64,000 bases of DNA from assembly GCF_019649055.1 (NCBI RefSeq), contig NW_026570285.1, positions 1 to 64,000 on the forward strand, in the 5' to 3' direction. Made by a program: the position numbers and the translations under genes. Of this stretch, positions 1 to 64,000 are shown in pieces; the first letter of the stretch is position 1, and every line of letters starts with the position of its first letter. Source of the DNA: Paramacrobiotus metropolitanus. Lineage: Eukaryota; Tardigrada; Eutardigrada; Parachela; Macrobiotidae. A model generated the notes under the pieces. It saw only the letters and a list, made by a program, of their open reading frames with translations. It had not been told where the DNA came from and did no database searches.

Positions 1-365
1 TCGTCATGTACAGCAGTTCCGTTTAAAGTGGTCGGTTACAACCGTTTAATCTGCTACCACGAGCCTGGTTTGAGTAATCCGAGTCGAACTGGCTCGAAGG
101 TCCGATCAGAAATCGTGGGTTTGTTCGATGGAAGTGTCCAGTCGACTTCCATCCGGTATATCCCGTCGTTATCCGACCTTCTGTCGAGTCGGTCATCCTA
201 TCCGTCGGTGGTCGACTAGGGTTAACCTGCAATAACACCCCATGTAGGGGCTAAACAAGTGCCTTCAGGTCGAATTCATCCACCGCAAACTGTGATCAAT
301 CGTCTTCGGTCATGTTGACTGGGTTTCCGACCCGACTTGTGGTCGGTTATGGTCCTTCGGAAGGT

Positions 366-800
366 CGGATGAACTGTGTATCATCGTCCGTCGAAGGCTA
401 AGTTTTTTCCGTCAGGAGGTCGGTTCTCGACTTCCAAATGCCTTTGCCGACTTGTTGTCGCGTCCTTCCGACTTCTGTTCTGGTCACTTCCGACTTGAGG
501 TCGGCTAATTTCCGACTTCTTCAGAGTGGATGAACTGTGTGCTCATCCGTCGAAAAACAAAATTCTTCGGCTAAGAGGTCGATTTTCTACTTCCGATGTA
601 TTTTCCGACCTGTTGTCGTATACTTCCGACCTCCATCTGATGACTTCCGACTTCCGTTCGAGATCGGTTATCCATGTCGGAATTCCGAGATCGGCTGATT
701 TCCGACTTCTTCGAGTCGGATGAACTGTGTGTTCATCCGTCGAAAAGACAAAGTTCTTCGGCTGGGAGGTCGATTTCCGACTTAAAAGTTCTGTGCATAC
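366..800. repeat. Degenerate tandem repeat, unit about 160-190 bp, about 2.5 copies
   Basis: GATGAACTGTGT followed by a CATC...GTCGAA segment recurs at about 368, 528 and 718, each followed by AAGTTTTTTC/AAATTCTTCGGCT-like text, GAGGTCG and TTCCGAC words. Spacing is 160 then 190 bases. The copies differ by substitutions and small indels. Confidence 0.6.
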
Positions 801-1634
801 GGCTACAGTTGACCGGGTCTCCGTTGTTCGGACATCCTTCGGTCAGTATTGACTGGCAGAAGGATGTTCGGCAGCACAACTTCGTTCCTTCTGTGATTCC
901 TGACATGAACTCTGGGTCGGATCCAAGCTACGGTTGGCTGGTTTATCCGAATGACTTGCCTCTGAGCCGCCAGGTCCTGCGAGGTAAAAGTTTTCTTGGC
1001 ATCTGTTGGCCGAGTGACTGGCGCTTCGTCATGCAAATGTGCTCGCCTACAACACTAGGGGTCTTTGTGGCCCCGGTTGACAAGACAAGCTCTTTGGTTC
1101 AAATTCCATGCACATGCAAGTCCCTAAGGTCGTCAGATCCGATCCTTCCATTTTACTTTGTCGCGAACCTGAGACGCCTAGCCGCTTCTGTTGGGGGTAG
1201 ACAACTCACGTCCGCGGAGAATTTTACTTTGCCGGTGACGCTGGCCAACTGGCCGGTACTGTTGCGGGCAAGTGGTCATCGTCATCGGGGGTTCGTTAGA
1301 GGGGTGCCGGCCGAGTATTCTAACTCGGTCTGCCTAGGATGTTCCATTGAAGACATGGGGAAGCAGGTCGCGGCGGAGTCGTTGGAGTGGCGGCCAAATC
1401 ACCGTCGCTGTTCCTCTTCAGGGAATGGCAGCACGTTCGAGACGCGCGTAGTCGTGGTCACCGGTGAATCGGCTGGTTTACCCGATATCGTCCGGGGGAG
1501 ACTGCGGTTGGACTCCAGGTACAGGTTCCTAGTTGAGTCCCTGTAGATCTGGGTTCAACCGGAGAATCCGGTTAAGCTGCCACATGACTACTGCTAGCTT
1601 CCGTCCATTCTTCATGGGCGACTTCCGTTGGCCG

Positions 1635-1915
1635 TTATGGTCGACCTGTGTGGTCGGCCATAATGTCGATTTCTCGTTAGTCGGCTACCATATACTTAGT
1701 CGATCTGTGTGATCGGCTGAGGTAGCAAGTCGTGGTTCGGCAATTTGCATCGGTGCGGTTCCGACTTCAACTCTCTGAACAATTCGTTCCGAGTTCCCAA
1801 AACCGATCTCTGTGATCGGTTTGCACAACCGACCTTTGTGGTCGGTTAGTGCCGCGGTATCCGTTATGTCTCCAAGTTATAGGTAAAGTACGGAGTCGAC
1901 CTTTGTGGTCGACTC
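1635..1915 (-). repeat. Cluster of five long ACANA-loop hairpins
   Basis: Plus-strand coordinates and stems: 1635-1663, 12 pairs (TTATGGTCGACC arm, one T-G pair); 1695-1721, 11 pairs (two T-G pairs); 1801-1821, AACCGATC/GATCGGTT; 1827-1847, AACCGACC/GGTCGGTT; 1893-1915, GAGTCGACC/GGTCGACTC. Loops are TGTGT, TGTGT, TCTGT, TTTGT and TTTGT. This is noncoding sequence, so no protein constraint explains them. Confidence 0.85.
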
Positions 1916-2413
1916 AAGTACATGTAGTCGAATCCGAGTTTTCTTGCGCTGTTGGCAGCTCGGCCGAGGATATCCGCTGTTTTACACTGGTGAAGGCTGC
2001 TCGGCTACCCGGTTCCGAAGTTGGCCACGGGTGCTGGCGAACATGGCGATGAACACGCAGCGACGTATTCAGCGCCATGTTAGCGTAATCCTCTCGGTCT
2101 ATGCTCCGGAGTCGGTTGGCCGGAGTAATCTTCGTAGCCGGTCGTGGTTAATGGTGTGATCTGTACCATGTAACTATCGGTCGGCTCCATGTAACGCGGA
2201 TTGGGGCTTCTGTTGGCTCCGATGGTCGCAGAACGTGGTTGTCGATCTGCTATGTTAGCAGATGTGGTTCACGATCTGTTCATGCCATGCTGGGGAACTG
2301 AGGTCGATTTGCTCAGTTCTGTCCAGGGGATTCCTCGGAAGACGTACCGGAACGGTGGAAAAAGCCGGCTTGTCAGGTCTAACCACTCGTGTCCGAGTCG
2401 AACCGAAGAATCC

Positions 2414-2434
2414 GGCTGACTTGTGTAGTCAGCC
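2414..2434 (-). repeat. ACANA-loop hairpin, 8 bp
   Basis: GGCTGACT, loop TGTGT, AGTCAGCC on the plus strand. The closing pair is T-A instead of the usual C-G, yet the loop is unchanged. Confidence 0.7.
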
Positions 2435-2655
2435 TTCTGGCGAAGTCGTCGTTGACGTCCGCTGTGTACATGGTTGGTCGGTTTCTGTAAAAAAACTAAA
2501 GAAAAGTGTCCATTCCGAAGTCGTTTCTCGACGGTGCTGTTTCTCAGCTAGACTGGTTCTCAGTCAGGTCGGTTCTCGACCGTGCCGTTTCTCGGCGTTA
2601 AGTCCCCTTAGTTTGTTCCGAGTGGGGGATCGAGTTCCAATGTGGGAACTCGATC

Positions 2656-4284
2656 TTAACTGAGTGGGACTTCGACGGGTTTGTCGCCGCCGAAGTAGTC
2701 GTCTTCGTCTTCATCATCCGGGCCAGGTCGGTTATGTGGCCGGATAGTCGGATCCTTGGGTTTACAAGTCGCCGGGCCACTCCGTTGAGACATCTCGTCG
2801 GTCTCATCCGTTTCTTGGCCGAGGCGATCCGCTCTGCCCTTCTTCGATTCCCTGGCCGCCTGTTTGCGGAGCCGCAGCGCATACGGTCGTGCGCCGGGTG
2901 CTATGTCGTCCGACATCCAAGGTTCGTAGGGCGATGAGTTAAATCCACTGGGCAAAGTCTTCTTCTGTCGGTACCAGCTGATAAATCTGGTCGCGTCGTC
3001 GCTGGGATCTATGTGCTCCTCACGAAAGACATACTTTGTCGCATACCGTTCGTGGGTGTACAGCAAGTCGCGCATCCAGATGGCGAGGATAACACTTCTC
3101 ATTGGTGTGCCAAGTTGGGCGACGAGGGTTTCCAAAGCCGCTGGTATCATTTCGTTCTGGTATAGGCCATACAGGGTGTAATGGCAAAAGTAATTGCCGA
3201 GCCGAGCTGCGAAGATGAATCGCAGGAATGCTGTGACTCCGTCCTGGGCCATATCAACTTCCCCTTCTGGAAGGTACTGGGTTAAGTCCAGTGCTGCCCG
3301 AGCCGCGGTTATTACAAAGGCTGGGTGGGCGTCCGTGATGACGAACTGGGCAATACTCTCCAACTCGTCATGGGGGTATTCCCGAGCTCCTAGTTGGCTC
3401 GCACGCGTTCCGTCCGGGCTGTAAAGTGGTACGTTCAGCAAGACCGGGTCGGTCATCGACGGTAACGCATTCGATCTGGTGTACGGATGTTCAACATTCT
3501 GTGCTGTGTGCGCAGACATGTTGAAGTCCGGTTGCCACTGATGTTGTTCCAGCAGCGTCTGGTATCCGGATCGGACGAGGAATTGGCGAAGGTTTTCTAC
3601 CATTCGCCAAACTTGTGGTCGATTCCGTTCCTCGTAATTCATGACGTTCATAATGTGATTTGTTCGTTCGGTGGGATGTAGCATGACGACCTCGATTCCT
3701 TGTTGTCGAGCGCGGTCGTAACGAGGATCTTCTCGGATCGGCACTTCTACTTGTGGTAGTTGCGCCATCTGGTCGGCTACTTCGACGTCCATTTGTTCCG
3801 GTTGAGCTGCCAGTTCAGCTTGGACTTCGGCCGCCGGTTCCGCCTGATGGGCTTCCGGCTGCTGTTCGGGTGGGACAAAGTTACGTTTCGACTTATTTGT
3901 TAAGTCGACCGTAAGTCCGATTCCCGTTTCTCCAGATCCAGTCCGTTTTCCTGGTGGAGGTCTGGTCGGCTCTTTTCCGACTTGTCGGATGACTGCTCGT
4001 TGCTCTTCGATTCTGTCTCGAAGATCAACAGGACCAATCCTATGTCGGAGGTCGTGTCCCGCTAAGTTTTTGCTCGGTCGGCGTTGCTGCTGTTGAGCCG
4101 CCGGTTGAGTCCAATTTCCATGTTGGGGGATCTGCTGAGAAACAGTTGGACGAGCCTGTGTGACTACTGGCGTTGCCCTGTGTGGGATTGCCATCAACTG
4201 TTCCTGAGTCGCCGGGGTAAGGGTAACCGGCTGTTGGGTTCCGTCCGGCATGTTCATCATCATCGTTACTGTTGCGCTAGTCAT
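2656..4284 (-). CDS. ORF6, unknown 542-residue protein
   Basis: Starts at ATG 4284, stops at 2656. Residues 1-190 are Gln/Pro/Glu-rich and disordered. Residues about 195-480 look globular, with many aromatics and hydrophobic helices (VMNYEERNRPQVWRMVENLRQFLV, FLRFIFAARLGNYFCHYTLYGLY, VILAIWMRDLLY). The C-terminus is basic, then acidic (DDEDEDDYFGG). The FIFAARLGNYFCHYTLYGLYQ stretch is hydrophobic but holds Arg and is more likely a buried helix than a membrane span. It is the last ORF before the 3' noncoding region. A capsid-, matrix- or accessory-type role is possible; I recognise no family. Confidence 0.75.
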   Translation of the reverse strand: MTSATVTMMMNMPDGTQQPVTLTPATQEQLMAIPHRATPVVTQARPTVSQQIPQHGNWTQPAAQQQQRRPSKNLAGHDLRHRIGPVDLRDRIEEQRAVIRQVGKEPTRPPPGKRTGSGETGIGLTVDLTNKSKRNFVPPEQQPEAHQAEPAAEVQAELAAQPEQMDVEVADQMAQLPQVEVPIREDPRYDRARQQGIEVVMLHPTERTNHIMNVMNYEERNRPQVWRMVENLRQFLVRSGYQTLLEQHQWQPDFNMSAHTAQNVEHPYTRSNALPSMTDPVLLNVPLYSPDGTRASQLGAREYPHDELESIAQFVITDAHPAFVITAARAALDLTQYLPEGEVDMAQDGVTAFLRFIFAARLGNYFCHYTLYGLYQNEMIPAALETLVAQLGTPMRSVILAIWMRDLLYTHERYATKYVFREEHIDPSDDATRFISWYRQKKTLPSGFNSSPYEPWMSDDIAPGARPYALRLRKQAARESKKGRADRLGQETDETDEMSQRSGPATCKPKDPTIRPHNRPGPDDEDEDDYFGGDKPVEVPLS

Positions 4285-4379
4285 TGGTCGGTTTGGGTCT
4301 CCGACGAAGACATCACGTACATTATGGATGAGCTGTTCGCTATCCGAGCGACCCTGTGTGGGTGCCGGTAACCGAATTT

Positions 4380-4835
4380 TTATTTCTGGTTCATAGTCGG
4401 TCGGTGGGATGGACCTTCATCGAGGCAGATTCGTTTGTCAACCTCTCTGATCTTCTTCTGGTCCTCCAATTGACGGTTAGCGTCTTGCAACTGGCGGTAC
4501 TCCCACAGTCTATCCGTTAAGACTGGTGGTCGGGTTCCTTCCCATCTCGGGTCGCGGGTTCGTTGCCGCTGGAGTGTAGCCAGGTTATCCTGTTCATGCG
4601 ACTCTAGTTGGTCGACAAGGTATTCTCTGCCGGCCAGGTACCGATATGCGCTCAAGTTACCAGCGACAACATTAATGAAAAGTGCCGCTGCCTGGGCTCG
4701 GTGTTGCGGTCCCGTGCCGGTAACTCGTTCGTTTGTGAAGGATACGATGCATTGCGCGCAAGGCAATCTGTTGTTGTCCCTCGTCGCGTTATCCCTGCAC
4801 TGTTGGCAGTCCACCGTATAAGCTTCCGTACGAGT
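4380..4835 (-). CDS. ORF5, small Cys-containing protein behind a splice acceptor
   Basis: About 150 codons, no ATG near the start. The frame opens right behind CTTTTGTTTTGACAG (AG at 4837-4836), so it is probably the 3' exon of a spliced transcript. The N-terminus has a CxxC...CxxC pattern (DCQQCRD, then LPCAQCIV), a possible small zinc site. The rest is helical and charged (LESHEQDNLATLQRQR, LQDANRQLEDQKKIREV). No family recognised. A 4-bp family-loop hairpin lies just beyond it at 4351-4363. Confidence 0.55.
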   Translation of the reverse strand, partial: TRTEAYTVDCQQCRDNATRDNNRLPCAQCIVSFTNERVTGTGPQHRAQAAALFINVVAGNLSAYRYLAGREYLVDQLESHEQDNLATLQRQRTRDPRWEGTRPPVLTDRLWEYRQLQDANRQLEDQKKIREVDKRICLDEGPSHRPTMNQK

Positions 4836-5051
4836 CTGTCAAAACAAAAGTAAGCAAACCGTTTCTCGGTTGCACCCTATAAATTACACCCTATAACTAC
4901 TACGGTCGGGCCAGGTCGGTTCTCGAGCTGGTCCAAGACGCCTTTGTGGTCGTCTAATGAGGTAAGTCGACTTCTGTTGGTCGATGACGCCTATGTGGTG
5001 TCACTGGAGGAAGGTCGGTTATGCCTCTCCTCCAACGCGTTCTGCGTTCCC
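4815..5051 (-). other. ORF4-ORF5 spacer with two hairpins
   Basis: Mostly noncoding and GTCG-rich. It contains family hairpins at 4936-4955 (AGACG-CC/GG-t-CGTCT) and 4985-5003 (TGACGCC/GGTGTCA with one G-T pair), both with the T-N-TGT plus-strand loop. The ORF5 acceptor is at 4836. Confidence 0.55.
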
Positions 5052-5492
5052 TCACTCCCGTGTCGGTGCTTCTGTCGACTCCGGCCGACTTGCTTGGTGC
5101 GAGTCAGCCAACTCGGTCGGTTGTGCCGAGGTGGATCGTTCCTTCGGTAAGTGTCCGTGCCGGTGAGTTGATGGGTTTAAGGCGATGAACCGTTGGCCGC
5201 CCTGGACTTTATCGGTGTTCGTGGCAAATCTTTGTTGGTAGAGTGCCTTCGATAAGACGAATTCCAGTTCGTCTTCCAGGGAATACTTCTTGCGTCCGGC
5301 GATTACGTCCGGTTTGGCCTTGTATTTAGGGTCGACCAACTGCGGTTCTGCTGCTGTCCACTCGAACTCAAACCGTGCTGTAAGTTGGTGGAGTATTTCT
5401 CCACGGGTAAGTCCGTCGGGATGCCAGGACATTTCCATACACGCTTCGATGGCGTGTGTCCATCCTTCATATGTTGAAGGGGCCGGGTCCTT
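5052..5492 (-). CDS. ORF4 continuation (part 5, -1 frame), C-terminus
   Basis: Opens after the TAA at 5495 and reads naturally from about 5480 (W-rich, then helical: LTRGEILHQL, YSLEDELEFVLSKALYQQRF), ending at 5052. The join to part 4 fits one missing base in GGGG at 5479-5482. If all joins are real, ORF4 would span 14723-5052, about 3200 codons, among the longest single ORFs known for an LTR element. Confidence 0.55.
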   Translation of the reverse strand, partial: KDPAPSTYEGWTHAIEACMEMSWHPDGLTRGEILHQLTARFEFEWTAAEPQLVDPKYKAKPDVIAGRKKYSLEDELEFVLSKALYQQRFATNTDKVQGGQRFIALNPSTHRHGHLPKERSTSAQPTELADSHQASRPESTEAPTRE

Positions 5493-6190
5493 TTAGCCGG
5501 TGGGAACTCGTAGTACATCCGCTTTGTGCTGGTGTACGTACGTATTATCTTCCCGGCATGGTATCCCAGGTCGCAGTAATGTCGCACGTTATTCTGGCTG
5601 AGTTGTCGCCAGTCGCCCGTCTCGTCTACCTTCCAATGTTGGAGGAGTTTGAAGGCGATTCTTGGTGTGGCGAATTTCGGTCCACGTGTAGCCAAGGCCT
5701 TCAGGGCGGCGAATGTGTACATCCATCCCGCATCGTATTCCGATACACTCGGCTTCGGTTTTGAAGCCGATTTGATGCCGGTATACTTGACCCTAACGTT
5801 GGTCAACGGAGGGATGTCGTCCGGCAACACTTCCATGGTGTCTTCATTCCATTCGGAGAGAAGTGGCCGCTCGTCAGTGTCAGGGGTTATCGGTATCCGT
5901 TTACCGTACTGACGAGGGATATATACTCCGCCATCGTCTTCATTGCCTTTGGACTCCTCGGCTTTGTCGCCGCTGTCCTTTTCTTCGGGTTGTTTGTCCG
6001 GTATCTCCGGTTCGCCCTGCTGTTGAGGTGCCGAGCTCGACGGTGGTGGAGGTTTACCATTTTCGTCGTCATCATCGTCATCGTCTTTCGGCGATCCGTT
6101 TCCAGGTGTTTGGAAATCGTCGTCGTCGTCATCATCTTCGGTTTCTTCCTCGGATGACGAGATCGGTTCCGATGACTTCGGTTCTTTTCT
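5303..6190 (-). CDS. ORF4 continuation (part 4, same frame after TGA)
   Basis: Directly downstream of the TGA the frame encodes a strongly acidic segment (SSSEEETEDDDDDD, then DDDDDDE) that looks like casein kinase 2 substrate. It then gives a Pro/Gln/Glu-rich linker and, from about 5900, a compact domain with several Tyr and Trp (VYIPRQYGKR, then MYTFAALKALATRG). It ends in a frame that turns unnatural after about 5480. No family recognised. An ATG at 5836 lies inside it. Confidence 0.55.
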   Translation of the reverse strand, partial: RKEPKSSEPISSSEEETEDDDDDDDFQTPGNGSPKDDDDDDDENGKPPPPSSSAPQQQGEPEIPDKQPEEKDSGDKAEESKGNEDDGGVYIPRQYGKRIPITPDTDERPLLSEWNEDTMEVLPDDIPPLTNVRVKYTGIKSASKPKPSVSEYDAGWMYTFAALKALATRGPKFATPRIAFKLLQHWKVDETGDWRQLSQNNVRHYCDLGYHAGKIIRTYTSTKRMYYEFPPAKRTRPLQHMKDGHTPSKRVWKCPGIPTDLPVEKYSTNLQHGLSSSGQQQNRSWSTLNTRPNRT

Positions 6191-6757
6191 TCACCGGCTT
6201 AGTCGACTTCGTCTTTGTCGATTTCGACTTTCCTTCTGTTGGGTCAAGTCTTCCGGTTCCGGCGAAATTTCCATAGGCGAGGACGGCGGGAGTGACTGTA
6301 CGTCCCTCGGAATGAACCGTCCTTTCGCGCTCCTAGTCGGTTTTGCCGTACTTGCTCGTCCCCCTGGAGCTGCTGCCGTGCCGACATATGTTGTCGGTTC
6401 ATGGGGTGCTCGAGGTCGGGGTAAGACTTGGACTCGTCTTTGTGACGACTGTCCAGCCGTACGAGCTATATGCAGCAAGGCGGCTGCATCCTCCGACGGT
6501 TGTTCGTTGGAGTCGCTGTATTCTTCGGTAGGTTCCGTGCCAGCCGGAGGCTTGTCCGTGTTGACGTAAGACATCCGGAGGTTAAACTCACGCCGATGTT
6601 GTTCCGGTATGAAGTTAGGCACGGTATACCGTACCGGTACGTCGCGTTCCGCATTGGTCGTCTGGAGGGTGTGTTGTTCGACCAAAGACGTAATCCGGTC
6701 GCTTATCCTATCCGTGATGATTTCGTCGATGTTCCCTTCTTGTCCATGTACATCACG
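6191..6757 (-). CDS. ORF4 continuation (part 3, -1 frame)
   Basis: Open from the TAA at 6760 to TGA 6193-6191. The overlap with part 2 is 55 bases, and the frame change fits one missing base in CCC at 6734-6736 (plus strand). It encodes a short helix rich in Ile/Asp/Arg, then an Arg/Pro/Ser-rich tail. The same frame continues beyond the TGA into part 4, so the TGA either is a nonsense change or is read through. Product unrecognised. Confidence 0.5.
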   Translation of the reverse strand, partial: RDVHGQEGNIDEIITDRISDRITSLVEQHTLQTTNAERDVPVRYTVPNFIPEQHRREFNLRMSYVNTDKPPAGTEPTEEYSDSNEQPSEDAAALLHIARTAGQSSQRRVQVLPRPRAPHEPTTYVGTAAAPGGRASTAKPTRSAKGRFIPRDVQSLPPSSPMEISPEPEDLTQQKESRNRQRRSRLSR

Positions 6758-9700
6758 TTATATACACGGGCAATCTGGACCAAAGTCGATCCGCGGGGAT
6801 TCCTACTGTATCCGATGCACCGTGCAATTCTAGTCGGTGTATCGTCCGCATTCCTGGCGGCTGCACTTTTGAGTGCCTTGATGAGGTCCGGTGGGAGCAG
6901 TTCGGCCGTCCGTCCCCATTGTCGGTGAACGGCTACTGCTAATCCGAAATCCAAAGTCCAGGCGACGATCTGCATCATGAGTTGATGCGTCAACCACTTT
7001 CCGGTTTCGCCTCCGACTTGGATGTTGTTGGACAGGTCTCGGACCAAGGACTGGTAGATGTCCACGCCGTTTTTCCTGGCGTTTTCGATGCTCCTGACGA
7101 CTTCGACGTGTACTCGGACGGTACGGATTAATGTATCGACCGGGTCATCCGGCTGTTCGTCCGGAAGGCGCTCGCGCACATCGTCTGGGGCTGGCCACTG
7201 TGATTCATCAGTGTCCGCTCCATGGTCGAACATTTCTTTCAGGTCGCCTTTAAATCCTTCGTAGGGGTCACCTTCTCCATGGTCGGAGATTGAGTCCTTT
7301 TCCTCAATGTCCGAGATCTGATCGGATTCCACGTCAGACTGTTGCTTGGATGTGGAGGGCTGGGGTTGTTCGGTCGGAGTCGGCGGTTTTGGTGGGTTCC
7401 GTAGCCGACCTCCTGAAGTCTTAGCCGGCTTTGTGCCGGTTCGCTCCATGACTTCTTTGAATTTACGCTCCACCGCCTCCTTGTCGTGCGGTTGTTGAGC
7501 CTTTTCCTTCTGCTCGGTCCTTTGTGGGCCGGCATCCGAAATATCCAAGTCATCGGATGACTTATGCCGCTTGGCCGGATTAGGCTTCGGCGTCTTTACC
7601 GTAGAGTCCGACTTCGGTTTGGTCGTCTCTTTGGCCTCCGACTTTACTGGTTTCTTCTGGGTTTCCGTCGGTTGCGGCTTAGCGGATTGTTTCGCTGCTT
7701 CCTTCTTGGCCTTCCGTTTATCCTTGTGGGATTTCGCGGAATTGGCCGAGTTGATGACCCGTGTGTCCAGATCTTCGTCGATCTGAACGGAAGGTTGTCT
7801 GGCCGGAGGGGGACTTTCATCTTGACGGGTTGCTGTGCCGTCTTCTTGGTCGACTTGGGTTCCGGAGCGGTGACTTTATGTCGAGTCGGCGTAGCCGCTT
7901 GTAGGGCTTTAGGTCGACTCTTTTCCGCTCGGTAATGTTCTCCCATACGTTTCATAACGTCGGCCATCTTCTCGGTAAGTCGGTCGTGGTCGCGCCGAGC
8001 TTCCGTGGTGTTTCCGACTATGCTGGCACGTCGGATTCTCAGCGAGTGCCAGAGTTCCCTATCCTCCGGGTATGCCATGTCGATGCAGGCATCCTGCTCC
8101 GACCTTGTCAAGTCCTTTACATGTTGTAAGGCTGGGTCGTCATGGAATTCGCGCGATGAGTCCTGAGGTGGTTTCTCCTTAGCTGTACTTCGTTTGGTCG
8201 GTATGTTTACCGATTCCTTTGCCGACTCGTTCGTTCGAGACTCGTCAATTGTTAGACGTGGGCCGGAGTGTATCGAGGTCGGTTCGTCCCTTTGTGGTGA
8301 CGTTTCGACCGTTGTTTCGACTCGCGCTTCCGAAGGGGATGTTGTGTCCATCGCGTCTTCGGTTTTCTTCGGTTTCGTCGGAGTATTCCGAGGTGTAAAC
8401 CTGAGTGGTTTCTCCATTGTCGGTTGACTCGGCAGCTTAGTCGGCTGGGATGCTGATCGGGTCGGCGAAATTTGTTTTACCGGCGATCTGCCTCGTTTCG
8501 GCGTGAATCCCTTCGGTGGTGCCTCTGCCTTCTGTTGAATAGAGTCATCGGAATCGACGTTGTCCGCATTCTCCTCATCTTCACTACTATCCGACATTGT
8601 TATCGGAATCTTCTCGGTTACCTCTTCTCCGGGCCGAGGTTGGATTTCCAGCGTGTAAGCGCCCGGGTTGATGCTCGGATTGCGGAGACGTTGGATCGTC
8701 TGGATCATGTTAGAGTCCAGCGGGAGTTGTCGTAACTCCTGCTTTCCGCATCTTAGAGTCACCAACCGTCGCAGGACTTTGTCCCTATCCTGGATCGTAG
8801 CATGGATCTTCTGGGCCGTCTGAGTCTGTTGCTCGTCCGTCATGGTCCGATCTCGGATACCTCCTTGAAGTTGTGCTTCGTAGAGTATCCGTTGAAGATC
8901 CAACGTTTTGGCTTGGCTGACCAACTTCTTGTGGATGCCGGGAGTAAATAAGGCCTTCGCTCCCATCACTTTCCGTGACGGGCTCGGCTTCTCTTCAGCC
9001 GGTGGTAGGGAAGACGGAGTCGCCTTCAGAATTTCCAAGAGTCGTTCCTTGGTCCTGACTGGTGATGGCGACTTTGACGGGAAGAGACGCCTGCGTGGAC
9101 CGTGCTCTTCAATGTTGTCCGTCAGTTTCGGCTTCCTAACGAATTTCGGTGAGTTTGATCCGCCAGGTTGGAGGACGAGTCGACCGTCAGGTGTTCGTTC
9201 ACTCTGCGGTTCTCTTTGTGAGAGCCCAGGTAACGTTGTCGGTCGTTCAAGGGGCTTAGGTCGGCTAGCTTCTGTTGTTCCGACTTCCTCCGACGTGTCC
9301 ATCGGTTCGTCTTCGCCTTCGAGTCCTGGTACCGGTACTTCGTCCATCGGCTCGTCTTGGTGACTCGCCGGTGGAACTACCTGTGTCGGTTTGACAGGTT
9401 GTACCTTAGGCTTTTTGGCGGAGGGCGGCCTCTTCGGCTTACGTTGCTCTTCCGCTTCCTTCCGCTTGTAGAAGTCGTCTACGAAGGACTGAATCATGGC
9501 CGTCAGAGTTTGCAGCCGTTCCTGATTCTTTACCGACCACACTGTTGTTGGTCGGAGGATAAATCGGGCTTCCTTGGCGTTGTTCTCCAAGTGTCCGAGA
9601 TTGATATCGATCTGACAGTATTGCGGACTCCGTTGGTCGGTTTCGTCCATCATCTTCCGAAGTTCGACGATGACAGCGTCCGCTCGCAGTAACTGTGTGT

Positions 9701-12700
9701 TAACTGCTTTTACCCATTCGAGGTCGGGTTTGGCTGGCGGGGCTGGAGGTGGAAGTCGGACAGAATCAAAGCTCGGTTTCCGAGCCGACTGGATCTTTGT
9801 GATCCGAGACGGCCGACCTTCAACCATGGCGTTTGTTGCCAGGTTGGTCGATTCCTGTTCTTTGTCCCGTTCCTTCTCCTCCTCGTACTCGTTTACCCTT
9901 GTTTCCAGCCATGAAGTCGTTCGGATTAGGTGTTGTCGAGTCCTGGTCGTCTGTGGGGCGTCCGGATGACAAAGTCGTCGTATGAACCGGGCATTGTTTC
10001 CCCACGCCAAGATATCTCGATCCAAATCATTCGCTTCTTGGCTGTTATCTTCACAGAAGTTTCTGCGGGCTCTCATCTCTGTGATGAGTTCCGCTACTCT
10101 AGCCAATAGTTTGACTATATGTGGCGCGACCGTACTCGGCAGTTCGTCCGTGTCCGGTATGGCTTCCATGATCCGAGCTTCTGTGGCCGGAGACATGGGC
10201 CGATCGGCCATTTCCATCGGTTTCGGTTGGGCCAAGCCTGCTGTTGAGGTCGGCTGAGGTTGAATCCGAGCTGTTGTCGAAGTCGGCTGACTCGAGGTGT
10301 TCGGTTGTTGCGAACCGGATGCGCGTTGTGCCGCTTTCCGTTGTTCCTCGAGTTCCTTTCGCCGTAAGATTTCAAGGTCGGTTTGCACGTCCTGAATGTG
10401 CACCTGGGAGACTCTAATTTGGTCTTCGATTGCCGTCCGAATGTCACGGATGGTCGGATCTGTTCCGTCCATGTTATCAACTTGGCGTTGCAAGCTGTCA
10501 GCAATCCTTCGTGTACGAGCCAACTTGTCGTTAAGGGCTTCACGCTTTTCTGCCAATGTGGGCTCGAGCGGTTGTTGCGAAGCAGTCGGCTGCGGTTGAC
10601 TAGGGGTCGGCTGAACCCTTTGTGGGTTAGCCTCTAGAATTTTCCACAAGTCTTCGACCCGCCTTGAGCAGATGCTGTACTGCTGATCCAAGGCATCGCG
10701 CATTTGCTTCTCCATGGCGTTATTCGGGTCGAGTTCCCGGAGTTGTCTTCCGAGCTTCTCCATGACGTCGACCGCTTCTCGGTACTGGTTCTCAGCTTCA
10801 CCGATGTCGACTGCCTTTGGTTCGGCTGCCTCGGCGAATGGGAGTTCGACGTCCAGTCCAGGTGATGGGACTGGGGAGGGTATTTTCTCACGAGCTGGTA
10901 CTGGCGCTCCCGCTTTGTTCGGGTTTGCCAAGTACTGTTTGACATGATCGATCACCGACTGAAGTGCTTCAATTAGCCGGTCCCGGTTCGGACCTGGCGG
11001 TGGGATTCCCCATGAGCCTAGGGTATCGGCCCAATCCAACTCGAGTCGTAGTGCTCGGTCGATCCGGGTGAGGTCGGTTTCCTCTTGTTCCGTTAGGGTT
11101 CCACTAAGTCGGTGGTGAAAGATGTCGGCTAAATCCTGTCCGGCCTGTGAAATTATGTCCAAGTTACCGGGCAAGTTCTCCATTGGGGTCGTGCCGACTA
11201 GGGTCATCACCGCTGTCGTAGTCGGTGCTGCTCGGCGAGGTGGCGACGGCGTGGCAATCCGAGTGTACTCGGGTTCCGCGTTGAGGATCTCTGTGATCCG
11301 CTCAACTACCGACCTGAGTTGTCGTTCGTCGACTTCGGTCGGTTCTTCCTTGCGGAGTAAATCGTCTGCCTTTTTCAAGTAGGCTGTCAGGTCGTTCATC
11401 TTCTGCCGTGCCACTCTCAGAGTTTCGCCGTCCGTTGGCGTGTTTTGTACGAACGTTCGCTGGAGGTCTTCCAGTAAGTCCCATCCATCGCTGATTATGG
11501 AGGACATCTTTTCCCTGCGGCTTTTCCGCATTGCCGAGTGCATCTCCGCCGCCGATGAGGTCGACGGTAACGCGTCCGAGGTTTCCGTGTCAGAGTCCTG
11601 TGGTCGGTGTTGACCCCGTGACTCTGGTCGGCGTTGGCTTCGGCTATATTCCCGCAGCTGGTTTATGCCATTCATTACGAATTGGAAATGAACTCCCGGT
11701 TCGACCGTGCCTGGTTGTATCAGGTTCCTCACAAGTTGTATGTGAGTGGCGAACTCGGAAGTTATCCTCTGCACGTTCGGCTCGAGTCCTCTTTCGGCGC
11801 GTTGCTGAATCCGTTTAAGGATGTCTTCCGCCTCCTGTATAGCGGATCCGCCGTAGAGGATTATCCGGTCGGATGATGGAGATTTCGCCGTTACGACCTG
11901 TGTGGTCGTCGGCGGAGGCGATGATATCGGTGAAGTCACGACGGCTCCCGGTAGTAACGTCGTCGGTTGGACGTTATCCGTCAGTAAGGACGGAAGTTTC
12001 TCCGCCGAGATAGCCGTCTTCACCTGATCCATAACTGTTCGGAGTCGGTGTTTGTCCACCTCTGTGGTGGGCAAACCGTACCGAGTAAGATCTTCAGTTA
12101 GCCCTATGTGGGCTATGAGATCGTTAATTTTCCGAACCGGATCGAATTCGGTGGAATCTCGGATTCCGTCGGCTATGCGTCCGTAGATTCCTTGGAGGGC
12201 TTCTTTGCCATCGAGGATGGTTTTCCAGACTTCTGTCGTCTGGTCATCCTGTCCGATCTGAAATGCCATCGCATGGTACCGGGGCTGGGGAACCTGTTGT
12301 TCGGCTCCTCCTGTTTGGCTCTGGATTATCTGTCTAATCCTCCGGTAATGCATGTTTAGTCGAATGGCCTGATCGTCTGTGGTTATGCCGCCGTCCTGTT
12401 CGGCAAGTCTGCGGGCGATCCGTAAACTTCGGTAAAGGTCGTTTACCAATGCTGCTCTGTTGGTTACGGCGATCAAGTCTCCGCCTTGCGTCATCCTCAC
12501 TTCGTCGAGGATTCGATCTCCCGTTCGGATAGCGGCCTGTACCTCTGCCAATGTGGGCATTTGTACAGCTTCTGACCGACGTTCGGCTGCGTCCAAGTTC
12601 TGGGCAAGCTGTGGATACAGGTTAGCTCGGTTCTGAGCATTCCGTATCCTGTTCCGGATTGCGTTCAGTAATTCCAGATTTGTCGGCATTCCGGTCGTTA

Positions 12701-13894
12701 AGTAAGACCGAAGTCCTGACATGAAATCACGGATGGCTTTTCTGTGGCTATCGAGGTTCATTGCCTCGGTAGTCCCTGCCGGTGTATCTTCTAATACTGT
12801 ATCCATCCGACCTGTGACTATTGTAGCCATCCGTAGAAAATCCCGCAGCTCCTGCAGTGTTGGGAGCGGTTCGACAGGTGGCCCTTGTGGGACCTGCTGT
12901 GTCGGGTTCACTTGTAAGGCCGGAATTTGGATTGGTGACAGTCCTTGGCCTACACTCCACGTCATCATGGGTGGAGGTTGGCTCTTTGGGACGACCGCTG
13001 GTTGGGTCGTCGTCGGCTGTAGGGCTCGGATTTCGTTCTCCTTCTCCGTCAACTTCTTAGTCCAATGCTCGATCAGTCCGGTATTACCCAGAACGGTTTC
13101 AGGGTAATATTCCTTGGTCGGATCGAGTGTAGCTAGGCGCTTCTTCACTTCATTTATTTCGTGAAGGTATTCACTGCGCTTTTGCGCTAAAGCGTCCAGC
13201 CGGGCTAGTCGGATTTCCTCATCAATCACCGCCTGTGTGGTCGGTGCTGATATTCCCGACGAGCGCAAGTTTTGTTCTTGTGCTCGTATCCGCTTCTCCG
13301 AGTCGGCTGCTATGTCGACTTGTTGGTCTTCCTGTCGGCGTATTCTGCGGAATTCGGCCTCGTAATTGTCCATGTTCTGAGGAAGGCGTGCCCATGACAC
13401 TCTTAGCTTTACGGCCTCTTTCATGGCCTCCTCCTTCCGGAGACGTAGTTTTCCGATCTCCAGTGAGGGTGTTCGGCCAGGCATTTGTCGGCCTGCCGAA
13501 GTCGACGGAATTGGTTGAGACGTCGGCGTGACAACCTGTGTGGTTATCGCCGGGGGCCCTGGGTCAGGATCTCCCAGTCTCTGGCCAACATGCCGAGCTA
13601 CCGCTTGTTGGCAGATTCGGAGGGTTTCCTTTTCTTCGGCATGAAGCTTCAAGGTGGCGTCGTTCAGACGGTTCTCGTAGTACGACAGTTCGGCCAACAA
13701 CTTCGTTCTGTATGGAGTGTGGCTCGGATCTATCTGTGAGGTCTGCGTAAGTGCTTGGCTGATCGTGTCTATGTGAGCACGAGCCAATTTTGCCTGTTGA
13801 CGCAATTCCTCTGCGGTTCTGCCGTTGGTGTTGATTTCCTGGACAACCGCAAAAGGTGGAGGCATCGACGTCACGACCTGTGTGGCCGTCGTCG
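6434..13894 (-). repeat. Dispersed ACANA-loop hairpins within ORF4
   Basis: Plus-strand hits: 6434-6448 (TCGTC/GACGA), 9791-9805 (GGATC/GATCC), 10609-10632 (GGCT-g-AACCC/GGGTT-AGCC), 11280-11306 (GTTGA-GGATC/GATCC-gc-TCAAC), 11893-11909 (ACGACC/GGTCGT), 12051-12075 (ten pairs, one T-G), 12099-12115 (TAGCCC/GGGCTA), 13227-13246 (CACCGCC/GG-t-CGGTG), 13524-13552 (CGGCG...AACC/GGTT...CGCCG) and 13866-13894 (CGACG...ACGACC/GGCCGT-CGTCG). All loops are T-N-TGT. The variety of stems with intact pairing is the evidence. Confidence 0.75.
6703..7875 (-). CDS. ORF4 continuation (part 2, -1 frame)
   Basis: Open from the TAA at 7878 to the stop at 6703. It overlaps part 1 by 230 bases and is the more natural reading there (Lys/Glu-rich, SVQIDEDLD...). 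It begins with a disordered KKPVKSEAKET-type stretch, then Ser/Asp-rich text (SDQISDIEEKDS), then a globular-looking segment with Trp and hydrophobic helices. The switch point is best placed at a run of five G on the plus strand (7808-7812). No canonical slippery heptamer exists in the overlap, so a missing homopolymer base is likelier than programmed shifting. Confidence 0.6.
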   Translation of the reverse strand, partial: SHRSGTQVDQEDGTATRQDESPPPARQPSVQIDEDLDTRVINSANSAKSHKDKRKAKKEAAKQSAKPQPTETQKKPVKSEAKETTKPKSDSTVKTPKPNPAKRHKSSDDLDISDAGPQRTEQKEKAQQPHDKEAVERKFKEVMERTGTKPAKTSGGRLRNPPKPPTPTEQPQPSTSKQQSDVESDQISDIEEKDSISDHGEGDPYEGFKGDLKEMFDHGADTDESQWPAPDDVRERLPDEQPDDPVDTLIRTVRVHVEVVRSIENARKNGVDIYQSLVRDLSNNIQVGGETGKWLTHQLMMQIVAWTLDFGLAVAVHRQWGRTAELLPPDLIKALKSAAARNADDTPTRIARCIGYSRNPRGSTLVQIARVYNVMYMDKKGTSTKSSRIG

Positions 13895-14723
13895 AGACAG
13901 GCACTTGTTGGCTCTGTCCTCCGACCTGACTTCTGTGCTGGTTCAGCCGGTTCATTAAATGGGTCGTTGCGTTTGGATCCATCCAGAGGTTCTGTTGTCC
14001 GGGTGGCCTAAGATGAGTCGGCGAGATCGGTGGCGTAAGCAATACTGGCCTTGGTGGCGAGATTGTGCCATCCGGGCTGACCATGCTGATCGTTGCGATT
14101 TGTGGGGGTGGCATTCCCGACGTTGGCGGGATTGATGCGAATCGCATTGCCGGTGGGCTGTATGGGAAACTACTCGGCGCCAATGTGGGCGTCGTGTAGA
14201 TCGGGCCAGCCATGTTAGCCATTCCTGGCGCCATTGTGGGCACCATGTAAATCGTTACGGGCGTGTTCGCCATCCCTGGCACCATTGTCGGTGTCGGGTA
14301 AGCTGCTCCGGTCATCATTGTTGATGCCGAGCTGGTCGGTCCGACTATTGTAGTCGGTACCGGCCACTGATAAGGTGGCATTTGACCATGTGGGCCTGCT
14401 GCCGTTGTCGGAGTCGTCTGACTCGTTCCAGTTCCGAGGTTCCACAGACAGCCTGTGTTATCGACTGCTGTGTTCGGTGGCAGAATTTGGGGCGGTATCG
14501 TTCCACGTTGGGGCCCGACCGTAAGACCTGCTAACACATTAGCTGTTACGTTAGCTTGAGGATTGTCTACCTGCGGTAATGGCGTCTGTGTGGCCGACCG
14601 CGAATTATCCGATCGCGATGTCGAGCGATGAGTCGGGTAGGGCTGTGATCGGTTCGATCCGTTACCGCTACGTCCGCTGTTCGATCCGCTGGAAGGTGGG
14701 TCGTGTCGGCGACGACCTGACAT
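7644..14723 (-). CDS. ORF4, giant helical-repeat protein (part 1)
   Basis: 2359 codons from ATG 14723, unrecognised. Residues 1-290 are Pro/Thr/Ser/Gln-rich and low in charge, with repeated MVPTMAPGMAN-like units. Residues about 290-1650 hold some eight to ten predicted helical modules of 80-110 residues, each an antiparallel helix pair with spaced Leu/Ile, reminiscent in pattern of spectrin-like rods although I see no diagnostic motif. Examples start near 640, 860, 1050, 1160, 1290, 1390 and 1560. The last 700 residues are charged and disordered-looking. The PTTQVV/TTTQVV peptides scattered through it are hairpin translations. It occupies the env position, but no signal peptide or transmembrane segment is visible, so it is not an obvious envelope. 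Beyond about 7810 this frame is probably wrong; the protein likely continues in the next frame. Confidence 0.8.
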   Translation of the reverse strand: MSGRRRHDPPSSGSNSGRSGNGSNRSQPYPTHRSTSRSDNSRSATQTPLPQVDNPQANVTANVLAGLTVGPQRGTIPPQILPPNTAVDNTGCLWNLGTGTSQTTPTTAAGPHGQMPPYQWPVPTTIVGPTSSASTMMTGAAYPTPTMVPGMANTPVTIYMVPTMAPGMANMAGPIYTTPTLAPSSFPYSPPAMRFASIPPTSGMPPPQIATISMVSPDGTISPPRPVLLTPPISPTHLRPPGQQNLWMDPNATTHLMNRLNQHRSQVGGQSQQVPVSTTATQVVTSMPPPFAVVQEINTNGRTAEELRQQAKLARAHIDTISQALTQTSQIDPSHTPYRTKLLAELSYYENRLNDATLKLHAEEKETLRICQQAVARHVGQRLGDPDPGPPAITTQVVTPTSQPIPSTSAGRQMPGRTPSLEIGKLRLRKEEAMKEAVKLRVSWARLPQNMDNYEAEFRRIRRQEDQQVDIAADSEKRIRAQEQNLRSSGISAPTTQAVIDEEIRLARLDALAQKRSEYLHEINEVKKRLATLDPTKEYYPETVLGNTGLIEHWTKKLTEKENEIRALQPTTTQPAVVPKSQPPPMMTWSVGQGLSPIQIPALQVNPTQQVPQGPPVEPLPTLQELRDFLRMATIVTGRMDTVLEDTPAGTTEAMNLDSHRKAIRDFMSGLRSYLTTGMPTNLELLNAIRNRIRNAQNRANLYPQLAQNLDAAERRSEAVQMPTLAEVQAAIRTGDRILDEVRMTQGGDLIAVTNRAALVNDLYRSLRIARRLAEQDGGITTDDQAIRLNMHYRRIRQIIQSQTGGAEQQVPQPRYHAMAFQIGQDDQTTEVWKTILDGKEALQGIYGRIADGIRDSTEFDPVRKINDLIAHIGLTEDLTRYGLPTTEVDKHRLRTVMDQVKTAISAEKLPSLLTDNVQPTTLLPGAVVTSPISSPPPTTTQVVTAKSPSSDRIILYGGSAIQEAEDILKRIQQRAERGLEPNVQRITSEFATHIQLVRNLIQPGTVEPGVHFQFVMNGINQLREYSRSQRRPESRGQHRPQDSDTETSDALPSTSSAAEMHSAMRKSRREKMSSIISDGWDLLEDLQRTFVQNTPTDGETLRVARQKMNDLTAYLKKADDLLRKEEPTEVDERQLRSVVERITEILNAEPEYTRIATPSPPRRAAPTTTAVMTLVGTTPMENLPGNLDIISQAGQDLADIFHHRLSGTLTEQEETDLTRIDRALRLELDWADTLGSWGIPPPGPNRDRLIEALQSVIDHVKQYLANPNKAGAPVPAREKIPSPVPSPGLDVELPFAEAAEPKAVDIGEAENQYREAVDVMEKLGRQLRELDPNNAMEKQMRDALDQQYSICSRRVEDLWKILEANPQRVQPTPSQPQPTASQQPLEPTLAEKREALNDKLARTRRIADSLQRQVDNMDGTDPTIRDIRTAIEDQIRVSQVHIQDVQTDLEILRRKELEEQRKAAQRASGSQQPNTSSQPTSTTARIQPQPTSTAGLAQPKPMEMADRPMSPATEARIMEAIPDTDELPSTVAPHIVKLLARVAELITEMRARRNFCEDNSQEANDLDRDILAWGNNARFIRRLCHPDAPQTTRTRQHLIRTTSWLETRVNEYEEEKERDKEQESTNLATNAMVEGRPSRITKIQSARKPSFDSVRLPPPAPPAKPDLEWVKAVNTQLLRADAVIVELRKMMDETDQRSPQYCQIDINLGHLENNAKEARFILRPTTVWSVKNQERLQTLTAMIQSFVDDFYKRKEAEEQRKPKRPPSAKKPKVQPVKPTQVVPPASHQDEPMDEVPVPGLEGEDEPMDTSEEVGTTEASRPKPLERPTTLPGLSQREPQSERTPDGRLVLQPGGSNSPKFVRKPKLTDNIEEHGPRRRLFPSKSPSPVRTKERLLEILKATPSSLPPAEEKPSPSRKVMGAKALFTPGIHKKLVSQAKTLDLQRILYEAQLQGGIRDRTMTDEQQTQTAQKIHATIQDRDKVLRRLVTLRCGKQELRQLPLDSNMIQTIQRLRNPSINPGAYTLEIQPRPGEEVTEKIPITMSDSSEDEENADNVDSDDSIQQKAEAPPKGFTPKRGRSPVKQISPTRSASQPTKLPSQPTMEKPLRFTPRNTPTKPKKTEDAMDTTSPSEARVETTVETSPQRDEPTSIHSGPRLTIDESRTNESAKESVNIPTKRSTAKEKPPQDSSREFHDDPALQHVKDLTRSEQDACIDMAYPEDRELWHSLRIRRASIVGNTTEARRDHDRLTEKMADVMKRMGEHYRAEKSRPKALQAATPTRHKVTAPEPKSTKKTAQQPVKMKVPLRPDNLPFRSTKIWTHGSSTRPIPRNPTRINGRPRRKQRNNPLSRNRRKPRRNQ

Positions 14724-14899
14724 TGTTGCTTGCTGTCAAGGAAAGGAAATACGGCGCGTTAGAATTCTACCAACTCCCGTACATTCAACTGAAGATGTTC
14801 CGGTCAACTGAAGAGATTCCATTTCGACACCAAAGGTCCATCTATACCTAGCTACTGTTAAGCTATCTAAAACTTATTCTAAGTTTTACACCTATGGCC
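14724..14899 (-). promoter_or_regulatory. Pol-ORF4 spacer with splice acceptor at 14733
   Basis: About 176 bases without a frame. It ends with the pyrimidine tract TTTCCTTTCCTTGACAG (AG at 14734-14733), nine bases before the ORF4 ATG. This is a strong acceptor consensus and suggests that ORF4 is translated from a spliced subgenomic RNA. No donor was identified with confidence. Confidence 0.55.
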
Positions 14900-17800
14900 C
14901 TATAACTGAGTCTGTTCTGTTGTGACTGCTGTTTTGGGTGTCTTGGGTTTTGCTGTTTTGACTGGTTTCTCCGAGTCTGCCCGTCCTTCGGTTATTCGTT
15001 CGAGGATTTCTTTATGGGCTTCATCTTCAGCAACTTCAGTTTCCTCCAGCATCTGTTGTGCTGTCAGCTTCGGTTTCTTAGCTGTCCCATACTTCCGTTT
15101 CGGCTTAGTCGGTTCGACTGCCTGGTCGGCTGCTTCGACTTCCGTAGTCGGCGCCGATGTGTTCGGTAAGTCGACCTTCCGCTTTGTGTACTTGCGTTTG
15201 GGCTTGGTCGGTTGGACTGCCGGGTCGGCTACCGCGACTTCTGTGGTCGGTGCCGACGAGTCGGTTTTCTTAACCGTCCTCTTCTTCCGAGCTGGCTTTG
15301 TCGCCGGCTTTGGTTCCTCTGTAGGTCGGTTGGCTGGCTGAACCGGCGTTTCCGACTTGTCTTCCGACTCCTTCGGTTTCTCCGTGGTCGGCTGAGCTTT
15401 GTTCTCAGTTTCGTCCAAGGTCGGTGCTGGTTCGGCAGCTATCACATCTTGCTTCTGAAGTTCTTTCAGTGCAGGTGTCTCGAAGTCGGTCGGTGGTTTC
15501 TTCCGAGGTCGACCTCGTTTCTTCTTTACCGTCGGTTCGGTTTTGTCCGCGTCGTTAGTCGGATCCGAAGGTTTCTCGACGGTTCCTTCAGGTTTCTTGT
15601 TCGGCTTCCGAGTGGCTTTCCCTTCTGTCGGGTCGGCTACCGGGCCTGTTGACCGAGTTGCTGGTCGACTTGTCTCGACTCGGCAATGTTTAACTCGGTC
15701 GACGGCTACCGTATCTTCACGTCCGTCTTCGCATCGGAGGAGTAAGTTGTTTGGGCCAACGTAGTTGATGACCGTCCAAACTCCATCGTAGCGTTCCTTT
15801 CGGGTGGGATCCTTGGTCGGAAGTTCCACCGTTACCTTATCCTTCGGTTTGAAGGTCGGACTTGACTTCTTCTTATTATAGTGCTCGGCATTTCGTTCGA
15901 ATGCTTCATCAATGTTGATGCGGGCAATCTCATGCGAGCGCTGAAGTCGTTCTTTTATCCGTCGGATGTATTGTTCTTTATCCGTAAAGGTTTCTGGTGT
16001 ATTCGTTCCGGCCACTACGTCCTGTGGCATGGTCATTTCTCGACCATACAACATGTAGAACGGTGAGAACTTAGTCGCGGCATGGACGGCTCGGTTCATT
16101 CCGCAGACGACGTAATCCAAGGCTCTGTGCCATCGGTGTCCGTCCTTTACATCGCAGAACTTCCTTATTCCGTCCCAAATCGTTTGCATTTGCCGTTCGA
16201 CTTGTCCTTGTCCTTCCGGATGATGGGCAGTTCCAAGTGTGTGTTGGATGCCGAAGATCCGTGCGACCTTAGCGAACGTCTTCGCCGTGAAATGTGTCCC
16301 TCTGTCCGAGTGGATGAAGGTCGGCATTCCGTATTTCAGTAGGACATCTTTGACGAAAAACCTTTCGAATTCTCTCGCGGTATTCGTCTTCGTTGCCCGG
16401 GCTACGGTGAACTTCGTCAGCTGGTCGGTTACCACTGCGATGTACTGGTATCCCTTCGTCTCCGTCCGGGGAAGAGGACCTTTAAAGTCCGCGTATATGC
16501 GGTACCAGGGTTCACCGACTTCCGTCTTTTGGAGTTTACCCGGTGGTGGACATCGTTGCTTGTTCGTCATAATGCACTGTCGGCATTTCTCAATATAGGC
16601 AATGGCGTCGCTATTCATGCGAGTCCAAAAGTAACGCAGCTTCAGTGCTTCGATCGTTTTCTCCCGTCCGAAATGGTTTCCGGTTTTTCCGTCGTGGAGC
16701 GATCGGATGATTTGATTCCGCATAAAGAGTGGTACGACGAAGCAACGTTCCAACTTTGTGTTGATCGTCTTCAGTCTGTACAGTACTCCTTGCGCCATCT
16801 GGTAGTGTTCCAGATGCTTCGACTTGTGGTCGAGTTTCTCTGGATTTTCCAGTTCGTCAATGATTTTGCGTAGCTGCGGGTCTCGCAACTGCGCTTTCCG
16901 AAGTTCCATGTTCGGTTCGGGTGGAGGTGGGAGTGTCTCTTCGACTTCCAACTCGTCATCCTCCGCCGTGTTGACGGTCCGAATGGTTGGTTCCGGTGTC
17001 TCCGGTGCTGGGATGTTTATGACTCGGACCTCTGTGGTACTCAAGTCATCCCAGTCGGTTATGACATTGCATCCGGGGAGAACCGGTGGAAGGGGGATTT
17101 TTGGTGGGTTTGCCTTATCCCTGTTCTTCTTCTTGGAGGCGTTCGCCTTCAGACGTTTAAGAGTCCGTATTGTACAGACCTTAACTTCGTCCTTGAAGTC
17201 CTCAAAGTTGGGGACTTGGTCCAACTCTTCGTGTGGATCTTTGTCCTCACTACGTTCGAGTGGCCATCTCGACAGGGCGTCCGCATTGTCGCAGAAAACA
17301 CCTGGCTTATACTCGATGGTTATGTCCCGTCCTTGTAAAGCCAGTGCCCATCTTGTTAGTCGAGGGTTGATGCCAGGTCGGTTCGACTCGCATCGGAGCA
17401 GGTTCTGCAGTGCTCGGTGATCCGTTCTTACGGTGAATGGTCCGTGGTCGATGAAGTGCTTGAATTTCTGCACGGCCCATACCACGGCCAAGCATTCCCA
17501 TTCGGTAACTCCATAGTTGAGTTCCGGTCCACGTAAGACTCGGCTGGCGTAGGCGATTGGATGATCGTCTTGTGAGATCACCGCGCCAAGTCCGGCTCCG
17601 CTTGCGTCACATTCGATGACGGTCTTTTTGGTCGGGTCGAACTTCGCCAGTACAGGTGCTTCTGTTAGCGCCTTCTTGATGTCGTTGAACTCGGCCGTGT
17701 GGGCTTCCGTCCAATCGAGCTTGATATTTTTATCCTTCCGGAGGAGCTCGTACATTTTTGACGTTTTCTGAGCGTATCCTCGGATGAATTTCCGATAGTA

Positions 17801-19678
17801 GTTGGCCAGTCCGAGGAACGACCTGAGTTGCCGTTCAGTTCTCGGGCAGCTTTGTTCTGCAATACAGGCCACTTTCTCGTCATCGGTCTGGACTCCGTCT
17901 TTGCTGAGGACGTGTCCAAGGAACAGCAGTCTGTCCGTTCCGATCTCACATTTGGAGGGTTTGACCGTAAATCCAGCATCGCGGAGGCATTCGAGAGTCG
18001 CTCGGAAAGCCTCTAGGAAGTCTTCGAACGTTTTGCCGAAGAAGATGATATCGTCGATGTAGGCGAATACACCTTTCTTCCGAGCCGATGCCGTAATTTT
18101 ATCCATATGCATTTGGAAAGTTGCTGGTCCGTTGCAGACTCCAAACGGCATACGGTTAAATCGCCACATGCCTTCGGGTGTTACGAAGGTCGTGTAGTCT
18201 TTGGATTGTTCGTCCATAGGAATTTGCCAAAAGCCGGACTGACAGTCTACCTTGCCGTAATATTCCATTCCGGCACATCGGTCCAGTAGCTCGTCCGGGT
18301 TCGGTAGTGGGTAGTTGTTTTTCTTCGTAACGGCATTCAACTTGATATAGTTGATGCAGAAGCGTGTTCCTACCGTGCCGTCTCCGTTCCGTTTCGCGGC
18401 TAAGACGACGGGGAAGCTCCATGCAGCCGATGACGGTTCGATGACTCCTTGGTCGAGCATCTCTTGCACGTGTTTCTGGATGAATTCACGTCCCTTCCAG
18501 CTTGTCCTGGTGGGGTTCATCTTAATCGGCTGTGCACCTTGGACATCAATGGTATGTGTTACCCCTTTGACGTCTCCGTAAGGTTTCTTCGAGGTCGGAA
18601 ATACAGTCCGGTAATCCCATGCAACTGCCTTCAGTTTAGCTAGTTGCTCATCGGTTAAGTTTTTACCGAAGTTCATGGAGTCGATGATTCTCCGTCGCTC
18701 CTCCTGGGATTCCGCGTCTTCCTTTTCTACCTCAGCCGTGTTGACTCGTGCTTCTTCAACCTTCTGGTCGTCCGTCATCATCGTGAATGCTTCAGCTCGA
18801 CCCATCGGTGCACCTTTGCGTACGGTGACTTCCCAATGAGTGTAATTTGCCACCATGACGGTAAATCGTTTCCCGTCATGCTTGGTTACGCCGTCCATGA
18901 ATTCGACTCCGTCTCGTTTGGGGTCGGATTCACCTAGGTACATCAGTCTCTGGTCCGTGGATACCGGTACGTCCAGGACGACTTCTACCATGGTTACGGC
19001 TCGAGGAATGAGTTTGACCTTCCGTTGGGCCCGAACTCCTGTTGCCTCGAAAACTTCGAACTGGGGTTTTGGCTTTATTTCCCGAGTAGGGGGCCATGTC
19101 TTCGCCACTTTGTGTGGGAGTTCCCATTCGACGAATTCGTTGTTGATTTCCGTTTCGTAGACATCGGCATATTGCATATGGCCAAGTCGTACGCCTTTCT
19201 TCAACACCTTCGTTTGGTGAGTCGTATTCTGGATGTTTATCCAGGCCGTGTCGACTTGAGGTCGGATATCGATCTTGGCTTCGATTGGCCGAATAGGTCG
19301 GACTACCCGTTGTAGGGTAGAGAAGTAAATTCGTCTTCTCGGATCCATTGGTTTGGCCGTCCGTACCTTGATCGAACATGTTGACCATGGTGGAAGAGAG
19401 ACTCGTTCGCTGTTAAAGACAACTTGTCGGTCTAACGCTTTCGTCTCTACGTAAGGATCCAGCTTCAAGTGGTGGACTTCTGGGCATTTGTTGTCCAGGT
19501 CCAGCTCGTCAATCGTCTTGACTTTGGCGACTCGTGCCTTCCATGTGTTGAAATGCTCCGACTTCTGTTGGTCGGTCAAGTTAGCCAAGGTTGGTTGTTC
19601 GGTTGACCATTGCTGAATGATGGTAGTTGGGGGTCGGAAATCATCTTGTTCCGGTTTACCTCCTCCGAATTCCCACAA
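14900..19678 (-). CDS. pol: Pol: reverse transcriptase, RNase H, integrase
   Basis: 1592 codons, no early ATG. RT palm is at about residues 420-610, with the polymerase motif YIDD at about 540. RNase H lies at about 680-790, with IECDASG, the E of TEWECLAVVWAV and the D of VRTDHRAL. The integrase zinc domain is at about 990-1040 (HX6H...CX2C). The integrase catalytic core has D near 1062 (YADFKGP), D near 1122 (SDRGTHF) and E near 1158 (GQVER). All catalytic residues are present, so the enzyme looks functional. A basic Pro/Lys tail of about 250 residues replaces a chromodomain. It carries an AT-hook (KKRGRPRKK, about 1389) and a duplicated APTTEV...PTKPKRKY unit; such tails could tether integrase to chromatin or A/T-rich DNA. 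Protease is not in this ORF. Confidence 0.95.
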   Translation of the reverse strand: MWEFGGGKPEQDDFRPPTTIIQQWSTEQPTLANLTDQQKSEHFNTWKARVAKVKTIDELDLDNKCPEVHHLKLDPYVETKALDRQVVFNSERVSLPPWSTCSIKVRTAKPMDPRRRIYFSTLQRVVRPIRPIEAKIDIRPQVDTAWINIQNTTHQTKVLKKGVRLGHMQYADVYETEINNEFVEWELPHKVAKTWPPTREIKPKPQFEVFEATGVRAQRKVKLIPRAVTMVEVVLDVPVSTDQRLMYLGESDPKRDGVEFMDGVTKHDGKRFTVMVANYTHWEVTVRKGAPMGRAEAFTMMTDDQKVEEARVNTAEVEKEDAESQEERRRIIDSMNFGKNLTDEQLAKLKAVAWDYRTVFPTSKKPYGDVKGVTHTIDVQGAQPIKMNPTRTSWKGREFIQKHVQEMLDQGVIEPSSAAWSFPVVLAAKRNGDGTVGTRFCINYIKLNAVTKKNNYPLPNPDELLDRCAGMEYYGKVDCQSGFWQIPMDEQSKDYTTFVTPEGMWRFNRMPFGVCNGPATFQMHMDKITASARKKGVFAYIDDIIFFGKTFEDFLEAFRATLECLRDAGFTVKPSKCEIGTDRLLFLGHVLSKDGVQTDDEKVACIAEQSCPRTERQLRSFLGLANYYRKFIRGYAQKTSKMYELLRKDKNIKLDWTEAHTAEFNDIKKALTEAPVLAKFDPTKKTVIECDASGAGLGAVISQDDHPIAYASRVLRGPELNYGVTEWECLAVVWAVQKFKHFIDHGPFTVRTDHRALQNLLRCESNRPGINPRLTRWALALQGRDITIEYKPGVFCDNADALSRWPLERSEDKDPHEELDQVPNFEDFKDEVKVCTIRTLKRLKANASKKKNRDKANPPKIPLPPVLPGCNVITDWDDLSTTEVRVINIPAPETPEPTIRTVNTAEDDELEVEETLPPPPEPNMELRKAQLRDPQLRKIIDELENPEKLDHKSKHLEHYQMAQGVLYRLKTINTKLERCFVVPLFMRNQIIRSLHDGKTGNHFGREKTIEALKLRYFWTRMNSDAIAYIEKCRQCIMTNKQRCPPPGKLQKTEVGEPWYRIYADFKGPLPRTETKGYQYIAVVTDQLTKFTVARATKTNTAREFERFFVKDVLLKYGMPTFIHSDRGTHFTAKTFAKVARIFGIQHTLGTAHHPEGQGQVERQMQTIWDGIRKFCDVKDGHRWHRALDYVVCGMNRAVHAATKFSPFYMLYGREMTMPQDVVAGTNTPETFTDKEQYIRRIKERLQRSHEIARINIDEAFERNAEHYNKKKSSPTFKPKDKVTVELPTKDPTRKERYDGVWTVINYVGPNNLLLRCEDGREDTVAVDRVKHCRVETSRPATRSTGPVADPTEGKATRKPNKKPEGTVEKPSDPTNDADKTEPTVKKKRGRPRKKPPTDFETPALKELQKQDVIAAEPAPTLDETENKAQPTTEKPKESEDKSETPVQPANRPTEEPKPATKPARKKRTVKKTDSSAPTTEVAVADPAVQPTKPKRKYTKRKVDLPNTSAPTTEVEAADQAVEPTKPKRKYGTAKKPKLTAQQMLEETEVAEDEAHKEILERITEGRADSEKPVKTAKPKTPKTAVTTEQTQL
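15136..15249 (-). repeat. Two hairpins in the pol C-terminal tail repeat
   Basis: 15136-15150 is CGACT, loop TCCGT, AGTCG (loop differs at one base). 15235-15249 is CGACT, loop TCTGT, GGTCG. They sit in the two copies of the APTTEV repeat of the integrase tail. A degenerate relative lies at 17026-17040. Confidence 0.5.
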
Positions 19679-19687
19679 AGCCTTGAG

Positions 19688-19690
19688 TTA
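19688..19690 (-). promoter_or_regulatory. In-frame TAA between protease and pol, candidate readthrough site
   Basis: Protease and pol frames are identical; one TAA separates them and the codons after it run on as LKALWEF. No ATG occurs near the start of pol. About nine bases downstream TTGTGGG can pair with CCCCCAA with one mismatch, enclosing a small CGGAA/TTCCG hairpin. Context TAA-CTC is not a known strong readthrough context. A nonsense mutation is the alternative. Confidence 0.4.
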
Positions 19691-22486
19691 GTCGAATTCC
19701 TCCTGTTGTTCGGAGTCGACTGGCTTGGGCCGTTCGGTTTGTTCCGGTTGCTCGTCTATGAATTCTGTGTGAACTATAGACCGCAATGCTGTAGTTAGCC
19801 GGACATCGTAGGTCGGTTCTTCGTCCTCCGATGACGAATCATCCGAGTCGTTTATGCTCGGTTTATCCGTCTTACAGTGTCGGACTGACAGATCGAATTC
19901 TTCGTCGTCATCTTCCTCGGATTCTTCCGAAGGTCGGTTATCGGAGTCTGTGTCCGCCGAATCACTCGTACTTTGTATGTCCGAGTCGTCCGACTGATAA
20001 TCTTCGAATTCGACTTCCGATCCGTTTTCGGGGTCGACTTCTGGCATGTTTTCGAATCCGACCTTTGTGGTCGGTTCGAGTTGGTCGACTTTATCCGTCG
20101 GTTGGGTAGGTCGACTTGCTCCGTCCTGATTCTCAAGGTCGGCTGGCTGTGAGCCTATGTTGCTCAGCCATCGGGTGCTCGTCTGTTGGGGCTTCCGAAA
20201 GCGATCTACCTTCCGTTCCTGTTGCGGAGGCGACGGTGACGACGGTCTGTCGTCCGACCAAGTTAGGTCGTGATGAGCTTTTATTGCTCGTACTACCTCG
20301 TCAATATTGTCTTGACAGATAGCACACCGATAAGGTTGATCGGTTTCCTCCGGGACTACGTTTCCTTGAGGCTTCGCCGGGCTACTCGCAAACTTCACGT
20401 CGGTTGGAGTGTGCGGCATAAGTGGTGGTAACGGTCTAGGGACTTGCCGCGTTATGGCGGTGTCCTCACCGTACCGTTGCCAAAATGCAGTCGTTGACGA
20501 TTCTCCGTGCAACCTTACTCGCTGCATGTAGGCGAAAAGTTGAGAGCCTAGTTCCTGGCAAGGCATCTCCAGCGGGGATGGTATAGGGAGTCCGTATTCC
20601 ATGTACTGTCGATGGATCGGAATTCGTTCCTCTTCCCATTCCCATGCTTCGTCCTCTATGTCGTTTGTAAGGGCGATTACCGGTTCGCACGTTTGTTGTG
20701 CGTCCAGTATCTGGTCGGGGGTTACCGCTCCGTTCTGTTGCAGAGTGGTCACTATCTCCGACGTCCGTTGGTCGAGAAAGTGTCGAACTCCCGTGAACCA
20801 AGTTCGGTACTTTTGTCGTACTTCCTCTCGGTTCATGGCATCCGCGTCAGCGGATGCCTCTGGTATCGGGATAGACTTCAGTACAGTCCTAGCCGGTCGT
20901 AGTGTACCGTCGCGTATCCGTTTCTGATAGTGCTCTATCACGTTATGGAGTGCTAGTTCCTCCAGCAGAGTGCGGTTCGTATCCCGGCAATCGCGGCAGA
21001 TGTTACGTGTGGAGTTCGCCGGGTGATCAAGCCGACTAATCCGAACTTCGTTTCCTACCGTGTCCGATGCCTCTGGTATCGGGATAGACTGCACTACCTT
21101 CGTTCCTTCTGGTTGTTCCGGGATAGGAATCGGTGTCAGAATGAAGGTGAATTTCGAATGCAGGTAGTCGCATCCGAGTAGCACTGGGATGTCCGCTTCG
21201 GTTGGCTGGACGTGGAAAGTGTGATGGCTAGTAAAGCCCTGCATTGTGACAGGTGCCGTACAGCAATGAGACACTACAAAGGCGACTTGTCCGCCCACAC
21301 CGAGTATTTTGGTGTAGTGTCCGAGAGGTTGCATCGTTAAGCCGTTCCTCTCGCAAAACCGTTGTTCGATGAGCGAGGTTTCCGCTCCGGTATCCAACAT
21401 CGCCAGTGTGGGCGTGGATCCGACTTGGATTTCGTGTGTCCAAGCTCGAACTGTCTTCGGTTTCTTGTGTGTTCCTTTCTCAAAGGTAACTTCCCGCACC
21501 GTTGGTTTGATGGGGATTAACGACACCGGTCCGTGGTCGGCTGGCTGTTGAGTTGAACCTTGTGTAGGTTCAACTCCGACTTCAACCACTTCTTGTACCT
21601 CAGGTCGGTTAGCTACTCCGTCCTCCGGTATTTCGGCGGTTCCGAACCGTTGTGCCTGTGCCAGTATCCGTTCCTCCATCGAGACTTCCGTTGGTCTCAA
21701 TGTCGACCACATGTAGTCGAGGTTGAGGAATGTTCGAGAGCCAGCTACCGTTCTGGTCGGCTGCTCCTTTGGCTGGGAGAGGTCCGCTTCCTCCGGCCGA
21801 GAGTAGGCGGGTACCTGTGCTCCCAATGGGACTGTTTCCCATTGCTCGAATCCTTCCGGTTCTTCGGTAAGGTCGATTGCTGCCATTGTTGCAGCGTATC
21901 TATCCGTTGCGCGTCCGGATGATACATTGGGGAAGTTTCTGTTGCCCCGGTGCGTGGATCGGCGTCCCGGTCCTCCACGTCTTGGGCCTCGTCTGGGCTG
22001 CTCGGTTGAGTTTGTCCTCACCGGCAATCCGGTCCAACTTCCGTGGCCGGGCCGTACTACGTCACTTTGTGTGACGGACGGCGCAGTCGCATTGTTTGCG
22101 CTGCTTAGGTCGGGCAATTCCTGCGTTCCGACCTCCGACGTTCCAGCGCCAAGTTGATGCGCTGGGTCGGTTGCCTCGAGTGCCTGTTGCATCCCGGGCC
22201 AAGCTTCGACGGTGCCATTGTTGGCGTACACGCCGAGCTGAGCGGCTAACTTCCGAGCCGTTTCCGCCTCCTTTGTGGAGGTCGACATCGCTTTTGCGAA
22301 ATCCTCCTCGGAGCTGTTTTCGTTCAGTCCGAGTAGTTGGAGGATGGTTGCTACCTGTTGATAGCCTTCCTCGATCGTCGTAGGAAAGTTCAATTCGTTC
22401 CGGTAATTAAGCGATTGGTTAGTCGGATTATCCTTGTCCGGTGGTTCGGTCGGATGTTGGAGGTCGAATGAGTCACCGGAGCTCAT
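19688..22486 (-). CDS. pro: Protease ORF (retropepsin), -1 frame to gag
   Basis: 932 codons, ATG at 22486 overlapping the gag stop, though the frameshift probably makes a Gag-Pro fusion. The retropepsin core lies near residues 330-440: the active-site motif is LDTGAETSLIEQ at about 366, followed by a LLGCDYL strand that matches the usual second-lobe motif. Flanks are unusual: a CxxC...H region at about 498-520, another CAIC...H at about 720-740, and an acidic C-terminal tail of about 110 residues with DSDS/EEDDDEE runs. The phrase SIPIPEAS occurs twice, from a 25-bp direct DNA repeat. Typical retroelement proteases have about 100-130 residues, so most of this ORF is accessory and unrecognised. 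Two family hairpins lie inside it. The same frame continues into pol after a single TAA. Confidence 0.85.
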   Translation of the reverse strand: MSSGDSFDLQHPTEPPDKDNPTNQSLNYRNELNFPTTIEEGYQQVATILQLLGLNENSSEEDFAKAMSTSTKEAETARKLAAQLGVYANNGTVEAWPGMQQALEATDPAHQLGAGTSEVGTQELPDLSSANNATAPSVTQSDVVRPGHGSWTGLPVRTNSTEQPRRGPRRGGPGRRSTHRGNRNFPNVSSGRATDRYAATMAAIDLTEEPEGFEQWETVPLGAQVPAYSRPEEADLSQPKEQPTRTVAGSRTFLNLDYMWSTLRPTEVSMEERILAQAQRFGTAEIPEDGVANRPEVQEVVEVGVEPTQGSTQQPADHGPVSLIPIKPTVREVTFEKGTHKKPKTVRAWTHEIQVGSTPTLAMLDTGAETSLIEQRFCERNGLTMQPLGHYTKILGVGGQVAFVVSHCCTAPVTMQGFTSHHTFHVQPTEADIPVLLGCDYLHSKFTFILTPIPIPEQPEGTKVVQSIPIPEASDTVGNEVRISRLDHPANSTRNICRDCRDTNRTLLEELALHNVIEHYQKRIRDGTLRPARTVLKSIPIPEASADADAMNREEVRQKYRTWFTGVRHFLDQRTSEIVTTLQQNGAVTPDQILDAQQTCEPVIALTNDIEDEAWEWEEERIPIHRQYMEYGLPIPSPLEMPCQELGSQLFAYMQRVRLHGESSTTAFWQRYGEDTAITRQVPRPLPPLMPHTPTDVKFASSPAKPQGNVVPEETDQPYRCAICQDNIDEVVRAIKAHHDLTWSDDRPSSPSPPQQERKVDRFRKPQQTSTRWLSNIGSQPADLENQDGASRPTQPTDKVDQLEPTTKVGFENMPEVDPENGSEVEFEDYQSDDSDIQSTSDSADTDSDNRPSEESEEDDDEEFDLSVRHCKTDKPSINDSDDSSSEDEEPTYDVRLTTALRSIVHTEFIDEQPEQTERPKPVDSEQQEEFD
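20052..22281 (-). repeat. ACANA-loop hairpins in the protease ORF
   Basis: 20052-20079: TCGAA-t-CCGACC/GGTCGG-TTCGA, loop TTTGT, 11 pairs. 21550-21576: GAGTTGAACCT/AGGTTCAACTC, loop TGTGT, 11 perfect pairs. 22060-22076: CGTCAC/GTGACG, loop TTTGT. 22267-22281: CCTCC/GGAGG, loop TTTGT. A further TTGTT-loop version is in gag at 24355-24371. Confidence 0.75.
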
Positions 22487-22504
22487 CGACCTTGGGCGTT
22501 TCCC
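22437..22504 (-). promoter_or_regulatory. Programmed -1 frameshift signal: slippery site plus pseudoknot
   Basis: The gag frame reads G GGA AAC at 22504-22498, a canonical XXXYYYZ heptamer. After a 6-base spacer (22497-22492) comes stem 1: GGTCGATGAG (22491-22482) with CTCATTCGACC (22472-22462), ten pairs with one bulge. Its loop bases TCCGGTG (22480-22474) are fully complementary to CACCGGA (22443-22437), giving stem 2 of an H-type pseudoknot with an 18-base second loop. The -1 frame after the heptamer is exactly the protease frame. Heptamer, phase, spacer and pseudoknot all agree with retroviral gag-pro signals such as that of SRV-1. Confidence 0.88.
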
Positions 22505-25500
22505 GGGGAGTTACTCCGAGCTGGCCCGTTGTTGGGCGACGCCAAGCCGAAAGGCTGATGTGGCGGTAACTGTTGCCGCCGTTCCGGAGATCCCTGTTGA
22601 CCTCCACCGCTATTCCTGCGGTTGCTACCCGACCCATTTCCTGGGCCGGTTTGCCGGTTTCCGTTACCGGCGCCGCCCGAGCCTCCACCTTGTTGGCGTT
22701 GGCGCGGGGGCGGCACGACCAGTGCATAGTTCGGGTTGGCCGATCCCAACGGTCCTCCCGTCTGGTATCGCGTATGCCAATCCTCGAACCAACGGCGATT
22801 CGGGTTGTCCTGTACCCGAGTGCCGATGAACGCACATCGTGCTTGGTCGTGATTGCTGAACTTGCAGAAGTTGCAAGTAAAGCTGTCCGCTAACGACCAT
22901 TGGAGGAACAGTTGTTCCATCCGGTCCACGTAGGTCGTGTATTGCCGAGCACTTTGTTGTGCCTGGGGAGGTCGGTTCCCTTGTTGGTTGCCGCCTCCGC
23001 CGCGGTTAGGAAAGTTGCCGCGACCGCGTTTTCCGCCGCCACGTCCTTTTCCGCGACCGAAACCTCCGCCGCCATATCCCTGTGTGGGAGGTGGGCCGTA
23101 TGCGGAGTATCCCTGGTTCGGGTTCTGTCCGTAACCAAAACCTGTGTTGTTTTGGTTACCGCCCGGACCATAACCTGGGCCTCCGTAGTTGTTAACGGGG
23201 GCTCCGATTCCAGGTGCCGGGGGGTTCAGGTTTGCTGCCGCCGCGCTCGACCAAGTCTGTTGCTGGACTGGTGCTTGTTGCACCGGTGGCGTCGGCGCCG
23301 GACTCCGTTGTCCGTACTGTGCCGTTGGAGTTTGGTATCCCGGCATCATATGCGGCTGATATCCGGTCTGTTGCGGTATCGCCGGAGGTGGAGCCGGGGC
23401 AGGTGCAGGTGTTGCTGCCCGGACTCTGGCATAGTCGCCATCGCGTTGTCTGCGCACCTCATACATTTCCTTGCCATTGACGAAGCTCCGTAAGTAGTCG
23501 CGGAACTCGATTGGTGTCGCTGGCATCCTGATTTCCAGGGCTTCCCGTAGTTTGGGTTCGTGGACGTTCTCCTTGAGATGGTACATTATTATTTGATCGG
23601 TGATCGTAGGGACTTGGGACTTCATGAACATCATTGCGTCGTAGTATTGTTCCGGCGTTTCTTCGCCGAAACGAAATATCCGTTTGTTAATTCGGGATAT
23701 CATGTTCACTTCTTTGTTCTTGTCCGCAAATCGCTGTTCGAATTTGGTCAGCCATAAGTTGACTGGCCATCCGCCGAGCGGTTCTCCGGCGGCTTCGAGA
23801 GTATGCCACTCTTCCGCTTGGCCCTCTAGTCGGGCTACCAAGTCGGACATGAAAGTCTGATCGTCTTCGTACCACTGTTGGGCTTGACGATACAGGCTCC
23901 GGATCTGTTTAAGCCACCCATGAAGTTTGGTGTGGTCTCCGTCGAACGGCGGTAAGGGTTGCCGGCGTCCGTGAGATATTGCTCGTACCAAAGCAATATG
24001 TGCCGGGTCCTGTGCCGGAGGAATCGGGTGTGCCACCGGCGCAGCTTGTTGTGCAGCCGGGGCAGGTGGCGGGTTGGCATATGGTACGTGACCTTGTTGG
24101 TCTTCGTATGCCCCCTGTTGATAGGCTTCTTCGTCGTAGCCGTCGTATTCGTCCTGTTGCGGATACCGAACCTGGGCCTGGTCTTCATGACGAGGCCGTT
24201 GTGGTTGTCCTCTATGCTGTTGTGGAGGGGGCGCTCGATTTTGTCTCGGCGCCTGCGGATAGAATCCACTCGGTTGGTCGTAGACTCTTCCGTACCGGTT
24301 GGGCTGTGTTCCCTGAACCGGTATCCGACCTTGTATTAGTCGGTGTGGGGGCACCCGACCTTGTTGGTCGGAGCTATCCTCTCCGTTCTGTCCGTCCTGC
24401 CGCTGGTCGGTCGTGTTGAATGACCGAGCCCTCGCTCGTTCAAAGTCGAACGGCGGGTTCTGGCGGAGGAAGTTCGGATTGGAGTTCGTCCTTGGTGGGC
24501 GATATGCTTCTATGCCCGGTCTCAGTGGCGGGACTGGGAGACGTTCGGCATCTGTTGCCCGGTCTCCTCTCACGTTAGGTACCGGCGCGTACGTTGTTGT
24601 CCGCGTCGCGTACGAGGTGCTGGTATATGCACCGGCAGACGTCGTTGTCGCCACGTTCGACGTTGGCACTCGCGGTGCCGCGGTCGACGTATTGTGTTCC
24701 GGTTCCGGAGCAGCCGGAACTGTTGGTGGTTGTGGGATTGTTCCCACGCTTGGGTCGGTCGTTACGACTCCGACGAAGTAGGAGGTGTTGTTCTCCTTCC
24801 TCGCCATCTCCTTGGTCGGACTAACTCCCCACAGGATGTCACTGATTGTTCGTGACGGCTGTTGATCCTGTGCCATGGACGTCCGATATGAAGGAGGTTC
24901 AACCCGGCTTTGTTCCCGGTATGGGGGAAGTTCGACCTGGCTTTGTTCCAGGTGCTTCTTCTCTTCCCTCAGACACCGTGTTTCCGTGTCCATCTCGTCC
25001 ATTTGCCGCATCATCTCTGTGAGATTGCGGGCGGCTTGTTCGCCGAAGTCGTATAGTTCGACTTCGCGAGCTTCCAGGTAAACGATGCGGCTGTGTTGCG
25101 CCTCGTTTACCTTTCGAGCCTCGTTCAGGTTGTACTCCAGTTGAGCTCGGAGTTTCTGTTCCTCCTTGAGGACTTGGTTCAGTCCATGAACCTGGTCGGC
25201 CAGCTGGGCGTTTGCTTCGACCAAGTCGACATCGGCTGTCCTTTGGTTAGGAAAGCCCATGTCCCGGGCGTTCGCGTCGATAAATCGACGGCCCGTTCTG
25301 ACGAGGAGGAGTTCCATTTCCGACTCAAGTTCGTCGGTTCGTTGCGTTAGACGGTCGATCTCGTTATCGGCCTTCTTGAGTTCCACCACGTATCTATCGA
25401 CTTCGTTTCGATAGACCTCGGCTTCTTCGTTGGCCTGGTTGAGTTGCTGGTGGAACGCTCCTGCTGCCTGTTCCGACTCGACCAGTGCGGTCTGAACGTC

Positions 25501-26184
25501 GGCCAGGTCTTTCTGTGCTTCTTCGAGCGCTTTGTGCGCCTCGTCAAGCTCCTTTTTGATTTCGAAGACGGCTGCTGTTGACCGTTCCAACATGCCAGTA
25601 AGTATGGCAATTTGGTCGTCTTCGTATCGACACGGTAAGTCGGCTCGCTTCAATATGGCGTTGAGCCGGTCGATTTCCCGTTGTTGGGTGGCGATGCCCT
25701 TGTTGGCATCAGCCATGTCTCGTTCCCATTTCCTCCGTTCGAGTTTATGGGTGTCCTCCGAGTTTCGGAGGGATCCTTCTGCCGAGTCGACGATTTTGTC
25801 CGCCAAAACGATCTGTGTGATCAGTTTGTGGCATCTCGCTCGGAGTAGGTCGAGATCGTTGATCTTCTCGGGCGGTGTTGCCGCGATCCACTTCTTAGCC
25901 GTGTATTCGAGTGCACTGGCTTGGTATCCGAGGTTCTCCTTATCGGACTTGGGTGGTGTCGTAAAGAATCCGTCCGCACTACTCGGTCTTGATGCGTTTG
26001 TTGCCTCAAAGACTTCGTTTGTCGGTGACGGAGTACTCCCAAGTTCGCCAGTTCCGAACATTGGTGGTGACACCCTTAGGTTCAGGTCGACAGGTCGACT
26101 TTGTGTCGCCTTAGTCGACTTCACCGTTTGTTGAGCTTCGGTTGCTCGGGTCGACTCGCTTCCAGTTGGCGAAGGTCGGCTCAA
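22483..26184 (-). CDS. gag: Gag polyprotein
   Basis: 1233 codons as bounded here; the frame is open further upstream to 26335, and the first clear ATG is at 26061. Residues about 100-415 form a long heptad coiled coil. About 430-720 is Pro/Gln/Tyr-rich. About 728-910 is a retrotransposon_gag-type helical capsid domain (PPFDGD, then W-rich helices, FEQRFADKN). About 990-1070 is Gly/Arg-rich (GYG and RGG repeats), followed near residue 1100 by one CCHC zinc knuckle, CX2CX4HX4C. The order capsid, RGG, knuckle fits RNA-binding nucleocapsid work in virus-like particles. The large N-terminal coiled coil is unusual for Ty3 Gag, which normally has 250-500 residues. The stop overlaps the protease ATG as ATGA, and a frameshift signal lies just before it. 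Confidence 0.88.
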   Translation of the reverse strand: MSRPSPTGSESTRATEAQQTVKSTKATQSRPVDLNLRVSPPMFGTGELGSTPSPTNEVFEATNASRPSSADGFFTTPPKSDKENLGYQASALEYTAKKWIAATPPEKINDLDLLRARCHKLITQIVLADKIVDSAEGSLRNSEDTHKLERRKWERDMADANKGIATQQREIDRLNAILKRADLPCRYEDDQIAILTGMLERSTAAVFEIKKELDEAHKALEEAQKDLADVQTALVESEQAAGAFHQQLNQANEEAEVYRNEVDRYVVELKKADNEIDRLTQRTDELESEMELLLVRTGRRFIDANARDMGFPNQRTADVDLVEANAQLADQVHGLNQVLKEEQKLRAQLEYNLNEARKVNEAQHSRIVYLEAREVELYDFGEQAARNLTEMMRQMDEMDTETRCLREEKKHLEQSQVELPPYREQSRVEPPSYRTSMAQDQQPSRTISDILWGVSPTKEMARKENNTSYFVGVVTTDPSVGTIPQPPTVPAAPEPEHNTSTAAPRVPTSNVATTTSAGAYTSTSYATRTTTYAPVPNVRGDRATDAERLPVPPLRPGIEAYRPPRTNSNPNFLRQNPPFDFERARARSFNTTDQRQDGQNGEDSSDQQGRVPPHRLIQGRIPVQGTQPNRYGRVYDQPSGFYPQAPRQNRAPPPQQHRGQPQRPRHEDQAQVRYPQQDEYDGYDEEAYQQGAYEDQQGHVPYANPPPAPAAQQAAPVAHPIPPAQDPAHIALVRAISHGRRQPLPPFDGDHTKLHGWLKQIRSLYRQAQQWYEDDQTFMSDLVARLEGQAEEWHTLEAAGEPLGGWPVNLWLTKFEQRFADKNKEVNMISRINKRIFRFGEETPEQYYDAMMFMKSQVPTITDQIIMYHLKENVHEPKLREALEIRMPATPIEFRDYLRSFVNGKEMYEVRRQRDGDYARVRAATPAPAPAPPPAIPQQTGYQPHMMPGYQTPTAQYGQRSPAPTPPVQQAPVQQQTWSSAAAANLNPPAPGIGAPVNNYGGPGYGPGGNQNNTGFGYGQNPNQGYSAYGPPPTQGYGGGGFGRGKGRGGGKRGRGNFPNRGGGGNQQGNRPPQAQQSARQYTTYVDRMEQLFLQWSLADSFTCNFCKFSNHDQARCAFIGTRVQDNPNRRWFEDWHTRYQTGGPLGSANPNYALVVPPPRQRQQGGGSGGAGNGNRQTGPGNGSGSNRRNSGGGQQGSPERRQQLPPHQPFGLASPNNGPARSNSPGNAQGR
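25807..25828 (-). repeat. ACANA-loop hairpin in gag
   Basis: AAAC-GATC, loop TGTGT, GATC-a-GTTT on the plus strand: eight pairs with one bulge. A weaker one (TCCC/GGGA, loop TGTGT) is at 23077-23089. Confidence 0.6.
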
Positions 26185-26312
26185 CGGTGAAATAACCCTT
26201 TCGTTGGGTGCCGGCAGGTTAGTCGGCGATCCGGCTGGATGAGGGCCGCTTCGTGGCGGTACCTCGGAATCTTTCGTTCCGATCAGTGATTTGGTCGACT
26301 GGACGGCGGCAT

Positions 26313-26798
26313 CCGACTTTGTGTCGGCTGGTTACCGTTCCGAGCTAGTCGGTTGCTTGTTGCCGACTTCCTCTTCTCCGACCTCTGTGGTCGGCGGCTG
26401 TTGTCCGACCTTTGAGTGTGGCGAAATCCTTCCGACCTGTGTGGTCGGTTGGACGTTGCCGACTTCTGTTGTCGGTTTCTCCATTCCGTTCGAGGTCGGT
26501 TGTCCGACCTCTTTCGTTAGTGGTAGGTCGACCTTCGGTTGGTCGACTTCCTTTGCTGAGGGCTGGTCGACCATTTGTTGGTCGGCTTCCCTAGTCGGTG
26601 ATTGTTTACCGACTTCTTTGGTCGGAGATTTTCGCTCGACCTGTGTGGTCGGCGATTTCCGTCCGACTTGGTTAGTCGGTATGTCCATGTTGGACGAGGT
26701 CGGCTTCGGCACTTCTTCCGTCCTGTTGGGTGATTGCCGTCCGAGCTCGGTGGCCTTTGTGACCGTTACCGAGTCTGGAGCTCTGTGTGAGCTCGACT
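26313..26798 (-). repeat. Dense cluster of stem-loops just upstream of gag
   Basis: Family-loop hairpins: 26313-26327 (CCGAC/GTCGG), 26378-26394 and 26432-26448 (CCGACC/GGTCGG), 26632-26655 (nine pairs, one bulge), 26772-26798 (GAGCTC/GAGCTC plus outer AGTC/GACT). Between them lie relatives with changed loops or a mismatched closing pair: 26459-26475, 26527-26547, 26567-26585 and 26663-26679. That is about one hairpin per 50 bases, the highest density in the window, at the position where retroviral packaging signals lie. Confidence 0.75.
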
Positions 26799-27066
26799 GT
26801 TGGTCGGCATGAGACAATGTGGTCTCTGCCTGCAGCTGTTCCACATCCCCCCCGGTCGGGTGGGACGGGGCTGCTACGTCAGCTGGGGCTTCCAGGAATG
26901 TTTTATCCCTGGCGTCCTCAAAACTGTCATCCGAGGTTGGATTCGAGTCAGCGAGGAGAATCCGTTCGTTACGTCTCTCCTTTGCTTCGGCCGACTTAGT
27001 CGAGTCGGTTGAGGACGGCTGACTTTTGTCCTGACCGGCGTACCGGAGTGAGTACTTTCCGGTCAT
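26332..27066 (-). CDS. ORF0, low-complexity protein built from hairpin-encoded repeats
   Basis: 244 codons, unrecognised. The C-terminal half is a chain of short repeats such as PTTEVG, PTTQVG, TKEVGQ, PTNQVG and KEVDQP, which are the translations of closely spaced stem-loops (see the 26313-26798 entry). No signal peptide or membrane segment. The listed start is near 27066; other starts are possible. The ORF ends at TAA 26334-26332, but the same frame continues open for 49 codons and into gag, so ORF0 may be the N-terminal part of a longer Gag made by readthrough, or gag may start later on its own ATG. A hairpin (26313-26327) begins a few bases after this TAA. The coding function is doubtful: the sequence may be kept for its RNA structure. 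Confidence 0.6.
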   Translation of the reverse strand: MTGKYSLRYAGQDKSQPSSTDSTKSAEAKERRNERILLADSNPTSDDSFEDARDKTFLEAPADVAAPSHPTGGDVEQLQAETTLSHADQQSSSHRAPDSVTVTKATELGRQSPNRTEEVPKPTSSNMDIPTNQVGRKSPTTQVERKSPTKEVGKQSPTREADQQMVDQPSAKEVDQPKVDLPLTKEVGQPTSNGMEKPTTEVGNVQPTTQVGRISPHSKVGQQPPTTEVGEEEVGNKQPTSSER

Positions 27067-27195
27067 ATTCGCACGCCGAGAATAGTCGGTGTTGAACTTT
27101 CTCGCGTATTCGTTTTTCTCGGGGATTCGACATTGTTGTCGAATCAGGTCGGCTCTGGTGGAGCCTTAAAGGTTTTATTAGTTAAAAGGAGAAAA

Positions 27196-27225
27196 TCGAA
27201 CAATCTTCTGTGTGAAGATGTTCGA
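27196..27225 (-). repeat. ACANA-loop hairpin in the leader, 12 bp
   Basis: Plus strand TCGAAC-a-ATCTTC, loop TGTGT, GAAGAT-GTTCGA. Twelve base pairs with one bulged A. The stem sequence is unlike the CCGACC type, yet the loop is the family loop, so the loop, not the stem sequence, is what is conserved. Confidence 0.7.
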
Positions 27226-28217
27226 TGAAATCAGGAACGTCTTTTGGTTCAGGAACTTCCGAGTGTCGGGAACGTCCGGTGAGATGTTGTTGTTGTTGTT
27301 GATGTGTCTGTTGGTGACTCAGTACACAGGGTTAATATACAGTACTATGGTACAGTACAGTACGTTATAGTAGTACGGTGTAGTACGTCCTATACTACTG
27401 TGCTGACCAGTGTGACGTAACAGGTTAAGTGGTCTTGCACTTCTGCCTACGTCACAGAATGCGAGCCGCGTGCAAAAGTTTAAAAAATGATGAATCACGC
27501 CTATGTTAAGCTATGGGAACTTTCCCCTGCACGCTGATTGGCTGCTTCTTAAGTACTGATAAGCGGTCGTTATGACGTCACAAGGAAGTTCGAGAATTTT
27601 CGCGCTATTTCCGCGAGAAAAACAAATTATTTTTGCTCGGCTAGAAAGTTTATCTAGTCGGATTTTTGAGTTTTTAACCGTTAGAAATTAGTTTTATTAA
27701 TTAAGAAAATTTTCTGATGGTCGAAACACCGTTAGAAATCAAAATAAGAAAGTTTCCGACCTGTTGCCGGTTAGCCTTTGTCTAACTGTCTAGACAGGTT
27801 CGTTGACCTAGCAGGTCGGTTCTCGACCAAAAGCAAAATTCCGAGTCGGTTTCTCCGTCGGAAATTACTTTTTAACCGTTAAAAAGTTAAATTTTACGGA
27901 TAGAAATCGTTTTCTACCGTTAGAAAGTGAAATGCCGACCTAGTTTCGGCTAAAATCGACCTATAACCGTGACTTTACCAGTGTCGGTGTCGGTGTCGGT
28001 TCCGGTCGATTTCCTCCGTCCGAGGTCGGAAATCCGTCGTTTCCGAGTGAAAATTCCGCCGTTAAAGTTGCGGGTCGGTGTTCAAACCGATGGTCCCCGT
28101 ATTATTGGAGTAATCCTATCGCGCTGCAGACTCTCGTTCGAGTCTGGTCCGTCAGTTGGGAGAATTCCGTGCTGTTGGGAATGTGCTCTTCAATGTGGAA
28201 GAGACAGAGAAACTGTG

Positions 28218-28327
28218 CTCACCAGCTGGGTGAGAATCACTTCAGTGATCCTCGTTTTCCTCAGCTGTAAGACGGCAAGATCAGTCCGATCAAAGTCAAG
28301 GCAGAGATTGCTTCAGCAATCTGTCTG
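28218..28327. other. Three stem-loops beside the primer binding site
   Basis: 28218-28234 pairs CTCACC with GGTGAG around a 5-base loop. 28232-28253 pairs ATCAC with GTGAT around loop TTCA, with an outer GAG/CTC. 28302-28327 pairs AGATTGC with GCAATCT around TTCA, with an outer CAG/CTG. The first two overlap by three bases and may be alternatives. A further TTCA-loop hairpin (ATCCGC/GCGGAT) lies in the LTR at 28734-28749. Confidence 0.45.
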
Positions 28328-28410
28328 ACAGTGACTTTCAAGTTCCTCACGAGTTCTCCGTAGATGAAGCCTTCACCGTCTCCTCAAAGGTTCCGTAGGA
28401 AGGAAAACCA

Positions 28411-28428
28411 GAAAAGATGCTGCTACCA
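28411..28428 (-). other. Primer binding site, initiator tRNA-Met type
   Basis: Sense strand begins TGGTAGCAG immediately after the LTR end CTGTTACA. The 3' end of eukaryotic initiator tRNA-Met is ...CTGCTACCA, so nine bases pair exactly; the following bases do not match the vertebrate or fly tRNA as I know it. Position next to the LTR edge is what a PBS needs. Confidence 0.5.
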
Positions 28429-29314
28429 TGTAACAGACAAGCACGAGGAGATCACGAGTGATGCTTTATTGACAAAATAAAGGGGGAACAATGCTGCGTA
28501 ATAGCAGGAAAGCAAGAACATAGCCGTGATGGCCAAGCAAGTGTGTGCTAGAAAAGCTCTTGAGCGTCCGTCAAGGCGTGAAAGAAGCAACTGGCGGCAA
28601 GCACGTGCTGTGTGCCATCAGCTGTGTGATGATGCGCAGACTGGACTCTATCCAACGCGAGCGTATGAACGCTGAGTCATACTGCGAGAGAGGAACGAGA
28701 GAGCAAGTGTGGCTCAGTGTATGCGCTGCGTATATCCGCTTCAGCGGATGAGTGCAGTGCAGCAGCACACGTATGTACAGCGAGAGAGGTGGTAACGGCA
28801 AGCAATGGTGCAAGTACGTCCTGTGTGGACCGTACGCACCAGGCGCAGTCGTACGCCTCTGACAAGCCATACCGCGACAAACGTCAAGTTATATTACGCT
28901 TTATTCTTCTAGCAGACTGTGTATAAAAATTGTAGATCGTGTACGATATTTTTTCTGTGGTGCGAAGCGGGAACTGCAGTCTGGCTCGATGGCGAACATA
29001 TTGAATGTAATGATTTCTGGCGCAATCAGATTAATTATTTTCTTCGCGGGTTGCCACTTGATGTGACGTGCAGCTCCCTTTTTATTACGATATCACCTGG
29101 TGCTTTGATGATTTCAATGATATGCGCATAATTCGCTCAGCCTTCTCTTTCATTACGTTTCAAAGTTAGTTGGACTACACAGTTTATATTGACTCGGTGT
29201 TATTCTGTGCAAAGCGTAGTTACGGCTCATTTTTGAACGATTCACAGCTTGGGGCGCGTTCAAACGATGCGTTGTGACCTTTCTTTGAATCTGTGTATCT
29301 GCATTCATGTTACA
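28429..29314 (-). repeat. Probable 5' LTR (886 bp)
   Basis: Read on the plus strand the segment starts TGTAACA and ends TGTTACA, a perfect 7-bp terminal inverted repeat with the usual TG...CA ends. The left edge directly abuts a primer-binding-site-like sequence. In the sense (minus) direction an AATAAA signal lies at 28470-28465, about 40 bases before the LTR 3' end. CTCAT at 29315-29319 could be the 5-bp target duplication, but its partner is outside the window. The second LTR copy, which would prove the call, is not visible. The right boundary is the weaker one. Confidence 0.5.
28814..28835 (-). repeat. ACANA-loop hairpin inside the LTR
   Basis: Plus strand GTAC-GTCC, loop TGTGT, GGAC-C-GTAC: eight pairs with one bulged C. 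It shares the loop of the hairpin family of the internal region, which supports 28.8 kb belonging to the same element. Confidence 0.5.
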
Positions 29315-29464
29315 CTCATAGCGTAATTAGGTTTTTATTATTAGCAACCTAAATTTAAACACTAAAAGTTTCCTGCTTGAATATGAATTTTTATTGATTT
29401 CACAAGAAGCGGTAACATCACTGTTTCAAAACAATAAATCAAATAAAAAATAACTCATTTAATG

Positions 29465-29880
29465 CTGCCGCTCCCTCCATTGTCCCGAGTACGGAAGCAG
29501 CGTTGCCTCGCTGAATTTCCAGCGACAGTCGTTGACGGAGGTACTCATGGGAGCGTGGCTCACCCGTATGCTATTGAAGTCGCTTGCCAATTTCTTTCAC
29601 TAATCGGCTAGCTGACTTACCCCATGGTCCAAGAGTTTCAAAAGCCAGCGGTACGAAGATGTATCTGCCCTGAAGGTACAAGTACAATCCCGCTTTCCTA
29701 TCCTCCGCCTGTGCGGCGGCGGATCCCGCAGTGACTGATGTGGCTTTCCGGTGAGACATAGCCACAGTATCCACGCAGGTCACGCCCCACGCCAAACACA
29801 TACCGCGTTGCCACGCAAACGTGGTGCAGCCATCTGGGCGGCGGTCCGATGTGTGGGATGTACCTCGCGGCTCCAATTTG
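29465..29880 (-). pseudogene. 3' end of a LINE-type reverse transcriptase ORF, copy 1
   Basis: The minus-strand frame encodes a conserved C-terminal stretch that I recognise from non-LTR retrotransposon polymerases of invertebrates: RRPDG...W, WGVTCVDT.A.SH, YIFVPLAFETLGPWG, then GEPRSHEYLRQRLSLEIQRGNAASVLGT. There is an in-frame TAG in the middle (after GKRLQ), where copy 2 has Leu. An A-rich stretch follows to the left (29435-29455), as expected for a LINE 3' end. Only the last 140 codons remain. Confidence 0.75.
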
Positions 29881-30030
29881 CAGGGATGCTTGAATCAGCA
29901 AAAGTCGTTACCACTCTGCACTGCAGTTACGTATAAACTATAAAATTATAAATCGAAACAAATCAAATAACAAATCAAATAGGTACTCAAAACATAATGC
30001 CTTATGCAAGCATTTGTAATATATTCACTG

Positions 30031-30190
30031 CGTGGCACGGACTCACCGCGGGATCCGCCTGACGGCGCTGTATGTGGTTGGCGTCACGAACTTCCGCGAA
30101 TATGTTAACATGTACCCTGCACACTGCGCGGTGCATCCGCCCCAGGCGTTGTATCCTTTCCAGGGTCACCTCGACCGCCTGATCGCAGCG
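30031..30190 (+). pseudogene. Fragment of the 31440-33159 gene, inverted relative to it
   Basis: About 155 bases match the reverse complement of 31745-31900 (TALYVVGVTNFREY, then AHCAVHPPQALYPFQGHLDRLIAA). The copy keeps the frame that the parent has lost. It continues into unrelated sequence at about 30190. Confidence 0.7.
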
Positions 30191-30339
30191 ATTTCGATCA
30201 GCAAGCTACCACCAGCCAAGCTACCACCAGCAATACCTATTTTTGTAACACATTGTTATGTTTTGTCTATTCTTTTATTTCATAAAATACAGGTACGATA
30301 TACTGAACACAGATCAAAAACAGTTAATCACAGTAAAAA

Positions 30340-30492
30340 AATCTCATTTAATGCTATCGCTCCCTCTATTGTTCCGAGTACGGAAGCGGCGTTATCTCGC
30401 TGAATCTCCAGCGACAGCCGTTGACGAAGGAACTCATGGGAGCGAGGTTCACCCGTGTGAAGTTGTAGTCGCTTGCCGATTTCTTTTACCAA
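30340..30492 (-). pseudogene. LINE reverse transcriptase 3' end, copy 2 (5'-truncated)
   Basis: About 150 bases match copy 1 closely (LVKEIGKRLQLHTGEPRSHEFLRQRL...LGTIEGA). Similarity stops abruptly at about 30492 on the 5' side, as in target-primed reverse transcription that ended early. An A-rich segment follows at 30330-30340. Confidence 0.7.
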
Positions 30493-31026
30493 TATGGTTT
30501 GTCTTGTTATCACCTTGTCACCTTTTTTATCTTTTGCGCGGCTTCTGCATTCTCTTTCGCGAGTCTTTAAGCACGCTGTCAAAGCAACACTAAAATCGTG
30601 CCGACGAAGACACTTGAGTAACTATAAGTAGAGTGCCCAAATCTTTGTTATACACCGCATGGCAAGTGAACCCAGAGGCAAGTAATGTTTTTTACTCTTT
30701 TAACCTAAAGTTGAAAATGTTGAAAAAAATTCTGCCGGCGTTTTGGCCACAAAAAATTCGGTCAGCAGAAAGTTAATTCTTCCGGCGTTTTGACATTGGC
30801 CATACTAATCGAAACGCGCCATCACTACTGAAATAAACGAGATGAACATTCGGTGACTATTAACTGTAAAATGAATACCAGAATAATAACGATTTATTGG
30901 ATTTTAACTGAATGTGCGCTGGATCCATTAAGGTCACGCAAGGACAGCAGAAAGCGTTGCATAATGCGAGACAGTTTCTCCCAGCGCAGATCTTGCAGTC
31001 CATCCATGCACCACTTCTTTCCTCGA

Positions 31027-31084
31027 GGATCCACGTGCGTCTTCCGATTACCGAGCTCGGTAATCGGAAGACGCACGTGGATCC
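31027..31084. repeat. Perfect 58-bp palindrome with no spacer
   Basis: 29 bases from GGATCCACGTGCG to ACCGAG are followed at once by their exact reverse complement, centred between 31055 and 31056. Flanks are not symmetrical. No terminal repeats or target duplication were found around it. Confidence 0.9.
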
Positions 31085-31434
31085 GCGGTCTGTGTTGTGC
31101 ATAACAGCTATCAAATAAATAAAAATACGCCAGAATACGAATTGAGTCAGCATTTTGCGAACACTGCATCGCTAATAGTTTACTGGGTGACCCGCCATTT
31201 CGTCGACGAAAATTCGTCGACCGTCGCTTCGTCGAACAGACACGATGTCGACCCGTCACGGCGTCGAACTGACGTTTATATAAACCATCTCAGTTTTCTT
31301 AGTTTGCTTAGGTTTTCTTGGGTTTTTTTAGATGCTTAGGGTTCTTAGTTTTCTCAGGGTTTTTAGCCGTCGCCCTCGTGTCGATCGACGAAGTGTTAGT
31401 CAACGAAACATCGGTGAGCCGTTTACTGATAATT

Positions 31435-33159
31435 TTAATAAAATACAAAAGTTTCCCTTACTCGGCAAAGTGCACTGCGATATCGCTCCTGCCTCTCATC
31501 CGTCGCGATCATCATCAGCCATTCGGACAGACCCCGCACCTCGTCGTCGCTGGGCACCGGCATCGCCGCCTCCATCGCATTCCACACCGCCAACGCCACA
31601 TCACCGTTCAGCGGCAGCCGCGTCGTGATATTATAGTCGACATTTAATTCAACACGCGTGTCCCATTCCTGCAGCAGATTCTCTAGCGCGTAGAGCAGGC
31701 ACATTCGACACCGCACCAGATAGATGGCAGCGCACGGCAGATTGCGGCACGCTGCGATCAGGCGGTCGAGGTGGCCCTGGAAAGGATACAACGCCTGGGC
31801 GGGTGCACCGCGCAGTGTGCAGGGTACATGTTAATATATTCCCGGAAGTTCGTGACGCCAACCACATACAGCGCCGCGGATCCCGCGGTGAGTCCGCGCC
31901 CCGCAGTGAGTAATATCCGACACCATCAGGAAATGTTCGATGTCGATGCAGTGGTCGCGGTCATGGATAATAACGTGCTTGGTGGAGGAGCGCAGGCATT
32001 TGAAGAGGAGCAGCAGAAGGATGTGTTGCAGACCAGACGCATATCCGCTGACATCGCACGTCTCAAGGACAACGCTGGCCGTCAACGTAGCCGTGGCTAG
32101 GATAGCGTCCCATGCTGGGCACACTGCGCACTGCGCTGGTCTGCGTCAGCGTGTCTAAATGGCCAAACACTTCCACCCACCCATCCACACCCAGTGCACG
32201 CGATTCATCCGTCGTCTCGCCGATATCCCAAAACTCAACCGGTGGCTTCATCGTCCGCAGGATGCTCGGAAGACCACCAATCAGCGCTTTGTACATCGCT
32301 CCAACACATTTCTGCAATAACCAACAAAAAGGATTCGGAAGAAGCCGATGAAGGAGACGAACTAATATTCTCTATGAAATGTGCTTAATCCGACTACGCA
32401 GAGTGAGATCTCGACGAAGTACCTTACCTGAGCCATGTCTTCGGCTTGCCGCAATGGAAACCCGACGTCACCGTTCAGCTCCACAATGAAATGCACCTGC
32501 TCATCCGCCATCTCGACGCAGACCACCTGCCCTTTGGAGGTCCGTAGCTGTTCCTGCATCTCCCTGATCACCTGCACCACTTGTGCTGCTGATGCCGCAC
32601 GACACTCGGCAGGCCACGTCATACTTCGCTTGACAAAGCGTCCCGGTGCAACTGGCAGCAGATGCGTCACTGGCGCCCCCTCTGCCTCCTTTTCAGGTTG
32701 CTCCGACCACCAGTCTGCCGGAACGGGATAACGCAGGCGGGTCTTGGGGACGATGTCTGTCCAGATGGCGCCGCTGTCATCCGGTCCCTGGACAACAGCC
32801 ACATTTATAAACCACCCAAACAATGAACCCGGTGCCACACTCAGCATGGTCCCGGGCCACCAGCGCCACGCCCCACCGGGATATTCACGGCGAAGAACGT
32901 CCATGGTCTCCCTGGGCTCCTCCCACCGGTTGAAGTCCCATCCCCATTGAGCGAAGTGCACGGGCCTGGAAAGGAAGACGCGATGGAAGGGGATGAGTTC
33001 GCGTCGACGGTCGCGACACAACAGATCGATGCGTCGACGGTCGCGACACAACAGATCGATGTGGAGTCCGCTGTCCGCCACGTCCACCACACGCCCGTAC
33101 AGCAAGCTGCTGTTGTTGTCGCTCACAACGTTATTGTCACGGGTCCGTGCCACAGACAT
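31435..33159 (-). pseudogene. Decayed gene of an unrecognised intracellular family
   Basis: Exon 1 runs from a plausible ATG at 33159 to a good donor at 32427 (AG|GTAAGG). It encodes a Trp-rich globular segment (YGRVVDVADSGLHIDLLC, WDFNRWEEPRETMDVLRREYPGGAWRWWPG). Exon 2 starts at 32311 behind TTATTGCAG. A 7-bp tandem duplication (32123-32129/32130-32136) then shifts the frame; beyond it MCPAWDAILATATL... resumes, and one base is missing near 31800 relative to the copy at 30031. A terminal piece (31435-31790) reads LVRCRMCLLYALENLLQEW. Exon 1 also holds a 30-bp tandem duplication (33001-33060) that repeats DLLCRDRRR. No signal peptide. Function unknown; an F-box-like or substrate-adaptor family is only a guess. 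Confidence 0.6.
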
Positions 33160-33318
33160 GCTGCGCGATGGATTTCGGGGCCCAACCTGACAAAGCGCAA
33201 TGATTGCAATTCTTGATGCATACTTTACGAAGTCAGCCCTGTGACGTGAAAAACAAGTTCGATGATATCGTATTTTACCGGGCGCAGCCGATTTGACCGT
33301 TTTGATTGAAACACGCAT

Positions 33319-34244
33319 AGAAATGTTTTTTAACTATATTTACATGTGTTTTGAGTGAGGAAAACCCAAAACAATAAAATATGAATAAAATATGAAATAG
33401 GAAATAAAATATGAATTAGGTCAAATAGCTACAGAACCTTCGAATCGCGGAAAAAATGTTTTGGCTGAGTTGCTCTTCGAGTTCGAGACTCTGCAGACTG
33501 CAGTCCACTGAAATGAAATTTATTCATAACGTAACCGGTCACTCGCAGCGGTGACTCAGTGGCTCTGCGGTAAAAGGTACGAGAACGTACTGTATTTTAA
33601 TTATTTTATTTAACGATTTTTGTTGTAGTTTTAAATTTGAAATCATTTTGATTAGTGTCTATTAGCGCAGGCATGTTGTTATGGTAGTGGCTTTTGCCGA
33701 AAAAAGTATTGAACACTGTATTTAAGAACATGTATAGGTACATTATGTATCTGTAGTTAAAATGAAAAAACAAAAATTACTCAAGTCCGAGTAATTCGGG
33801 CCTCCAGTTACTTCGAAATTCCGAGCCGCATACTGTATTTATACTGCGATTAACAATACGTAAAGTACCTCGTTTTGCTGCACTATGTATAAAATAGAGA
33901 AACGCTTGCCGTTTGAAAAATGTGCAGTTCCTTCGTTTCTCGAATCACATTTTTGTGGGCTGCAGCGAAACGAAACACCGGTTGTGATGCTTTATGATTT
34001 ATGTATCAGTTGCAGTAAATATACTGTATTTATTTGCGCTTTTTTCAGCGTTGGAATCAATTTACATTACGTTTCCATAGAGTTGGTAAAGTTTTCCATA
34101 GAGTTGGTAAAGTCGGTAACAGCACAATTAAAACACCACAGCACAAAATTTATAAGTGTCCATGTCTACCACGCAGACTCAGATGACTAATTGACTATTG
34201 GCAATGGGTTACCATTTAGACCCATTTAGTACGTCTTTCTCGCG
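33319..34244. other. Intergenic, A/T-rich
   Basis: No ORF with coding character. A short direct repeat TTCCATAGAGTTGGTAAAG occurs twice at 34074-34112. Confidence 0.5.
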
Positions 34245-34987
34245 TTATTTGGAAGCGTCGCACTGGAAGAAAAGTAAATCCAGGCCACTAGTTTCTGGTA
34301 CGGGGAACGCCCAGTTGTGAAAATACGGACCAATCGTATAAACGTTTCCGGGTTCCCAACGCTGCCGCAGATCAGTACGCGTGGAGAACCAGTCCCGGAA
34401 ACCGGCAAACGCCGGGTCAGTCTGAATTCGGATAGTATCAGCCACCGTTGCACCAATATCCAGCGCCAGGATGCGCAGATCCACCAACGAGGAAAAGCTG
34501 TCAGCATCAACCGACTGGAAAGAGCAGGAGTAGAAGTAAATTTGTCGCAACTTCGGCGGCGTTTCAAAGTCCTCTCTCTTATATAACGTCCAGCCGCACC
34601 CGTGAGCCGGTGACGGTGTAGCTCAGCAAATTGGTCAGTGCCATTTCTTGCAGTTTATTGGTGGCGCGCGGCGTCTGGGCGTAGGACAGGAAAAACTCCA
34701 GGATCTGGGCGCGGATAGGATAAAATGTGGGGGCCGTGATGTAAGGGGAATCACAGACCTCGACGGATATGTAACGAAACGGTGGCTGCGCTAGACCAAC
34801 GAACATCGATGCAAGCTCTACCGGGGTGGCAGCCGTGGTCGGACAGCGCACGGTGTAGAAGGGACGGTCGTCTAGGCAGTTACCGTTAAAATGGACCCAT
34901 GAGTTGTTGAAGTTCTCCGAGAACTGTCTCTGACACTGCTGTTCAGTGAAGGGAGAGTCGGTAAATTCCGGCAAGGGATACAGAAAG
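34245..34987 (-). pseudogene. Leucine-rich-repeat-like gene fragment, frameshifted
   Basis: An exon starting behind GGCAG at 34988 encodes FLYPLPEFTDSPF, a Cys-containing region and RYISVEVCDSP, and closes at 34579. The neighbouring frame takes over with PPKLRQIYFYSCSFQSVDADSFSSLVDLRILALDIG, which has LRR spacing, and ends QCDASK at 34245. The frames differ and there is no room for an intron between them, so one base is lost or gained near 34585. A possible upstream exon lies at 34989-35066. I infer an extracellular LRR-like protein remnant. Confidence 0.45.
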
Positions 34988-35257
34988 CTGCCGTTTTTTC
35001 ATCCACATCTGAATCATGATCCGGAAATACTGCAGCAAGGTAAAATGGTTGTAAATTCGGAATCATAATGTTAAGTTATTATCGAAAGTTAATGGCGTGC
35101 TGGCAACTCGCTTATTGTTGATGCAGAGTTATATGCGCAATATAAAGCAAATGCGCCGATCACCAGCTCGCTATAAGTTAAATAAAGATACTACTCCGTG
35201 TTCATTCACCATCTGGTAAAGGGAACCATCTGGCCGATACCACAATTATTATTATTA

Positions 35258-35643
35258 TTATTATTATAGCAACTACAGTAGCCAAACTCCTTTAAAGGAG
35301 ACTTTAACCCTAAGGTGAAAACCTTTGAGTGTTTAGGCTATTGGAAAATTTTTTTGTTTAATTTTGAAAATTGTATACTTTTTTTGGTTTGATTTTATGA
35401 GATAAAAGTTACCCACCTAGGAATCGAACCCAGGACATACAATCTTAAAGCCAGACGTACTACCACCAGGCTAGGCAATTAACATTAAATACTTGATTAT
35501 TATTATAGCAACTACAGTAGCCAAACTCCTTTAAAGGAGACTTTAACCCTAAGGTGAAAACCTTTGAGTGTTTAGGCTATTGGAAAATTTTTTTGTTTAA
35601 TTTTGAAAATTTTATACTTTTTTTGGTTTGATTTTATGAGATA
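35258..35643 (-). repeat. tRNA-like (SINE-type) repeat, body present twice
   Basis: Two nearly identical 146-base bodies (35258-35403 and 35497-35643), each preceded by ATT repeats, flank a tRNA-like stretch. On the minus strand 35413-35480 shows box A-like TAGCCTGGTGGTAGTACG and box B GGGTTCGATTCC at proper spacing. The acceptor and anticodon stems pair poorly, so it is not a working tRNA. I infer a tRNA-derived SINE with a duplicated body. Confidence 0.55.
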
Positions 35644-36981
35644 CACGAAATGGTAACCAGTAGTACGGTTACAAGCACTTTTTGCATGGTGAGGCGCTCG
35701 CAAAAGAATAAAAAATGCAAAGGACTGGGTTCAGTTCACCTTTACGCAGTTACTCGTAATTTACGACAAAGCGTGGTTTTATATTAGGTCTCTAGACCAT
35801 ATTATTAGCTCAGATTGTGCGTGATACGTTGTTCCGTGATGGGAAGCGATAGCTGCAGTCTGACGCTATGACCAGCAATGCGAGTATGGCTGGATATCCG
35901 ATGTTAATTCTGCCGGTCGCTGTGGATGTAAACAGGACACCGCATCGTGGGTTTGCCGGGTATTTTAATGAACAATGAATGCACAAATGAAAGTACAATG
36001 AACCAAAACAAAAAAACGCCCCCCTCCCAACACCCCCTCCCAAAGATCTTCGATACAAGCGGGAACGGGTGGGTGGGGAAAATCGCAGTCGTTGTGAACT
36101 GCATCAAAGATTTTCCCAAATGGTAGATGGCATGCGAAGCTGCCGAAAGGCAGCATGAAAACCAGAGCGACATTAAGAAATGTTATCTGACCACCCAGAT
36201 GACCACCAATAAATCTGTCCCGCGACAGCACATTAATGTCAGGGCGAGGCAAAAGCATGCCGCTCGCCAGAATTAACATTAATTATCTCCGATAATTCCT
36301 TTTATTCTAAATACCGGGTTAGTCAACCGGATTTTAAATGATGATTTCCACTTCCGATATTAATCTCCACTGGTGTGATGGGATCTACATGCGTAAACTT
36401 TAATCAGATTTTGCTGTTTCCACGTCGCAAAATTAGATTGATTATGCCGATAATATTCATTACAGAGCGTCGTTACAGAGCATTGCTACGGTAATCCAAT
36501 GTACTCGTACAGTACAATTTTGAACATGGTCAAAAGTCGTACTGCCGCTACATCATACTTAAGAAAAGCTACTCGTAGTATGCAAAAGCGACTAAACGGT
36601 TGCCCCGAGACACTTCGTTTCTTTAAATCTGTGCAACTGCGTTTACAAATAACACGGTCATTTACAAAGACGAATTAAATTTAAGCAGCAAATGTTTTTT
36701 TTAATTGTACTGCACAACATCATACGTGAGCAGCAAATACACACATCCGTACGTACTACGTACGCATTTCGGCATTTGCGAACAGTATTTGCATCAAAAT
36801 CAAGCCGAACAGAAAATAACAGCCAAATATTTCGAAAGCAACAACTATTCTGTCTTTAACAGCAGCAATAACTTGATGTGACAGGCTGCTGCTGTAAAGT
36901 TTGGCCCTCTACCGTGCACAGGAAAACTGATGTGCCATCCAGGAACCATTTCCATATAAAATATTACTAAAGTGCACGTGG
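35644..36981. other. Intergenic with no supported gene
   Basis: A 104-codon minus-strand ORF at 35965-36279 has a hydrophobic start but no splice-site or family support. Short C-rich stretch at 36020-36045. Confidence 0.4.
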
Positions 36982-38541
36982 TCATGCTTCAAAATGCTTT
37001 TGCCCCAACGCGATTAGATACTCGGGCAGAATAATTTTCTTAATATCACTAAATTTAAAGTCCGGAATGGGGAAGAAATCCGTGTGACAAGAGGCCGCCG
37101 GATCCTGTAAGCTGCAAGCTTCGTTTAGGTAGTAGAAGTAGTCGGTGCGCTCACGAGCGTCGTCTTCGTAACCGTACGACTGGATGGTGATGGCCACATT
37201 GACCGGATCGTAGTTGATCAGCCGGTGAGTCTGGTAAATGGAGTCGGTCATCCACGTGTACTCGCCACTGGTCAAGTTGGCCGCGTGTACTACGAAGGAC
37301 GCTCTCGCATTCGATCCATGATAGGATTGTAAAATTCCGAAGTAATTTTACCGTGTAAAACCTGCATGAAAAGTCATCAATTTTTTTCAACAATCGAATA
37401 AAAAAGTATATACAGCCTACGAACGGATAAAGATTAAAGATAGACTACAATACCTATTTGATTTTTGATGGTACGGGAAAATATTATCTGTTTACCTTAA
37501 TAACGGCAGAACTGTCGCCATGATTATGAATGGAACTGGCTCCACTGGGCAGCCATATTTCCAGCACCATCTCCTGCCCGGGCGCCGTCCGTCGGGCAGT
37601 CTGCAAATCCGCTCGCAAGTACCCGGTCAAACCCGGCTTTCCCTTCCCTTTTATGATATTATACAAGAACCGTCCCTCGGTTTGCACGGAATACTGTATG
37701 GCCATAATCTCTTCCTCCGTCAGCTCAAAATTCTTCACCTGCTCCAGCAATCCACGCGCAGCAAACGGGAGATTGGCGGCCGGTAGATAAAACTGTCCAT
37801 TGGTCAGCATATCATGCTCGCGTCTGCGCTGCTCCGGTAAAATCAATTTAGGTGACGGATCTAATAAAATAGGGTCGTGGCGGACCATGGGTGAATGTAC
37901 CAGCTCCACACCGTACTCTAACTGAATATACTGGAGACGGTTGAGAAACGCGTCGACTAAATAGTTCTTTGGGACCTTCGTTGGGTCCGGGGTGAATGTA
38001 AAAAGCGTGTTGGTCTCCATCAAATATCCGTATCCGAATTTAATGAAGGCCGGTTCACGGGCCGACACCGACACCCAGATGCGAATCCATGGATCGCGGT
38101 TGTGTGTGAGGTTGACCTTTGGTACGTGGGTATTGTTGAGCGTGAAGTTGGGATGGCTAAAGGTCACTCGCGTACTGGAAACCGTCAAATTGTGCTCGTT
38201 GAGCAGAATGAGAAAGTTGCGTTTCGGTGGCACTATGCTAAATTCGACGGTTCCGCGACCTGCAAAATGCAATACAGTCGACTGCCCAAAACGTTTCGGG
38301 TGAGCGGGATTTTTGTGAATTTTACCATGATATCGCAGGGCGGCAATGTTCCGCGCTAGTGTTAATGATCCGCTGGAGTTGAGTCTGAGCGTATCAGGGG
38401 CTTTACACGGAAAGTGTTCGCAGCTCTGATCGCCTTGTGTATTGATGGCATCATTGGCCAAAAGATGATGTTATCAGCATTGCTAAACGCACTCAGGGCA
38501 AACGACAGAAAAACTGAGCAAAACGCTATAAAATGCATCAT
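36982..38541 (-). pseudogene. Secreted cysteine-dioxygenase-like protein, copy A (two frame breaks)
   Basis: Three exons: 38541-38326, 38259-37496, 37361-36982, all with GT-AG sites. ATG 38541 gives a signal peptide (MMHFIAFCSVFLSFALSAF). The middle exon holds a beta-rich domain (RIWVSVSAREPAFIKFGYGY). From about residue 290 a cupin resembles cysteine dioxygenase: SSIHNHGDSSAVIKVLHG across the second junction, then YQTHRLIN, giving the three-His iron site (H-x-H and a distal H). One T is missing in AAAA at 38460-38463 (plus strand), putting the signal peptide out of frame, and another base is missing at 37295. Both are at short homopolymers, so assembly error is possible and the gene may be alive. 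Confidence 0.65.
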
Positions 38542-38577
38542 AATAATTGTGTATGCTGCTGTACAAATTTCAATCAA

Positions 38578-39738
38578 CGCTCAGTACTTTTGCAAAAAAG
38601 ATTTTCAAACGGTGAAAAAAAAGCTGTGGAATAGAATCATTACTGTTTACAATATGCATTTAAAAAACAAACGGCTGCACTATTCGGATTGGTACTGTAG
38701 ATGAAAACGTATCGTCGAAGCCCAAGTTTTGTATAGTAGTTTGGCCCTGCATTCCCAGCAGGCATTTTCATAACGTCGGCTCGGTCGTCTTCCTGCACAA
38801 CATTACGCATTAACCTAACGACATGTTTATTAAAATGCACCGGATGTGTTATCATGATGATAAATTTTCATACGTGAAAAGGAAGCTTCTGTCAAGCGGA
38901 TAATGGTTTTCCCGGCATTTAGGCACAAATGCCCACGGTGGCTTATTTTCAGAATTCCTCCACTTTCGACATCCTTATCTCTCTGGATTCGTAACGACGT
39001 CAGACCGAGTGGTAAACGTGCACAGTCGCTGACAGTACTGCTTGGAAGCCGAAATTCGGCCAGTTATTACAATTAATTCCTTATCTACCGATAACACGTC
39101 GTGCCCAGAAAACCATGGCGGTTTCGGCGTTACCGTTAGATAACGACCCGAATAACGCGTCAACGCAACCTGTTATTCTCTATACCACAAAGAGCGACAA
39201 ATGTCGACAATTTTAGTGTGATCGCTATGGAGGGCAGTTGTGCGTATAATTCTGATCAAAGTTCTTGTTTTGTCAATACCTAATGCCAACTGCCATATCA
39301 TACATAGAGCTTACAAAATCGTTAATTGTCGGTAATGCACAGAATAAGCAAAAGCTGCGCATCAGAAATGAAAAATTAAATTCGGGAGGAATTATGTTTT
39401 AATAATTTTGTGTTGTACTCCTTTTCAGGAGGTATTAGAGTTGGCGACCCTTTGACAAAGCAAAGGCAGAGTTGTTGTGTACGATCTCGAAATAGTCCTC
39501 AAACAGCTCAAATGTGAAATGTTTCTTATAAATTCACCACAATGATACTAAATGATACTAAGCGTTATGCGGTTATGGGTGCAGTGGAAGCAGTGTAAAA
39601 AATGATTGGATAAGCACAACATCTGTCAATCCCTGAAACAACAAAATAACGAAGTACAGATATACTTGCTCGTTACGTGCACAATTTGAGACCGTAAATA
39701 ACAGCATTTTTTAAAGCAGTAATTCCATTTACGGTGCA
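38578..39738. other. Intergenic between copies A and B
   Basis: Nothing supported apart from promoter sequence that must lie left of 39738 for copy A on the minus strand. A/T-rich. Confidence 0.4.
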
Positions 39739-41280
39739 CTATGCCAGTCGTTTAAGGCGTGTTTGTTCGATCGCACTAAGGATTTCAGGCAAAATTAAAT
39801 TCTTGATATCGCTGAACTTAAAATCAGGCAGGGGAAAGAGTTCCGTGTAACACGACACCGACGAATCGTGCAGACTGCAGGCTTCGTTCAGATAGTGGAA
39901 ATAGTCGGTGCGTTCAGGTGTGTTCTCTTCGTATCCGTAGGCTTGAACAGTAATAACCACGTTACCCGGGTCGGGATTGATCAGTCGATGCGTTTGATAA
40001 ATGGAATCGGTCATCCACGTGTATTCGCCTGCAGTCAGGTTTGCCGTGCTCACCAAGATGGGACGCTCCCGCATGCGGTCCATCATTGGATTGTAATACT
40101 CAAAAGTAGGTCTCCCGCACAATACTTATAAAGGTCACAGCAAACACAACTGGTACAGTAATATACAATAGTTCTTTAGTAATAAGCCAAAAGGAAAACA
40201 TGCTTTACCTTAATGACAGCGGAAGCGTTGCCATGATCATGAATCGGGCTGGATCCGCCGGGAATAACCACCTCCAGTACCAAGTCTTGACCGGGTGTGG
40301 TCCTCCGGGCCGTGCGGAAATCCGCCCGCAAATAACCCTTTAAGCCCGGCTTCTTCTTGTTTTGCAGAACGTTGAACAGGAAATTACCGGGGGTCTGCAC
40401 CGAGTACTGCAAGGCCAACATTTCTTTCTCGGTTAGTTCAAACTTGTTTACTTCTTCCATCAGTCCGCGCGCTGTGAAGGGAAGATTGGCGACCGGCAAG
40501 TAAAACTGTCCATTGCTCAGCATCTCGTGCTCACGGCGCCGCTGCTCCGGAAGAATCAATTTGGGCGACGGATCCAGTACAATCGGCTCGCTTGTGACTA
40601 CTGCCTGACGCACCAACTCTACACCAGCGATATAACTACTCTCCAGTTCGCTGAGGAAGGCGTCAACAGCGTAATTTTTTGGAACCTTCTTGCGATCGGG
40701 CGTAAAGGTGAAAAGCGTGTTGGCGTCCATTGGGTAGCCGTATCCCAATTTGATGAACGCTGGTTCGCGAGCTGAGACGGACACCCAGATGGACAACCAT
40801 GGGTCACGACTCTGCGTCAAGCTGACCTTCGGTACGCGGGTAATGCTCTGTGTGAAGTTTGGGTGGTTGAACGTTGCGGAAACATCGGAGATGACAAGAT
40901 AGTATGTCAACGGTTCCTTGCCGTTCAGGAAAATCAAAAAGTTACCATGAGGAGGTACAATGTCATATCGTATTGATCCGTGACCTGTAAATTGTGTCAG
41001 AATGGTTGATGTGATTCCGCTAGCGTACCATAGCCTACTTATTGAATTGCACCTTACCGCGATGACGCAGTGTTTGTAAAAACGCGTATCGGGCGCCAAT
41101 TAGAGTCTTATTGGAACTGAATGCAGCCGCATCGGTAACCTTGCAAGGGTATTGACTGCACGGCATCGGCTGTTCGACCGATAAACCGAAGGCATCACTG
41201 CCAAAAAGCGCGGCGCAGTTGACGTGATACAGAGTACTGATAGCGATCGTAATAGTTAAACTAAGCGCATGAAAACTCAT
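39739..41280 (-). CDS. Secreted cysteine-dioxygenase-like protein, copy B (last acceptor altered)
   Basis: Exons 41280-41058 (signal peptide, MSFHALSLTITIAISTLY), 40984-40209 and about 40125-39739. Same architecture as copy A: a beta-rich domain with RIWVSVSAREPAFIK-like text (here LSIWVSVSAREPAF), a helical linker LPEQRRREHEML, then the cupin. The metal motif is complete: PIHDHGNASAVIKV and YQTHRLIN. Before exon 3 the other copies have CAG|GTN; here the aligned bases are TAA|GTA, so the canonical AG is lost. The neighbouring AG would shift the frame. The copy may be mis-spliced, or may use a site I cannot see. All exon frames are otherwise open. Confidence 0.7.
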
Positions 41281-43183
41281 GATACCGTCGGTAAAGTATT
41301 ATTACTGGGAGTTAGTTGGGAAACCGAGGAATATGAAAGAAGCTTTTGTTACGCGTAATTCGCATCACTAAACTGCCAGGGCGTGCGCAATGTGCGGCCT
41401 GCACTTTCAACCGGCTTTATATATTTATCCTCTATGCGTAAATGCTGTATATAATGATACAGATGAACTTTATGAGTCCGGTAGGTCAGTTTTTAATGCG
41501 AGTTCTAGTCCGTTCAGTGACGTATCTTATTGAGTTGCCGCGATTTCTCGTTGTCAAATGCAAACACACGACTGTTACGCTTTTTACAGGGACCACATTC
41601 ACTGGCTCAAAAGTGACGTCGAGTGGCGCACCCAGTCCAGCTGTCGACGGATTTACATCTCTTGCCGAATTGGGGAAAGCATAATTTGCATGGATATCCG
41701 TTAGTTTTTACTGCGCTGTTTGCCTACAGCAAACCACCAGTTTCAAATAAACCGACCTTTTATGGTTTGTTCTGACGTTAGCATTCGTAGCCAATTTACG
41801 AGCGAATACAGCCACTAAATATGAGATTTATACTCTGGAACTACCGCTAAATTGCTGTAAATAATTGGCAATGCGCAAATTTTGTTTGAGGTGGATTAGC
41901 AAAAAGCCATAACGCTTTCAAATTTTCAAGTTTATCGCTCGGTGCAGAATCCGGTGGCGTCTGGCGTGTTTGCATTTTTATATTGTGGATCGAGCAGCAT
42001 CCGCTGAACAAGAAAGCGCTACATCGGCGCAAACGTTCTTCTAATGTAACCCTGTACGAGTACTAATCTTTCAATGCGAATATTTTTCGAATATGGACAA
42101 TTACATCAGATGTTACAAAGTGCAAACCTATCTCACAAATCTTAGGCCGCTATAAGCGCGATGCAATGAGAAGCACAAAGTAATGCTTAATTTTATCCGA
42201 AAATGCGGCATGGTTTTCGGAAATCCTCTATTTCCAGCTCTCTCATAGTCATAAACTTACAATCGTTTGAAGATCCAGAAATACGCGTATTGCATATTAA
42301 TGTCCACGCTCCACACCATGACACAACACGTGATAATTCGAAGGCGACGAGTGAGGAAGCTAATTTCATACTTCGCTTTGCCCATTATTTTAATCAGTAC
42401 CGCTTTAGGGATCAATATATTAATCACTTTTACTGCATAGATGCAGTGCTGGTCTTATTACTGCATAGATTGCACACTGATAAGCTGCGTAGGCTGCATA
42501 GACTGAATGGTAATGCATAGACTGCATTTCAGTCAGCCGTGGTTGTTCATGTAGCCGCCCGCCACAAAGGCTCTCAATTCGGTAAAGTGATTAATATATT
42601 GATCCCTAAAGCGGTACTGATTGAAATAATGGGCAAGGCGAAGTATATCAAGTACATCTCACATAATACAGCTTAGGACAAAAAAGACGCATAATCTCAC
42701 CCACATCATTCCGAACGCATGCGGCGCAGTGCGCTGTACGACTCAGCTAAAATATCCGGTTCTCGTACAAGTGCACTGGCCACATGCGTACGGATATCTG
42801 GGTATGGGGTTGTGCGTCTTTTTAGTCCTAAGCTGTATCAGCATCATTTGGGCATAAGCGCAACATTTTGGAAAATCGTTATTGCGGCATTTTGGCAAAA
42901 TTTTTGGGGTGAACATCTGTTCGGAAGTGAGATTTTGCGGGCGGACGGTTTTGCCGGGTTACAGATGACCTCATGAACGGAAGATTAGATGTACTGTGAA
43001 ATTTAATATTTGATGATAGATCCCCAGCAGAGAGGTCGAGAATGAGTGGCGGTTTTTTTTATTTATCTCCGATTCTCTATGACCGCGAAATATTCATACC
43101 AATAACAAAACTTTGAAAAGTAATGCGCAATAGGTGTATGTAATATGCGGATCACACAAAGCAGTTCAAGACCATAAGTAGTT
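41281..43183. other. Intergenic between copies B and C
   Basis: Holds the fold-back repeat 42368-42646. A segment containing GGCGCACCCAGTCCAGC, also found between C and D (45130-45146), lies at 41625-41641, so the upstream flank was copied with the gene. Confidence 0.5.
42368..42646. repeat. Fold-back repeat with 63-bp arms
   Basis: 42368-42430 and 42584-42646 are reverse complements over 63 bases with two or three mismatches. The 153-base loop contains several GCATAGA(C/T)TG repeats. No target duplication was identified, so its class is open. Confidence 0.85.
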
Positions 43184-44790
43184 CTAAAAAAGACGCTTAA
43201 TACGTGTTTGATCGATTGCGTTAAGGTACTCCGGTAAGATGAAGTTCTTAATATCGCTGAACTTAAAATCTGGCAGAGGAAAGAGATCCATGTAACACGA
43301 CACCGACAGATCGTGGAGACTGCAAGCTTCGTTGAAGTAGTGGAAATAATCTGTACGTTCCCAGGTCTCCTCTTCGTATCCGTAGGCTTGAACGGTAATA
43401 ACCACGTTGGCCAGGTCGGTGTTGATCAGCCGGTGAGTTTGGTAAATGGACTCAGTCATCCACGTGTATTCGCCTGCTGTCAGGTTTGCTGTGTTCACCA
43501 GGATGGGGCGCTCTCTTATCCGATCCATCATCGGGTTATAAAATTCAAAAGTAGGTTTTCCGTACAAAACCTGTAAAGGTCACAGAAAACACATAATTGA
43601 TAATATGCTGTTCTCAGTAAGAAGCAAGCGGGACCTAAGAAACCTAAGACCTTAATGTTTTACCCTACTGTTTTACCTTAATAACAGCGGATGCGTTGCC
43701 ATGATCACGAATCGGGCTGGATCCGCGGGGAATAACCAACTCCAGTACCAAATCCTGTCCCGGCGCGGTTCGCCTTGCAGTCCGGAAATCCGCCCGCAGA
43801 TATTCTTTCAATCCCGGCTTCTTCTTCTTTTGCAGGACATTGTACAAGAAACTGCCCGGTGTCTTTACCGAGTGCTGCATGGCAATGATCTCTTCCTCAG
43901 TCAGCTCGAATTTGCTCACTTCTTCCAACAATCCCCGCGCCGCAAGCGGCAACCTGGCAACCGGCAGGTAGAACTGTCCAATGCTTAAGACCTCGTGCTC
44001 ACGTCGCCGCTGCTCCGGCAAAATTAGTTTGGGCGACGGATCCTGTACAATGGGCTCACTCGTGACTACAGGATAGCGCGCCATCTTTACACCATTGATC
44101 TGAATGGCCTCTGTTTGGCTGACGAAAGCGTCGACTTGGTAGTTTTTCGGAACCTTTCGGCGATCGGGGGTAAACGTGAAGAGCGTGTTGGCGTCCATTG
44201 GGTAACCATACCCGACCTTGACGAATGCTGGTTCACGAGCTGAGACGGACACCCAGATGGACATCCACGGGTCACGACTCTGCGTCAAGCTGACCTTCGG
44301 TACACGGGTGGTGCTCTGTGTGAAGTTGGGATGATTGAAGGTCGCGCTGACGTCGGAAATCAGAATGCCGTATACGTTCCAAAAACCGCTGATGCGCACA
44401 CCTCCGAAGCTGTTGAGGTAGATCCAGAAGTTACGCTTAGGTGGTACGATGTCAAATCGTACTGTTCCGTGACCTACAAAGTAAAAAGGAGAACGTAAAT
44501 CCTAGCGACAAGAACACGTATTAATAATTCTCTGACATCTATCTAAAAGCTGAACAGACTTTACCGCGATGGCGCAGTAGCATTGAATAACTATATCCGG
44601 ACCAGTCAGCATTCAGAGACGTATTGGGACTGGGTGTAAAGAGATCACCAAAATGGCAAGGATACTGACAGTCGGTAGCCTGCTCGGCCGGCGAACTGAA
44701 GGTATCATTACCAGACAGTGCGGCGCAATCGCTGCAATACAGGGTGCTGAGCACTACCACTGTAACCAAGTGGAAAGCTTGGATACTCAT
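43184..44790 (-). CDS. Secreted cysteine-dioxygenase-like protein, copy C (intact)
   Basis: Exons 44790-44565, 44473-43677 and 43570-43184 sum to 1410 bases, an open frame of 469 codons. Signal peptide MSIQAFHLVTVVVLSTLYCSDC. The N-terminal beta-rich domain carries MSIWVSVSAREPAFVKVGYGYP, distantly like the Methyltransf_FA beta-sandwich; this is a weak resemblance. A helical linker leads into the cupin. The first iron ligand is changed: SSPIRDHG in place of SSPIHDHG; the second His and the distal YQTHRL His remain. Cysteine dioxygenase oxidises cysteine to its sulfinic acid with three His ligands, so this copy may be inactive or changed in function. A secreted CDO-like protein is unusual, since CDO is cytosolic. 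Confidence 0.8.
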
Positions 44791-46490
44791 GATCCCTGAT
44801 GAAAATTATAATATTACCGGTAAATTTCCCAGAGTTTTAAGTTTTGGTTAAGAAAACCCCTGCTATAAGTGATTTGTATCCTTAAGCCCCAGCTGCGAAT
44901 GTGAATAGGCTGTGCCTTTGTCAGACTTTATATACTTTATTGTTCATTGATGTAAATACGGATGCATTTTATAACGGCAGCTGTTAGTTCGGATATCGTT
45001 CAACAACGTACATGATACTTACCATTAATATTACCATGCTTTCGTGGTCAATGAACTACACTGCAAACTCAATTACGTTACACGGTATTGTGTGCGCTTT
45101 CTCTGGCTTAAAAGCGCCGTCGAATGGCGCACCCAGTCCAGCTTCGAAACGCCTGTTATCGCCGGGATACAACATTAAATGCGGACAGTATAACTTTGTA
45201 TGCGCATTCGTAAGCGGTATATAGAAACAAATTTACTGCGTTGTTTGTCGATCGCCAGTTTTGAGACACACCGCCGTTGTATGGTTTGATCTGACGTGAG
45301 TATCATCCAGTCCTTCGTAGAATTCCTGTTTAACTTCAAATACTTCCTTCAATAACCGCCTATTGAATAGTTATGGCCGCGGATAATCGGCATTGCGCAG
45401 ATTATGTCTGAATTGCAGCGAAAATTAATAAAAATGACAAAGTTCAAACTTTATTGTTCAGTGCAGTCCTGTGCTTGCGTGCATCGATTACATTTCGAGC
45501 GTCATCTGTTAACAAGCAGAAAACGTAAAAATATACCTCCCGTAAGCGGTTTTATATACAATCGTGCCTAACAGTGGGGGAAGGGGGTGGGGTATAAGGG
45601 AGTGACACATGTAATCTAATATTATGCGTACGCCGTACAGAAAGATACGAAAATGCCATGGCTTTCGGAAGTTCTCCATGTCCAGCTGTCTCATATCCGG
45701 CGCAAGTGATGATGAGCGACACATGTGCAAAGTATAAAATACATACAACGTTACGTTTGGAGCACGATTTGCTAGTATTAATTTATCGCTCAAATTCAAC
45801 CAAATAACCGAAACAGAACGTGTTCAGAAAATCTTGTCGGCCTCAGAGTTAGCACTGAACGACGGCTCAGAATTATCATAAATTTATACGGTTTTAATTG
45901 TAAGATCCACAGAAACGCGTATCTAATAATTACTGTCTGCACTCTCCGCCCTGAGATGCACGTCGAAAATTCAAATACGACCAGTAAAGGTGATGAATCA
46001 ACGTTGAAGTTAGTTCTTGCAGTATTTTGGCAAGACTTAATCATTACCTAGGTTGGCTCTCCGTTACTGACAAATAATGCGCACAACAAGTGGAAGATTT
46101 GGTTGTGGAATAGCCGATATAATAATTTTGCATTCTGCTCGGGAGCTGGTTAAGTATACTACTTCTTGGCATTGCAGAAGGTTTGATATAATCATATACG
46201 TACTGTGAGGTTTAACATTCTGAGATTAGTAATCAACAGAAGTCACCGCGCGTGAGCGTTCTTTGCTTATCTGCGAAATAATAAGGAAAAAAACGCACTC
46301 TAAATTCGTATACAGTAACCAGCAACCAAATAGTGTTAGGATCGATTCAGTTAGAGCAAGGTTGCACATCATGGAAGTCCATCCGCAAGAGCAAAAGCGA
46401 AACAGCAGTGCCCAGTATGTGTATAACTTGTAACCGTAATACATGTATTCTGATTACATAAAACAGTTGAAGTCCATAAGCCCGGCATTT
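44791..46490. other. Intergenic between copies C and D
   Basis: No gene supported. The proximal flank (44890-45290) resembles the flank of copy B, including the GGCGCACCCAGTCCAGC block and the TATGGTTTG(A/T)TCTGACGT block, as expected for tandem duplication with upstream sequence. Confidence 0.5.
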
Positions 46491-48244
46491 CTAAGCAGGC
46501 CTCTTAATACGTGTTTGATCGATCGCATTAAGGAACTCGGGTAAGATGAAATTCATAATGTCGCTGAACTTAAAATCGGGAAGGGGAAAGAGCTCCGTGT
46601 AACAGGATACCGACGGATCGTGCAGACTGCAAGCTTCGTTGAAGTAGTGGAAATAATCGGTACGATCCCGGGTCTCCTCTTCGTATCCGTAGGCTTGAAC
46701 GGTAATAACCGCGTTGGCCGGGTCGGCGTTGATCAGCCGGTGAGTTTGGTAAATGGAGTCGGCCATCCACGTGTATTCTCCTGCTGTCAGATTTGTCGTG
46801 CTCACCAGAATAGGGCGCTCCCGCATCCGATCCATCATTGGGTTGTAAAATTCAAAGATAGGTTTCCCGTATAATACCTGTGAAGGTCACATCAAACCCA
46901 AATTAAATACTGTGCATTAGCTTCCTTAGCAAGATGTCAACCGGAGAATATGATTCACCTTAATGACAGCAGAAGCGTTGCCATGATCACGAATCGGGCT
47001 GGATCCGCCGGGAACCACCACCTCCAGTACAATATCCTGACCTGGCGCGGTTCGCCGGGCGGAGCGGAAATCCGCCCGCAGATATCGCTTTAAACCCGGC
47101 TTTTTCTTCTTTTGCAGGATGTTGTACAGGAAACTGCCCGGTGTCTGCACCGAGTACTGCAGGGCCACGATTTCCTCTTCAGTTAGCTCGAGTTTGATTA
47201 CCTCTTCCAGCAATCCCCGTGCCGCTAAAGGCAAACCGGCTACCGGTAAGTAGAACTGTCCTATTGCTTATGCTCGTGCTCACGGCGTCGTTGTTCTGGA
47301 AGAATCAACTTGGGCGAAGGATCCAACACAATGGGCTCGCTTGTGACCACAGGCTGCCGCACCAACCTTACGTCATTAATCTGGATGTACTGTATTTGGT
47401 TTATGAAGGCGTCGATCTGATAGTTTTTCGGAACCTTTCGGCGATCGGGACTGAATGTAAAGAGTGTGTTGGCGTCCATTGGATAACCGTAGCCGACTTT
47501 GATGAACGCCGGTTCGCGGGCTGAGACGGACACCCAGATGGATATCCACGGGTCGCGGCTCTGCGTCAAACTGAGCTTTGGTACGCGGAGTGAGGGTCTG
47601 CGTAAAGTTTGGGTGGCTAAAGGTTGCCTTGACATCGTGAACAATTAGGTCATTGATGAAGAAATGCGTGTCCGTAATGCCATACAGAGAAAGCCAAAAA
47701 CTACGGTTAGGAGGTACGATGTCAAATCTTAGGCCTCGTCCCGAATTCGAAGCGAATCTCGTTGCGATACAGCAACTCCACCTCGCGAGGTGGCTTCGCG
47801 TACCGTATCTGTAGGCGTGGCCACTGCATGCAGCCACCTCGTGCGGTTGAGCAACCGTACGAGGTGGCTGCATGCAGTGGCCACGCCTTCAAAGTGAATC
47901 TCGCCGAGATTCACTTTGAATTCGGGACAAGGCCTTACTGTTCCGCGACCTGCAAAGCGTATAACTATAAACATCTACAGTAGATATTCAGTTGACGTTT
48001 AACCACTCGTTTAAACCTTACCGCGATGGCGCAGTGGCGCACCTTACCATGAGGCGGTCAATGACTTATTGGGACTGAGCGTTAGGACATCGGTTACATT
48101 GCAGGAATCCGGATACGCATTACAAGGGATAGGCTGTTCGGCCGGTAAATTTAAAGGTTCATTGCCCAAAAGCGCGGCAGAATTGCTGTAATGCAGAGTA
48201 CCGAAAAATATCAGAGCAACCAAACTCAATACGTGGATAGCCAT
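46491..48244 (-). pseudogene. Secreted cysteine-dioxygenase-like protein, copy D (pseudogene)
   Basis: Same three-exon plan: signal peptide from ATG 48244 (MAIHVLSLVALIFFGTLHYSNS), middle exon about 47950-46962, last exon 46879-46491. At least four breaks are visible: an in-frame TAA at 48046-48044, a 203-bp MITE at 47732-47934 that shifts the frame, one extra base near 47590 (before RVPKLSLTQ) and one missing base near 47270 (after RREHE). It shares the H-to-R change of copy C (PIRDHG), so C and D are sisters. The last exon is intact. Confidence 0.85.
47732..47934. mobile_element. PIF/Harbinger-like MITE inserted in copy D
   Basis: 203 bp with terminal inverted repeats starting GGCCTYGTCCCGAATTC (about 30 bp, few mismatches), flanked by the 3-bp target duplication TTA (47729-47731 and 47935-47937). 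GGCC-type ends with TTA/TAA target sites are the mark of the PIF/Harbinger superfamily. Copy C shows the uninterrupted site (GTCAAATC then NTA then CTGTTCC), so the insertion is exactly delimited. The interior is a nest of palindromes: CCACCTCGCGAGGTGG, a 36-bp-arm hairpin near 47812-47887 and a 14-bp-arm one at about 47890-47918. It has no coding capacity. Confidence 0.9.
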
Positions 48245-48283
48245 GATACATGGGTAAATAATGATCGATACGCTTTTCACCAC

Positions 48284-49972
48284 AAGTTAAAAGCAAGAGG
48301 AATACGAAAGACTGTCAATTTAGTCATCGTTTACCCCTTCCATCCCTAGGCTCCAAGCGTCTGCGACAGACCAACGGACTTTATATGTTGCTCTTGGTTG
48401 GCCAATTGTTAATTCTGAGATCACTCAGTGACGTTTGATTTCGAAATTTGAACTGCCATGTGTTCTCTTTGCAAGCACACTTATTTCTCTCTATAGTGGG
48501 AGCAGTTCCTCGGACTTAAACGAGCCGCCAGGCGGCACACCCAAGTCCGGGGTAAAAGCGCCTGCTAACGACAAAATGCAGCACTAGGCAAATGCAGCAA
48601 AGTGTAATTTTGCATGAGCTTTCATAGCGCTAAGTAAGGTTTACGCTTTTACTGCCTTATTTGTTTACAGCTAGTTTTGAAACATACCGCTCCTTATGGT
48701 TTGGTTTGACGTGCAGATTTGACCATTTGTACCGAGTTTATTTGGTTTTGAACTTTAGATATGACATCACGTTAAGTTTATTATTATTGTCATTACTAAG
48801 CCAATATACAAAAAAAGAAGAGTAAAAAAAAGTAAAAAGAGCGTGTAGAGTAAAAAGAAGTAAAGAAATTACTACTGGAGAAAAAGTAAAGAATTTCCTA
48901 ATTAAATGCAGAGACCGTTTTGCCATAATTATGCCGATGTCAGCAGTCGGTTTGGAATTTTCATACTTTGAGCGAGCGTTGCGTTTTAAGCCAGAAGCGG
49001 GCTTCTACTCTGCGCAATCCGTCCTCAACAAAGCTGTGCACTGGTTTCATTCAGCGTGTCTCGACTTTTCAGAACTGGATACGATATTGTATTAACGTAC
49101 GCCATAAAAAACCGGCACTTTTCGGGCAGCTGCTTGTCGCCATGGTCAGCTATACTCTGTGGACTCTATGCCGTACATAGTCGCTCCAGCGTTTTTCGAT
49201 TTACCCGTATTGCAGAACAGACGTATTGCCTTTGGCTTCGACCTTTTTTTCCCAGGCGACGCATTTGTGCGGCACCACTGTTAACAACAGAACGCATAAC
49301 CACACCAATCCGCGCCATACCTCCCATTAGTGAAAAAGAATTTCAAGCACAAAGCGGAAACAAAGTTTTATCTTGCTGTCCAACTTCTGTTCTTCGCTAA
49401 GTAAAAAACAAATGTGCTTTGACCTATGTACGTTACGGTTGCATAACATAAAATTATTAGCAAATACACTGGTGGGTCTGCATGTCCAGTAGATGCTTGC
49501 TCAGCGATATCATACAGATTTTAAGACGATGGCGCTTGAAGAAAGAAAAACAATGCTCCAATATGTCTCCACAGAAATTCGAGTAAAGCGCCTCAAGCAC
49601 AGCCTGTTAAAATGTCACATACTCTCGTTGAAATAAGAGCTTCGGGCTTGTGTTTGTCTCCATGTTTTTCGCCTTTGCTAGTCAGTCAATGGTCTCAGGA
49701 GCGTATGTTTATCTGGGCGCATGTTATGTTTAGCATAACAGTGATCATGTGCAATTCTGAAGCGGCCAGATTCCTACTGTTTTAATGCGATACTTTTTTT
49801 TCTCAGATTTTTTTATCTTCTGGTGGATGCAACTAAGCTAGTCGTCTTCTGTTGGTGTATCGCATTTATTACCGCATCTAGCATTTCCATTCAGCTTCTG
49901 CATCCAGTTTGTCATAGTTTTCTTCAAAACTTACAAAAACCGTGTTTGTTTCAGAATGTGTTACTATCAAAA
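48284..49972. other. Intergenic right of copy D
   Basis: The same duplicated flank blocks recur (TATGGTTTGGTTTGACGT at about 48696). A purine-rich low-complexity tract spans 48810-48890. No gene supported. Confidence 0.45.
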
Positions 49973-52900
49973 CTAGTATAAATGATGCAGTTGCCCAAAT
50001 AAAATAAAAAATATCGTAACTATCGGAACGAAGTACTCCATGTGCATCGTGTGGAGATCTGCAAGACAGAATGATATTTTAAAAGAAATCGATATAACGC
50101 ATAAATCAAAGTCATACTTTCGGCTCCGCTTTTTTTCGTTGTGGTTGCCGTGGCTGCTGTTGTTGCTGCAGTGGTACTCTCGTTTGCTTTTTCTCGGCAA
50201 TGTAGCGTTTCTCCACTCCAGCTTCCGTCTTCTTTGCACGTTAACGTCCGACTGCCGGATGCGATGACAAAATTGCTATTCTTGCATTTTAACGTGATGC
50301 TGTTGCCGGTAATAAACGAAACATTGGACGCGATCATGGCTGTCTCATCAATCACAGGCTGTTGGCAACCTATGAAATCGTACGTTTCGCGGCATATCAT
50401 TACTTAAGAGCGTTAAGAATTCCAGACGAAATTCGGTCTCAACGCTTACCGGTAGAAACTGACACTTTGAACTCCTTCTCGACATCTTTAGCGAATTTCA
50501 ATGTAGCTTGACCCAGACGAATATTCCCGGTCGCCGCCACGTCGAACAGGCATTCCGTGTTATTGCCACAAATTTCTTTGACTTTTTGCTTAAACGTCTC
50601 ATTCATTGTCTGGGTGACATCGAAGACCGGTCGAAAGTTGGGATCATTGATGGTATCATACGTTTCCGGCGATTCATAAATAAAAAGCGTCTCCGCTGCG
50701 GTGACTCGCCCTGCAACACTGCTGTATGAATCACAGCAATGAAAAAGTATTGAGAAATGTCATACATGTCTCTCCAAATGCCGTGAATATGTGTTCCGTG
50801 GACGAGTTATGGGGAACTGGGTTCTTGGCGCCTCGTGGATAAAGGTCGTCTGTCGGATCATTGTTGCATCGCCCGAGTAAGCCGCTGGTATTCCCTTGCT
50901 GCAGATCACTGGGTAGTAAAATCTGGAACTGCAGCGTTGCTTCGTTCTCCTCTACTTCGACCAGGATTCCCGACGGGAGACTGGCGCTGACTTTGTGCAG
51001 GCCGAATCCGGGACGGCGCTCCGTAGTGATCAATGCATCTTTAAAATAATCGTACTAAAACCTTCTCAGTAAAATGGTATTTATGACTTTTCTGGTACCT
51101 CCTTGTGTAGAACGATTGACAATTCGATGTGGCTCAACCAGCTTGTTATCGATGTACAGATCGGGGGCACGCCGGTCAGCGGTGAAGCTAAGTTGTACTG
51201 TTACGTTGGCGGTGGCGAATACTAAGCCGGTCCAGATTGTTGCGTTCAAATCACTACCTGCAAACAGGAGTAATATAACTGACGTCGGCAATCTCTGCTA
51301 CGGATATGAACTGCTTTCTGTTGCAACAGACCCTGGGCTGTTTTGACTTTCGAGGTGCGTCCTTGCACGGTAATCACACCAGGCACTTGCACCACAACAT
51401 ATTCGCCCAATCCGTTAAAGGTGTATTTCAGACCGTCATATGTCTGTATATGCGGATCTCCGAAACCGCCACCTGTGCGCAAACGTTGTTTCTCCTATGC
51501 TAAACTAATGACGCCGAGATAGAAATTTATACAGACCTGGTCTAGGTGGTACATAGCATTTCGACGAACTGCTGCGTCGTTGCTGACGAAACATCTGGCA
51601 GCTATTACTCGCCCAGTCTCCCGACAAAGCGCAGCACTTTCGCACCGGCACCTGGTTGACCACGACCTCTTCCAATTGCCTGGCTATCCAATTCCAATAG
51701 TATGTGCCGTCTGGTTCGACGGTGTGCCAGTTAAAGATATTATTCAGCTTGGTCCAACCGGCACTTGTGTGTATCGGCGATGGAAGCAGGTTTCCGTCTT
51801 GTCCATAGCAGCACTGCTGCTGATAGCGCCACGATCGCGAGAAACCCGTTACGCAGAGCGACGCTCCGGGATTCTCCACACAATCACCGGCCGGCCACAT
51901 TAGCATACTCGATTCATTGTGCCGGTTACAGGCGCTGGAATCCGATGGCACGTAGAACCGGCCACGACTGAGAAAGGCTTGCATGATATTTGGCGGGCAA
52001 CCGTTGAATTCGCCACCACAATTGTCCGGATCCACACTTCTACGAGACCAGCGGCATTCTAGGTTGCATTATCGCAAATAACGCAACGCAAAAACGCAAC
52101 GCAACGCAACGCAAAAACTATGCACATCTTACTGCATCACGCTTTGCTCGGCGTCCTTCCAACACGAACAGAAATCACCGGCTGCTGAACATTTACCAAT
52201 TTTGTAAATAAGTCGTAGTCGGTCGTTCTGCTCTTCGCTGTTTGCGGTGAAGTTGCGGCTAACGGTCATGGAAAGTGTCGTGTTATCCCCCACTCCAATG
52301 GCACGCTCCGCCTCCCTTCCATACTTGGCCGTTATGATCTTATGGATCGTGTATAAAGTGCCGTTGTGTGAAACTCCTGGCTCAGACGAATTGTCAGAAA
52401 CGGACGTCAAGTTTGTGGAAAGTTTCTCTAATACGCCCATGTCCGATAATTCCGACCATAGCGATATCGCGCTGATTTCCTTCTCCGTTTGGTGAACAAG
52501 CAGCGTTCGATCCGTATATTTCATGATACGGAATGTTCCGCTCAGGAAGAGTTTTGATGATGCCAAAGTTCCGAAATTTATTTGGGATAAGGAGATACTG
52601 ATTTTCCCAGAATTTGCTGCAGAAGGTATCAATGGCAGGAACATTACGTGCACACTATCATGGCTGAAAACAGAGAAAACTATTTTATTTCCTTTGATCA
52701 CTGATCGCGTTCGTACATAGTACTACATACTCGTACCTCATGTACCATCCGATAAAATCAACGGAGACGTTGGTGTCGTTGTTGGAGCTCAGTTGATATG
52801 GATCCCAAGCCAGCTGGATGACGGCTGCACCGGACTGTGACATCCACGTACTGCGGTTGACAAGCTTTACGGGATGTGTATACCAATCTGCAATAAGAAA

Positions 52901-54599
52901 AAAATAAACTCAGATTCCCAGGCAAAAATATATATTATTCATTATCCTTGAAATTTGCTCTAGCCAATTCTTCGCCCACTTTACCTTGATGATGATAGCC
53001 GGTGTATGGATACGTAACACCGCCGTCAACGGAAACGTTAAACATCCAGTGACCTTTATAATTCAGCACTGGAGTGACACATTGTATGGATCCGAGTTCT
53101 CCGCGGTACGCTTTGACCACGCGGTCGCCAAAGCGGCAGTATACTGAATTGTTTTGCTGGTTTTGGTTCAGACAGATCCCGCTGATCTTCAACTTTGTCC
53201 CACCCAAGACGGATCCGTACCATGGACTGACGAACAGATTCCTGTCTGTACATCCATGGTTGAACTGCATGTTTCCGCTAACGTAGAAGCGGACTTACTT
53301 TCAGAAATCGTACAGGTTAGCGGTGTGACTGAGTCGCCATCCAGTCGGAAAACTGAGCTGCCGCCCTGTATCGGACTCGCAGTAGTCCAGCACTCTGAAC
53401 GAAAACCTGTAAATAATTATTTAGCAAACAGTGTTATAATTTCCCATACCTTTTTTATAGACAGATTAATTTTAACCATGCAGTTGCACGGTATAAGGCT
53501 AAACCAGAAGCAAAATTCTAAAATGCGAAAGAGAGCTTTTGTTCTGTAGAAGAGACTGCAAACAGCCAAAAGTTCTGTACATCTGTACATTGATATACCT
53601 AGCCATGCGTGAGAGCCGTCGTAAGTCCATCGATGGTCTTCTTTTGTGTTGTTAAACGCTGTGGCAATGGCGAACGAATAGCGTCCGTCAGTGGTCAGAG
53701 TCATTTGAATTCCGTCCTCGATTTCTGCACCCTATTTATTAGTAGTAAAATCAACTGAAGTTGCGTAAAAGTCTGACAACGTTTTTAGTTTCCAGTACTT
53801 ACTTGAACAGCATGACAGGAGCTGGTGTTGCCTCTTCGATATCGCACGAACGTGAAGATGAACGCCCACTGCGGACTAAAAAACTGATAGGCAGGGTCAC
53901 TCGTTCTGAAAAGCAGTAGCATATTCATTGCTCGAAAAACTACTTTACCTAAAATCAGTATAATCCTAACTCGACAATGGCAGACTCAAGTTACAACATT
54001 TACGATCAAAATGTCTTGCATACTTGATGTAAACTTTAATCTTTTCGCGCACTGGAGATTCGCTGTCCATATCGGTGACGAATCGGTAGTGGAAAGCTGT
54101 TGCCGGCCGTATTGTTCCGTTAGTGTCGTTGCATTCTGTGTCCCAGAAGCCTTCATCCCACTGCAAATCGAGCTTCAAGGGGCTGGGAGAGGTGGACTGT
54201 AGTGGTCCCATTTCTGGCCCTTTGTTGAACAGATGCCCGTTCATGCATGGCCTGCTTCCTGGTTGTTGGTAATGATGGCCATTAGCCGTAACCTAGCGAA
54301 AACAATGCCCAAAAAGCTAGCAATTAAATCACTTCATTTTTATTAATTTTTACGTTGTTATACCAGGCGAGCAAATATGCACTGTGCCCTCATCCTTCAC
54401 TTACATGTAAAATACTGATACGGTCCTTTAGGAAAGGAAACGGACTTGTAAAAGATATATTTTTCCCCGATGCCCCATAAGGTAACGATCCCAGTAGATT
54501 GTGTCCAGAAGCGCCAAACTCTTCAAGAAATTCTCCAAATGACAAAACAGACCAACAAACTAGGAGATACAAAAACCACGGAAGCACTTGAGGAAACAT
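49973..54599 (-). CDS. Mesh/SUSD2-like membrane protein, about 14 exons
   Basis: Domains in order: signal peptide at ATG 54599 ([16 protein letters not shown]); NIDO domain over exons 54292-54024, about 53906-53807 and 53734-53600; IPT/Ig-like exon about 53270-52986 ([18 protein letters not shown]); two linker exons to 52137; AMOP about 52060-51530, Cys-rich; VWD about 51480-50780 ([21 protein letters not shown]); the [16 protein letters not shown] segment typical after VWD in this family (50716-50450); sushi about 50411-50120 (GCQQP...[10 protein letters not shown]). A last short exon ends in a hydrophobic [12 protein letters not shown] and six residues, so the anchor is a C-terminal membrane or GPI signal with almost no cytoplasmic tail. 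Drosophila Mesh (smooth septate junctions) has this order. Two junctions (near 53306 and 51490) do not join in frame as read and remain uncertain. Confidence 0.8.
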
Positions 54600-56301
54600 T
54601 CTTATATTATGGGATGCACAGTCGACACTTTCCGGGTAACAGCGTTCGGGTGGAATGCCCCTGCAGATGGAATGCCGGAACGATCGTTCTTGACGTGCAG
54701 TAAAAACTGCCGCTGCTGGGTTATCGGTCGTCTAGCGAAAATTCACCACGTGCTTTACGGCACTGTAGTGTTTAGTGTAGATTTAACGAGGTCTACGACA
54801 ATATAATAAACTTTATGTCGGTTCCTGCTTGGATATGGCTTGTTTGCGGTGTAATATTAATATGCTGCGGAAAATGCAAATTCCAAAGCCAAGGTACACA
54901 TGCGTGTTGACAAACAAACAGATCTTTACAAGTGCAATTAGTTGTACATTGCCTTAGCTCTAGCTGGAGGTCACCTATAGTGTATATTGACTACTTTTAC
55001 CTGAGTTAATTATTTCGCATTTACAGCCGAGCTGTCGAGATTGTCGCTTGTAAATGCCAGTGCAGAACAACTAATACATACATACAACGCCATGATAAAT
55101 GCTCAGAATTACAACGAACTTTGCGTTATTACTTTACGCCGTTTAAACGGGAAGTCGCAAAACAATAGTGCTGCAATGATTGCCTGAGAATGGATGCAAT
55201 GTTCGGTGCCTGTACAAAGAAGAACGACGACACCCCCGCCTGCGATTGGTTTAATTTAGATTGATTTTATGTTTCGCATAAACGATTTTTATTTGCTTTA
55301 TTAAACAATATGACGTTCGAAAATCGAATTTACTGCTAAAAAATAAGCAGAATATTATGTGATTTGATTAATGTACGACACGATAAGAATGACCAAAGAC
55401 CGAATTCAGTGTGCTAGAGTAATTCAGAGCAGGTGTTCATATTAGCGTACGTAAGCATCAGTACTAGAGTCCAATATACATACATAACTAATTAACATTG
55501 CGTTGCACATAAAACTTTCAGAATCTGTACAGCAAAAAAAAACAAACGGTTAGCCTCGGTTAGCTTCTTGCTTGGTGCTTCTTAATTTTGGTTCGATGTG
55601 ATCCTTTGGACCATCAATTTCAACAGGTCGATCTTAACTCGCTAAAAATTTCCAAAGATGAAACTAGAAGTTCGACAAGGAAGTTCCGCGCAATCCGAGC
55701 ATCTGCATCTGGAAGGGAAGATTTATAAAGCTGTACGTTGCAGCTCTAACATTAATTTTAAGGAATAATCTGGATACAACAAGTAACGGTTGTCAGTGTT
55801 CGCCGGTACTGAAATGATTCTCCTACCAAGTGTCCGTTTTGAGCGAACTACAGAGTACGATCGCCTCTTAATGCAGTATATCCATCATTATGACATTTGA
55901 ACACGAATGATATTTCAAACAAAAACTTTAAATAAACATCCTACACTGATTAGGTTGAAAAATGACACTTATTTATTGCTTTTAAAGAAGGCGAAATTTA
56001 TTATTATTTCTAGTTTAACGTAACAGCTGTTTAGTTAAGCCACGCGTCCAGTTACTGCGGTAATTCCGTTCGTATATATAGTTGCTTTTGATAAATAATA
56101 TCGTCGGTCTAAACGGTTTTTCAGTCTGTTTGCGAGTTCCGGCAAAGGTAACGCTTTTAAGACACGGGCCTTGCATAAATTTGCGGCAAGCTGGTTTTTT
56201 GCGATCGTTTGTCACTCATTGTCGTCGGTGTTGCAGTATGTGTGGTCCGTGGACCGTAAATTAATATACAAAGTCAGAAGTAGCGTTTAACCACGGACAA
56301 A
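54600..56301. other. Intergenic; promoters of the flanking divergent genes
   Basis: The Mesh-like gene starts leftward at 54599 and the protease homologue gene starts rightward at 56302, so both promoters should lie here. No TATA or RNA gene identified. A GTTCCGGCAAAGGTAACGCTT-like block at about 56135-56155 recurs at about 60998 before the second protease homologue. Confidence 0.45.
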
Positions 56302-59300
56302 ATGCGATGTGTTCATTCTTCTCCAATTCTTCTGCTTTTCATCATATATCAATGCCATTCTGCTGTCCGTCGAAAAATATCCCGCGACGATTGGGATGCG
56401 GTTTTCCAGGATTTCTTTTGGCGTTCAGCATGCATTTGACAAAATTCAGTCAGCCAGTTTTAAGAAAACCAACCAATTATTTAGGGAGAAACACGCTTTT
56501 AAAGCAGATGTTCCTAAAGTTTGCCGGCATATTACCATAGATCCTGATCCATTCGGCTTGCTACCGCAATTCCAGGATGGAAAATCAAACGGCGAGCAAT
56601 CAGCAGACCAGAGGAAATTTAAGAAAGTGCATCGTACAGGAAATTTGCCTCTGGAAGCGCTCGGTGATTTAAAGATTAACGGTGGCAGGAACACCAGTAC
56701 ATCGGTCGCTTGCTGGCAGGTAAACTATCAACCAATCTTCCAGCAGCTAAGATGCTGAATTCCATTTGAATTGCTTTTTAATATTAATAAAACTAAAGAC
56801 TACTTTCAATGCAAAAACTCTTTGCAGGTCTTTATTGTAGCACACACATCCGACGGCGTACGACAGTCATGCGGTGGAGTGATTATCGGTAGTCGCACGG
56901 TTCTGACTACTGCTGGCTGTTTAGTGGACAGCATTACGAGGTTTTACCGATTTCGTAACGCAGTTTGGTGGTTTACTTAATGCAAGAGTTTTTTTACAGG
57001 TTGGGCTTGCCATTGGAAAGCATCCAGGTGATCGTCGGCGCTCTCGACAGCAACGCACCGGCGTCAAATGCCGACGACTTTATCGGATGTGCTGAGACGT
57101 TCAATGTGTCAACGTATATGCTCCACCCGGATTATAATGACGCGTTGGCTAACAACGATATCGCCATCCTAACCGTGACCCCGCCCATCGACGTTGACCA
57201 CAAACCGTGCGCTTGCATCCTGTGCTTCAGTAGCCGACAACCCAGTGTTGGCGAGACCTGCGCTGTCACGGGTTACGGTGCCGCAAGTATGTGGGAATGT
57301 TACCGAGAATTAATAATATAGTTACGGCTGAGTCGCGCTGACACTCAGCATGCTTCTTTCCCCCCTTTTTTTAACTGTTACGCTTTAGTGAATGGCTGCT
57401 TTGTCAGCCCCCAAATTTACGAAATGAGAGTACGTCGTAAAGTATTAATCACCTATTTTTATATTGCCAGTAAACAATTCAGCGATTATTCTAGAACCCG
57501 TAGTTTGTAAAGATGCTATTTCATGTTTTCCTACGGTAGTTAATGCGAAAAATCCACTGCAATGGATTCGTCAAGAGATTGTCAATCAAGACGTTTCGAT
57601 ATGTCCTGAATGGACGAATACAAACGGAACGCTGATCACGAATACAACGGGGTACATTTGTACACAAAGCCCGCCTACTGGAAATCCTGTCCTTGGAGAC
57701 GGCGGTGCGTATTTCTTTCTAATTTTCCTTGAGCAGGTATTTTCTACAACAAGCGCTTGTTACAATCAACTAGAACAAGACATCTTGCAGGTGGAGCACT
57801 GGTTTGTCTGGATCCTTCCAGTAATACATACTATCTAGCCGGCATCCTGGCTTTTGGCGATCGAGGTTTCAGCCAGAACGTAAATGTCGCACTGTATCTC
57901 TCGTGGATTTCAGAAAGCTCCATCCCAGGAGATATTACTGTACCGGGCTTGGGCAGCCCAGCTCCCACAATTACAACATCCCTGCCTTTCACATCTCCCA
58001 CTATGGCGCCCCGGACAACGCCGCATCCCTTTACCCCTCTTCCACCACCACCGCCCACGACACCGGGAATCACCGAAGCCTGCGGAATACCGCGAAACGG
58101 TGGAATGGACCCGTTCGGCATCGTAGGGTCGCGAGGGCAATTACCATTCGAAGTGACACATCTCGGGAAACTACGGGCCACCCGTCAACGCCGCAATCTC
58201 GATGCGAACGCCGAGCTGGAAGCGCGTATCATCGGTGGATTCGGTTCTTTTCCAGAGATCGTTTGTTGGCAGGCGTTTATGGTGGTGGACCAGGGAAATG
58301 AGACTGACGTCACGTGTGGTGGGGTAATCCTCGGGTCACGAACGATCTTAACGGCCGCAGCTTGCATGATGGACGCGGATGGAAACATGATCCGTAATAC
58401 GAGCAAGATCACAGTCACGGTGGGCGCACTGAACAGTGATGCTCCCGCAAGTAACATTCAGGATCTGTCGAGATGCGCGCAATGGTTTGCCGTGCAGAGT
58501 GTCATCCCGCATCCCGATTTCTATGGACCAACTGCCGATAATAATATTGGTAAACTGAACTTATATTATAGAAGGAAGTCAGTAGCGCATGAGACACTTA
58601 CCCTGAACTGCTCCAGTCATCCGCCCGGAGATTCGCGTCACGGTTACACATTGCGGCTGTGCAGTCGTTGTGGTCAAATTCCGGTCCAAAGACTGGAGCA
58701 GTACAGGGTAGTTCGTAGTGCGCTGCTGAAACATGAATTGACAAGATAAGTATCATAAGTTGACAAACATGGATTTTCTCCTACTGGTTCTTAAGAATTC
58801 GAATTTACAGCATCGATCGCTCTGCCGTGGCAATCGGTATGCGTTCTTCGGAGACCGGTGATCAAATAAGTAAAGTAATCTTTGCAGGACTACTGATTTT
58901 GTCCAGTCCCATTGACCTGGTCAGGAAGCCATGCGCTTGCCCGCTATGTTTGTCCGATCACGTGCCGCAGATTAACGAGACATGCGTTATGAGTGGTTAC
59001 GGAGCAGAAGGCAATGCGAACGACACCAGTAAGTCAGGCAGCATATCCAACATCGCTTCCAACCGTATAATTATAATAACACTGACATATTTCTCACAGC
59101 GCAGCGCACGACAGTCCCGTTGAAATGGGTCGTGCAGAAGATCGTTCTGCAGTCCAATACATGCCAGTCGATGTGCGATAGGTTCGGCCGCTGCACCGAT
59201 CGGAGCAACTTCATGTACGTTGACCTTTGCGATTTTCGTTAATGTAATGGATTCGTTTGAAGAAGCGATGGCGTTGCAGTTGTAGCCAAGGTGTATGGGG

Positions 59301-59655
59301 ACAGGATCAGTGCACCGGAGACAACGGTGGCCCGCTGTTTTGCTACGATTCCACCCACAATAACTACTACTTGGCGGGAGTGATTGCGTTTACATCGAGC
59401 TTCTGTGGGGCGGGTCTCGGTGGGCAGAGTGTACAGGTGACGCGCTATTTGCAGTGGATAGTGAACAACGCGATTCCGGGTGATGTGCAAGTGCAGAAAG
59501 CTGATGCTTTCAGCACAACGAGAACCCCTTCTCAGCGGACAACGACTACGCCAGTCCAGCGCACAACAACGTTCCCAGGCATCACTACCTCGCGCATAAC
59601 TACAACTCAGAAGTACGAATACTATGGTTTAGGCAGACTGAATCTGTGGCCGTAG
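56302..59655 (+). CDS. Double-domain serine protease homologue 1
   Basis: Exons 56302-56719, 56828-56940, 57000-57286, 57540-57704, 57791-58549, 58888-59028, 59100-about 59237 and about 59286-59655. Signal peptide, a conserved pro-region (DPDPFGLLPQFQDGK), then a chymotrypsin-fold domain. Its His site reads VLTTAGC (His replaced by Gly), Asp is kept (NNDIA), and GDSGGP is replaced by GDGGAL. A Thr/Pro-rich linker leads to RIIGG and a second domain with TAAAC (His to Ala), DNNIG (Asp to Asn) and GDNGGP (Ser to Asn). Neither domain can be a classical protease. Exon 1 is one base longer than in gene 2 (TTTT at 56416-56419), which breaks the frame; the last intron's phase is also unclear. Likely a secreted immune or matrix regulator, as other SPHs are. 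Confidence 0.75.
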
Positions 59656-61153
59656 TCGGTGAAAGCGCACCATGGTTCGGGACAAAACGGGAAAAACGAA
59701 GGGAGGAATCTGATTCTGTTTGTCGTAATTGGAAAAATAGCGACAAAAGTGCTACCATTAAACTAAAAAAGCGCGGAATGTGACTCTATATAACTCTACG
59801 AAGTGTTATAGCCATTAGTAAACGGAAATATGCATGCAATGGTTCTCACCATTGCCGGCATTGTCGCTTGCCCAGCGGTTACATCATGGATAATTTTGGA
59901 TCTATCTGCGGATACGTTTGTGACGACTGACTTGTATCTACAAAGTACTGCTGGCTTTTGTACGTAGTGCAATACACGAGCCCGGTTAACTACTTCCGTA
60001 AGTTATCTTAAAAAGCAAAATGCGATGCATCCATGAATGGTACCGATTCACGGCACCTTACGTATTCATGCAGCCTAATTTAGAACATGTAACAACGATC
60101 TCAGGTAGTTATTATGACACCTTTTCTGCCTCGTCGCAAACTTTTTGTAATGCGGGTTATAAACAATGTAAGGTCAAAACATTTCGGCCAACTTTACATG
60201 AAATCGTCACAAATAGAAAATGTAAACAATAAATGACGACAAATCAATGTAACCAGCATGATCATCGAAAGACACAATTGTCGATTATTATAATTTGACT
60301 AAATTTCTATTCGAATTACCAGTACGCTGCATACGTGGTTCATTTTGAAATTAGACATACAGAGTAAGTATTTTGTTTTCTTGTGGTTATCCCATATTGT
60401 TGTAAAGACAGTTGTAGTTTGTTGTTGTTCCCTCAGACGGAATCGGCGACACTAGTTGTAAATCTTCGTCTTACACATCGGCAGTCCACTGGCCACTGTC
60501 CACTACAAATACTGGGCCACTTCCACGTATTCCTCGCCACGACACGCAACGCCTCGGCCGCGGCTAAAAGTAGTTGTTGCGCGTGGGATCGATAATTAAG
60601 TACCTCTACATTGAAATAATTACCTTATAGGCGAAAAATCCCTTTGCAAACTTTTTATTGCTTGTACTCGTTGAATAATTTAAGGAGGAATAACGGACAG
60701 CGGCTTGCTTGAATTGTGTTTGCTTGCTTGAATTTCGTTTACGGCTTGCCTTCCCTTTCATTTACGAAAAATTAGCAACCCCGGGACACCAACTGGTGAA
60801 ACACGGCATGCTAAAAAGCGACTTCGTTACCAATTGTCCATTAAAAGATGAAATTTTTTGCATAATTCCAGTTTACTGACTATTTTCCACTATTAGAGAA
60901 ACCTGGTATCCAGCTGCTGCGGTAAGTTTATTCATAGTCTGTTTTAATAAATGGCTTATGTATTTCTCTATCGGACACTTTTTCGAATCCGTTAGCGAGA
61001 TCCGGCAAAGGTAACGCTTGGAAGATAAGAGGCGTGCATAAATTTACGGTTAAACGTTTTTGCGATAGTTTGGCACCTGTCGGCAGTCGCCACCTCAGTC
61101 TCTGTACTCGTAACCACAGCAAAAACATCAAGTCAGCTGCTTACACTGAGAAA
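59656..61153. other. Intergenic between the two protease homologues
   Basis: No gene supported. The last 150 bases resemble the 5' flank of gene 1, consistent with tandem duplication including the promoter. Confidence 0.45.
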
Positions 61154-63759
61154 ATGCGATGCGTGTATTCTTCTCTAATCTTTTTACTTCTCACTATACA
61201 CGAATGCCATTCGGCTATCCGGCGAAACATATCCCGCGACGACTGGGACGCGGCTTTCCAAGATTTCTTTGGCGTTCAACACGCGTTTGATAAGATTCAG
61301 TCAACCAGTTTTACGAATGACAATCGTGTATCCAGGGAGAAACATGCTTTTAAAGCAGATGTTCCAAAAGCTTGCCGGCATGTAGGAATCGATCCTGATC
61401 CATTTGGTTTGCTGCCGCAATTCCAGGACGGAAAGCTAAATGCTGAAAAATTAGCAGACAAAAGAAAATCGAAGAAAGTGCACCGTACAGGGAATTTGCC
61501 CCCGGACATACCTTCTGATTTCAAACTTAACGGTGGCCGAAATACCAGTACATCGATTGTTTGCTGGCAGGTGAATATTAAGAATAGCCAATATTCCAGC
61601 AGCTAAAGCATCGCCTTTTTATTGCAAGGCTTTTTAAAAATTAGATGAACTAATGACTTTGAATGAATAAAAAAAATAAAATAAAAAAAAATAAAAAAAA
61701 TTTTGAATAAAAAAAATTTTGCAGGTCCTTATTGTCGCACACACACTGGACGGCCAACGACAGACGTGTGGCGGAGTGATTATCGGCAGTCGAACAGTTC
61801 TCACCACGGCCGGCTGTTTAGTGGACAGTATTACAAGGTTTGAATAATTTCAAAACGCAGTTTTGTGGTTTATTTATTACCGGAATTTTTTCCAGGTTGG
61901 GCCTGCCATTGGACAACATCCAGGTCATCGTGGGTGCTCTCGACAGCAACGCACCGGCATCTAATGCCGATGATTTTATCGAATGTGCTGAGACGTTCAA
62001 TGTATCAACGTACATATTCCACCCGGATTATGACGACGCGCTAGCCAACAACGATATCGCCATCGTCACAGTGGCGTCGCCGATCGACGTGGACCACAAG
62101 CCGTGCGTCTGCGTTCTGTGTTTTAGCAGCCGACAGCCCAGTGTGGGCGAGACCTGTGCCATTACTGGATACGGTGCTAACGGTATGTGGTATGGTATCG
62201 GAATTACTGGAAGAGTAAAGATCTTATTAAATTATATTTAACTGCAGAGCTTACTGAAGAGCTTGCGAGTACGCTTTTTCGGCCTTTCTAACCGTTTCTG
62301 TTTAATAAATGGCCGTAAAATATTTTATGTCTCAATATGTGCAAGGCGAGCTTCGCTCAACAAACATGATCAAATGAAGAATTTGTCCCAATTAACATGG
62401 GAAGGGACCGTGCACAATACACTCATTGCATTACCACGCATAATCTCCAAACTTAAACGCTGAAACAGAAAACAAGTAGAGCGACTCTCACCCGTCCTTA
62501 AAAACAACTTCTTACCGATCTCCTTTAACGTTACAATGCCGGTCTCACACCAAGTGCCAAAAGTCTCACATGCAAAGGCGACAAAATTACAGCGATCAGT
62601 AAGCGACTTGTATTTTCCAATCTTCTCCCGGCATGCCAGTTCGGCGGCAGCGCCAGCACACTTTTTATGTCTGCCGTAACTGAATCAACGTTTATTCGAC
62701 ACCGCATTTGGTAGTATATAATTCTCTTACATATTTTAAATCGGTAGGTAATGAGGTGAAGCCACTACAATGGGCAAATCAAGAGATTATCAAACAAGCC
62801 AATGACGATGTGACATGTCCGCGGTATTTAAAACCAAACGGAACACTGACCACAAACACAACGGAGTACATATGCACTCAAAGCCAGCCTGATGGATATC
62901 CTGGCCCTCGAGATGCCGGTGCGTATTTATAGCAAAGCGGCCAAGGCCTGAACATTTTCCTTGAGGAATTGAATTTTACAACAAGCGCTTGGTATAATCA
63001 ACTAGTAAGATACATGTTGCAGGTGGAGCACTGGTTTGTCTGGATCCTTCCAGCAATACGTACTACCTCGCCGGGATTTTGGCTTTTCCCATTATGACGG
63101 CAGCCAGAACGTGAATGTCGCACTGTATCTGTCGTGGATTTTAGAGAATTCCGTTCCAGGAGATATCACTGTACCGGGCTTGGGCAGTCCGCCTCCGAAT
63201 GTGACAACATCCATGCCTTCCACAACTTCCATGCTTACTACCACTACGGCGCCAGTGACGACAACGATACCACAGGACATTTCCGAGGCCTGTGGAATCC
63301 CTCGCAACGGGGGCGTGGATCCGTTCGGCATCCTGGGTTTACGAGAGAAAGCAGCATCCGGCATGGAGCATCTCGGGCGGTTACGGGCGACACGCCGGCG
63401 CCGCACTCGCGATGCAGGGGTCGAGCTGGAAGAGCGTATCATTGGTGGGACTGATTCGTCGCCGACGGTCGTGTGCTGGCAGGCGTTCGTGGTGGTCAAT
63501 CAAGGAAACGGGACAGAGGTTACTTGCGGTGGCGTTATTCTGGGGTCGTGGACCATCTTGACAGCAGCGTCGTGCATGGTGTACCCAAATGGAACAGCCA
63601 ATCGTGATCCATCAGTTTACACTGTTACCGTGGGCGCGTTGGACAACGATGCGCCGTTTAGCAACAGCAACGATTCGACTGGGTGTGCGCAAACGTTTTC
63701 CGTGCAAAAAGTCTTACCACATGAGGATTTCTATGCGGGAACATTCGATAACGATATCG
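61154..63759 (+). CDS. Double-domain serine protease homologue 2 (3' end outside window)
   Basis: Exons 61154-61570, 61725-61837, 61896-62182, 62748-62918 and 63023-63759, matching gene 1 in exon lengths (417, 113 and 287 for the first three). Signal peptide MRCVYSSLIFLLLTIHECHS. Domain 1: VLTTAGC (His to Gly), NNDIA (Asp kept), and RDAGGAL at the Ser site (no Ser). Linker Thr-rich (TTTTAPVTTTIP). Domain 2 begins RIIGG, with TAASC in place of TAAHC, and keeps DNDIG. Exon 5 lacks one base at TTTT 63084-63087, between ...AGILAF and the QNVNVALYLSW strand, so the frame breaks there; copy number of T in a homopolymer makes an assembly error likely. The remaining exons lie beyond 64000. Confidence 0.75.
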
Positions 63760-64000
63760 GTAATTCGTAAATCAATCTCGGATGCTTGTGCAGTATTTTC
63801 TAAAAGTAGCTAAACTGCTAAATTTTTAAATAGTAAATTTGTAGATGTTGTTTATCCCGTACCACTCATTTTCTACGGCACTAAGAAAAGACTTATTACT
63901 GTTTAAATCGGGCACCGAGGGGAGCCATCGTAGTTATCCTTATGGAAGGTCATCAGTATTCTACGAACGTAAACCTCAACCAATCACTGCAGGAATTCTC

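Follow-up and report, generated by a model that had tools for sequence, protein, structure and literature searches.

A selected family of one-loop hairpins dispersed along a 30-kb Ty3/gypsy retrotransposon of a tardigrade

Hairpins with one loop sequence and unrelated stems are scattered along a retrotransposon at this locus, raising the question of whether they are maintained by selection, which strand folds and what might bind them. The window is a stretch of 64,000 nt from Paramacrobiotus metropolitanus (contig NW_026570285.1, positions 1 to 64,000).

A giant Ty3/gypsy element

Window positions 1-28868 hold an LTR retrotransposon of ~30 kb with its genes on the minus strand. Its assignment to Ty3/gypsy rests on an LTR with TG...CA ends and an adjoining tRNA primer site, on reverse transcriptase, RNase H and integrase in that order together with an aspartic protease, and on a nucleocapsid zinc knuckle in Gag (CX2CX4HX4C), which was found by eye in the translation; the Pfam gag domain has no match in the element ORFs. 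The main features are as follows.

28429..28864, minus strand: 5' LTR, 436 bp, TG...CA ends
28420..28428, minus strand: primer binding site, TGGTAGCAG, adjoining the LTR
22483..26184, minus strand: gag ORF, RGG-rich C-terminus and one CX2CX4HX4C zinc knuckle; candidate binder
19688..22486, minus strand: aspartic protease ORF
14900..19678, minus strand: pol ORF (reverse transcriptase, RNase H, integrase)
7644..14723, minus strand: 2359-aa ORF; synonymous exceed nonsynonymous differences among copies
2656..4284, minus strand: 542-aa ORF; synonymous exceed nonsynonymous differences

The right end of the LTR (28864) is where several copy matches stop, while other matches reach 28868. The four copies examined on their left side all have a second LTR, located to the left of their match to the window start. 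The primer binding site TGGTAGCAG presumably matches initiator Met tRNA. The 2359-aa ORF has no Pfam or PDB match, and the 542-aa ORF lies within a 780-aa gene model whose beginning is the 2359-aa ORF's N-terminus. The pol part 14900-17800 has no match in phages, and pol has none in IMG/VR.

Burro of planarians and Ogre of plants are likewise very long, gypsy-like and endowed with additional ORFs, whereas the LTRs of the present element are short (436 bp). In Burro, as described in excerpts of a review, BIR, ankyrin, MATH or similar domains are part of a giant polyprotein (PMC6431247); no such Pfam domain was found at E <= 0.01 in eight minus-strand ORFs and the plus-strand ORF 674-1546, a scan that left out ORF 6191-6685. 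The same excerpts describe no dispersed hairpins: 'stem-loop' does not occur in them, and both mentions of 'hairpin' concern Helitrons.

Fixed-loop hairpins on one strand

A strict scan of the 64 kb for perfect stem-TNTGT-stem hairpins with at least 4 pairs found 45 plus-strand sites, the first starting at 717 and the last ending at 28830, and a single one on the minus strand. At positions 1-29000, the counts are 30 versus 0 for at least 5 pairs and 19 versus 0 for at least 6 pairs. Dinucleotide shuffles (1-kb blocks, 200 each) give means of only 0.8 (maximum 3), 0.21 (maximum 2) and 0.04 (maximum 1) for the three stem lengths. A first-pass annotation had proposed a dispersed fixed-loop family in one orientation and had named shuffles and an opposite-strand scan beforehand as its check, and the excess stands on both counts. 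Against its figure of about 30 hairpins, the count is 30 for stems of at least 5 pairs and 45 with 4-pair stems included; the family begins further left than the proposed 1635, at 717. The hairpins with at least 5 pairs are listed below with their plus-strand loops.

717..739, plus strand: 9 pairs, TGTGT; 3' noncoding region
1642..1656, plus strand: 5 pairs, TGTGT; outward extension TGGTCGACC/GGTCGGCCA with one T.G
1701..1715, plus strand: 5 pairs, TGTGT; CGATC/GATCG compensated to CGACC/GGTCG, other copies CGATC/GGTCG (T.G)
1800..1822, plus strand: 9 pairs, TCTGT; ATC/GAT to ACC/GGT in some copies
1827..1847, plus strand: 8 pairs, TTTGT
1893..1915, plus strand: 9 pairs, TTTGT; copies with C-G compensated to T-A
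2414..2434, plus strand: 8 pairs, TGTGT; T-A to C-G (with insertion) in some copies, absent from several others
3888..3908, plus strand: 8 pairs, TTTGT
5464..5480, plus strand: 6 pairs, TATGT
6381..6397, plus strand: 6 pairs, TATGT
6434..6448, plus strand: 5 pairs, TTTGT
7425..7439, plus strand: 5 pairs, TTTGT
9791..9805, plus strand: 5 pairs, TTTGT
10072..10088, plus strand: 6 pairs, TCTGT
10614..10628, plus strand: 5 pairs, TTTGT
11285..11299, plus strand: 5 pairs, TCTGT; copies GGATC/GATCC, GAATC/GATTC and GGATC/GATTC (G.T)
11893..11909, plus strand: 6 pairs, TGTGT; most of 23 rows with a G.T variant
12056..12070, plus strand: 5 pairs, TCTGT; 11 pairs if extended, GTTTGTCCACC/GGTGGGCAAAC, one T.G
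12099..12115, plus strand: 6 pairs, TATGT
20058..20074, plus strand: 6 pairs, TTTGT
21550..21576, plus strand: 11 pairs, TGTGT; G-C to A-T compensated in copies C3 and C54, only partial conservation in 7 further copies
22060..22076, plus strand: 6 pairs, TTTGT
22267..22281, plus strand: 5 pairs, TTTGT
26313..26327, plus strand: 5 pairs, TTTGT; CCGAC/GTCGG to CCGAT/ATCGG in one copy
26378..26394, plus strand: 6 pairs, TCTGT; lost in most divergent copies
26432..26448, plus strand: 6 pairs, TGTGT
26568..26584, plus strand: 6 pairs, TTTGT; copies close with A-T or G.T
26637..26651, plus strand: 5 pairs, TGTGT; copies with A-T or G.T
26778..26794, plus strand: 6 pairs, TGTGT
27203..27219, plus strand: 6 pairs, TGTGT; leader; T-A to C-G compensated in C3 and C54

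The 15 hairpins with 4 pairs are:

4351-4363, 9211-9223, 9690-9702, 10455-10467, 13533-13545, plus strand
15154-15166, 16751-16763, 18551-18563, 19105-19117, 23077-23089, plus strand
24547-24559, 25527-25539, 25810-25822, 26096-26108, 28818-28830 (LTR), plus strand

In gag, pol and the LTR, all among the places named earlier, only 4-pair sites occur. Hairpins with at least 5 pairs are clustered, with spacings of 26 to 7959. Besides these, 17 sites with at least 4 further pairs form a second class, in which TNTGT sits in a 7-nt loop with a non-Watson-Crick inner closing pair.

Synonymous-codon shuffles of eight ORFs yield a mean of 0.9 hairpins (maximum 3, n=200) against 19 observed. The word TNTGT alone is not enriched (237 versus a mean of 228 in 20 shuffles), which rules out a compositional excess of the word as the cause; only its placement in hairpins is enriched. 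An unbiased count of every 5-nt loop with at least 5 pairs on the coding strand of the element gives 80, of which 30 are ACANA, the complement of TNTGT; the rest of the window holds no hairpin of this family on either strand. The loop is also exact: 33 of 237 T.TGT words lie in hairpins (at least 6 pairs, one G.T allowed), compared with 0-2 for each single-base neighbour.

Four long copies of the element carry 25-28 hairpins each, none inverted, and 35 kb of their flanks carry none. Around a related family with 49% pol identity, no CGACC-stem hairpin was found within 50 kb of its C1, C3, C7 and C9 places, a search that covered CGACC stems only and is silent on other stems. No Rfam family matches at the gathering score, and searches of the open-licence literature, including that on giant and tardigrade elements, yielded no selected, covarying fixed-loop hairpins across a whole LTR retrotransposon.

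Selection and compensatory change among copies

The fixed loop bases differ among copies in 12 of 824 cells (1.5%), compared with 137 of 1967 (7.0%) for TNTGT outside hairpins. The same order is seen at fourfold-degenerate sites, where 2 of 103 differ in loops (1.9%), 13 of 263 in stems (4.9%) and 1519 of 14722 elsewhere (10.3%). Both-sided compensatory changes occur in 19 of 106 stem pairs, while shuffles give 9.0 +/- 1.9 and none of 300 reaches 19, in agreement with the covarying stems reported earlier. Hairpins 26378 and 2414 are missing from many divergent copies. The excess, the constraint on loops and stems and the compensatory changes show that the hairpin family is real and under selection, and support its dependence on structure.

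The folding strand

Compensation alone is uninformative on the strand that folds (the count by coding-strand rules is 17), and the first-pass annotation had left open that the antisense strand might be the folded one. When each hairpin is counted once, those with a single internal non-Watson-Crick pair have G.T:A.C:other ratios, in plus-strand letters, of 14:1:5, 12:0:3, 15:5:13 and 10:3:10 at four length settings, compared with 0.145 : 0.098 : 0.50 by chance for any pair. Single-side states among copies, observed over expected, are 39/53.9 for plus-strand G.T, 20/46 for A.C and 35/75 for other pairs, indicating that coding-strand G-U is avoided as much as any mismatch. By plus-strand rules, 63 further standard pair types are seen versus 57.8 in shuffles (4/300); by coding-strand rules there is no excess, with 42 versus 44 (280/300). 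The 3' region alignment is about neutral (plus-strand G.T versus A.C, 16 versus 14 unique one-sided states and 50 versus 70 cells). In close copies the strand count is 24 versus 7, which needs a base-composition correction (~18/31 expected by a hand estimate). The strand and copy tests share copies and sites and are not independent of one another. Because these wobbles are tolerated, it is well supported that the folding strand is the plus strand, the complement of the gag-pol RNA.

Possible functions of the hairpins

Selected hairpins with one loop, apparently on the strand opposite to the genes, suggest that an antisense RNA or the element's DNA copy offers the same docking site many times over. 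We tentatively favor the view, plausible if somewhat short of probable, that the Gag nucleocapsid binds the hairpins on minus-strand cDNA. The plus strand would be the minus-strand cDNA that reverse transcriptase produces. After removal of the RNA by RNase H, each hairpin would expose one unpaired T-G in its loop, to which the Gag zinc knuckle could bind, and many such contacts might condense, protect or organize the particle's very long single-stranded cDNA.

HIV-1 (-)PBS and cTAR hairpins have a role in strand transfer. They form in minus-strand DNA, where nucleocapsid is reported to recognize an unpaired guanine with a neighboring T; they are single local sites, whereas the element has dozens across 28 kb. 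The loop TNTGT has an invariant T-G, the fixed unpaired G with its 5' T seen in nucleocapsid-bound DNA hairpins, here in a strand that is presumably DNA. HIV-1 nucleocapsid is reported to bind G that is unpaired, whether in RNA or in DNA, with a 5' T favored, and to contact the (-)PBS hairpin through its loop CTG (PMC7601788, PMC3380039). Some loop guanines are bound poorly (PMC3380039), and, also against the Gag-knuckle reading, four fixed loop bases are more specificity than is expected of one knuckle.

The main rival, which we consider rather unlikely, is that folding takes place in a long antisense RNA, whose UNUGU hairpins would be bound by an RNA-binding protein of the host or of the element that controls, stores or silences this RNA. 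The strand evidence fits a plus-strand RNA equally well, and the plus-strand RNA fold is stabler than the minus in 28 of 30 isolated hairpins with at least 5 pairs, a comparison made without a shuffled control. However, the hairpins span the whole element, so an antisense RNA would need near full length, no plus-strand gene was found and the 290-aa ORF at 674-1546 lacks a coding signal. A packaging role in the sense genomic RNA, with ACANA loops bound by Gag, appears improbable. Gag has motifs of an RNA-binding protein, and scattered stem-loops with a common loop typify the signals of MS2, parechovirus and others in the excerpts that describe them; like those of MS2, STNV, parechovirus and the HBV pregenome, the element's stem-loops are many and dispersed, with variable stems. 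In contrast to these systems, the element is an LTR retrotransposon whose supported folding strand is complementary to its genomic RNA, and its Gag is a putative binder. Coding-strand G-U is avoided in stems like other mismatches, except in the 3' alignment, which alone is neutral on whether the packaged strand is structured, and ACANA offers no fixed G to a zinc knuckle. Of the earlier interpretation, a selected, structure-dependent family of sites is supported and binding to an element protein is plausible; ACANA packaging of genomic RNA fits less well, as the wobbles favor the plus strand. CsrA/RsmE target hairpins of bacterial regulatory RNA also combine a fixed loop with a variable stem in many copies; they resemble the element's hairpins in layout and are unrelated.

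The hairpins might instead mark where second-strand synthesis on the minus-strand cDNA is primed or pauses, much as hairpin origins do; such a role would use the same strand, and several starts are conceivable for a 30-kb cDNA. One coding-strand purine tract (26367-26379) overlaps a hairpin edge, and two others (9870-9884 and 13625-13637) are 65 and 80 nt from a hairpin. Nevertheless, only 4 tracts of at least 13 nt lie inside the element, too few for 45 hairpins, which moreover are clustered, making this role very unlikely. Snap-back copying by reverse transcriptase could yield one-strand inverted repeats as functionless perfect stems, but we give it hardly any credence: it leaves unexplained the exact loop, the lower synonymous-site divergence of loops and stems and the wobble states common to many copies. 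An origin in a repeated protein motif or in spreading CCGAC/GTCGG repeats is just as far-fetched. PTTxVG-like peptides do recur in four ORFs, but the loops are spread over every codon frame (22, 8 and 4; n=34), hairpins also occur in noncoding DNA and the LTR, and the stems are unrelated.

Returning to the minus-strand cDNA, it could carry a dispersed structural code, in which dozens of single-stranded DNA hairpins let the element's own protein pack or organize a 30-kb intermediate; this is possible, if on the doubtful side. If true, it would be a packaging-signal system on a DNA intermediate instead of an RNA genome. If the cDNA is the folded strand, the hairpins would point to sequence-specific organization of a reverse-transcription intermediate, one possible answer to nucleic-acid handling by a 30-kb element, and this reading is testable with short oligonucleotides.

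A plus-strand ORF in the 3' region

An antisense gene at 674-1546 (290-aa plus-strand ORF) was rejected, as there is no synonymous excess in six frames and stops occur in 4 of 8 copies; no relative of the ORF was found. The stretch itself recurs, whole or in part, with 84-94% identity in 39 other places scored.

Fixed-loop hairpins occur in a single orientation

The giant Ty3/gypsy retrotransposon (window 1-28868) carries, on the minus strand and in this order, an LTR, primer site, leader, ORF0, gag, protease, pol (RT, RNase H and integrase), and then a 2359-aa ORF followed by smaller ones.

28429-28864, minus strand, LTR

Because the window starts at the contig end, the other LTR lies outside it. 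Four copies were retrieved together with their left side, and each has a matching LTR to the left of the stretch corresponding to the window start, indicating an element length of about 30 kb. The genome assembly comprises 533 contigs (169.8 Mb).

The first-pass annotation had described dispersed, fixed-loop stem-loops in one orientation and proposed scanning both strands against shuffled sequence. The scan bears the family out: perfect stem-TNTGT-stem hairpins of at least 4 pairs number 45 on the plus strand and 1 on the minus strand, and at 5 pairs there are 30 versus 0, with a shuffle mean of 0.21 and a maximum of 2 (200 shuffles). Codon shuffles of eight ORFs give a mean of 0.9 hairpins versus 19 seen. 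Altering any fixed loop base abolishes the signal, and TNTGT as a plain word is not enriched in the element.

Perfect hairpins of 6 or more pairs with other loops were also counted in window 1-28868. TGT-containing loops other than TNTGT number 26 versus 5.2 in 25 shuffles, and loops lacking TGT 85 versus 47.8; the excess is possibly made up of decayed or other structural sites. A 60-nt direct repeat (497-556 and 687-746, 87%) carries the GGATGAAC-TGTGT-GTTCATCC hairpin; its version in the first unit is imperfect, and the repeat suggests that one hairpin was duplicated locally.

Hairpins of 5 or more pairs number 25, 25, 28 and 25 in four long copies, of which three match the window with gaps of 2-3 kb, and 11 and 8 in two partial copies; two other fetched stretches of one partial copy, with no listed match to the window, have none. 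Inverted hairpins are absent from all six copies, and no hairpins occur in 35 kb of the copies' left flanks. Genome-wide, there are 552 occurrences of the CGACC/GGTCG stem around a TNTGT loop and 1 of the pattern read backwards. The same stem with the reversed loop TGTNT occurs 297 times, but nearly always as TGTGT among the matches listed, and TGTGT satisfies both patterns.

Loops and stems are constrained and stems covary

In eight copies, each cell scored against the window, differences were found in 12/824 cells of the four fixed loop bases, 87/2398 of stems, 386/5968 of the 15-nt flanks and 137/1967 of TNTGT words outside hairpins. At fourfold-degenerate sites, 2/103 differ in loops, 13/263 in stems, 209/2510 outside hairpins within 60 nt and 1519/14722 outside hairpins overall. 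More divergent copies differ at 6.4% of stems, 6.5% of loops and 13.7% of the rest in the gag region, and at 11.9%, 6.2% and 15.0%, respectively, in the 3' region.

Compensatory stem changes in other copies, another test proposed at first pass, were found in three alignments of more divergent copies (25950-27300, 21 rows; 1560-2500, 24 rows; 11220-12170, 23 rows), where 19 of 106 stem pairs changed on both sides versus 9.0 (sd 1.9) in shuffles. Sliding the pairings by 1-3 yields 2 to 15 such changes, and counting by coding-strand rules gives 17. Compensated stems for which other copies show the wobble state include CGATC/GATCG, CGATC/GGTCG and CGACC/GGTCG, and GGATC/GATCC, GGATC/GATTC and GAATC/GATTC; a further compensated stem is CCGAC/GTCGG and CCGAT/ATCGG. 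Some hairpins are lost as well: most of the 20 divergent copies do not keep the stem or the loop of the one at 26378..26394, and several have lost that at 2414..2434. Of three protease hairpins, two are well kept in seven further copies and the 11-pair one (21550..21576) only in part.

The plus strand is very probably the folding strand

G.T is tolerated better than A.C in RNA or ssDNA hairpins, and reading the opposite strand turns each into the other. Among unique hairpins, those containing a single internal non-Watson-Crick pair were typed by their plus-strand letters.

Non-Watson-Crick pairs in unique hairpins, by length in pairs of the inner and outer runs (G.T, A.C, other)
Runs 3 and 3: 14, 1, 5
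Runs 4 and 3: 12, 0, 3 (the 12 G.T hairpins represent about eight separate sites, grouped by eye)
Runs 4 and 2: 15, 5, 13
Runs 5 and 2: 10, 3, 10

Relative to rates outside stems, observed/expected is 0.72 for G.T states, 0.43 for A.C and 0.47 for others. Stem changes in close copies comprise 24 G.T, 7 A.C, 8 other and 3 compensated; the background transitions stand at 1554 to 1617. On the plus strand A is less frequent than T, and correcting by hand raises the expected G.T share to ~18/31. Unique one-sided states number 17 G.T to 5 A.C in the gag-region alignment. The first-pass annotation had left the folded strand open; the wobbles favor the plus strand with high probability, although the 3' alignment is near-equal (16 G.T to 14 A.C) and its cells favor A.C (50 to 70).

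Nucleocapsid is a putative binder of folded minus-strand cDNA

A single-stranded plus strand is either minus-strand cDNA or, if it is made, antisense RNA. Against the latter, the sole gene-like plus-strand frame yielded no plus-strand gene. Window 674-1546 (+), which holds a 290-aa open frame, is common to many copies, lacks a coding signal and differs by only 1.8% among copies at 1351-1500; this stretch is conserved noncoding DNA.

For minus-strand cDNA, the element's own nucleocapsid (Gag) is a candidate ligand. As described in parts of two papers, HIV-1 nucleocapsid binds an unpaired guanine in RNA or DNA, favoring a 5' thymine; it binds the PBS hairpin via the loop CTG and other loop guanines poorly (PMC7601788, PMC3380039). 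T-G is invariant in the TNTGT loop, and the element Gag has one nucleocapsid-type knuckle and an RGG-rich stretch. From this likeness we infer that nucleocapsid would bind the folded cDNA. The packaging-signal parallel drawn at first pass holds for the dispersed layout, but the known signals, in the portion of PMC6281560 concerned, lie in genomic or pregenomic RNA, whereas here the plus strand is favored.

Titles and abstract openings in the open-licence literature yielded nothing relevant on retrotransposons with such hairpins. The giant transposons Burro and Ogre appear in a review whose relevant part does not mention dispersed hairpins (PMC6431247), and a paper on transposons in tardigrades treats other species, with Paramacrobiotus absent from its main text (PMC11071193).

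Coding content of the element

In gag, protease and pol, as well as in the 2359-aa and a 542-aa ORF, synonymous codon differences exceed nonsynonymous ones (raw counts) in every compared copy, a few of which contain stops; ORF0 shows no such excess among these copies. By-eye comparison with window 2656-14723 (minus) indicates that a public 780-aa gene model, P0121, starts as the 2359-aa ORF N-terminus and runs on into the 542-aa ORF, which suggests that accessory ORFs may be spliced. The coding strand is strongly A-rich in window 1-28000 (plus-strand AT skew about -0.2 to -0.38), and the flank differs. A second family (e.g., contig C57:701986-707043) has 49% pol identity and at least 28 copies.
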